From Streptomyces griseus (GTDB lineage Bacteria > Actinomycetota > Actinomycetes > Streptomycetales > Streptomycetaceae): DNA of 33,771 nucleotides. The stretch's first letter is position 1. The number at the start of each line of letters is the position of its first letter. The stretch covers positions 1 through 33,771 of the forward strand of contig MUNB01000170.1 in assembly GCA_002154345.1 (NCBI GenBank), written 5' to 3'. The position numbers and the translations under genes are program-made. Below, piece by piece: positions 1 to 33,771 of the stretch. The notes below the pieces were generated by a model. The model saw only the letters and a list, made by a program, of their open reading frames with translations, did no database searches and was not told the DNA's origin.

Positions 1-2
1 GC

Positions 3-947
3 TCACGCCAGTCCGGCCGCCGCGCCGTGGGCCCGCAGCGCGTCCACCGCGGCCGTGATCGCCGGTCGCCGCGCCGCCTCCGTACGCCACAGCGCGTACA
101 GCCGGCGCTCGGGCACCGGGTCCAGCCGCACCGCCTCCACCCCGTCCGGGAGCGGCCCCCGCCCCAGCCGGGGCATCATCGCGATGCCCAGACCTGCGGC
201 CACCAGCGCGAGTTGGGTGTGGTTCTCCTCCGCCCGGTGCCGGATGTCGGGCTCGTGCCCCGCCGTGCGCAGCGTCCGCACCAGCCAGTCGTGGCACACC
301 GTCCCCGGCGGCTGGCAGATCCACCGCTCGCGCGCCAGCTCCTCGCGCCGCACCCCGTCCCGCCCGGCCAGCGCATGGTCCCCGGGCACCAGCAGATCGC
401 ACCGGTCGACTCCGATCACCGCCTGGGCCAGGCCCTCCGGGGCGGGCAGCGGGGCGATGTCCCAGTCGTGCGCCACGGCCAGATCCACGACCCCCTTCGC
501 GGCCAGGTCCACCGACAGATGCGGATCCACCTCGTCCAGCCGGACGTCCAGCGCCGGGTGGTCCCGGTCCAGCCCGGCCAGCACCCCCGGCAGCAGCCCC
601 CGCGCGGCCGAGGCGAACGCGGCGATCGTCAGCCGACCCGTCGGCAGCCCCCGGCGCTCCTCCAGCTCCGTCTCCGCCTGCTCCATGATGGCCAGCAGCC
701 GCTGGGCCGTGCCCGCCAGCCGCAACGCCTCCTCGGTCAGCGCCACCCCGCGCCCCCGCCGCTCCAGCAACGTCGTCCGGGTCTCCCGCTCCAGCTTGGT
801 GATCTGCTGGGAGATCGCGGACGGGGTGTAGCCGAGGGCGGCCGCCGCACCCGCGACGGAGCCGTGGACGGAGACCGCGTGCAGGGCGCGCAGCCGGGCC
901 AGATCGAGCACGGTGACCTCATCCTTCGGGGCGTCTTCCGGGGGCAT
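3..947 (-). CDS. LysR-family transcriptional regulator
   Basis: A 314-aa DNA-binding regulator. The N-terminal winged helix-turn-helix (about residues 15-75) contains the typical LysR pattern AAAALGYTPSAISQQI. It is followed by a linker helix and a periplasmic-binding-protein-like effector domain (about 100-305) starting at GRLTIAAFASA. The length is normal for the family and the stop lies at the very edge of the window, so the gene appears complete. It is transcribed away from an EamA transporter, with about 76 bp between the two starts containing a palindrome of LysR-box form. By the usual LysR logic it probably controls itself and the transporter. The effector cannot be inferred. Confidence 0.93.
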   Translation of the reverse strand: MPPEDAPKDEVTVLDLARLRALHAVSVHGSVAGAAAALGYTPSAISQQITKLERETRTTLLERRGRGVALTEEALRLAGTAQRLLAIMEQAETELEERRGLPTGRLTIAAFASAARGLLPGVLAGLDRDHPALDVRLDEVDPHLSVDLAAKGVVDLAVAHDWDIAPLPAPEGLAQAVIGVDRCDLLVPGDHALAGRDGVRREELARERWICQPPGTVCHDWLVRTLRTAGHEPDIRHRAEENHTQLALVAAGLGIAMMPRLGRGPLPDGVEAVRLDPVPERRLYALWRTEAARRPAITAAVDALRAHGAAAGLA

Positions 948-949
948 TC

Positions 950-964
950 TTCAGCAGCGCTGAA
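950..964. promoter_or_regulatory. LysR-type palindromic operator candidate
   Basis: The sequence TTCAGCAGCGCTGAA is a 6-bp perfect inverted repeat around a 3-bp centre and matches the T-N11-A form of LysR boxes. It starts three bases from the LysR start codon, in the LysR/EamA divergent region. A second copy of the half-site in inverted orientation (CTGCTGAA, 1006-1013) lies just before the EamA start, which would suit a bound tetramer. That the LysR protein here binds it is inference. Confidence 0.55.
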
Positions 965-1023
965 TTCCATCATGAAGGAATCGGTGCTGGTGCTACACGG
1001 TCATCCTGCTGAATGCTCGCCCC

Positions 1024-2160
1024 ATGCGTCCACGCCATATCGCCCTGGCCGTGCTCGTCGCGGCACTCTGGGGCGTGAACTTCGTCGTGATCGAGCTGGG
1101 GCTCGACCACTTCCCGCCGCTCCTCTTCTCCGCGCTGCGCTTCCTCGTCGCCGCCGTGCCCGCGATCTTCCTCCTGGGCCGGCCGTCGGTGGCCTGGAAG
1201 TGGGTCGTGGGCGTCGGGCTGGTCCTGGGGGTGGGGAAGTTCGGGCTGCTGTTCATCGGCATGGACCAGGGGATGCCCGCCGGGCTCTCCTCCCTGGTCC
1301 TCCAGGTCCAGGCCGTCTTCACCGCCCTGTTCGCCGCCCTCGCCCTCTCCGAGCGGCCCGGCCGGGTCCGGCTGGCGGGCATGGCCGTCGCGCTCGCGGG
1401 CATCGGGGTGGCCGCCGTGGACGAGGGCGGGGGCGGCCCGGTCCTCGCGTTCGTCCTCGTGGTCGGCGCGGCGGCCTGCTGGGGCGTGTCCAACGTGCTC
1501 ACCCGCCGGGCCGCCCCCAAGGACGCGCTGACCTTCATGGTCTGGGTCTCGGCCGTCCCGGTGCTGCCGCTGCTGGGCCTGTCGCTCCTCTTCGAGGGCC
1601 CGGACCGGGACGCGGAGGCGCTGGCCGCGCTCGACTGGAGCGGGGCGGGCATCATCCTGTTCGTCGCCTGGGTGAGCACGGTGTTCGGCTTCGGGGCCTG
1701 GGGCTTCCTGCTCCGGCAGTACCCCGCCTCGTCCGTGGCGCCCTTCACCCTGCTCGTCCCGGTCTTCGGGATGTCCTCGGCGGCGCTGGTGCTCGGCGAG
1801 GAGGTGAGCCCGCTGCGCTGGTGCGCGGCGGTGCTGCTGGTGGGCGGGGTGGCGCTGACCTCGGGCGTCGGGCCCGGCACCGCGACGCGCCGACCGGAGC
1901 CCGCCGCCGGGGGTGTGGCCGAGGGTGTCGCGCCCGCCGCCGGTGCCGCCGCGACGCCCGCCGCCGGATCCGCTACCGCTACTGCTTCGGTGCTCCGAGC
2001 CGCAGCAGATACTCACGCCCCGCGCCCAGCAGACCCGGCAGCTCCGCCGCCCCCGGGTGCCAGCGCTTCTCGTACTCCCAGCACACCCACGTCTCCGGAT
2101 CCAGCCCGTCCAGGCACTCCGCCAACGGCAGCGCCCCGGCCCCCAGTGCGAGCGGAGTGA
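1024..2160 (+). CDS. EamA/DMT-family membrane transporter with read-through tail
   Basis: A 378-aa integral membrane protein of the drug/metabolite transporter superfamily. The first about 285 residues hold ten hydrophobic segments in two EamA repeats, beginning RPRHIALAVLVAALWGVNFV. This family commonly exports amino acids or small metabolites, and the substrate here is unknown. From about residue 290 the protein becomes an Ala/Pro/Ser/Thr-rich tail with no hydrophobic segment. The last 182 bp overlap the 3' end of the convergent isomerase gene, so the tail is probably read-through coding after loss of the ancestral stop. No Shine-Dalgarno sequence is obvious before the ATG, so a leaderless message is possible. 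Its partner regulator is the divergent LysR gene. Confidence 0.88.
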   Translation: MRPRHIALAVLVAALWGVNFVVIELGLDHFPPLLFSALRFLVAAVPAIFLLGRPSVAWKWVVGVGLVLGVGKFGLLFIGMDQGMPAGLSSLVLQVQAVFTALFAALALSERPGRVRLAGMAVALAGIGVAAVDEGGGGPVLAFVLVVGAAACWGVSNVLTRRAAPKDALTFMVWVSAVPVLPLLGLSLLFEGPDRDAEALAALDWSGAGIILFVAWVSTVFGFGAWGFLLRQYPASSVAPFTLLVPVFGMSSAALVLGEEVSPLRWCAAVLLVGGVALTSGVGPGTATRRPEPAAGGVAEGVAPAAGAAATPAAGSATATASVLRAAADTHAPRPADPAAPPPPGASASRTPSTPTSPDPARPGTPPTAAPRPPVRAE

Positions 2161-2767
2161 GGTCCTCCGCCGACGCGACGTCCTTCACCTGTACGTAGCC
2201 GAGGTGCGGGGCCAGCACCGCATGGCTCGCGGCCGGCTCCTCACCGGCGAGCCAGGTGTGCAGGACGTCCCAGATCGCGCCGACCCGGGGGTGCCCGACC
2301 GTGGCGACGACCCGGGCGACGTCGAGGCCCGCCCGGTGCGAGTCATGGGTCTCCAGCAGGATGCTCACGCCCATGTCGGCGGCGGCCGGGGCCGCCGCCC
2401 CGAGCCGCCGGGCGGCCGTCGCGTCGGCCTCCGCCTGCTCCTGGTCGCCGCCGCCGGGGAACACCCGGACATAGGACGCGCCCAGGTCGCGGGCGAGCTT
2501 CACCAGTTCGGCCAGTTCCGCGAGGACCGCCTCGTCGTCGCCCTCGGCGGCCGCCTTCACATAACCGGCGAGCGCCAGGATCTCCACCCCGCCGGCCTTG
2601 AACGCCTCGACCACATCGGCCCGTTCCAGCGAGGAGAGCCCCAGGTGCACCGGCTCCTCCGGATGGACGCGCAGCTCCACCCCCTGGTAGCCGTGGTCGG
2701 CGGCGAGCCGGACGACCTCGGCGACCGGCGTACCGGGCACTCCGAGCGTGGAGAAAGCGAGCTTCAT
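1979..2767 (-). CDS. Sugar phosphate isomerase/epimerase (xylose isomerase-like TIM barrel)
   Basis: A 262-aa protein of the AP-endonuclease-2/xylose-isomerase-like TIM-barrel family. It starts MKLAFSTLGVPG and carries barrel-strand patterns such as GYQGVELRV, ILLETHD, GAIWDVLHTW and YVQVKDV, whose acidic and His residues normally ligate the catalytic metal. Family members isomerise or epimerise sugars and inositol-like keto compounds. The exact substrate cannot be read from sequence. An AAGGA-type ribosome site precedes the ATG. Its 3' end is overlapped antisense by the EamA gene. It is a distant relative of the isomerase-like gene at 28163-29011 but shows no operon link to it. Confidence 0.85.
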   Translation of the reverse strand: MKLAFSTLGVPGTPVAEVVRLAADHGYQGVELRVHPEEPVHLGLSSLERADVVEAFKAGGVEILALAGYVKAAAEGDDEAVLAELAELVKLARDLGASYVRVFPGGGDQEQAEADATAARRLGAAAPAAADMGVSILLETHDSHRAGLDVARVVATVGHPRVGAIWDVLHTWLAGEEPAASHAVLAPHLGYVQVKDVASAEDLTPLALGAGALPLAECLDGLDPETWVCWEYEKRWHPGAAELPGLLGAGREYLLRLGAPKQ

Positions 2768-2853
2768 CGTGCGTGTCCTTCCCTTGGTGCCGACGCCCCG
2801 CTCCTGCCCGCCGGGCCGGTGGCTACTCCCGGGCGCCGGTGGCGCCGGTGACC

Positions 2854-3471
2854 TCAGCCGACGCCCCGCAGCAGTCGCTCCAGGCTACCCAGCAGTTTCA
2901 GCGCGTCCTCGCGCCGCGCACCCTCCAGCGCGCCCCCGGCGGACACCGCGCGCTGCTCGGCCTCGCGCACCCGCTCCGGCGTGAGCACCCGCAGGGCGGC
3001 GGCGGCCTGCCGGGCGAACATCGCGAGCAGATCCAGCTCCCGGACGCCCGACCGGGCCTGCGGGGACGGATCTAGCACCTCCAGGACGCCGAGGATCCGG
3101 GCGTCGCTGATGAGCGGGGCCGCCATCAGGGCGTTCGGCACATACGCGGTCGACTCCGCCAGCGAACGGTCGAAGGACGGATCGGCGCTCAGGTCGTCCA
3201 CCACCATCGGCTCGCCGGAGGTCGCCACCCACCCGGCGATCCCGCGCCCGGCCGGGAACCGGCGGCCCACGAGGAACTCCTCGCCCTGCCCGGACACGGC
3301 CTGGAAGACCAGCTCGTCCGCCTCCTCGTCGAGCAGGAAGACCGAACTGGCCTCGGCCCCGAAGATGGCGCGGGCCACGTCGACGACCGACTGGAGCAGC
3401 TCGCTGCGCGGCGCGTCGGCGACCGTGGCGGTGGCGGAGAAGGAGGTGGCGGAATCAGTTCTCGGAGTCAT
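2854..3471 (-). CDS. GAF-domain protein, last gene of the radical SAM operon
   Basis: A 205-aa protein dominated by one GAF domain (about residues 20-165), with characteristic segments AEASSVFLLDEEADELVF, GRGIAGWVATSGEPMVVDDL and LMAAPLISDARILGVLEVLD. GAF domains bind small ligands or sense redox state. No output domain such as a kinase, HTH or phosphatase is visible, so it probably acts through a partner. The ATG at 3471 has an AGGAG site 9 nt upstream and overlaps the end of the protease gene by 17 bp, which implies translational coupling. A longer reading from 3522 is possible but lacks a good ribosome site. Its presence in the operon suggests signalling together with the cyclase/ATPase gene; that is inference. 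Confidence 0.85.
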   Translation of the reverse strand: MTPRTDSATSFSATATVADAPRSELLQSVVDVARAIFGAEASSVFLLDEEADELVFQAVSGQGEEFLVGRRFPAGRGIAGWVATSGEPMVVDDLSADPSFDRSLAESTAYVPNALMAAPLISDARILGVLEVLDPSPQARSGVRELDLLAMFARQAAAALRVLTPERVREAEQRAVSAGGALEGARREDALKLLGSLERLLRGVG

Positions 3472-4384
3472 CACGGATATCTCCTGCCGGAGTGGAAGAA
3501 GGACGCGGTGCGGGGCGCACATTGGCCGCGGACAGATAGAGGGCGTTCTTGAGCTGGAAGGCCGTCATCCGCGGATGCGCGGACAGGACGCGGGCGCAGA
3601 GCCCGGCGACGTACGGCGTGGCGAAGCTGTTCCCCGTGGTGCGGATCGTCCGGCCGCCCAGCCACGGCACGGTCACGTTCTGGCCCGGGCCGAAGAACTC
3701 CACCGGGGGATCCGGGTTGTACAGATGCAGTTCGGGATCGTCCTCCTGGTGGCTGCCCACCGAGATCACCGAGGCGAACCGCCAGGGGAAGCTCTCCACC
3801 GGGGTGTTGTGGGCCGAGGCGACGATCACCGTACGGGCGAAGTAGGCGCTGTCGGCCAGGCTGTGCAGCTCCTGCGCGAACCGGGTACGGGTCGTCGACA
3901 GACTGAGGTTGACCACGTCGAAGCGCTGCTCCACCGCCCAGCGCAGCCCGGCCATGAGGACGTCGCCGGTGCCGGAGAACCGCTCCCCGAGCACCCGCAC
4001 ACTGTGGATCTCGCACTCCGGGGCGGTCCGGCGGACGATGCCCGCGCACGCGGTGCCGTGGCCGCAGGTGTCCCCGGTGGTCGTCGGCTCGACCGCGATC
4101 TCGCCGCTCTCCCCGTCCTTGACGACCACCCAGGAACCGGCCAGCGGGCCGATCAGCGGATGGTCCCGCTCCACACCCGAGTCCACCACGCAGACGCGTA
4201 CGCCGCGGCCGGTGGCGGGCCCGGTGGGGCGGCCGAGCGGGGGTCCGGCGTCCGCGAGCACCGGTACGTCGTCGGGGCCGCGCCCGCGCAGACTCCAGGT
4301 CAGGCCCTGCCCCGGGGCCGTACGCGCCCGGGGCCGTACCGATTCCGCCTGTGCCTGCGCCGGTGCCGGTTCCGTGGTCGTCAT
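3455..4384 (-). CDS. S8 subtilisin-like serine peptidase, apparently cytosolic
   Basis: A 309-aa subtilisin-family protease. The catalytic triad is visible: Asp68 in CVVDSGVERDHP, His109 in CGHGTACAG and Ser253 in GNSFATPYVAG. Asn193 in ASAHNTP is the probable oxyanion residue. There is no signal peptide, no prodomain of usual size and no membrane anchor, so the enzyme is expected to stay in the cytosol or leave by another route. It lies 3 bp downstream of the cyclase/ATPase gene with its own GAGAGGAG site, in the operon of a radical SAM enzyme and a candidate precursor. A leader peptidase role is therefore plausible for this peptide or for the neighbouring lanthipeptides. Regulatory proteolysis is an alternative. 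Confidence 0.9.
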   Translation of the reverse strand: MTTTEPAPAQAQAESVRPRARTAPGQGLTWSLRGRGPDDVPVLADAGPPLGRPTGPATGRGVRVCVVDSGVERDHPLIGPLAGSWVVVKDGESGEIAVEPTTTGDTCGHGTACAGIVRRTAPECEIHSVRVLGERFSGTGDVLMAGLRWAVEQRFDVVNLSLSTTRTRFAQELHSLADSAYFARTVIVASAHNTPVESFPWRFASVISVGSHQEDDPELHLYNPDPPVEFFGPGQNVTVPWLGGRTIRTTGNSFATPYVAGLCARVLSAHPRMTAFQLKNALYLSAANVRPAPRPSSTPAGDIRDDSEN

Positions 4385-4387
4385 CGG

Positions 4388-7300
4388 TCAGCTCCTCTCC
4401 CTCGTCGTGGCCATGGCCAGAGGCGGGTGCGCGAGGAACCCGGAGACCCGGCGCACCCCCGGCAGATGCCCCTTGCCCGTGAAGTGCGCCCCGGCCGACC
4501 GGGCCGAGGCCCCGGCCTCCGGCCACCGGCCCAGGGCGGCGAGCGTGTGCGCCCGGTCCAGCTCGGCCGTCGCCTGCACCAGCGGTGAATCGGTGAGCAG
4601 CGAGGCCCGGACCGCCCGGTCCGCGTGCCCGGCCGCCTCCTCGGGGGCGGACCGGGCCGCCAGCCGGGCCCGCAGCCCCGCCAGATCCACCGCGTCCGCC
4701 CGGCTCAGCCCCGAGGTGTCGCCGACGCCCGCCAGCCGGGCGGCGGCCAGGTCCTCGCGGCCCTCGTCCAGCTCCAGGCGGGCCGCGTCCAGCGCCACCG
4801 CCGTCCGCATCCCCGCCGCCCCCGTGCGCCGGGCCGCCGCGTCCGCCCGGCCCAGCAGCTCCAGCGCGGCGGCGCTCCGGCCGGACAGCGCCTCCACCGT
4901 CGCCCGGAACACCGGCAGGAAGACCTCCGCCTCCGCGAACCCCAGCTTCCCGGCCAGCCGTTCCGCCTCGGCCAGGCAGCCCCGCGCCTCCTCGGTCCGG
5001 CCCTGGAGCGCGTACAGCACCGCCAGCGGGCAGTTGAGGGTGATCCGGACCGTGGGCCGGCCCGCACCGTGCGCCGCCAGCAGCGTCCGGCAGCGGACCA
5101 CCGCGGCGGGCACCGGAACCGGCCCGCGCCACAGCGAGATGCCGATCGCGCCGAGCGCCCCGGCCCGCTCCGGCTCCGCACCGGCCAGCACGGCGTGCTC
5201 CAGCGCCCGCGCCTGGTCCCGCTCCGCCTCCTCGTGCCGCCCGGACCGCTGGAACTGCTGGGCGAGCCGCAGATGCGCGCGGGCCCGGCCGGTCGAGTCG
5301 CCGGCCGCCTCGAAGACCGGCAGTACGGTACGGGCCACGGCGGCGGGGCCGGGCGCGGCGGCCGGATCCAGCACCGCGAGCGCGAGCCGGGCGTGCGCCG
5401 CCTCCACCGCGTCGGCCCCCGAGTCCCGTACCCGGCGCAGCAGTTCGGCCCCTTCGCCGGTGCGGCCCAGCGCGACGCGGACCTCGCCGAGCCGCCGCGC
5501 CGCCGCCGGATCGCCGGGGCACAGGTCCACCGCGCGTTCCAGCAGCCCGTGCGCCCAGTGCAGGTCGGACCGGGCGGCGGCCTGCGCCCCGGCCCGGCCC
5601 AGCGCGGCGGCGGCCCGGTCGCGCAGCCGCCGGGCCGCGTCGTCCAGCAGACCCAGCTCGGCGCGGTAGCGGTAGGCGCGCTCCAGATGGCCGCCCACCG
5701 CACCGTCGCCGGCGCGCAGCACGCTGGGCAGCTCCGCCGCCCAGGCATGGCGGTCCGCCTTGGCCCGCTTGGACAGCGAGGCGTACGCGACCTCGTGGAC
5801 CAGCCCGCTGCTGAACCGGTACGCCGCCTCCTCCCGGCCGCCCGGCGGCCCCGACTCCACCAACCGGCGGCGGCCCAGCACCGCCAGCGCCTCCTCGACG
5901 CGCCGCCGGTGTTCGGGGCCGGCCGCGCCCGTGAGCGGACCGGGGCCGTGGCCCTCCCCGGCCTGTACGGAGAGCTCCAGCCGGACCAGCTCCGGTGCGG
6001 TGAACTCCCGGCCGATCACGGCGGCCAGGTCCACCACCCCGCGCTCCGCCCGGGCCAGCGCCCCGATGCGGGCGCCGAGGAGGGCCTGGAGCGTGGGCGG
6101 CAGTTCCTCGCCGGGGGCCGGGCCGCCGCCGGGGCGGGAAGCGGTCGCCGGGTCCTCCCGGTCGCCGACCAGGAGCTGTTCCAGGTAGAGCGGATTGCCC
6201 CCGGCCCGTGCCAGGACCCGGTCGTCCACCGGGGCAGGACCGCCGTCCGCACCGGCGAGACCGGCGGCGAGCCGGGCCGCTTCCTCGCGGGGGAGGCCGG
6301 TGAGCTGGAGGTGGCCCGCACCGGCCGGGGGTTCGCCGTCCTCGCCCGGTCCGTCCGGCCGCCCGGCGCAGAGCACCAGCACGCCCGCGCACCCCGAGCC
6401 GTCCGTCAGCCGGTGCACCGTGCGGACCAGCAGCGGGGCCGCCGCGTGCCAGTCGTCCAGCACCAGCACGACCGGGCGGATACGGGCGGCCCGTTCCAGG
6501 ACCGCCGTCAGGGCCGCGCACATGTCCTCGAAGGGCGCGTTCGGCGTGCCGTCGCGCAGCAGGCCCCCGGAGAGCAGGGCCATCGCGTCGTCGACCGCCA
6601 GCCCGTCGACCGCCGGCCCGTCGGCTCCGCCCTGCGCCCTGTCCACTGCCGGATCCACCGCCGGACCCACCGGAGGAACCGTCGGCCGACCCGCCGACCG
6701 ACCTGCCTGAGGGCCTGCCGACTGACCCGCCGGGGGACCGACCAGTGAACGCACCGCGTCGGCCAGCGCCGCGAGGGTGCCGTGGTCCCCGTAACTGCGG
6801 CACCGCCCCGCCCCGTACACCAGCGCGCCGGACGCGGACCGCCCCGCCAGCCACTCCCGTACCAGCCGGGTCTTGCCGATGCCCGCCTCCCCGGTGACCC
6901 GCAGCAGCCCGGCGCCACCGCCGTCGACGGCCCGCTCCAGGGCGGCGTCCAGCGCCTGCCGCTCGGCGTCGCGGCCGACGAAGGGGACGTCGAAGCGGCG
7001 CAGCAGCTCGGGGTCGTCCGCGCCCAGCGCGAGCAGCCGGTAGGCCTCCACGCTGTCCCGCTTGCCCTTCAGCCGCAGTGGCCCGGTGGGCTCGGCGCGC
7101 ACCGTCGGCCCGGCGGCGAGCAGCGTCCCCGGGCCGATCAGGATCTCGCCCCGGCCCGCGTTCTGCTCCAGCCGGGCGGCGATGTTGACGGTCTCCCCGG
7201 AGACCAGGGCCTGCCGGGCGGTCGCGTCCGAACCCGCCACCACCTGACCGGTGTTGACGCCGACGCGGGTGGCCAGCTCGATGCCGAGGGTGGCGGTCAG

Positions 7301-7744
7301 CTCCTCGTTCAGCCGGGCCAGCGCCCGGCGCATCCCGAGCGCCGCCGCCAGCGCCCGGCGGGCGTCGTCGTCACGGACCACCGGCACGCCGAACACCGCC
7401 ATCACCGCGTCCCCGATGAACTTCTCCGGAGTGCCGCCCCGCGCCACGATCTCCGCGCTCATCGCCTCGAAGTACCGCAGGGTCACCGTCCGCAGCGTCT
7501 CCGGATCGAGCACCCCGGACAGCGCGGTGGACCCGACGAGATCGCAGAACAGCACGGTCACCGGCTTGCGTTCGTCACCGGCCGGGGCGACGGCGGAAGC
7601 GGTCGCGGCGGCAGCCGGCGGGCCGGCGGTGTCCGTGGCGCCCGCGGTGGTCGCGGTGGACGCGGCGGTCGCGCACGGTGTTCCGCAGGAGGAACAGAAA
7701 CGGGCCGTCGGCGGCAGATCCTGCCGGCACGCGAGGCAGTTCAT
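4388..7744 (-). CDS. Class III cyclase domain / AAA-type ATPase / helical-repeat regulator
   Basis: A 1118-aa three-part protein. A zinc ribbon at the N-terminus uses Cys3, Cys6, Cys17 and Cys20. A class III nucleotidyl cyclase domain (about 58-230) keeps the metal-binding Asp68 (VLFCDLVGST) and Asp112 (EKFIGDAVMAVFG), with Lys108 in the usual base-recognition place and NIAARLE as the transition-state segment. A STAND/AAA ATPase follows, with Walker A GEAGIGKTR (Lys291) and Walker B VLVLDDW. The rest is alpha-helical, TPR-like. A low-complexity Gly/Ala/Pro/Val linker sits around residues 335-385. Such proteins are common in actinomycetes as large signal-responsive ATPases. Here it sits between the candidate precursor and the protease, so it may regulate or power maturation. 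AAGGA precedes the ATG. Confidence 0.88.
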   Translation of the reverse strand: MNCLACRQDLPPTARFCSSCGTPCATAASTATTAGATDTAGPPAAAATASAVAPAGDERKPVTVLFCDLVGSTALSGVLDPETLRTVTLRYFEAMSAEIVARGGTPEKFIGDAVMAVFGVPVVRDDDARRALAAALGMRRALARLNEELTATLGIELATRVGVNTGQVVAGSDATARQALVSGETVNIAARLEQNAGRGEILIGPGTLLAAGPTVRAEPTGPLRLKGKRDSVEAYRLLALGADDPELLRRFDVPFVGRDAERQALDAALERAVDGGGAGLLRVTGEAGIGKTRLVREWLAGRSASGALVYGAGRCRSYGDHGTLAALADAVRSLVGPPAGQSAGPQAGRSAGRPTVPPVGPAVDPAVDRAQGGADGPAVDGLAVDDAMALLSGGLLRDGTPNAPFEDMCAALTAVLERAARIRPVVLVLDDWHAAAPLLVRTVHRLTDGSGCAGVLVLCAGRPDGPGEDGEPPAGAGHLQLTGLPREEAARLAAGLAGADGGPAPVDDRVLARAGGNPLYLEQLLVGDREDPATASRPGGGPAPGEELPPTLQALLGARIGALARAERGVVDLAAVIGREFTAPELVRLELSVQAGEGHGPGPLTGAAGPEHRRRVEEALAVLGRRRLVESGPPGGREEAAYRFSSGLVHEVAYASLSKRAKADRHAWAAELPSVLRAGDGAVGGHLERAYRYRAELGLLDDAARRLRDRAAAALGRAGAQAAARSDLHWAHGLLERAVDLCPGDPAAARRLGEVRVALGRTGEGAELLRRVRDSGADAVEAAHARLALAVLDPAAAPGPAAVARTVLPVFEAAGDSTGRARAHLRLAQQFQRSGRHEEAERDQARALEHAVLAGAEPERAGALGAIGISLWRGPVPVPAAVVRCRTLLAAHGAGRPTVRITLNCPLAVLYALQGRTEEARGCLAEAERLAGKLGFAEAEVFLPVFRATVEALSGRSAAALELLGRADAAARRTGAAGMRTAVALDAARLELDEGREDLAAARLAGVGDTSGLSRADAVDLAGLRARLAARSAPEEAAGHADRAVRASLLTDSPLVQATAELDRAHTLAALGRWPEAGASARSAGAHFTGKGHLPGVRRVSGFLAHPPLAMATTRERS

Positions 7745-7772
7745 GGCGGGTCCTTCTCTCCGATGTCGGGCG

Positions 7773-7820
7773 GGTACGGGCCCGCTACCGGCGCTCGATG
7801 GCCGGCTACGGGCCCGTACC
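7773..7820 (-). terminator. Long hairpin after the small gene (terminator or attenuator)
   Basis: Arms at 7773-7792 and 7801-7820 are near-perfect inverted repeats: 12 paired bases (GGTACGGGCCCG) continue, after a small bulge, into a CGGC stretch, with an 8-nt loop. On the minus strand it begins 16 nt after the stop of the 72-aa gene and ends before the cyclase/ATPase gene. No U-tract follows. This is the usual place for a partial terminator that raises precursor-peptide mRNA above the downstream genes. Confidence 0.6.
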
Positions 7821-7836
7821 GCTGATCGGTCGCCGG

Positions 7837-8055
7837 TCAGAACAGCGCGCCGCCGGCGATCTCGCCGTGCGCCTGTACCTCGGGACCGACGGCGTCCAGC
7901 CGGCTCTTCACATCGAGCAGCAGCGCCAGTTCCTCCGGCGTCAGCCCGCTCAGCACCTCGCGCTGCTCCTCGGTGAGGAGGTCCACGGGGAAGCCCGCTT
8001 CGTACAACGCGTCGGGCAGCACGGTCCGTTCGCCGTTCTCGGGTGGTCCGGTCAT
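7837..8055 (-). CDS. 72-aa cysteine-free small protein, candidate RiPP precursor
   Basis: A 72-aa acidic protein starting MTGPPENGERTVLPDALYEA. It has a central amphipathic region (LLTEEQREVLSGLTPEELAL, then DVKSRLDA) and a short Gly-rich tail ending GEIAGGALF. It overlaps the preceding gene by ATGA, has a GGGAG ribosome site, and is followed by a strong hairpin. Size, position beside a radical SAM gene and the leader-like helix plus short tail all suggest a RiPP precursor. It resembles what I recall being annotated as 'aroma-sacti cluster domain' proteins, but I could not check that. It contains no cysteine, so thioether (sactipeptide) chemistry on it is impossible. Carbon-carbon, epimerisation or backbone modification would be needed. 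A chaperone or carrier role is the alternative. Confidence 0.75.
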   Translation of the reverse strand: MTGPPENGERTVLPDALYEAGFPVDLLTEEQREVLSGLTPEELALLLDVKSRLDAVGPEVQAHGEIAGGALF

Positions 8056-8816
8056 GGTGTGACTCCCATCGGTGGGACAGGTCCGGCTCCCCGCAGCGAC
8101 GGCGCCGGTGCGGAGCGCCCGAGCCGGACGAACAGCCGGGTGAGCGCGTCGAGGGAGTGCAGCGCGCTGACCGCCACGGCGGCTTCCCGCTCCCGGCCGA
8201 GCGGCAGCCGGTCCAGCAGCGCGTACAGCTCGTCCAGGTGCTCCGTGTCGAGCACCGAGTGCTCCCGTACGGTCCGCAGCGCGGCGGCGGGCAGTCCGGT
8301 CAGCCGGGCGATGCGGCCGGTGAGGCCGGGGGCGGGCGCGTAGCCCTCCAGTACGGCGATGTAGCCGAGCAGGGCGACCGGGTGATGGTGCTCGATCCAG
8401 TAGTACTGGGACCCGACGAGCGAGGCGGTCAGCGGCGAGGGCAGCCGGCCGAGCGCGTCCTCGGGCGTGCCGCCCGCCGCGCGGAGGTCGTCCAGCAGCC
8501 AGTCGTCGTGGCCCGCCTCCTCCCGGATGTGCTCCTCCAGATACGCGGCCAGCGGCGCCGCCAACAGGTCGCCGGAAGCATCCAGTTGGCGGGCTCGGCG
8601 CAGGGCCAGCTCCATCAGCGGGACGGAGGCGCGGATGACGGCGTGCATGGTGCACAGATACGTCCGGTAGCGCGGCAACAGCCCTTCGGCGCGCCACATG
8701 TGGTGCGTCGCGTCCCGGAACTCCGGCTCCAGCAGCAGGAGTTTGACCCGCAGACGTGCGGAGGCCCCGGTACGCCCGAGTGATGCGCCCGCGGAGGTGG
8801 GGGCGGGCGCGCTCAT
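8052..8816 (-). CDS. Haem-oxygenase-like iron-containing redox enzyme
   Basis: A 254-aa, mostly helical protein with the profile of the iron-containing redox/haem-oxygenase-like diiron oxidase (TenA/PqqC-like) superfamily. Candidate metal ligands are Glu94/Glu95 and Glu99/Glu100 with His103 in YLEEHIREEAGHDDW, His143-145 in WIEHHHP, Glu157, and His186, Asp190 and His193 in REHSVLDTEH. Characterised members oxidise amino-acid-derived substrates, including N-oxygenation and C-C cleavage. The ATG at 8816 overlaps the radical SAM stop by ATGA and has a strong GGAGGAGG site, which rules out the much longer in-frame extension upstream. The tight coupling suggests it modifies the same peptide as the radical SAM enzyme. 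The family call is from pattern only. Confidence 0.72.
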   Translation of the reverse strand: MSAPAPTSAGASLGRTGASARLRVKLLLLEPEFRDATHHMWRAEGLLPRYRTYLCTMHAVIRASVPLMELALRRARQLDASGDLLAAPLAAYLEEHIREEAGHDDWLLDDLRAAGGTPEDALGRLPSPLTASLVGSQYYWIEHHHPVALLGYIAVLEGYAPAPGLTGRIARLTGLPAAALRTVREHSVLDTEHLDELYALLDRLPLGREREAAVAVSALHSLDALTRLFVRLGRSAPAPSLRGAGPVPPMGVTP

Positions 8817-9967
8817 CGGACCTCCTCCGCTTCGCTCTCCGGCAGGGCCGGCCCGCCCGCGACGACCAGCGGTGCGTACGCCGCGCAGCCGTGGCGGCGC
8901 ACGACGCCCTGCGCGCCCTCGCGGGACCCGCGTACCGCCGCCGTCAGGTCCAGCAGCGCACCGGCCGCACCGCCCGCCACCGCCTGGGCCCCGGCCATCG
9001 CCGCCTCGTCGCCGCCCAGCGCCCGGCAGCCGTCGCAGTAGGAGCCCGCCGGGGGGCCGGAGCCGTACCGGGCGGCCAGATGCGTGGGCCCGACCGTGCG
9101 GAGCATCCGCAGCACCGGGGACTCCAGCGCCCGGCGGCGTACGGTCGCCCAGTCGTCGGCGCCGATGTGCCCGAGGTCCAGATGGGCCGGGACGGGCCGC
9201 CGGTCGACGGTGTCCTGGTTGCAGCAGGCCAGCACGCGGCCGTCGAAGGCGACCACGGGCCAGGCGGCCATCGAGCACGGCGACGCCGCCGCCGGGTCCG
9301 GGCCGCTGCGGGCGGGCCGGGCCCAGGAGGCGGCCCGGCCGAACGGCCGCACCTCGTTGACCAGGCACGGGACCTGCCCGCCGAACTCCTCCTCCACCGC
9401 CCGGGTGAGGCCGGCGAGATACGGATCGGCCGCGCCGGTCCCGGTCAGGTGCAGGCTCACGGCCACGCCCTCCGCCCGGATCCGGTGCAGGGCGCGGAAC
9501 ACGTCGGCGCGCGGGACCTCGCGTTCGTGGTGGACGTCGAGGGAGGCCGAGAAATGGTCGACCGAGCGGATCGCGCGCAGGATCGCGGGAGGAATCGCCG
9601 CGCCGCGCCGACCGCCGCTCAGCCCGCCGAACCGGCCCCCGGCGCGGGCGCTTCCGCTCCGGGCGAAGAACATGCCGCTGAGCAGTGCGGTACGGGACCC
9701 GGCGCGGCGTGCCAGCGTGCTCAGCCGCTCCGCGAGCGCGGGCAGCAGCAGCGGCTCCCCGCCGGTGAGCATGACGACGTCGGGCCGGTTCTCCTCGGTG
9801 AACGAGCCGACGAACCGCTCCAGTTGACCGCCGTCCGGCTCCTGTCGGGTGAACAGGTCCGATCCGGTCGAGCAGTGCGCGCAGCGCAACGGGCAGCGCC
9901 GGGTGAGGCCGATGAGCAGACCGGCGGCCGGGAAGGGCCGCCGTGCGACGAGTTCGGCGAGTTCCAT
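8813..9967 (-). CDS. Radical SAM enzyme with SPASM-like auxiliary cluster domain
   Basis: A 384-aa radical SAM protein. The CxxxCxxC cluster motif is Cys25, Cys29 and Cys32 (LTRRCPLRCAHC), and the SAM-binding GGEP motif is at 69-72. The C-terminal third carries further cysteines in SPASM-like arrangement: Cys231, Cys248/Cys249 (RVLACCNQD) and Cys311/Cys314 (YCDGC), plus a Cys in RRHGCAAY. SPASM enzymes typically modify ribosomal peptides, by thioether, C-C crosslink, epimerisation or decarboxylation. A Gly/Arg-rich insert sits around residues 105-125. The start is set by AAGGAGG 9 nt upstream. It is first in the leftward operon, so the 21-bp promoter element at 10047-10067 should control it. 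The substrate is most simply the 72-aa protein two genes on, but the lanthipeptide precursors across the shared promoter are also candidates. Confidence 0.9.
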   Translation of the reverse strand: MELAELVARRPFPAAGLLIGLTRRCPLRCAHCSTGSDLFTRQEPDGGQLERFVGSFTEENRPDVVMLTGGEPLLLPALAERLSTLARRAGSRTALLSGMFFARSGSARAGGRFGGLSGGRRGAAIPPAILRAIRSVDHFSASLDVHHEREVPRADVFRALHRIRAEGVAVSLHLTGTGAADPYLAGLTRAVEEEFGGQVPCLVNEVRPFGRAASWARPARSGPDPAAASPCSMAAWPVVAFDGRVLACCNQDTVDRRPVPAHLDLGHIGADDWATVRRRALESPVLRMLRTVGPTHLAARYGSGPPAGSYCDGCRALGGDEAAMAGAQAVAGGAAGALLDLTAAVRGSREGAQGVVRRHGCAAYAPLVVAGGPALPESEAEEVR

Positions 9968-10046
9968 GGTGGGCCGCCTCCTTCGGGGCCGGTGCGCGTC
10001 GGGCGCGTACCCAGGCTGTGCGGAACCGGTTCGCGGACGGTCCGGA

Positions 10047-10067
10047 ATCGCTTCGGAGGCGGTATGG
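10047..10067 (-). promoter_or_regulatory. 21-bp regulatory element facing the radical SAM operon
   Basis: Read on the minus strand, this begins CCATACCGCC and ends CCGAAGCGAT. It matches the element at 10162-10182 in 20 of 21 bases, in the opposite orientation. It lies 79 bp before the radical SAM start codon. Equal orientation relative to each operon suggests a shared activator site. The SARP or LAL regulator of this locus is the obvious candidate, by inference. Confidence 0.6.
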
Positions 10068-10161
10068 GCCCAGGTCGGGGCGGATGTCCGGACCGCCGCC
10101 GGAGGCTCGGTAGGCGGTCCCGGCCCGCTCCGGGCGGGCCCGAACTGGCCCGATACCGACG

Positions 10162-10182
10162 CCATACCGCCGCCGAAGCGAT
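10162..10182 (+). promoter_or_regulatory. 21-bp regulatory element facing the precursor/LanKC operon
   Basis: This is the plus-strand copy of the element at 10047-10067, differing at a single central base (G for T). Its ATACCG core (10164-10169) is preceded exactly 11 bp upstream by another ATACCG (10153-10158). SARP activators are known to bind short direct repeats spaced by 11 or 22 bp, so the spacing fits. It lies 119 bp before the first precursor start and 17 bp before a TAACTT -10 candidate. Confidence 0.6.
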
Positions 10183-10301
10183 CACCAGGCCCGGCTTCCT
10201 AACTTTCTCGGCAACGGCAGGCACCGGCCCGCCGCACCGGACACCGAGGGGCGTTCCCCACGGGCCCCGGGTCCCGCAGTGACGAGTGGATGGAGACCAC
10301 C

Positions 10302-10463
10302 ATGTCCGAGAACACGAAGCCCGCCGCCGACGACGCCAACGAGAGCCCCGAGGTCGAGGCGCACTCCGTCCTGGACCTCCAGGAGACCGCCGTCCACGGC
10401 GACCGCGACATCATCGCGCCCCCCGGCAACTGCATCAGCGTGCTCAGCGTCGTCGAGAACTGA
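10302..10463 (+). CDS. Class III lanthipeptide-like precursor A1 (53 aa)
   Basis: A 53-aa peptide, too short for routine ORF calls. The leader MSENTKPAADDANESPEVEA is acidic and is followed by HSVLDLQET. VLDLQ fits the hydrophobic-x-x-LQ leader motif recognised by class III LanKC enzymes. The probable core lies at the C-terminus, PPGNCISVLSVVEN, with one Cys (44) and Ser at 46 and 49. A GGAGA site precedes the ATG, and codon use is typical high-GC3 coding. It is followed by a paralogue, an MFS exporter and LanKC in the same direction. The odd point is that Cys comes before both Ser residues, the reverse of the usual Ser-x-x-Ser-x(2-5)-Cys labionin pattern. The mature structure is therefore uncertain. 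Confidence 0.85.
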   Translation: MSENTKPAADDANESPEVEAHSVLDLQETAVHGDRDIIAPPGNCISVLSVVEN

Positions 10464-10552
10464 CCCCGCACACCGGACGCCCAAGGCCCGTCCGTGGCCA
10501 GGGAGTTCCGGTCGTTCCGCAGTGACCAAGTGACGAGTGGATGGAGACGACC

Positions 10553-10711
10553 ATGTCCGAGAACACCAAGCCGGCCGGCGACGAGACCAACGAGACCCCC
10601 GAGGTCGAGGCGCACTCCGTCCTGGACCTCCAGGAGACGTCCGTCCAGGGCGGCGACACGACCGACGGCAACTGCATCAGCGTGCTGAGCGTCGTCGAAT
10701 CGCAGCGCTGA
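10553..10711 (+). CDS. Class III lanthipeptide-like precursor A2 (52 aa)
   Basis: A 52-aa paralogue of the peptide encoded just upstream. The leader (MSENTKPAGDETNETPEVEA) and HSVLDLQET are almost identical. The linker is different and one residue shorter (SVQGGDTTD), and the core again reads GNCISVLSVVE but ends SQR rather than N. Cys41 precedes Ser43 and Ser46, and an additional Ser50 lies near the end. The same GGAGAC site precedes the ATG. Conservation of both leader and core after duplication implies that both are substrates of the same enzyme. The two products could act as a pair or be simple dosage copies; sequence alone cannot decide. Confidence 0.85.
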   Translation: MSENTKPAGDETNETPEVEAHSVLDLQETSVQGGDTTDGNCISVLSVVESQR

Positions 10712-10835
10712 CCGCAGGCGCGACGCGGCGCCGATCGCGGCGCCGGGCACACCGGGCCGTGCGCCGCGGCGGGCCGAGGCCGATGCCTCGCCCTCCGCGG
10801 CGCCCGGCCGGCGGGCAGGCGGGGACAGGCGGTAC

Positions 10836-10866
10836 GGGGCGGCTCCGCGAACACCGGAGCCGCCCC
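10836..10866 (+). terminator. Hairpin between precursors and MFS/LanKC genes
   Basis: This is a perfect 12-bp inverted repeat (GGGGCGGCTCCG, 10836-10847; its complement, 10855-10866) around the 7-nt loop CGAACAC. It starts 124 nt after the second precursor stop. It is rho-independent-like without a U-tract, as usual in Streptomyces. Its position fits partial termination that keeps precursor mRNA in excess over the exporter and synthetase mRNA. Confidence 0.65.
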
Positions 10867-10900
10867 GCCGCGCTTCGTACGCCCCTGCCCCGCCACCTCA

Positions 10901-10960
10901 CCCATGTCCTCACCCATGTCCTGGCCCTAGTCCTGACCCGAGTCCTGGCCCATGCCCTGC
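10901..10960 (+). repeat. Five degenerate 12-bp tandem repeats in the MFS leader
   Basis: The units CCCATGTCCTCA, CCCATGTCCTGG, CCCTAGTCCTGA, CCCGAGTCCTGG and CCCATGCCCTGC follow each other without gaps at 10901-10960, just before the MFS gene. A sixth, poorer unit may follow. The remaining gene-free sequence from 10712 to 10993 shows only the hairpin at 10836-10866. The role is unknown: it could be a slippage product, a regulator array or spacer. Confidence 0.7.
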
Positions 10961-10993
10961 AATGCCCTGTCCGCCGACCTCCGGGAGCCCCCG

Positions 10994-12265
10994 ATGGCCA
11001 CGCCGCTCCGCTCCAACCGGGATTTCCGGCTGCTCTGGATGAGCGGCCTCTTCGCCGTTCTGGGCAGCCAGATGGGCGCCCTCGCGCTGCCCCTGCTGAT
11101 CCTCCGGGAGACCGGATCCGCCGTGCAGGCCGGCGCGGTGGGGACCGTGTCCGTCTGCGCCGTGCTGATCACGATGCTGCCCGGCGGGGTGATGGCCGAC
11201 CGGGTCGAACGCCGCCGGCTGATGCGGCTGTGCGACGTGGGGAGTCTGGCGGCGGTCACCGCCCTGACCCTCGCCGTGTGGAACGGGCACGCCCCCATGG
11301 CGCTCGTCCTGCTCGTCGCGACCGCCGGCGCCGTGCTGAACAGCGTCTACGCCCCCGCCGCCTTCGGGCTGATGCGCGCGGTCGTGCCGCCGGACCAGAT
11401 GGGCACGGCGACCGCCCGGCTCCAGGCGCGTACCTCCACGGTCCGGCTGGTCGGCCCGCTGGTCGGCGGTGCGCTGTTCGGCGTGCACCAGGCCCTGCCG
11501 TTCGTCGCCCAGTTCGTCGGACTGCTCATCTCGACCGTCTGCGTGGCCCTCGTGCGGACCCGCTCGGAGGCCAGGACCAAGGCCGGTTCGGTGTTCAGCC
11601 GCCGCGAACTCACCGCCGGGCTCGCCTTCCTGTGGCAGCTGCCCTATCTGCGCACGGTGCTGCTCGTCTTCGGCCTCGGCATGAACTTCGCGTTCGGCGC
11701 CCTCACCTTCACCGCGCTCGCCGTCTTCTCCGAGGGCGGGCGCTCCGGCCTCGGCGGCGGGTTCGTCATCACCTGCGTCTCGGCGGGCGCCCTCGTCGGC
11801 GCCCTGCTCGCGCCCCGGCTGGCGCCCGACCGCCATGTCCGGACGCTCATCGTCATCACCTGCTGGAGCTGCGTCCTGACGGCCGCCGCGCTGGCCTGGG
11901 TCAGCAGCCCGCTGCTGGCCGGCCTGCTCTGCGCGCTCTGCATGGGCCTCTCGACGGTCGCCAGCATCGGCTTCCTCTCCACCCTGCTCATCGTCACCCC
12001 GGAGGACCGGCTCGGCCGGGTGCAGAGCGCGGCCTCCTTCCTGTCCTCGGTGGTCCAGCCGTTCGGTCCGCTGGCGGGCGGCGCGCTGCTGACCGCCCTG
12101 GGCAGCAGCGCCGCCTTCGGGGTGACCGGGTGCGTGCTGGCCGTCTCGGCGGCCGTGGTGACGTTCGCCCCCTCCGTACGCGCCGGGGCGGTTCCGGTCC
12201 CCGGCCGCCCGGCGGAAGAGCCCCGACCCGCCCACGACACCGCCGGTCGTCCCGGCGCACTCTGA
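10994..12265 (+). CDS. MFS transporter, probable lanthipeptide exporter
   Basis: A 423-aa polytopic membrane protein with about 12 hydrophobic segments and the major facilitator pattern. It begins with a short cytosolic N-terminus and NRDFRLLWMSGLFAVLGSQM, the ADRVERRRLM loop follows TM2-3, and the second half starts around FVITCVSAGALVGALLAPRL. It resembles the MFS_3/enterobactin-exporter (EntS)-like subgroup. The start at 10994 is preferred over the in-frame ATG at 10952 because GGGAG lies 8 nt upstream. It ends 11 bp before the LanKC start codon, so the two are co-translated. Export of the class III peptide, or immunity, is the likely role. Class III loci more often use ABC exporters, so this is a variation. 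Confidence 0.87.
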   Translation: MATPLRSNRDFRLLWMSGLFAVLGSQMGALALPLLILRETGSAVQAGAVGTVSVCAVLITMLPGGVMADRVERRRLMRLCDVGSLAAVTALTLAVWNGHAPMALVLLVATAGAVLNSVYAPAAFGLMRAVVPPDQMGTATARLQARTSTVRLVGPLVGGALFGVHQALPFVAQFVGLLISTVCVALVRTRSEARTKAGSVFSRRELTAGLAFLWQLPYLRTVLLVFGLGMNFAFGALTFTALAVFSEGGRSGLGGGFVITCVSAGALVGALLAPRLAPDRHVRTLIVITCWSCVLTAAALAWVSSPLLAGLLCALCMGLSTVASIGFLSTLLIVTPEDRLGRVQSAASFLSSVVQPFGPLAGGALLTALGSSAAFGVTGCVLAVSAAVVTFAPSVRAGAVPVPGRPAEEPRPAHDTAGRPGAL

Positions 12266-12276
12266 GGAGGAACGCC

Positions 12277-14961
12277 GTGCCCGGACCGCAGCAGACCCAG
12301 CTCTACTGCCTCGCCGACCGTACGTACTACGACACCCCGGCCCGGCTGCCGGACGAGGAGACCCGCTACCCGCTGGACTCGGCCCCGCCCCCCGAGGGCT
12401 GGTGCCGGACCCCGGGCGGCCTGTGGACCTCGATGGTGCCCGAGCACGGCGAACCGGCCGCGCAGGGCTGGAAGATCCATGTCTCCACGGTCCCGGAGGA
12501 GGCGGAGGCGACCCTGCGCGACACCACCCGGGTCTGCCTCGCCCACGGGGTGCCGTTCAAGTTCCTCCGCAGCGAGCAGGCGCTGCTGCTGATGTCCGGC
12601 AAGTACATGTCCCGCTCCGGCGCGGGGAAGTTCCTCACGCTCTACCCGGCGGACGAGACCGTCTTCCTGCGGCTGCTCGACGAGCTGACCCGGGTCCTCG
12701 CGGGCCGCAGCGGTCCGTACATCCTCAGCGACCTCCGGATCGGCGACACCCCGGTGCACGTGCGGTACGGGGCGTTCACCGCCCGCTGGTGCCGGGACGC
12801 GAACGGCGAACGGGTGCCCGCCCTGCGCCACCCGTCGGGCCACCTGGTGCCCGACGAGCGCGGCGTGGTGTTCCGGGTGCCGCCGTGGGTCACCGTGCCC
12901 GGGGCGCTGCGCCCGCATCTGGCCGCCCGCGCGGCCGCAGGCGACGCCGCGTTCCCGTACACCGTCACCAAGGCCCTCCAGTTCTCCAACGCCGGTGGCA
13001 TCTACCTCGCCCGGCACCGGGACACCGGCCGGCAGGTGGTGCTCCGCGAGGCCCGGCCGCACTGCGGGCTCGACGGGGCGGGCGACGACGCGGTGACCCG
13101 GCTGCACCGGGAGCACCGGGCCCTGACCGCGCTGGCCGGACTGGACTGCGTACCGAAGGTGCACGGCGTGACGACCGTGTGGGAACACCACTTCCTGATC
13201 GAGGAGCACATCGAGGGGAACACCCTCCTGGAGGAGATCGTCGCTCGCTTCGCCCTCGTGCGCGGGGCGGGCACGGCCGTCGAACTCGCCCCGTACACCG
13301 CGTGGGTGGACTCGATCACCGCACAACTCACCAGCGCGCTCGCGGCTGTTCACGCCCGGGGGCTGCGCTTCGGCGATCTGCACCCCAACAACATCATCGT
13401 CCGCCCCGACGGCCGTGTGGCCCTCATCGACTTCGAGTACGCCGTGGGCCTCGACGACGAGGACACCCCGCTGGCGGGCGCGCCGGGCCTCCAGGCGCCC
13501 GTCGGCACCCCCGGCGCCGAGGCCGACGGCTACGCGCTCTGGGCGACCTGGCTCAGCATGCTGATGCCGCTGATGGAACTGGCCGGGCACGACCGGGCCA
13601 AGGCCCTGACCCTGGAACGCTGGGCCCGCCGGAGGTACGGCCTGGCGTCCGACGCGGGCCCGCGCCGCCCCGCCGTCCTGCGGACCGTGGCGGACGACCG
13701 GGAGCGCGAGATCGCGGCCCTTCTCGACGGCCCCGCCCCCGACTGGGCGGGCCTGCGCACCCGGCTGCTCGCCGGAATCCACGCGGGCGCGACACCCGAG
13801 CGCGGCGACCGGCTCTTCCCCGGCGACCCCAAGTCCTTCGCCACCGGCGGCAGCGACCTGGCGCACGGGGCCGCCGGTGTCCTGTACGCCCTCCACCGCG
13901 TCGGCGCCCCGGTCCCGGACGCCTGGACGGACTGGCTGGTGGACGCCGCCCGCCATCGCGACCCGGCGTCGCCCGGCGGCCTGTTCGACGGACTGCCGGG
14001 CACGGCGGCGGTGTTGGCCCGGCTCGGCCGCCCGGACGAGGCGCGGGAGCTGTTCGCCCGGACCGCCGCCGCCGCGCACCCCTCCGCCTGCGCGGACCTG
14101 CTGACCGGCCGCGCGGGCACGGCCCTGGCCGCGCTCCGCCTGGCCACGGCCGGCACGTCGGCCCCGGGCACGGGCGCGGTGGACGGTGCTCCGGATCGGG
14201 CCCCGGCCTCGGCCTCGGACCCGGACCCGGAGCTGCTGGAGACGGCCCTGCGCACCGCCTGGGATCTGGACTGCCTGGTCCGGGGCGAGGGCGGGGCGGG
14301 CGGCGGCCTGACCGCCCCGCACTCCGCCGGACTGCTGCGCGGACTGAGCGGCGTCGCCCTGCTGCACCTCGAACTCCACGCGCTCACCGGCGAGGAGTGG
14401 CTGCTGCGCGCCGCCCGCACCGCCCTGTACCGGGACTCCGGCCACTGCGTCGCGATGCCCGACGGCACCGTCCAGGTCAAGGACGGCCGCCGCCACCTGC
14501 TCTACCTCGACCAGGGCAGCGGCGGCTTCGCCCTGGTCGCCCACGCCTATCTGGCCCGGCACGAAGCGCCCGCGCTCGCCGCGCTGCTGCCCGGGGTGCA
14601 CAAGGGCTGCACCAACGAGTTCGTCCGGGAGCCGGGTCTCTTCACCGGCCGGGCCGGACTCGTCGCCACCGCCCGCCAGTTGGAGCGCGGCCCGGCCGGA
14701 CCGGGGGTGCTCGCCTCCGTACGCAACCTGTCCTGGCACCTGATCGCCGACGGCGACCGGCTGCTGGTGCCCGGGGCGGGCCTGCGGCGCTGCTCCGCCG
14801 ACCTGGCCACCGGGGCGGCCGGGCTGCTGCTGGCCCTGCACTTCCTGGCCGGTGCGGACGGCGCGGACGGTGCGGACGGTACGGCGACCGGTGGGACCGC
14901 CCACGGAACCCCCGCCGACGACCGCCCGCACGATCTGCTGAAGCTGCTCACCCTGGGCTGA
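12277..14961 (+). CDS. lanKC: Class III lanthionine synthetase LanKC
   Basis: An 894-aa three-domain enzyme that phosphorylates and dehydrates Ser/Thr and then cyclises Cys onto the products. The N-terminal lyase-like domain (about 1-200) includes PFKFLRSEQALLLMSGKYMS. A Ser/Thr kinase domain (about 235-490) has the catalytic loop FGDLHPNN (Asp367, Asn372) and DFE at 385-387. Arg257 in VVLREARPH occupies the region where kinases carry the VAIK lysine. The C-terminal LanC-like domain (about 520-894, from DLAHGAAGVLYALH) has no Cys-x-Gly and Cys-His-Gly zinc motifs, which places it in class III, not class IV. The GTG start is set by GAGGAGG 6 nt upstream. The stop overlaps the convergent SARP gene by 14 bp. 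Confidence 0.92.
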   Translation: MPGPQQTQLYCLADRTYYDTPARLPDEETRYPLDSAPPPEGWCRTPGGLWTSMVPEHGEPAAQGWKIHVSTVPEEAEATLRDTTRVCLAHGVPFKFLRSEQALLLMSGKYMSRSGAGKFLTLYPADETVFLRLLDELTRVLAGRSGPYILSDLRIGDTPVHVRYGAFTARWCRDANGERVPALRHPSGHLVPDERGVVFRVPPWVTVPGALRPHLAARAAAGDAAFPYTVTKALQFSNAGGIYLARHRDTGRQVVLREARPHCGLDGAGDDAVTRLHREHRALTALAGLDCVPKVHGVTTVWEHHFLIEEHIEGNTLLEEIVARFALVRGAGTAVELAPYTAWVDSITAQLTSALAAVHARGLRFGDLHPNNIIVRPDGRVALIDFEYAVGLDDEDTPLAGAPGLQAPVGTPGAEADGYALWATWLSMLMPLMELAGHDRAKALTLERWARRRYGLASDAGPRRPAVLRTVADDREREIAALLDGPAPDWAGLRTRLLAGIHAGATPERGDRLFPGDPKSFATGGSDLAHGAAGVLYALHRVGAPVPDAWTDWLVDAARHRDPASPGGLFDGLPGTAAVLARLGRPDEARELFARTAAAAHPSACADLLTGRAGTALAALRLATAGTSAPGTGAVDGAPDRAPASASDPDPELLETALRTAWDLDCLVRGEGGAGGGLTAPHSAGLLRGLSGVALLHLELHALTGEEWLLRAARTALYRDSGHCVAMPDGTVQVKDGRRHLLYLDQGSGGFALVAHAYLARHEAPALAALLPGVHKGCTNEFVREPGLFTGRAGLVATARQLERGPAGPGVLASVRNLSWHLIADGDRLLVPGAGLRRCSADLATGAAGLLLALHFLAGADGADGADGTATGGTAHGTPADDRPHDLLKLLTLG

Positions 14962-16861
14962 GCGGCCCGGCCGCCACGGCCGCACGGGCGGGCGCGGCGG
15001 CCCGGTCCGGTACGCCACCGGCCTGATCGGGTACGCCACCGGCGCCCGCCCCGCCGTCCCGTCCCGACGCCCCCCGCTCGCGGGCGTACAGGCCGAGCAG
15101 GCGCGGCACTTCGTACAGCGCGGCGTGCGCGGTGACCTCTCCGGCGGGCGAGGTCACCGCACCGGCGTCGATCAGCGACTCCACGGCCCGGATCGCCGTC
15201 CGCTCCTCGCAGCCCAGCGCCGTCGTGGCCCGGTCCAGGGTGAAGCCCCCGGCCTCGGCGAGCCCGGCCAGCCGGCCCAGCACCCACCGGTCGCCGTCCG
15301 CCAGGTCCTGCCAGCCGGACGCGATCCGGTGGCGTACGGAGACGTCCCCGGCGACCAGTTCGTCCAGCGCGGCCGACGGATCCTCCAGCCGGGCCGCGTA
15401 CTCCGCCAGCGGGAGATGCCGCAGCACCGCCAGCCGCATTCCGCTCACCTCCACCGCGAGCGGCAGCGCCCCGCAGGCCCGGACGATCCGCAACGCCGCC
15501 GCCGGGTCGGTCCGCAGCCGCCCGATCCCGATCAGCTTGCCCAGCAGCTCCAGGGCCTCGCTGTCCGCCAGCACGGGCAGCGCGATCCGGTGCACCGGGG
15601 CGAGCCCGGCCAACTGCCCCCGGGCGGTGACCAGTACGGAGCAAGCGCCCGACCGGGGCAGCAGCCCCCGTACGGACGCCTCGTCCGGTACGCCGTCCAG
15701 CACGACCAGCGCCCGGTGCCGGGCCAGCCACTCCTGCCAGGCGTCCTCGGGGGCGGCGTTCCCCTCCGGCACCCCGCACAGCCGGCCCAGCTCCGCCAGG
15801 ATCTCCGTCCGGCCGCGCGCCGTGCCGTTCTCCCGGCGCACCCGCACCTGGACGCGGCCGTCGGGGAACCGGTCGGCGAGCAGATGGGCCGCCCGGACCG
15901 CCAGCGCCGACTTCCCCGCACCGGCCGGGCCCGAGACGACCACCACACGCTCCTCGCCGCCCAGCACATCGAGCAGATCGCGCAGTTCCTCGCGGCGGCC
16001 GGTGAAGGCCCCGGTACAGGCGGGCAGCGCCACCGCGCTCACCGTTTCCCGGGCGGCGGCGGGCCGCCGGGCCTCGCGCCCCCGGCCGAGCATCGAGCGG
16101 TAGAGCGCCGCCATCGCCGGACTCGGCTCCAGGCCCAACTCCCGTGCCATCAGCTGCCGGTAGTCGTCGTACACCGCCAGCGCCTCGGCCTGCCGGCCGG
16201 ACTGGTGCAGCGAGTTCATCCAGGCGGCCCGCAGCCGCTCCCGCAGCGGATGGCGCTCCACCAGGTCCCGCAGCCCGTCCACCGCGACGGCCGCCCGGCC
16301 CAGTTCGATCTCGGCCTCCGCCCAGTCCTCGTAGACCGTCAGACAGCGGGCCTCCAGCCGGTCCGCCTCCTCGGCCACCCCGGCGGAGTCCCGCAGATCG
16401 TTCAGCGGCGGCCCCTCCCAGAGGTCCAGCGCCTCCCGCAACAGCCGGGCGGCGGACCGCAGATCGCCCCGCCCGGCCTCCGCCCGGCCCGCCCGGGCCA
16501 GCGACCCGAAGCGCAGGGTGTCCAGCTCGCCCTCGGCGATCCGCAGCTGATAGCCCCCGCAGCCGTGCACCACCCGGTCCCGGCCCCCGTCCCCGGCCGG
16601 ACCGAGCAGGGCGCGGGCGGCACTGACGTACACCTGGAGGTTCTTGCGGGCGGTGCGCGGCGGGTCGTCCGGCCACACCGCGTCGGTCAACACATCGACC
16701 GGTACGGGGGTGTTGGGGCGGGCCAGCAAGGTGGCGAGGACCAGGCGCTGTTTTCGCGGGCCGAGCGGCAGCTCGCGGCCGTCCAGCCGGGCCGTGAGCG
16801 GGCCGAGCAGCGAGAAGTACACCGCACCTGCGGAACCGGTACGGGCGGGAGGTCGGGTCAT
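14948..16861 (-). CDS. SARP/AfsR-type activator with NB-ARC ATPase domain
   Basis: A 637-aa regulator. An OmpR-like winged-helix DNA-binding domain (about 10-105; GPLTARLDGRELPLGPRKQ to LQVYVSAARALLG) is followed by a bacterial transcriptional activation domain (about 110-255). An NB-ARC ATPase comes next, with Walker A SGPAGAGKSALAVR and Walker-B-like ALVVLDG, and a winged-helix end. AfsR itself is about 990 aa with TPRs. This one stops after the ATPase, so it is a short SARP. The ATG at 16861 is set by GGAGG 8 nt upstream; the longer in-frame reading from 17500 is rejected because it would overlap the LAL gene. SARPs activate antibiotic clusters by binding short direct repeats, and the 11-bp-spaced ATACCG sites in this locus are the obvious targets. 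Confidence 0.92.
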   Translation of the reverse strand: MTRPPARTGSAGAVYFSLLGPLTARLDGRELPLGPRKQRLVLATLLARPNTPVPVDVLTDAVWPDDPPRTARKNLQVYVSAARALLGPAGDGGRDRVVHGCGGYQLRIAEGELDTLRFGSLARAGRAEAGRGDLRSAARLLREALDLWEGPPLNDLRDSAGVAEEADRLEARCLTVYEDWAEAEIELGRAAVAVDGLRDLVERHPLRERLRAAWMNSLHQSGRQAEALAVYDDYRQLMARELGLEPSPAMAALYRSMLGRGREARRPAAARETVSAVALPACTGAFTGRREELRDLLDVLGGEERVVVVSGPAGAGKSALAVRAAHLLADRFPDGRVQVRVRRENGTARGRTEILAELGRLCGVPEGNAAPEDAWQEWLARHRALVVLDGVPDEASVRGLLPRSGACSVLVTARGQLAGLAPVHRIALPVLADSEALELLGKLIGIGRLRTDPAAALRIVRACGALPLAVEVSGMRLAVLRHLPLAEYAARLEDPSAALDELVAGDVSVRHRIASGWQDLADGDRWVLGRLAGLAEAGGFTLDRATTALGCEERTAIRAVESLIDAGAVTSPAGEVTAHAALYEVPRLLGLYARERGASGRDGGAGAGGVPDQAGGVPDRAAAPARAAVAAGPLSPG

Positions 16862-16997
16862 CAGCGGGCCTCCGGAAACGGGGGACGGGCGGCGGAGTGG
16901 GCCGTACGCACGCCCCGATCCTGCTGCCGGTCCGGCCCCCGCACATCGGGGCCCCGCCCGCATTTTCCGCCCGAGCACCCGACTGAAACCGCCCGAC

Positions 16998-17027
16998 GCC
17001 CCCATGTTGCCCGCGTCGGCCCCCATG
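16998..17027 (-). promoter_or_regulatory. Paired ATGGGGGC boxes upstream of the SARP gene
   Basis: GCCCCCATG occurs at 16998-17006 and GCCCCCAT at 17019-17026, a direct repeat with a 21-bp period (two helical turns), in the 206-bp gene-free stretch between the LAL stop and the SARP start. On the coding strand the copies read CATGGGGGCG and CATGGGGGCC. The same ATGGGGGCG string appears inside an inverted repeat in front of lanM (23879-23897). I see no clear -10 in this stretch. Confidence 0.5.
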
Positions 17028-17067
17028 GCCCGGGTGCACAGGTTCCGCCCGCCCCTGACGCGAGGCC

Positions 17068-20001
17068 TCAGACCGCCTCGCCGGCGCACTCGGCCGCGAA
17101 CTCGCACAGCGCCGCCCGGTCCGCGCGCCCCGTCTTGCTGAGCAGGCTGGCCATGTGCTTCTCCACCGTGCGCGGCGAGATGGACAGCCGCCGGGCGATC
17201 TGCTGGTTCCCGGGCCGCTCCGGCAGCAGCACGAACACCTCGTACTCGCGCGGCGTCACCCCGCTGGTCCGCAGCGGCGACGGGATCCGGTCCCAGCCGC
17301 CCCGGTGCTGGCCCACACTCGCCCCGGCCTGCCGCAGCGCCGCCCGGCACGCGGAGGCGACCGGCTGCACCCCGGCCCCGTAGAAGTACTCCTCGGCGGT
17401 CCGCAGCCACGCCACCGGCTCGCCCCACCCGTCCGCGCGGGCCGCGTCCGCGACCAGCCGCAGCCCCAGGTGGTGGGCGACCGGGAAGGGCGCGGAACAC
17501 GCCCCGAAGGACGCCATCAGCCGGGCCGCCCCGGCCGGGTCACCCGCCCGCCCCAGCAGCACCGCGTCGGCCAGCTCCAGGAACTGCCGGTTCCAGGCGA
17601 GGCAGCCGCCCGGAGCCGCCCGCGCCTCCTCCAGCTCCGCCCGGTCCGCCTCGCCCGCCAGGACCCGCAGCAGCGGGCGCAGCCCGTACCGCCCGCTCAG
17701 GTAGTAGTAGCTCGGATGGTCCAACTCCCAGGCCAGCGCCTCGTCCAGACCGGCCGCCGCCCGCTCCCGGTCCTCCTCCAGCAGCGCCCCGAACGCCCGG
17801 CACAGCCCCGACCGGAGCGGCACCAGCAGCGACTGCTCGCCCCCGGCCCGCCGGAACGCGGCCAGCGCCCGGTCCATCTCCCGCCGCCGCCCCCGGTGCG
17901 CGGCCATCGTCGCCCCGGCCAGCAGCAGATAGCGGTGGGCCGACAGATCGCCGACCCGGGCGCTGGCCTCCGCCGAGCGGTCGACGATCTCCTGCGCCTC
18001 CTCCCACCGGGCGCACAGCACCGCGTTCATGGCGAGCAGCCCGTCGACCGTACGGGTCAGGAGCAGCGCGCCCAGTTCGGTGGCGGCCGCCCGGGCGGAG
18101 AGCAGCCGGGAGGCGTCCCCGGTGCGCATGAACGCGTTGGCGCCGAGCCGCACCAGCGCCTCCACCCGCCAGACCGGCAGGGCGTGTTCGGTGGAGATCG
18201 ACAGCATCCGCTCCAGTGCGGCGTCCGCGGCGTCGAAGCCCTCCTCGCGCCGCAGCAGCGCCAGCAACTGCCAGGCCTGGCAGGCGACCACGGGCAGCCC
18301 TTCGGCCTCGGCGGTCTCCGCCGCCTCCCGCACGGCCTGCTCGGCCTCCGCCGGGTCCGGGGGCTTCTGCCCGGGGCCGGGCTCATGGCCGGGAAGCAGG
18401 GACAGATAGCCGTCGACCACCGCGAGCGCGGCCCGGCGGCCGGGCGGCGGCGACGCGCCGAGCAGGGCCCGGGCCGCCTCCACCTGGAGCGCCGCGTCGG
18501 CGGTGCGCTCCGCCATGACCGCCGCCCAGGCCAGCTCGACATGGGTTTGGCCGCGCCGGGCGGCGGCCTCGGAACGCGCCGGAACCGGCGGCAGCGCGTC
18601 CGCCAGCGCCAGCGCGCCGTCCAGATCGCCGCCCTCGGCCCGGGCCACCGCCAACGACTCGGCGACGGCGGCCCGGTCGCCCTCGGCGGCCAGCGGGTGC
18701 GCCCGCTCCAGCAGCACCACGGCCGAGCCGTGCGCCCCCGAAGCGAGCATCCGTCTGCCCGCCTCCGCGAACTGGCGGGCCGCCCCCGTCCGGTTGCCCG
18801 CGGCCAGCTGCAACGACGCCACGAGCTGCCGCCCGTCCTCGTCCAGCGGCTCCCCGGAGTGCTCGATGGCCCCGGCGGCGCGGCGGGCCAGCGAGGCGCG
18901 TTCGGCCGGGGCCAGCGAGGAGATCAGAGCCTCGGCGGTGAGCGAGTGCCGGAAGGTGTAGCGGTCGGGGGCCGCGCCGTCCGGGGCGATGACACCGGCC
19001 TCCACCGCGGACCGCAGATGGGTGAACAGGGCCCGGTCCTCGAAACCGGTGACGGTCTGGAGCACGGTCACCGAGAACTGGCTGCCCAGAGTGGCCGACG
19101 CCAGTAAGAGGTCCCGCACCGGTTCGTCCAGCCGCTCCAGCCTGCGCGCCCAGCTGCGGACGATGTCCGAGGGGACCGCGGCGTCGGGCTGTTCCGCCGC
19201 CTCCCACCCGTCGTCGGTCCGCCGGAGCCGGCCGGTGTCCAGCAGGTCGGCCAACAGCACTTCCAGCAGGTACGGGTTGCCCGCGGCGCGTTCGGCCAGC
19301 CGCCGGTGCACCGCCTCGGGTATCTCCTGGGGCCGCGCCTCCAGACAGGCGCCGGTCAGCGCCCGCACCTGGGCGTCGGGCAGCGGGCCCAGCTCCCGCA
19401 CGGAGGCGGTGTGGCGGCGCTCGGCGGAGCGTACGAGGTCCAGTGCGGCGCCCGGTTCCGGGCGCAGGGTGCCCAGGAACAGGATCGGCAGATCGGCGAG
19501 GTTGTCGATGACGTACTCGACGACCGCGACGGTCTCCGTGTCGCAGTCGTGCAGATCCTCCAGCAGGATCGCGCAGCCCGCCTCCCGGCCCAGCACGGAC
19601 AGCAGCCGCAGCAGCGCCTCGGCCAGCTCGACGACCGTCTCCGGATAGCCCGGCGACCCGCCCTTGCGCCACTCCGGGACCAGCCGGGCCAGCGCCGGAT
19701 GGTACGGCGCGAGCTCCGGATCGGTCGGGGTGCCCGCCGCCCGGAACCGCGAGGCCAGCGCCTCCGCGAGCGGGCGGAACGGGACGACGAGCCCGGTCGA
19801 GGTGGCCCGGCCGCGCAGCACCGGCATGCCCGCCCCGTAGGCCCGGTAGGCGCATTCGCCCACCAGCCGGGACTTTCCGATACCGGCTTCCCCGACGAAG
19901 AACAGCGCGCGCCCCGAACGCCGTTGTACGGCGTCCAGGGCGCTGCTCAGCAGTCCGATCTGCTCGTCCCGCCCGACGATGACCGGCGAAGTGGCTCGCA
20001 T
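17068..20001 (-). CDS. LAL-type LuxR regulator with one TTA codon
   Basis: A 977-aa large ATP-binding regulator of the LuxR family. The N-terminal AAA ATPase has Walker A FVGEAGIGKSRLVG (about 36-49) and Walker B-like CAILLEDLHD. A long helical, TPR-like middle follows. The C-terminal LuxR HTH (about 915-965) reads VTPREYEVFVLL, NQQIARRLSISPRTVEKHMA. Leu299 is encoded by TTA (19105-19107). In Streptomyces this rare codon needs the bldA tRNA, which ties expression to development. An in-frame TAA lies 9 nt upstream of the ATG and there is no Shine-Dalgarno, but a -10-like TAATGT sits 6 nt before the start, so the message may be leaderless. It probably activates this cluster. Confidence 0.92.
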   Translation of the reverse strand: MRATSPVIVGRDEQIGLLSSALDAVQRRSGRALFFVGEAGIGKSRLVGECAYRAYGAGMPVLRGRATSTGLVVPFRPLAEALASRFRAAGTPTDPELAPYHPALARLVPEWRKGGSPGYPETVVELAEALLRLLSVLGREAGCAILLEDLHDCDTETVAVVEYVIDNLADLPILFLGTLRPEPGAALDLVRSAERRHTASVRELGPLPDAQVRALTGACLEARPQEIPEAVHRRLAERAAGNPYLLEVLLADLLDTGRLRRTDDGWEAAEQPDAAVPSDIVRSWARRLERLDEPVRDLLLASATLGSQFSVTVLQTVTGFEDRALFTHLRSAVEAGVIAPDGAAPDRYTFRHSLTAEALISSLAPAERASLARRAAGAIEHSGEPLDEDGRQLVASLQLAAGNRTGAARQFAEAGRRMLASGAHGSAVVLLERAHPLAAEGDRAAVAESLAVARAEGGDLDGALALADALPPVPARSEAAARRGQTHVELAWAAVMAERTADAALQVEAARALLGASPPPGRRAALAVVDGYLSLLPGHEPGPGQKPPDPAEAEQAVREAAETAEAEGLPVVACQAWQLLALLRREEGFDAADAALERMLSISTEHALPVWRVEALVRLGANAFMRTGDASRLLSARAAATELGALLLTRTVDGLLAMNAVLCARWEEAQEIVDRSAEASARVGDLSAHRYLLLAGATMAAHRGRRREMDRALAAFRRAGGEQSLLVPLRSGLCRAFGALLEEDRERAAAGLDEALAWELDHPSYYYLSGRYGLRPLLRVLAGEADRAELEEARAAPGGCLAWNRQFLELADAVLLGRAGDPAGAARLMASFGACSAPFPVAHHLGLRLVADAARADGWGEPVAWLRTAEEYFYGAGVQPVASACRAALRQAGASVGQHRGGWDRIPSPLRTSGVTPREYEVFVLLPERPGNQQIARRLSISPRTVEKHMASLLSKTGRADRAALCEFAAECAGEAV

Positions 20002-20015
20002 GGCCGCACATTACT

Positions 20016-20059
20016 GGAGTGACAACTCCCACGGCAGCGGACCAATTCGGCTCAATTGG
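20016..20059 (-). promoter_or_regulatory. Palindromes and leaderless promoter candidate of the LAL gene
   Basis: Two inverted repeats lie directly upstream of the LAL start: GGAGT-GACA-ACTCC (20016-20029) and CCAATT-CGGCTC-AATTGG (20042-20059). The latter is strikingly AT-rich for this DNA. On the minus strand TAATGT (20013-20008) followed by six bases and ATG has the geometry of a leaderless promoter. A weak terminator of the upstream peptide gene is the alternative reading of the larger palindrome. Confidence 0.45.
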
Positions 20060-20080
20060 CGTCGAGTTGGCCGGATCCGG

Positions 20081-20278
20081 TCACCACGGGGCCGTCATGG
20101 TGGTCCAGGGGAGGTCGTGGCTGTAGCCGCTCTCGCCCTCCGAGGCGCTGAGGAGTCTGCTGCGCGCACCGAGGCCTCCGGTGGAGCCCAAGGAGATCTG
20201 CCCGGCCGGGTGTTCGGGCGAGCCCTCGTGCGCGATGTCGCCGGACGCCTGCAGGGCCGATTCGCGGAACTGCTTCAT
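20081..20278 (-). CDS. 65-aa cysteine-free candidate precursor for LanM
   Basis: A 65-aa peptide encoded 97 bp downstream of lanM on the same strand. It starts MKQFRESALQASGDIAHEGS, has a Gly-rich middle (GQISLGSTGGLGARSRLLSA) and ends SEGESGYSHDLPWTTMTAPW. Codon use is strongly high-GC3, and AAAGGA lies about 11 nt before the ATG, so it is very probably a real gene. Its size, place beside lanM and Ser/Thr-rich tail fit a class II precursor, but it has no cysteine at all, so no lanthionine can form within it. LanM might only dehydrate it, the Dha/Dhb might react with another nucleophile, or the true LanM substrate lies elsewhere. I do not recognise the family. Confidence 0.75.
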   Translation of the reverse strand: MKQFRESALQASGDIAHEGSPEHPAGQISLGSTGGLGARSRLLSASEGESGYSHDLPWTTMTAPW

Positions 20279-20320
20279 CTCTGCCTCATCCTTTGTTGGT
20301 CGGTGCGGTGATCAGCAACG

Positions 20321-20360
20321 GTGCGTGGTCATCGGGAACGGTGCGTGGTCATCGGGAACG
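20321..20360. repeat. 20-bp tandem repeat between lanM and the 65-aa gene
   Basis: The unit GTGCGTGGTCATCGGGAACG occurs twice without gap (20321-20340, 20341-20360). It is preceded by AACG and followed by GTGGTCGGGG, so partial units extend both sides. It occupies much of the 97-bp spacer between the lanM stop and the small peptide gene, where it could serve as a regulator site or affect mRNA folding. Confidence 0.8.
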
Positions 20361-20375
20361 GTGGTCGGGGGTGGG

Positions 20376-23300
20376 TCAGGGCGCCCGGGAAGGGCGCAGG
20401 AGCAGGGCGGAGCCGATCCGGTCGGGGAACCCGGCCCGGAGCAGCCCGTGCCCGATCCCGGAGAGCCCGGTGAGCAGCCCCGGGTGCGGCACCCGGCCGG
20501 GCGTCCCGCACTGCGGTCCGGCCCGGTCCGCGGCGGCCAGCAGCGTCCCGGCCCGGCGTACCCACGCGGGCCGTGCGGCGGGCAGCGCCCGGTGGCCGAG
20601 GAGTTCGAGCAGCCCCGACTCGCCGTGGCACAGGCTGTCGTCGGCGAGCGGACCGATGTCCGCCAGTTCGCCGGAGCGCGCCGCCAGCCAGCCGGCCAGC
20701 TCCGGGTCCGCCAGCGCGTCGTGGCTGTCCGCGACCGCCAGCGCGATCCCGGCCGCCCCGTCGCACCAGGCGGGCCCGGCGGCCGGATCCGTGGGTTTCG
20801 CCGCCGCGGCTTCCGTCGGGGCGGCGGCTTCGCCGTCCGCTCCGGCAAGGGCTCCGGGGTTCGCCAGGGCGGTGGTACCGCCGGCCGCTCCGGCGGTGGC
20901 GCCGCCAAGGGCTCCGCCGGTGGCCCCGGGAACGTTCCGGCCTGCCGCCCCGGCTTCCGCGAGGGCCGTCGCCCGGCGCAACGCCCGCAGCCCGGCGTTC
21001 CGGTGCCGTACGTCGCCCCCGGCCCCGGCGAACCGCAGCAGCGCCCAGCCGATCCCCGCCGCCCCGTCGGCGAAGCCCGCGGAGTCGGGGAGCGGGGCGG
21101 CGGCGATCCGCTCGGCGCAGCGCTCGGCGCCACGCCAGGCCTCCGGGCGGCCGGTGACGCGGTACACCGCGAGCAGCGAGACCAGCCCGCCCGCCACCCC
21201 GCCGCGCACCCCGTACCCGTCCTCGGCCATGCTCGCCGCGCAGCTCAGCCGGATGGCCGGACCCGCGAGCTCCAGGATCTCCCGGTCGCCCAGCAGCGTG
21301 CCCACCTCGGTCAGCGCGTACGCGATGCCGCCGAGGCCCGCGAAGGCGCCGGAGCCCAGGGGGCCGAGCTCGTCGGCCCGCCCGTGCAGCGCGTCCAGCA
21401 GCCCCGGGACCGGGGCGAGCGCCTCACGGGCCGCCTCCGCGTACCGGGCGGCGCCGGTGAGCGCCGCCAGCTGGGCGAGGAAGAGTGCGGGGCCGGTGTA
21501 GCCGCCCGCGAGGTCCGCCGCCATCGGCGTCAGCCGCCAGTAGCGTTCGCCGAGCAGTTCGAGGCCGATCCAGTTGGTGCGGCCCTCGTGCCGGTAGGCG
21601 AGCGAGACGAGCTGGTCGCCCACCGACCGTGCGGCGGACAGCAGTTGCTCGGGCTCCGGCGCGGTCGCCGCGCTCGGGGCCCGGCCGCCCGGAACCGCCC
21701 GGTGCGGCGGCTCGGGCGAGGTGCTCACCATGGCGGCCCGGATGATCCGTTCCTGGTCCTGCCGGTCCACGGTGTCCATCGCGCGCACCTTCGCCTCGAC
21801 GCGCGCCAGCCCGCTGAGGAGGGCCGGATCGCGCGGGGCCGCGGCAGGGCGGGGCCGGGCCGGGGCGGTGTCGTGCGAGGAGAGGTCGGGGGCCGGCCCC
21901 GCGACCGTACGGCCGGTGCCGCTCCACAGCTCCGTGCCGCCCGGCCGGGTGCAGAACACCGGCACATCACCGGACCACAGCTCCGCGATCTCCTCGTCCT
22001 CCACCCCGGGCAGCGCGGGCACGCCCAGGAGCGGGGTGCGCAGCAGCGACAGCACCTGGTGCCGTTCGGCGGCGTCCCGCATCAGATCGGGGTGGGTCGA
22101 CTCGTCCAGCAGCGTCGTGTACGTCCAGGTCGGGCGCGGCACGACCCGTACCTCGTCGGCGCCGAAGAGCCACAACAGCCCTCCCTCGCCCAGGAGTTCG
22201 TTCCGATGCTCGCTGATCGCGTTGTACCCGGCGCGGAATCCGTCGCAGAGGGCGTCGGTGTACGCGGAGGGGTCGGCCGCCACGCCGCCCAGCCGGGGCC
22301 GGTTGGCGGACTCGGTGAACCGGCCCGCCCGCCGCACCAGCCGCATCCGGTCGGTTCCGGGATCCGCCCAGTCGGCGGTCTCGATCGGCGACGAGGCGGC
22401 CCGGCCGCCGCCGATGGCGGACATGTCGAGCGCGGACGTGTCCCCGACGAGCAACTGCGGGAGCAGGCCCACCCGGTGGACCGAGTCGTGCAGGGCGCGG
22501 GCGGCCGGATCGGTGGAACCGGCGGGCCCCAGCGGCGGGTGGAACAGGGTCTCCACGTCGACCAGGACCGGGTGCGGGCCGCAGGCGATCAGGTTCTCGT
22601 GGTGCAGATCCGTACCGTCCAGCGCGTGCAGCAGGGCCAGCAGGGCGCCCTGCCGCCGGTAGAACCGCCGGGTCTCCGTCACCGAGGCACAGGGCCGCTC
22701 CTCGACGAACTCGGCCCAGCCGTACTCTCCCCGGTCCAGCACCCGCAGCACCCGCAGCGCGGGAGCGCCCGGCAGCGAACCGAACCACTCGGCAAGGGTG
22801 TTGAAGTGCCGGTGCGCCGCGAGCGGGCGCGGCTTGTAGACCAGCCGGGTGCCGTCGGCGAACCGCAGCAGCATCACCGACCGGCCTCCGCGATGACTGT
22901 CGCCCGCCCCGGCCTCGACGCCGGTGAGCACCCCGGGTCCCGCGCTCCCGCCGAGCGCCCCGTCCGGAGCGCCGGCCCGGTGGCCGAGCACCCCGGCAGG
23001 GGCGAGCAGGTGCCGGTCGGCGGCGAGCCGTACGACCATCTCCGCGAACGCGTCGCCCGCGTTCAGGCAGGCCGTGGCGAGGAGGCGGGCCAGCACGGGG
23101 TAGCCGGTGACGAGTTCGGCGAGCCCGTCACGCCGGGCGGTCAGCCGCACGAAGTCCCGGAAGCGCTCCTCGGTCCCCGCCCCGCTCAACCGGCCCAGCC
23201 GCCGCGCCTCGTGCAGCTCCGTCACGAGGGTGCGCGCCGCGATCCGGCAGAGCCGACGCGTCAACTGCCGCCGGAAGTCGCCGAGTACGGTCGAGGAACC

Positions 23301-23798
23301 CTCCGGCAGAGGACCGTCCGCCACGGGACCGCCCGCCACGGGGCCATCCGTCACGGGGCCATCCGCCACGGGACCGCCCACCACGGGGCGATCCGCCACG
23401 GGACCATCCGCCGAGGGACTGCCCACCGCAGGACCGTCCTCCTCCGCGGGCGCCTCCTCGGCGAGCGTGCCGCGCAGCCGCTCCGCCGCCGCCTCGACGA
23501 ACGGCGCGAGGACCGGCCCGAAACCGCTGAGCCCGGGGTACGCACGGTCGGCGACCACCACGTCGTGCGGGGCCGACGCCACGGCCTCCCGGGCGAAGAC
23601 CGCCCAGCGGGGTTCGCCGGAGGGCCTGCCGCCGACGACACCGGGAAGCCACCACGGCTCTCCGGCCGCACCCTCGAACAGGGCGGTGGCGGGGGAGGAG
23701 ACGGCGGAGGCGGCCGGGTCATCGCCGTACGCGACAGCGGCGGCAGCGGGGGCGAGGCGACGGCTCGTCCCTCTGTCGATCAGATCCTTCTCCGCCAC
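20376..23798 (-). CDS. lanM: Class II lanthionine synthetase LanM
   Basis: A 1140-aa bifunctional enzyme. The N-terminal dehydratase domain (DUF4135-like) keeps the catalytic set: Lys322 in LVYKPRPL, Asp397, His399 and Asn402 in TDLHHENL, and Asp414 in LVDVETLF. The C-terminal LanC cyclase has zinc ligands Cys1012 (WCDG) and Cys1057-His1058 (CHGE). All active-site residues I can check are present, so it should both phosphorylate/eliminate and cyclise. The GTG at 23798 is chosen because GGGAGG lies 9 nt upstream; a longer reading from 23918 would run into the promoter. A run of pentapeptide repeats (about residues 121-163) interrupts the N-terminal region. The 65-aa cysteine-free peptide follows it, and a LAL regulator comes next. 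Confidence 0.92.
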   Translation of the reverse strand: MAEKDLIDRGTSRRLAPAAAAVAYGDDPAASAVSSPATALFEGAAGEPWWLPGVVGGRPSGEPRWAVFAREAVASAPHDVVVADRAYPGLSGFGPVLAPFVEAAAERLRGTLAEEAPAEEDGPAVGSPSADGPVADRPVVGGPVADGPVTDGPVAGGPVADGPLPEGSSTVLGDFRRQLTRRLCRIAARTLVTELHEARRLGRLSGAGTEERFRDFVRLTARRDGLAELVTGYPVLARLLATACLNAGDAFAEMVVRLAADRHLLAPAGVLGHRAGAPDGALGGSAGPGVLTGVEAGAGDSHRGGRSVMLLRFADGTRLVYKPRPLAAHRHFNTLAEWFGSLPGAPALRVLRVLDRGEYGWAEFVEERPCASVTETRRFYRRQGALLALLHALDGTDLHHENLIACGPHPVLVDVETLFHPPLGPAGSTDPAARALHDSVHRVGLLPQLLVGDTSALDMSAIGGGRAASSPIETADWADPGTDRMRLVRRAGRFTESANRPRLGGVAADPSAYTDALCDGFRAGYNAISEHRNELLGEGGLLWLFGADEVRVVPRPTWTYTTLLDESTHPDLMRDAAERHQVLSLLRTPLLGVPALPGVEDEEIAELWSGDVPVFCTRPGGTELWSGTGRTVAGPAPDLSSHDTAPARPRPAAAPRDPALLSGLARVEAKVRAMDTVDRQDQERIIRAAMVSTSPEPPHRAVPGGRAPSAATAPEPEQLLSAARSVGDQLVSLAYRHEGRTNWIGLELLGERYWRLTPMAADLAGGYTGPALFLAQLAALTGAARYAEAAREALAPVPGLLDALHGRADELGPLGSGAFAGLGGIAYALTEVGTLLGDREILELAGPAIRLSCAASMAEDGYGVRGGVAGGLVSLLAVYRVTGRPEAWRGAERCAERIAAAPLPDSAGFADGAAGIGWALLRFAGAGGDVRHRNAGLRALRRATALAEAGAAGRNVPGATGGALGGATAGAAGGTTALANPGALAGADGEAAAPTEAAAAKPTDPAAGPAWCDGAAGIALAVADSHDALADPELAGWLAARSGELADIGPLADDSLCHGESGLLELLGHRALPAARPAWVRRAGTLLAAADRAGPQCGTPGRVPHPGLLTGLSGIGHGLLRAGFPDRIGSALLLRPSRAP
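23311..23439 (-). repeat. 15-bp tandem repeats encoding GPVAD-type pentapeptides in LanM
   Basis: Eight 15-bp units plus a partial one, each near GGACCGTCCGCCACG, run from 23311 to 23439 in frame within lanM. They encode GPVAD, RPVVG, GPVAD, GPVTD, GPVAG, GPVAD and GPLPE-like pentapeptides. This Pro/Gly-rich segment is a disordered linker inside the N-terminal part of the dehydratase and is likely to vary in copy number between strains. Confidence 0.85.
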
Positions 23799-23878
23799 CG
23801 CTCCGCACCTCCCCGCTCCTGGGCCCGGTCCCGGTCGGGCCGCCCGGGACCATCGTGCTGGGGGAGCGGCGCGGGCGC

Positions 23879-23897
23879 ATGGGGGAGTCGCCCCCAT
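23879..23897. promoter_or_regulatory. Inverted repeat ATGGGGG-5-CCCCCAT upstream of lanM
   Basis: This is a perfect 7-bp inverted repeat with a 5-bp spacer (AGTCG), 81 bp before the lanM start. It shares the ATGGGGGCG core with the two boxes in front of the SARP gene. It lies in the 167-bp gap between lanM and the hypothetical gene upstream, in the expected place for an activator or repressor site. Confidence 0.5.
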
Positions 23898-23965
23898 CTT
23901 TCGCGTCCTGGCCCGCACGGCGTGCCAACGGACGGTGATTCAGGGCGAATCGGCCGGCGGCCGGG

Positions 23966-24481
23966 TCACTGTCCGGCGGCCATGGAGTCGAAGGTGTTTT
24001 GCATCGTGCGATCGATGCCGCCGGGCTGCCCGGCCAGGGAGTCGAAGAGGCCGGCGAGCAGCCACAGCACGAAGCCGTGCACCAGAGCCTCCTCCGGCGG
24101 AATCGGCCCGAACCGGTCGCGCCACTCCACGGTGTCCATGCCCATCGCGGCGGCCATGAGGACGCCGGTGGCCATCGGAAGCTGAGCCGGGTCGGCCGAC
24201 TCGAAGGCGGGCAGCCTGCGGATCACGGCGGGGATCAGATCGCTGAGCGGATCAAGGCGGTCCTCGCCGCCGGACTGTTCGGCGATCAGGAACCCGGTCA
24301 GCACGCCCACCAGGAACACGGTCCCCCGGGACACCTCCGCACGCCCGTAGGCGTCCACAGCGGCCTGGACCCGCCGCCGTGCCTCCTGGCGTTCCCCGTC
24401 CGGAGTCCGCTTCTCCAGGACCCGGTAGGAGTCCCACGCCGCGCGGATGGCCTCAGGCGCGATTACGTCGTCACTGGTCAT
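23966..24481 (-). CDS. Hypothetical protein, 171 aa
   Basis: I do not recognise this family. The protein is mostly helical, with a charged N-terminus (MTSDDVIAPEAIRAAWDSYR) and two hydrophobic stretches, GTVFLVGVLTGFLIAEQ (about 55-71) and ALVHGFVLWLLAGLFDSL (about 136-153). These could be buried helices or membrane-associated. Several Met/Ala-rich segments (MATGVLMAAAMGMDTV) lie between. No ribosome site is evident before the ATG. It sits between lanM and a LacI regulator, transcribed like lanM, but its 167-bp distance and the operator-like repeat make it unlikely to be part of the lanM unit. Confidence 0.75.
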   Translation of the reverse strand: MTSDDVIAPEAIRAAWDSYRVLEKRTPDGERQEARRRVQAAVDAYGRAEVSRGTVFLVGVLTGFLIAEQSGGEDRLDPLSDLIPAVIRRLPAFESADPAQLPMATGVLMAAAMGMDTVEWRDRFGPIPPEEALVHGFVLWLLAGLFDSLAGQPGGIDRTMQNTFDSMAAGQ

Positions 24482-24573
24482 GAAGCCGACCGTAGACGAA
24501 GCGAGGCGAGACGAGATCCGCCGGAGAGCCGTCGCACACCGACCGGCTCACTCCGGGAGCCGACGGCCGGGCC

Positions 24574-25710
24574 TCACCCCCGAGGCGCGGCCGTCGACCC
24601 CCGGATCATCAGCTCCGCCGCGATCGTCGCGATACCGCCCGGCGGCGGGTTCTCCTTGCCCATCGCGAGCCGTCCCGCCCGCGCGCCCGCCTCGAAGAGC
24701 GGCAGCCGGACCGTCGTGAGGGCCGGTACCGCGTCCACCGAGAACGGCAGGTCGTCGAAGCCCGCGACCGAGATGTCCTGGGGGATGCGCATGCCCTGGT
24801 CCCGTACGGCCGCGCACGCGCCCAGCGCCACGGTGTCGTTGGCGGCCACGATCGCGGTCACGTCCGGTGCCCTGCGCAGGAGTTCGAGGGTGGCCTCGTA
24901 GCCCGAGCGCCGGTCGTAGGGCCCGTGCACGGTGAGCCGGTCCTGATCCCCGGAGCCGGCCGCCCCGCCCCCGGTTTCCGCACCGCTGTCGGACCCGGCT
25001 TCCGCCCCGCCGTCCGGAGCCGCGTCCAGCCCCGCCGCGCGCAGCGCCTCGCGGTGGCCCTCCAGGCGGTGCCGGGTGGTGGTGCGTTCCGGGGGCCCGG
25101 CGACGTAACCGATCCTGCGGTGGCCGAGCGAGATCAGGTGCTCGGTGAGCCGGCGTCCGCCGCCGCGGTTGTCGAACGCGAGCGCGGCGACGAGCGCGTC
25201 GCCCTCCGGCAGCGGGGGCCGCCCGCAGAAGACGATCCGGGTGCCCGCGTCCGCGAGCTTCGCCAGCTTCGCCGCCATAGCGGCCTGGTGCGCCGGGTTC
25301 TCGACCGCGCCGCCGGTGAGGACGACGGCGGCGGCGCGCTGGCGCTGGAGGAGCGTGAGATAGGTGAGTTCGCGCTCCGGGGAGCCGCCGGTGTTGCAGA
25401 TGACGGCCAGCTTCTCGCCGCCCGCCCGTCCGGAACCGTCCCCCGGCCCGCCGATCTGCGTCTGGGCCGCCCCCGCCATGATCCCGAAGAACGGGTCGGC
25501 GATGTCGTTGACCAGGATGCCGACCAGGTCCGAGGTGGCCGCCGCGAGCGAACTGGCGGGCCCGTTGAGCACATAGTCCAGGTCGTCCACCGCGCGCAGG
25601 ACCCGCTCCCGGGTCGAGGCCGCCACCGGGTAGTTGCCGTTCAGCACGCGGGAGACGGTGGCCGGGGACACCCGGGCGCGGGCCGCCACATCCGCCAGGG
25701 TGACTGTCAT
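24574..25710 (-). CDS. LacI-family transcriptional regulator
   Basis: A 378-aa repressor. The LacI HTH TLADVAARARVSPATVSRVL lies at residues 4-23 with the hinge helix soon after, and a periplasmic-binding-like sugar domain fills the rest (LVGILVNDIADPFFGIMAG to ISVAGFDDLPFSVDAVPALT). The ATG at 25710 is set by GGAGG 6 nt upstream; the longer upstream reading would cross the divergent promoter. A Gly/Ser/Ala-rich low-complexity insert (about residues 225-260) is unusual for the family. It is divergent from a three-gene catabolic operon, with a LacI-type operator between the starts. It probably represses that operon until a sugar or polyol derivative binds. Confidence 0.94.
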   Translation of the reverse strand: MTVTLADVAARARVSPATVSRVLNGNYPVAASTRERVLRAVDDLDYVLNGPASSLAAATSDLVGILVNDIADPFFGIMAGAAQTQIGGPGDGSGRAGGEKLAVICNTGGSPERELTYLTLLQRQRAAAVVLTGGAVENPAHQAAMAAKLAKLADAGTRIVFCGRPPLPEGDALVAALAFDNRGGGRRLTEHLISLGHRRIGYVAGPPERTTTRHRLEGHREALRAAGLDAAPDGGAEAGSDSGAETGGGAAGSGDQDRLTVHGPYDRRSGYEATLELLRRAPDVTAIVAANDTVALGACAAVRDQGMRIPQDISVAGFDDLPFSVDAVPALTTVRLPLFEAGARAGRLAMGKENPPPGGIATIAAELMIRGSTAAPRG

Positions 25711-25784
25711 CGCTGTCCTCCGTGAGGTCACGTGCGGCCCCCTCTTGTCCGGCCGCTGTCGGCAGGCTAGCGTCATCTCCGATA

Positions 25785-25797
25785 GAAAGCGCTTGCT
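25785..25797. promoter_or_regulatory. LacI-family operator
   Basis: GAAAGCGCTTGCT, with the central palindrome AGCGCT (25788-25793), matches the AAGCGCTT core bound by many LacI-family repressors. It lies 22 bp before the GTG start of the dehydrogenase gene and 74 bp from the LacI start, so one site could control both directions. Confidence 0.75.
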
Positions 25798-25819
25798 ACG
25801 GCTGTATGGAGGGACCTTC

Positions 25820-26971
25820 GTGACACGCAGGACAGTGCGCATCGCCATGAACGGCGTCACGGGACGCATGGGATACCGACAGCACCTGGTGCGCTCGATC
25901 CTCGCGATCCGCGAACAGGGCGGCCTGGATCTCGGCAACGGCGAGGTCCTGTGGCCCGAGCCCGTGCTCGTCGGCCGCCGCACCCACGCCCTGGAGGAAC
26001 TCGCCGGGCGGCACGGCCTGACCGAGTGGTCGACCGACCTGGACGCGGTGCTCGCGGACGACACGGTCGAGATCTACTTCGACGCCCAGGTCACCTCGGC
26101 CCGGGTGGAGGCGATCAAGAAGGCCATCGCCGCGGGCAAGCACGTCTACACCGAGAAGCCGACCGCCACGGACGTCGAGGGCGCCCTCGACCTGGCGCGG
26201 CTCGCGCGCGACGCCGGCATCAAGCACGGTGTCGTCCAGGACAAGATCTTCCTGCCGGGCCTGCGCAAGCTGAAGCGTCTGATCGACGGCGGCTTCTTCG
26301 GCGAGATCCTGTCCGTGCGCGGGGAGTTCGGCTACTGGGTCTTCGAGGGCGACTGGCAGGAGGCCCAGCGACCCTCGTGGAACTACCGCGCGGAGGACGG
26401 CGGCGGCATCGTCGTCGACATGTTCCCGCACTGGGAGTACGTGCTCCACGAGCTGTTCGGCCAGGTCACCTCCGTAACGGCCCAGGTGCACACGCATGTT
26501 CCGCGGCGCTGGGACGAGCAGGGCAAGCCGTACGAGGCGACCGCCGACGACGCCGCGTACGGCATCTTCCAGCTGGCGGGCGGGGCGGTCGCGCAGATCA
26601 ACTCCTCCTGGACGGTCCGGGTCAACCGCGACGAGCTGGTGGAGTTCCAGGTCGACGGCACGCACGGCTCCGCCGTCGCCGGCCTGCGCAACTGCCGTGT
26701 CCAGCACCGCTCGGCGACCCCGAAGCCGGTCTGGAACCCGGACCTCCCGGTCACCGAGTCGTTCCGCGACCAGTGGCAGGAGATCCCGGACAACCAGGAG
26801 TTCGACAACGGCTTCAAGGCGCAGTGGGAGCTGTTCCTGCGCCACGTGGCCCTGGACACCCCGTACACCTGGGACCTGCTGGCCGGCGCCCGGGGCGTCC
26901 AACTCGCCGAGCTGGGCCTGAAGTCGTCCGCCGAGGGCCGCCGTTTCGACATCCCGGAGCTGACCCTGTGA
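25820..26971 (+). CDS. Gfo/Idh/MocA-family oxidoreductase
   Basis: A 383-aa NAD(P)-dependent dehydrogenase. The N-terminal Rossmann fold starts with VRIAMNGVTGRMGYRQH (glycines 12, 15 and 18), and the family's EKP motif contains Lys113 (TEKPTATD). A C-terminal alpha/beta substrate domain follows (GEFGYWVFEGDWQEAQRPSW onward). The family oxidises sugars, inositols and related polyols. The GTG at 25820 is chosen because GGAGGG sits 6 nt upstream and lies just past the operator; the internal ATG would cut the Rossmann start. It is first gene of the LacI-controlled operon, and its product is presumably the keto sugar handled by the next two enzymes. Confidence 0.92.
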   Translation: MTRRTVRIAMNGVTGRMGYRQHLVRSILAIREQGGLDLGNGEVLWPEPVLVGRRTHALEELAGRHGLTEWSTDLDAVLADDTVEIYFDAQVTSARVEAIKKAIAAGKHVYTEKPTATDVEGALDLARLARDAGIKHGVVQDKIFLPGLRKLKRLIDGGFFGEILSVRGEFGYWVFEGDWQEAQRPSWNYRAEDGGGIVVDMFPHWEYVLHELFGQVTSVTAQVHTHVPRRWDEQGKPYEATADDAAYGIFQLAGGAVAQINSSWTVRVNRDELVEFQVDGTHGSAVAGLRNCRVQHRSATPKPVWNPDLPVTESFRDQWQEIPDNQEFDNGFKAQWELFLRHVALDTPYTWDLLAGARGVQLAELGLKSSAEGRRFDIPELTL

Positions 26972-27011
26972 CCCGCGCGACCGGCGCGCCGCGCGGTCGG
27001 AGGACGCTGCC

Positions 27012-28166
27012 ATGACGACCATCCACCTCCCGCAGGGCCCCTACACGCCTCGCACCACCCCGCTCGACCTCGCGCCGGGCGCGACGGCCCCCGCCTCCCG
27101 CACGGTCTTCTCGGCCGCCCATGTGGTCGCCGACCCGTACGCCGACATCGCCCCCGGCGACCCGGCGGCCGTCGACTGGGAGTCCACGCTCGCCTTCCGC
27201 CGCCATCTGTGGGCGCACGGCCTGGGCGTCGCGGAGGCCATGGACACCGCGCAGCGCGGGATGGGCCTGGACTGGGCGGGCGCGGCCGAACTGATCCGCC
27301 GCTCGGCCGTCGAGGCGAAGGCGGTGGGCGGCCGGATCGCCTGCGGCGTCGGCACCGACCAGTTGCCCGACGACGGCGCCGCGCCCACCCTGGCCGAGGT
27401 AAGGGCCGCGTACGAGGAGCAACTGGCCCTGGCCGAGGAACACGGCGTCCAGCCGATCCTCATGGCCTCCCGCGCGCTGGCCCGGGCGGCGAGCGGCCCG
27501 GAGGACTACCTCGCCACCTACGCCCACCTGCTGCGCCAGGCGTCCGAACCGGTGATCCTGCACTGGCTGGGCCCGATGTTCGACCCGGCCCTGGAGGGCT
27601 ACTGGGGCAGCTCCGACCTGGACGCGGCCACGGACACCTTCCTGAAGGTGATCGCCGAGCACCCGGACAAGGTCGACGGCATCAAGATCTCCCTCCTGGA
27701 CCCGGCCCGCGAGATCGACGTCCGCCGCCGCCTCCCGGGCGGGGTGCGCTGCTACACGGGCGACGACTTCAACTACCCGGAGCTGATCGCGGGCGACGAA
27801 CGCGGCTTCAGCCACGCCCTGTTGGGCATCTTCGACCCGCTGGGACCCTTGGCGGCACACGCGGTACGGGTCCTGGACACGGGTGACGTGGACGGCTTCC
27901 GGGCCCTCCTCGACCCCACGGTCGAACTCTCCCGCCACCTCTTCCAGCGGCCCACCCGCTTCTACAAGACGGGTGTGGTGTTCCTGGCCTGGCTGGCCGG
28001 CCACCAGGACCACTTCACGATGGTGGGCGGCCTCCAGTCGGCCCGCTCGCTGCCGCATCTGGCGAAGGCGTACGAACTGGCGGACAGGCTGGGCCTGTTC
28101 CCGGACCCGGAGCTGGCCGAACACCGTATGCGGGCCCTGCTGGTGGTCCACGGAGGCGCACGATGA
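27012..28166 (+). CDS. DUF993 protein (dihydrodipicolinate synthase-like)
   Basis: A 384-aa protein of the DUF993 family, which adopts the dihydrodipicolinate synthase/aldolase TIM barrel. Lys225 in VDGIKISLLD sits where the family would place a Schiff-base lysine. Further barrel patterns are PVILHWLGPMFDP and GVRCYTGDDFNYPELIAG. A reaction such as aldol cleavage or dehydration of a keto sugar acid is likely, but no specific activity can be claimed. GGAGG lies 8 nt before the ATG, 40 bp after the dehydrogenase gene. The stop overlaps the next start by ATGA. Confidence 0.85.
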   Translation: MTTIHLPQGPYTPRTTPLDLAPGATAPASRTVFSAAHVVADPYADIAPGDPAAVDWESTLAFRRHLWAHGLGVAEAMDTAQRGMGLDWAGAAELIRRSAVEAKAVGGRIACGVGTDQLPDDGAAPTLAEVRAAYEEQLALAEEHGVQPILMASRALARAASGPEDYLATYAHLLRQASEPVILHWLGPMFDPALEGYWGSSDLDAATDTFLKVIAEHPDKVDGIKISLLDPAREIDVRRRLPGGVRCYTGDDFNYPELIAGDERGFSHALLGIFDPLGPLAAHAVRVLDTGDVDGFRALLDPTVELSRHLFQRPTRFYKTGVVFLAWLAGHQDHFTMVGGLQSARSLPHLAKAYELADRLGLFPDPELAEHRMRALLVVHGGAR

Positions 28167-29011
28167 CGAACGACGACGGCGGCGGCGACCTGTCCCGCCT
28201 GAGCATCAATCAGGAAACGCTCAAGCAGTGGTCGTTGCCCGATCTGGCCGAGGGCTGCGTCAAGGCGGGCATCGACAAGGTGGGCCTGTGGCGGGCCCCG
28301 GTGCAGGAGTACGGCGTCGAGCGCACGGCACGGCTGCTCGCCGACGCCGGGATCGAGGTCACCAGCCTCTGCCGGGGCGGCTTCTTCACCGCCCTCGACC
28401 CGGCCGAACGCGCCCGCGCCCTGGACGACAACCGGGCGGCGATCGACGAGGCGGCGGCCCTGTCCACCGACACCCTGGTCCTGGTCTCCGGCGGCCTCCC
28501 GCCCGGCAGCCGCGACCTCCACGGGGCCCGCGAGCGGGTGGGCGAGGCGCTGGCGGAACTGGCCCCGTACGCGGCGGCCCGCGACGTACGCCTGGCGATC
28601 GAACCGCTGCACCCGATGTACGCCGCCGACCGCTGCGTGGTCTCCACCCTCGCCCAGGCCCTGGACCTCGCGGAACGCTTCCCGGCCGAGCAGGTCGGGG
28701 TGGTCGTCGACACCTACCACCTCTGGTGGGACGACCAAGCGCCCGCGCAGATCGCCCGCGCGGGTGCGGGCGGCCGCATCCACTCCTTCCAGCTGGCCGA
28801 CTGGATCACCCCGCTCCCGGCGGGAGTGCTGCTGGGCCGGGGCCAACTGGGCGACGGAAGCGTGGACTTCCGCGCGTTCCGCCGCTGGGTGGAGGACGCC
28901 GGGTTCGACGGGCCGATCGAGGTGGAGATCTTCAACGAGGCGCTGTGGGCCCGCGACGGCGCGGAAGCGCTGGCGGAAGTGGCGGACCGCTATGTGCGAC
29001 ATGCCTGCTGA
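28163..29011 (+). CDS. Sugar phosphate isomerase/epimerase
   Basis: A 282-aa xylose-isomerase-like TIM-barrel protein. Metal-site candidates are Glu and His in VRLAIEPLHPMYAADRC, Asp and His in GVVVDTYHLWWDD, and the Glu in GPIEVEIFNE near the end. HSFQLADW fits the fourth ligand strand. It overlaps DUF993 by ATGA, so the two are translationally coupled, and the dehydrogenase/DUF993/isomerase set forms one pathway. Conversion between keto and aldo or epimeric forms of the oxidised sugar is likely; the sugar itself is unknown. Confidence 0.88.
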   Translation: MTNDDGGGDLSRLSINQETLKQWSLPDLAEGCVKAGIDKVGLWRAPVQEYGVERTARLLADAGIEVTSLCRGGFFTALDPAERARALDDNRAAIDEAAALSTDTLVLVSGGLPPGSRDLHGARERVGEALAELAPYAAARDVRLAIEPLHPMYAADRCVVSTLAQALDLAERFPAEQVGVVVDTYHLWWDDQAPAQIARAGAGGRIHSFQLADWITPLPAGVLLGRGQLGDGSVDFRAFRRWVEDAGFDGPIEVEIFNEALWARDGAEALAEVADRYVRHAC

Positions 29012-29213
29012 GAGCCCCGCACACCACCAAAAGTAAAGAGATCGTAAAGGGCTGCAACCTTTGCGTACCCTCCCGTGTCACACATGGCGTCGGGACTTCC
29101 GGGGAGGGGTCCGGGGGGAACGGGAAGGCCCGACGGGAGGGGAAAGCGAGGGGGGTCCGGCCGCGAGGCCGGGCCCCATTCCGCTTTCCCGCCGTTCGTT
29201 AGGATCTGCCGCC
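29012..29213. other. Intergenic region with possible operon terminator and DinB promoter
   Basis: No gene is seen. AAAGG-GCTGCAA-CCTTT (29046-29062) and the GC hairpin GGTCCGG(CC)GCGAGGCCGGGCC (29154-29175, one mismatch) could end the catabolic operon. A purine-rich stretch around 29100-29152 separates them. No confident promoter hexamers were found. Confidence 0.4.
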
Positions 29214-29768
29214 ATGACGCAGAGCGACGCAGCGGAAGCCTGGCCCGAACCTCCCCTCGCCGGTACGGAGGCGGCAGCCGTCCTCGGCGCGCTGGAACGC
29301 CAACGGGCCACGCTGGCCTGGAAGACCTCGGGCCTGGACGCGGCCGGGCTGCGGGCCACGGTCGGTGCGTCCACCATCACCCTGGGCGGCCTGCTCAAGC
29401 ATCTGGCACACGTCGAGGACAGTCACTTCGCCCGCCTCTGGCTCGACACCCCGGTCGGCGCGCCCTGGAACACGGTCGACTGGGACAGCGACCCCGACTG
29501 GGCCTACCGCACCGCCGCCCAGGACACCCCCGAGCAACTGCGCATGCTGTGGCGGGAGTCGGCGGCCCGCTCCCGGGCCGTCGTCGACCAGGCGCTGAGC
29601 ACCGGCGGCGGCCTGGACCAGCTCGGCGCGTACGTCACCCGCAACGGCGAACGCCCGAACCTCCGCCGTATCCTCCTGGACCTCATCGAGGAGTACGCCC
29701 GCCATGTCGGCCACGCCGACCTGATCCGGGAATCGGTCGACGGCCTGACGGGCGAGGACCCGGGGTGA
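29214..29768 (+). CDS. DinB/DUF664-family protein
   Basis: A 184-aa four-helix-bundle protein of the DinB/YfiT superfamily (DUF664 type). Metal-ligand histidines are expected in GGLLKHLAHVEDSHFARL and in the C-terminal EEYARHVGHADLIRES. Some relatives are thiol-dependent (mycothiol or bacillithiol) transferases; the activity here is unknown. The ATG at 29214 is followed by family-typical sequence, whereas the upstream in-frame extension is Gly-rich and implausible. It is a single gene ending in a convergent terminator. Confidence 0.87.
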   Translation: MTQSDAAEAWPEPPLAGTEAAAVLGALERQRATLAWKTSGLDAAGLRATVGASTITLGGLLKHLAHVEDSHFARLWLDTPVGAPWNTVDWDSDPDWAYRTAAQDTPEQLRMLWRESAARSRAVVDQALSTGGGLDQLGAYVTRNGERPNLRRILLDLIEEYARHVGHADLIRESVDGLTGEDPG

Positions 29769-29791
29769 CCTGAGGGCCGGGGGTGTCCGAG

Positions 29792-29817
29792 GGCCGCCCG
29801 GCGGTCACCGGGCGGCC
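29792..29817. terminator. Bidirectional hairpin terminator
   Basis: This is a perfect 10-bp inverted repeat, GGCCGCCCGG (29792-29801) with its complement at 29808-29817, around the 6-nt loop CGGTCA. It lies between the convergent DinB and RNHCP genes. Directly after it, GGATCACG is repeated three times at an 8-bp period (29821-29844), running over the RNHCP stop codon. Confidence 0.75.
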
Positions 29818-29839
29818 ACAGGATCACGGGATCACGGGA

Positions 29840-30259
29840 TCACAGCGCGAGCATCGCCCGGACGGGGATCTCCGCGTCCGCGAGCGGTCGCAGCGCCAGC
29901 CGGACGAGCGCCAGCGCGTTGTCGTCGCCCGCGATGCGGTTGGCGCTGAGCCGTCCGCAGGTGAGGCAGTGGTGGATGAGCATCCACTCCCCGTCCTGCC
30001 GCACCGACAGGCTCAGGGCCACCATCCGCCCACGGCACCCCGCCGCCCGGTCGCCCGGAACCCGGCCATCCACATGCAGGCTGACCAGGCAGGACGGGCA
30101 GTGATTACGGTGGGCGGTGCCCGGCGCCGCCAGCGGGACGTCGAGCCGGCAGCCGACGCACCGGAACGCGTCGCCGCGCGCCCCGGCCGGTCCGTGCAGC
30201 ACGTCCTTGGCCCGCTGCGGACGCCGTCCTGATCCCCGCCGGGGCTTGCGCCGCGTCAT
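29840..30259 (-). CDS. RNHCP-domain zinc protein 1
   Basis: A 139-aa protein with the RNHCP domain, named for its signature (here HRNHCPSCL). Likely zinc ligands are the pairs in FRCVGC, NHCPSC and HHCLTCGRLS. GDDN near the C-terminus (NRIAGDDNALAL) is conserved with the neighbour. The N-terminus is strongly basic (MTRRKPRRGSGRRPQRAKDV), suggesting nucleic-acid contact. The function of the family is not established. The ATG at 30259 has GGGAGG 5 nt upstream, which rejects the longer reading. It lies 22 bp after a paralogue, so the two form a transcription unit. Confidence 0.85.
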   Translation of the reverse strand: MTRRKPRRGSGRRPQRAKDVLHGPAGARGDAFRCVGCRLDVPLAAPGTAHRNHCPSCLVSLHVDGRVPGDRAAGCRGRMVALSLSVRQDGEWMLIHHCLTCGRLSANRIAGDDNALALVRLALRPLADAEIPVRAMLAL

Positions 30260-30281
30260 CGGAGCCTCCCGTTCGCCCGGT

Positions 30282-30677
30282 TCACAGGTCACCGAAGGCT
30301 TCGAGCGGGAAGGGCGGCTGGGCCAGCGGACGTACGGCCATCCGCATCAGGATCAGCTGGTTGTCGTCCCCGCAGACCGGGTTCGAGGTCAGCTCGTCGC
30401 ACCGGGTGCAGCGGTGGACGACCATCCAGTCGCCGGTGCGCAGCACCGCGATGGAGATCGGAGCCATCCGGCCCTCGCAGTCGGAGCGGCCGCCCTCGAC
30501 GTGGTCGACGAGGTGCTGCGAGTGCAGACAGCTGGGGCAGTGATTGCGCCGGCTGCCGTCGGGCGCGTACGCGGCGACGGTCAGTCCGCAGCGCACGCAG
30601 GTGAAGGTGTCCAGGGAGGACATCGAGGATGATGAGGCGGACATGCCTGAGCGGTGCTGGGGGTTGTCGTGAGACAC
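30282..30677 (-). CDS. RNHCP-domain zinc protein 2, GTG start
   Basis: A 131-aa RNHCP protein, paralogue of the gene just downstream. It contains FTCVRCGLTVAAYAPDGSRR, RRNHCPSCL, HRCTRCDELTSNPVCGDDN and a C-terminus LMRMAVRPLAQPPFPLEAF. The four CxxC/HC-type clusters probably bind zinc. I place the start at the GTG at 30677 (VSHDNPQHRSG) because AAGGAG lies exactly 7 nt upstream; the ATGs at 30644 and further in have no ribosome site. A Ser-rich spacer (MSASSSSMSS) precedes the domain, in contrast to the basic N-terminus of its partner. The role is unknown. Confidence 0.82.
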   Translation of the reverse strand: MSHDNPQHRSGMSASSSSMSSLDTFTCVRCGLTVAAYAPDGSRRNHCPSCLHSQHLVDHVEGGRSDCEGRMAPISIAVLRTGDWMVVHRCTRCDELTSNPVCGDDNQLILMRMAVRPLAQPPFPLEAFGDL

Positions 30678-31067
30678 CCGGATACTCCTTGCCGAGGATG
30701 AGGAACGAAGCAGCAGGGAAGTACCGAGCACCCCTCGCGTCAGGGACGTACGGGGGAGCGGGGCCGGACGGCTGCGGGACGGCAGCCGGCCGTGAGGTGT
30801 CAGCAGTCGGCCGTGTAGGGCGGCCGCGGACGGTCAGGCCCGGTCACCCCGACGTCACAGGCGCGACGAGGGAGGCTCGGAGTCACTGTCCGGGGCATAC
30901 ATCAACTGCTTTCCAGGGCTCACGCCCAGAGGTCACCCGCGGTCGGAGCCCGCGGTCGAGGAGCGAGCACCGTAACAAGGGGGCCGAGGGACCGGCCACC
31001 GAATTAGCCGACGCCCGGCTCGTCCTCCCTTCCCCCCTCTCCTGTCCTTTCCCTCCCTCTCCCCGTC
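30678..31067. other. 390-bp intergenic region with polypyrimidine tract
   Basis: I see no coding sequence or RNA gene here. It contains the leader of the RNHCP pair and, at 31023-31064, a 42-nt almost pure C/T run (one G) ending next to the stop of the VOC gene. On the VOC mRNA strand this would be a G/A-rich 3' end. No clear terminator hairpin was found. Confidence 0.6.
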
Positions 31068-31775
31068 TCAGCCCCGAAGCTCCGCCAGCCTGGCCAGCGC
31101 GTCGCCCGCCAGGGTCTGCTGATCCGCGTCGAGTCGGACCGCCGCCGCTTCCTCCAGCAGCGCTGCCGCCCGTTCCACCTCGCCCATCCGCTGGGCGATG
31201 TCCCCGCGCAGGACGAGCAGCCGCAAGCGCTGTACCGGGGTCGGCTGCTCGTCCGTCAGCCCCAGCACCCGGTCGATGATCTTCGCCGCGCCCGGCAGAT
31301 CCTGCTTGGAGTCCGCGAAGAGGTCCGCCATGTGCAGGGCGCGGGCGAACGTCTCCTTCGGGGCGGGCCGGTGGCTCGGGTCGTCGCTGATCGCCTGGCC
31401 GATCCGGATCGTGTTGCCGGTCGGGTCGGTCATCAGGAACTGCCGTACCCCGTACGACATGTCCTTCAGCGGACCGATGCGCGGCAGCCCCCGCGTCGGG
31501 ACGCGCCCGTAGGCCGCCTTGAGCCCCGCCCGGAACGCCGTATGCAGGCCGTCCACATCGTCGGTGAGGACGTAGCACCCGGAGTGGGAGGACGCCGGGT
31601 CGTAGTCCTTCATGCCGTACAGCTGGAGTTCGACCGCTCCCCGCTCGACGACGGCGTACGCGTACGGGCTCTTCTGCAGGTACGTCGTCTCGAAGCCCAG
31701 GGCGGTGTAGAAGTCGACGGCGGTCTCGATCAGCGAGGTCCGGCAGGGCAGCAGAGGGATCGTCGTCTCGGTCAT
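31068..31775 (-). CDS. VOC-family (glyoxalase/bleomycin resistance-like) protein with helical C-terminus
   Basis: A 235-aa protein. The first about 130 residues are a vicinal-oxygen-chelate fold unit (TSLIETAVDFYTALGFETTY to VRQFLMTDPTGNTIRIGQ), the size of a bleomycin-resistance-like monomer. The remaining about 100 residues are helical, TPR-like (DLPGAAKIIDRVLG, ERAAALLEEAAAVRLDADQQ). This C-terminal extension is unusual for VOC proteins. The ligand is unknown. No Shine-Dalgarno is visible, and a -10-like TAGAGT lies 7 nt before the ATG, so the message may be leaderless. Confidence 0.85.
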   Translation of the reverse strand: MTETTIPLLPCRTSLIETAVDFYTALGFETTYLQKSPYAYAVVERGAVELQLYGMKDYDPASSHSGCYVLTDDVDGLHTAFRAGLKAAYGRVPTRGLPRIGPLKDMSYGVRQFLMTDPTGNTIRIGQAISDDPSHRPAPKETFARALHMADLFADSKQDLPGAAKIIDRVLGLTDEQPTPVQRLRLLVLRGDIAQRMGEVERAAALLEEAAAVRLDADQQTLAGDALARLAELRG

Positions 31776-31789
31776 GCGATGCACTCTAG

Positions 31790-31799
31790 TCAAATTTGA
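31790..31799. promoter_or_regulatory. AT-rich palindrome TCAAATTTGA in the VOC promoter
   Basis: This perfect 10-bp palindrome lies 14 bp upstream of the VOC start, just before a TAGAGT -10 candidate on the minus strand. In such GC-rich DNA it stands out and is well placed for a repressor operator. The cognate regulator is not in the window, as far as I can see. Confidence 0.45.
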
Positions 31800-31990
31800 A
31801 CAGTTGGCGCCAGTGCCGAGGGGGAGGGGGTCGGCCGTGCTTTGCGGGCTGGGCCCGTGGGCCCAATCTCGGTCCCAAATAGTGGTGGGGCGAGCTTTGT
31901 TGACCTGCTGATCTCCTTCTCGGCCGGCAGGTGCGACCTTGACGGACGGATGGTCGCGCCGGTTCTCTGGCGGCGAGCCCCCCACCCCTT

Positions 31991-32027
31991 CCGCGGGCGA
32001 CGGGCGGCCTCCGCCCGTCGCCCGCGG
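31991..32027 (+). promoter_or_regulatory. Perfect 17-bp hairpin in the GH76 leader
   Basis: CCGCGGGCGACGGGCGG (31991-32007) is perfectly complementary to 32011-32027 with a 3-nt loop (CCT). The stem ends about 9 nt before the GAGGAAG ribosome site of the GH76 gene. It could be a terminator/attenuator of upstream transcription, a processing signal or a protein operator. The remaining sequence between 31776 and 31990 shows no gene. Confidence 0.7.
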
Positions 32028-32047
32028 GACTCATCAGAGGAAGCCCG

Positions 32048-33547
32048 ATGCTCCCCAGAACCCCTCTCAGATCCCTCGGGCCAGCCCTGCTGGCCTCCCT
32101 GGCCGCCGTCCTCATGCTGGGAGCCCTCCCGGCCGTGGCGAACCCCGCGTCCGCGGCGGTACCGGCGCCCGGTGCGGCCGCAGAGGTCTGCAACAAGCAC
32201 TGCGACGCCCGCGATCCGGCGAGCGCCACCGCGGACCGGGTCCCCGTCCATGCCTCCGTCCATGGGCGTTCCATCGCCCTTCATCTCTCCGACAACGATG
32301 TCATGGGCTGGGCCTCCATCGACGACGGAGCGGCGGGCGACGAGACCTGGCTGGACCGCTCCTTCGACGGCGGCCGCACCTGGGCCTCCGGCAGCAAGCT
32401 CGGTGCCACCGCCGTGCCCTCCGGCCGCACCGGCTGGCGCTCGCAGATGTACAACGTGGACGACTGGAACACCGGCGGCATCGGCGCGCTCCGTGCCTGC
32501 GGAAAGGCGGGCGACCGGTCGGAGATCGCCTGCACCGGCTGGGCCCGTGTCAACTGGAACGCCGGAAGCCGGAGTACGGCCGCGGCGACGGCCCTGATGA
32601 TGAACTACGACCGGAACTCGGGGAAGTTCGCCGGCTGGTGGACCTCCGCCACCGCGCTCACCTCGCTGATCGACAACATCCGGATCAGCCACATGCCCAG
32701 TTACACGTACGCGATCTCGAACACCTACGAGAAGCTCATCGGTGCCGAGGGCGGCGACTTCACCAACTCCTACCTGGACGACACGGGTTGGTGGGGCCTC
32801 GCCTGGGTGGCCGCGTACGACCTGACCGGCGAGCGGCGTTACCTGGACACGGCGCGCAAGGACGCCGACCACATGGCCGCCTACTGGACCGGCACGTGCG
32901 GCGGCGGGGTGCAGTGGGCGACCGACAAGCCCTACAAGAACGCGATCACCAACGAGCTGTACATCCAGCTCAGCGCCGCACTCCACAATCGTATCGCCGG
33001 GGACACCACCTACCTCCGGCGTGCCGAGGACGGGTGGAACTGGTTCAAGGGCAGCGGCATGATCAACTCCGGTAACACGATCAACGACGGCCTGAGCGAG
33101 AACTCCGACGGCACCTGCTCCAACAACGGCGACACGACCTGGACGTACAACCAGGGCGTCGTCCTGGCCGCCCTCGCCGAACTCAACCGTGCCACCGGCG
33201 ACGCGTCGCTCCTGGACAGCGCCCGCACCCTGGCCGACGCCTCCACGACCTCCTCCTACCTCAACCCCGGCGGAACGCTCCACGAGCCGTACGAGCCGGA
33301 CTCCGACTGCACCACGGACGGTGACTCCTTCAAGGGTGCTTACGCCAGGGGCCTCGGCATCCTCAACAAGGCGCTCCCCGACCGCCCGTACAGCGCCTAT
33401 CTCGACCGGCAGGCCGACACCGCGCACGAGAAGAACCGCAACAGCCTCGACCAGTACGGCGCCCACTGGGCAGGTCCGCTCACCCGCACGGGCAACGGCT
33501 GCCAGCACAGCGCGCTCGACCTGATGAACGCGGCGCAGGACAGCTGA
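32048..33547 (+). CDS. Secreted glycoside hydrolase family 76 (alpha-1,6-mannanase-like)
   Basis: A 499-aa secreted enzyme. It has a Sec signal peptide (MLPRTPLRSLGPALLASLAA onward, cleavage near ASA at 34-36) and an N-terminal about 110-residue domain with aromatic/Gly motifs (DRSFDGGRTWASG). The GH76 catalytic (alpha/alpha)6 domain follows. The catalytic Asp pair is Asp244-Asp245 in YLDDTGWWGLAWV, and TYNQGVVLAALAELN is typical of the family. GH76 enzymes cut alpha-1,6-mannan backbones, as in fungal cell walls or actinobacterial mannans. GAGGAAG precedes the ATG, just after the strong leader hairpin. A terminator and another secreted protein gene follow. Confidence 0.93.
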   Translation: MLPRTPLRSLGPALLASLAAVLMLGALPAVANPASAAVPAPGAAAEVCNKHCDARDPASATADRVPVHASVHGRSIALHLSDNDVMGWASIDDGAAGDETWLDRSFDGGRTWASGSKLGATAVPSGRTGWRSQMYNVDDWNTGGIGALRACGKAGDRSEIACTGWARVNWNAGSRSTAAATALMMNYDRNSGKFAGWWTSATALTSLIDNIRISHMPSYTYAISNTYEKLIGAEGGDFTNSYLDDTGWWGLAWVAAYDLTGERRYLDTARKDADHMAAYWTGTCGGGVQWATDKPYKNAITNELYIQLSAALHNRIAGDTTYLRRAEDGWNWFKGSGMINSGNTINDGLSENSDGTCSNNGDTTWTYNQGVVLAALAELNRATGDASLLDSARTLADASTTSSYLNPGGTLHEPYEPDSDCTTDGDSFKGAYARGLGILNKALPDRPYSAYLDRQADTAHEKNRNSLDQYGAHWAGPLTRTGNGCQHSALDLMNAAQDS

Positions 33548-33576
33548 GTCCACACCCGCCCGCGACGCCATGACAT

Positions 33577-33621
33577 GAGACCGGTGGAGACCACGCGTGA
33601 CCGCGTGTCCTCCACCGTCTC
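33577..33621 (+). terminator. Terminator hairpin after GH76
   Basis: GAGAC-GGTGGAG-CACGCG segments (33577-33598) pair with CGCGTG-CTCCACC-GTCTC (33603-33621), with small bulges and a 4-nt loop. The repeat lies 30 nt after the GH76 stop and 40 nt before the next start, an ordinary intergenic terminator place. Confidence 0.7.
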
Positions 33622-33663
33622 TTCCTCCCGCCCGTCCCGCCTCCTCCCTCCTCAAGGAGCCCC

Positions 33664-33771
33664 ATGCCCGCAGTACGGCCGACCCCGCGCGGACGCGCCC
33701 TGCGCCGCAGCCTGACCGTCATCCTGTCCGCGGCCACCCTGTTCCTGGCCTCCGCGACCATGGCCCACGCC
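33664..33771 (+). CDS. Secreted protein, 5' end only (window edge)
   Basis: Only the first 36 codons are inside the window: MPAVRPTPRGRALRRSLTVI, then a hydrophobic stretch LSAATLFLASATMAHA. This is a classical signal peptide with an Arg-rich N-region and an AHA cleavage site. AAGGAG lies 7 nt before the ATG. Being downstream of GH76, another glycan-active enzyme is plausible, but the mature protein is not visible. Confidence 0.7.
   Translation, partial: MPAVRPTPRGRALRRSLTVILSAATLFLASATMAHA

What the first reader, a model, noticed from the sequence alone, without database searches (positions are those of the whole stretch)
2854..23798. Three different RiPP maturation modules in one locus
Seen: a radical SAM (SPASM) enzyme with a haem-oxygenase-like enzyme and a 72-aa peptide; a class III LanKC with two precursors; and a class II LanM with a 65-aa peptide. 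They lie within 21 kb and share SARP, LAL and cyclase/ATPase regulators. Known RiPP clusters normally use one class. Inference: either a hybrid pathway where one peptide family is modified by several enzyme classes, or a co-regulated set of peptides. Two of the three precursor types lack cysteine, which points away from simple lanthipeptides.
Basis: partly seen in the sequence, partly recalled or inferred. Interest (0 to 1): 0.85.

Follow-up and report, generated by a model that had tools for sequence, protein, structure and literature searches.

The report
Shared-tag ribosomal peptide maturation locus
A Streptomyces gene cluster that looks like three unrelated peptide-making pathways seems to be two pathways whose peptides carry the same short sequence tag, probably cut by one shared protease and governed by one regulator that also carries the tag, lying next to a third, independent pathway.

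Summary
The genes exist as described, plus an intact S8 (subtilisin-like) protease and a GAF protein beside the radical SAM. Together these form a six-gene unit A, conserved in order in relatives. Its 72-aa peptide ends EVQAH-x-EIAGGALF, nearly invariant. The class III (LanKC) precursors carry the same EVxAH motif, and so do precursors of other cassettes that sit beside unit A in other strains, including multicore peptides with the motif between cores. The linked SARP regulator carries EVxAH near its C-terminus (61 of 65 readable; 0 of 9 unlinked SARPs). EVxAH-leader precursors were found in 21 of 22 unit-A genomes and 0 of 128 others. A SARP-type ATACCG repeat precedes many LanKC-type precursors, once and perfectly in the window. 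Three untagged relatives also showed no S8 gene, and an S8 protease using (T/S/A)EVE on class III leaders is in print. So modules 1 and 2 are probably linked by a shared cleavage tag and regulator; cleavage is inferred, not shown. The LanM/65-aa/LAL module has no tag, stands without unit A at the same site in one strain and elsewhere in others, and is an independent neighbour.

The parts
2854..3471 (-). GAF-domain protein, last gene of unit A; overlaps the S8 gene
   Evidence: PF01590 2.6e-21; match in 69 of 80 named unit-A loci, the other 11 being 10 cut by contig ends and Mesorhizobium L253; start
3455..4384 (-). S8 (subtilisin-like) peptidase, no signal peptide by eye; candidate EVxAH protease
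   Evidence: PF00082 1.1e-25; QhpE model 3e-29 but below its cut-off; D68, H109, N193, S253 invariant in 24 sequences; match in 71 of 80 loci
4388..7744 (-). nucleotide-cyclase-like/AAA ATPase protein
   Evidence: PF00211, PF13191; 77 of 80 loci
7837..8055 (-). unit-A precursor, 72 aa, aroma-sacti leader domain; EVQAHGEIAGGALF at 7840-7881
   Evidence: NF045560 1.9e-23; AGGALF end in 19 of 20 relatives read; alignment
8052..8816 (-). haem-oxygenase-like diiron oxidase (HDO)
   Evidence: PF14518 1.7e-11; AF2 mean pLDDT 90.6, HDO fold; E75, H78, E132, H161, D165, H168 invariant in 25 sequences
8813..9967 (-). radical SAM peptide maturase with further conserved cysteines
   Evidence: PF04055 4.1e-11; C25/C29/C32 and C231, C248, C249, C311, C314 invariant in 21 sequences; nearest solved YydG, PqqE
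10153..10169 (+). ATACCG-N5-ATACCG direct repeat, putative SARP site before the LanKC precursors
   Evidence: only site with up to 2 mismatches in the window, 0 mismatches (0.57 expected at that laxity); one of two perfect sites in the own genome
10290..10463 (+). class III precursor 1 (start 10290 or 10302), tag EVEAHS at 10350, then VLDLQ
   Evidence: no family hit
10541..10711 (+). class III precursor 2, tag EVEAHS at 10601
   Evidence: no family hit at 0.001
10994..12265 (+). MFS exporter (start 10952 also possible)
   Evidence: PF07690 5.8e-32
12277..14961 (+). LanKC class III synthetase
   Evidence: NF038151 1.9e-260; orthologs of 74% or more in 12 of 150 genomes, all at unit-A loci
14948..16861 (-). 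SARP regulator (BTAD + NB-ARC, short tail) with EVTAHA inside 15095-15142
   Evidence: PF03704 9.8e-40; EVxAH in 61 of 65 readable linked SARP tails, 0 of 9 unlinked
17068..20001 (-). LAL (AAA + LuxR) regulator of the LanM cassette (independent module)
   Evidence: PF13191, PF00196; LanM-peptide-LAL order
20081..20278 (-). 65-aa Cys-free peptide of the LanM cassette, no EVxAH
   Evidence: a small ORF stands at this place before LAL in 25 of 25 LAL loci read; no EVxAH
20376..23918 (-). LanM class II synthetase (ORF limits; true start uncertain, perhaps 23798)
   Evidence: TIGR03897 3.4e-200; PF13575 and LANC_like

Best explanation
Unit A (radical SAM, HDO, 72-aa peptide, cyclase/ATPase, S8 protease, GAF) is a shared maturation and control unit for RiPP cassettes whose precursors carry a short EVxAH tag in the leader or between cores. 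Most likely the S8 protease cuts at EVxAH in the unit's own peptide, freeing the short C-terminal piece [GSA][ED][IV]AGGALF, and in the precursors of whatever cassette lies beside it: here the LanKC cassette, elsewhere radical-SAM cassettes. The radical SAM and HDO modify the A-peptide core, the HDO probably at the C-terminal Phe/Trp, as MboA acts at a peptide C-terminus. A dedicated SARP, which carries the tag itself, probably drives at least the LanKC-type precursors through ATACCG direct repeats. The LanM/65-aa/LAL cassette is a separate peptide system that shares the chromosomal spot. Shown by sequence: tag sharing, co-occurrence, slot exchange, tag in the SARP, repeats, catalytic residues. 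Inferred: cleavage and its enzyme, the chemistry on the core, regulation.
For: Unit A in the same order in 20 neighbourhoods (18 show all six genes, 2 cut by the stretch fetched or the contig end); in 80 named loci the only genes missing away from contig ends are those of Mesorhizobium L253. Tag in different precursor types next to different maturases and repeated between cores (6, 3 and 3 copies). Tagged small ORFs in 67 of 80 loci, 25 of 32 clusters, against 0-3 loci for seven permuted motifs. EVxAH-leader precursors at E up to 1e-4 in 21 of 22 unit-A genomes and 0 of 128 others (G028 counted positive), some unlinked to the unit. 0 of 14 LanKC loci away from the unit have a tagged ORF in their short flanks. 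SARP tag 61 of 65 against 0 of 9; by cluster 19 of 23. Repeat score of 10 or more of 12 before 55 of 93 tagged ORFs against 2 of 240 random stretches. Three relatives with untagged peptides gave no S8 match (L253 in its 21-kb locus, G166 and G408 genome-wide). S8 active-site residues invariant. Precedent: AmyP, an S8 protease for class III leaders, motif (T/S/A)EVE (PMC10885120, passages). HDO ligands as in MboA.
Against: No cleavage, product or expression data. The profile A1 was built from 13 tagged precursors at unit-A loci, so linked hits are partly circular. The 80 loci make only 32 clusters at 75% radical-SAM identity. 13 of 80 loci had no tagged small ORF by the script's filters within the flanks held; for L212 and L236 a GTG-start ORF carries the tag and for L251 (= G070) it lies further out, but for the other ten none was seen. 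G024 has unit A, but no further tagged precursor was found. Four readable linked SARPs lack the exact motif (L238, L241, L246, L259). Outside LxLQ-type precursors the ATACCG repeat is weak: of 13 upstream stretches printed, 6 score 10 or more and 1 is perfect; perfect repeats also occur in 6 of 22 genomes without unit A. Some tagged cassettes carry an oligopeptidase-like gene of their own, so other proteases may act. Cyclase and GAF go with the tag as well as S8 does in the named loci; only G408, with a cyclase-like ORF by eye and no S8 match, tends to separate them.
Confidence: 0.6

Rival explanations
1. EVxAH is a docking or modification site for another part of unit A (radical SAM/HDO, cyclase/ATPase or an unknown receptor), not a cleavage site; all tagged peptides and the SARP bind it.
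For: In the SARP the tag lies just before a conserved C-terminal segment where unlinked SARPs have RYRxHDL, perhaps a folded part and an odd place for a cut. Other unit-A genes co-occur with the tag about as well as S8.
Against: Radical SAM and HDO are present in Mesorhizobium L253 with an untagged peptide, so they need no tag there. Tags recur between cores of multicore precursors, where processing sites are expected.
Confidence: 0.2
2. Chance neighbourhood: three independent RiPP clusters in a chromosomal hot spot, the EVxAH resemblance being a leader feature with no functional link.
For: The LanM cassette is separable. Unit A lacks this LanKC ortholog in 9 of 20 neighbourhoods.
Against: Motif controls and the genome-wide association, replacement by other tagged cassettes, tag in linked SARPs only.
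Confidence: 0.13
3. Hybrid pathway: one precursor family is modified in turn by the radical SAM, LanKC and LanM.
For: Linkage of all three modules in 12 of 150 genomes (own and 11 others).
Against: Each enzyme has its own neighbouring precursor. LanM with its peptide and LAL stands without the others in G075. Unit A lies beside quite different cassettes elsewhere. The A-peptide has its own nearly invariant core.
Confidence: 0.04

Closest known systems
AmyP-type S8 proteases for class III lanthipeptide leaders (Zhang et al. 2022, as cited in PMC10885120; passages of the review seen, original not seen)
   Same: S8 protease acting on class III precursors; reported motif (T/S/A)EVE resembles (P/A)EVEAH here.
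   Different: Here the S8 gene lies in a radical-SAM/HDO unit, and the motif is shared by precursors of other cassettes, by the unit's own peptide and by a regulator.
StsA/StsC sactipeptide and NCBIfam aroma-sacti domain (NF045560, NF045559; PMC12710340 passages)
   Same: The 72-aa peptide has the aroma-sacti domain; radical SAM beside it.
   Different: No Cys in the peptide; no discrete RRE protein recognised among the unit's genes; HDO, S8 and cyclase present.
MboA, HDO of mangotoxin biosynthesis (PMC13185094 passages)
   Same: Six metal ligands with equal spacing except the last; MboA acts on the C-terminal residue of a peptide.
   Different: Here the likely substrate ends in Phe/Trp, is ribosomal and is paired with a radical SAM; reaction unknown.
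PQQ-type logic (peptide + radical SAM + haem-oxygenase-fold oxidase + peptidase; recalled)
   Same: Short conserved core, radical SAM, oxidase of that fold class, peptidase.
   Different: No Glu-Tyr core; tag, S8 family and regulators differ.
Class III (LanKC) and class II (LanM) lanthipeptide clusters
   Same: Full-length synthetases over curated cut-offs; LDLQ leader in the LanKC precursors.
   Different: LanKC precursors carry EVxAH before LDLQ; the LanM-associated peptide has no Cys.

Membership tests
Class III lanthipeptide (LanKC) | Synthetase over the curated cut-off, full length | tested here: met
   NF038151 866.8 bits, cut-off 575
Class III lanthipeptide (LanKC) | Precursor with LDLQ-type leader and Ser/Cys core | tested here: met
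   VLDLQ and one Cys in both precursors; LDLQ as a class III motif is recalled
Class III lanthipeptide (LanKC) | (Methyl)lanthionine or labionin in the product | not testable with these tools
   needs mass spectrometry
Class II lanthipeptide (LanM) | Synthetase over the curated cut-off | tested here: met
   TIGR03897 667 bits, cut-off 304
Class II lanthipeptide (LanM) | Cysteine in the precursor for thioether rings | tested here: not met
   65-aa peptide has no Cys; some relatives have one
Sactipeptide (StsA-like) | Aroma-sacti domain | tested here: met
   NF045560 82.4 bits, cut-off 30
Sactipeptide (StsA-like) | StsA-related equivalog score | tested here: not met
   NF045559 27.6 bits, cut-off 75
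Sactipeptide (StsA-like) | Cys in core for sulfur-to-alpha-carbon links | tested here: not met
   no Cys in the 72-aa peptide or the 11 aligned relatives
Haem-oxygenase-like diiron oxidase | HDO fold | tested here: met
   AF2 model; top Foldseek matches 3dde, UndA, CtCADD
Haem-oxygenase-like diiron oxidase | Three His and three carboxylate ligands | tested here: met
   E75, H78, E132, H161, D165, H168 invariant in 25, set against MboA
S8 protease for class III leaders (AmyP-like) | S8 family with intact active site | tested here: met
S8 protease for class III leaders (AmyP-like) | Cleavage at the EVE/EVxAH motif | not testable with these tools
   association only
SARP | BTAD with N-terminal DNA-binding domain | tested here: met
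   PF03704 9.8e-40; PF00486 just at its cut-off (26.2 bits)

The most novel reading that the evidence does not exclude
EVxAH is a common currency between peptides and regulator: the S8 protease (or a tag receptor in unit A) acts both on precursors and on the SARP, so that the regulator senses whether tagged precursors are being processed. Diverse RiPP cassettes can plug into this unit simply by carrying the tag, linked or in trans, while the nearly invariant A-peptide product serves as the unit's own signal.
Probability: 0.3. Interest if true: 0.9.

Novelty: new variant of a known kind. Interest (0 to 1): 0.76.

Why it matters
It suggests that RiPP clusters of different chemical classes can share one protease tag and one regulator, as plug-in cassettes. 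That would account for missing leader proteases, allow hidden tagged precursors to be found by motif, offer a short portable cleavage tag for peptide engineering, and point to a conserved short peptide product (EIAGGALF type) of unknown function in many Streptomyces and related genera. A regulator bearing the same tag as the substrates would, as far as I know, be a new control principle in this field, and is testable with one knockout and one in vitro assay.

Tried and rejected
Rejected: one hybrid pathway (separate precursors, separable LanM cassette). Rejected: sactipeptide for the 72-aa peptide (no Cys). Rejected: EVxAH as a signal that radical SAM/HDO need (Mesorhizobium peptide without it). 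Considered: EVxAH as a motif of class III precursors in general; 0 of 14 LanKC loci away from unit A had a tagged ORF in the flanks held (about 1.5 kb or less). Led nowhere: paper searches for motif and core letters (no relevant paper; only open-licence PMC text is searched, so print elsewhere is not excluded); a search for clusters joining LanKC, LanM and radical SAM gave a listing in which I saw no such locus, but I opened none of those papers for it; a search for StsA, for haem-oxygenase-like RiPP enzymes and for unclustered proteases (no paper). The phylum search with NF045560 found 5 of 396 genomes, own included, and 0 of 14 controls.

Rows left out of counts: two SARPs with masked sequence (L200, L209) are not in the 61 of 65; in the genus set 20 of 21 linked SARP loci had the motif and L279 is cut by a contig end. 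Weaker profile matches in genomes without unit A (best 0.006 in G144, the others above 0.1) were not counted or followed; the G127 unlinked precursor (0.03) was accepted after reading it. G028 (1300 contigs) was counted as unit-A positive for its S8 and SARP orthologs, although its radical SAM was not found.
Full report
What is there. The window is one whole contig (C80) of a 7.8-Mb genome; the closest named loci are from the Streptomyces griseus group (group name recalled). From 2854 to 23918 there are three units. Unit A (-): radical SAM, haem-oxygenase-like enzyme, 72-aa peptide, cyclase/ATPase, S8 protease, GAF; the genes overlap or nearly touch, apart from 92 nt between the peptide and the cyclase. 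Unit B (+): two class III precursors, MFS, LanKC. Then the SARP (-), and unit C (-): LanM, 65-aa peptide, LAL. Family assignments.

Conservation and exchange. The unit-A radical SAM is in 21 of 150 same-genus genomes, own included. I fetched the neighbourhoods of the other 20. Unit A has the same order in all 20; 18 show all six genes, G115 and G127 are cut by the stretch fetched or the contig end. B is present in 11 of 20. SARP and LAL with the 65-aa peptide or LanM are present in 15 of 20; in G041 the LanM match lies on another contig. In four of these 15 (G004, G057, G041, G015) about 9 kb of other sequence separates unit A from the SARP. In G057 and G015 I read it: a 39-aa precursor, a glycosyltransferase-like ORF, a second radical SAM, an MFS and a prolyl-oligopeptidase-like ORF (names by eye, not by family search). 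G108, G070 and G095 have unit A with an inverted SARP; G003 has its LanM-LAL pair on a different contig and distant LanKC-like matches nearby; for G024 only unit A was seen. LanKC orthologs of 74% or more occur in 12 of 150 genomes, all at unit-A loci.

The shared tag. In 19 of 20 relatives the A-peptide ends EV(Q/R)AH-x-(E/D)(I/V)AGGALF; G024, whose radical SAM is 45% identical, has DVVAHSEWAGGVVW. The LanKC precursors, the 39-aa precursors, the multicore precursors of G108 and G095 and a G003 precursor all hold EVxAH. Among the 25 window proteins tested it is only in the A-peptide, both LanKC precursors and the SARP. A profile of 13 such precursors hit 21 of 150 genomes at E up to 1e-4: 20 of the 21 unit-A genomes, plus G028, whose radical SAM was not found but which has an S8 ortholog of 74% and a SARP ortholog of 57%. 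With G028 counted positive this is 21 of 22 against 0 of 128. The profile came from unit-A loci, so linked hits are partly circular; the absence elsewhere and the unlinked copies are not. Unlinked tagged precursors lie in G115 and G066 (with a glycosyltransferase-like ORF) and in G127 (radical-SAM-like ORF and MFS by eye; E 0.03).

Wider set. A scan of named genomes kept the best 80 of 126 relatives: 79 in Actinomycetota, among them Kitasatospora, Streptacidiphilus, Actinacidiphila, Catenulispora, Actinospica and Phytohabitans, and one in Mesorhizobium. Genes of unit A missing there are at contig ends except in Mesorhizobium. Tagged small ORFs other than A-peptide and SARP: 92 in 67 of 80 loci, 25 of 32 clusters at 75% identity; seven permuted motifs gave 0-3 ORFs each. 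In a first, simpler control one permutation scored high because it reads inside the A-peptide itself. In three precursors the tag stands 6, 3 and 3 times, between cores. Neighbours by family search include LanKC (L258), radical SAMs with methyltransferases (L239, L232, L219), a radical SAM with an oligopeptidase-B-like protein (L221), and TfuA plus a JmjC-like protein (L212).

SARP and promoter. In the named loci EVxAH stands near the C-terminus in 61 of 65 readable linked SARPs, down to 41% identity, and in 19 of 23 clusters that have a SARP; nine SARPs away from unit A have none, and eight of the nine show RYRxHDL there. Before tagged ORFs an ATACCG-N5-ATACCG repeat scores 10 or more of 12 in 55 of 93, against 2 of 240 random stretches of the same loci; perfect in 35 against 0. 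Many of the 93 are close relatives, and the signal is mostly from LxLQ-type precursors: of 13 other upstream stretches, 6 reach 10 and 1 is perfect. In the window the repeat is perfect at 10153-10169. Perfect sites genome-wide: 12 of 22 unit-A genomes have one, in each case at a tagged-precursor position, and 6 of 22 other genomes have one somewhere. That SARPs bind such 11-bp-period repeats is recalled.

Enzymes. S8: active-site Asp, His, Asn and Ser are invariant in 24 sequences. HDO: model pLDDT 90.6, nearest folds 3dde, UndA, CtCADD; invariant E75, H78, E132, H161, D165, H168 match MboA's E86, H89, E143, H172, D176, H181, with equal spacing except the last. MboA oxidises the C-terminal residue of a tripeptide whose carboxylate binds iron (PMC13185094, passages). 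The A-peptides end in Phe or Trp, so I predict action there. Radical SAM: nearest solved structures by sequence YydG (1.6e-9) and PqqE (3e-6). In Mesorhizobium L253 the peptide ends AADTVGGFVW and has no EVxAH, and S8, cyclase and GAF gave no match in its 21-kb locus. The distant aroma-sacti peptides of G408 and G166 also lack the tag and those genomes gave no S8 match at 1e-10. This ties the tag to S8 rather than to radical SAM/HDO, on three lineages only.

Unit C. G075 has LysR-EamA-TIM, then LAL, 65-aa peptide, LanM, then LacI-GFO at the same site, without A, B or SARP. LanM-LAL pairs of 43-51% identity lie together in nine further places (G003, G134, G071, a second one in G100, G033, G092, G080, G113, G135). 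The unit-A radical SAM was not found in seven of these genomes and lies elsewhere in G003 and G100. A small ORF sits before LAL in all 25 LAL loci read (17 near, 8 distant). So this is an independent cassette; its Cys-free peptide is unusual for LanM.

Literature. Motif and core letters gave no relevant paper in the open PMC library. PMC10885120 (passages) reports AmyP, an S8 protease of class III lanthipeptides with a (T/S/A)EVE motif: the nearest precedent, and the reason for 'new variant' rather than 'categorically new'.

Verdict.

Noticed in passing
20081-20278, loci L093-L117: A small, mostly Cys-free peptide ORF lies before LAL in all 25 LAL loci read; LanM-peptide-LAL looks like a recurrent cassette with unclear product.
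   Followed up: partly
L253 9638-12782 (Mesorhizobium temperatum): Untagged aroma-sacti-like peptide ending VGGFVW with radical SAM, HDO and a second radical-SAM-like ORF: a smaller version outside Actinomycetota.
   Followed up: partly
L175, L176 (G115, G066): Tagged cassette with a glycosyltransferase-like ORF, unlinked to unit A; no second radical SAM was noticed in the part read.
   Followed up: partly
own genome C536:517-533 (L335): A second perfect ATACCG-N5-ATACCG repeat (ATACCGTCCGCATACCG), identical in G115, G127, G126 and G066: perhaps another SARP target.
   Followed up: no
L212 (Wenjunlia tyrosinilytica): Tagged precursor ending TYHYNYSVWPE in a locus with a TfuA protein and a JmjC-like protein: possibly another modification class under the same tag.
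   Followed up: no
L237, L252, L258: In these precursors the order is reversed: LxLQ first, then (E/D)V-x-AHS shortly before the core.
   Followed up: no
23966-24481: 171-aa ORF beside LanM without a convincing family match and with no match in the 20 relatives' neighbourhoods.
   Followed up: no
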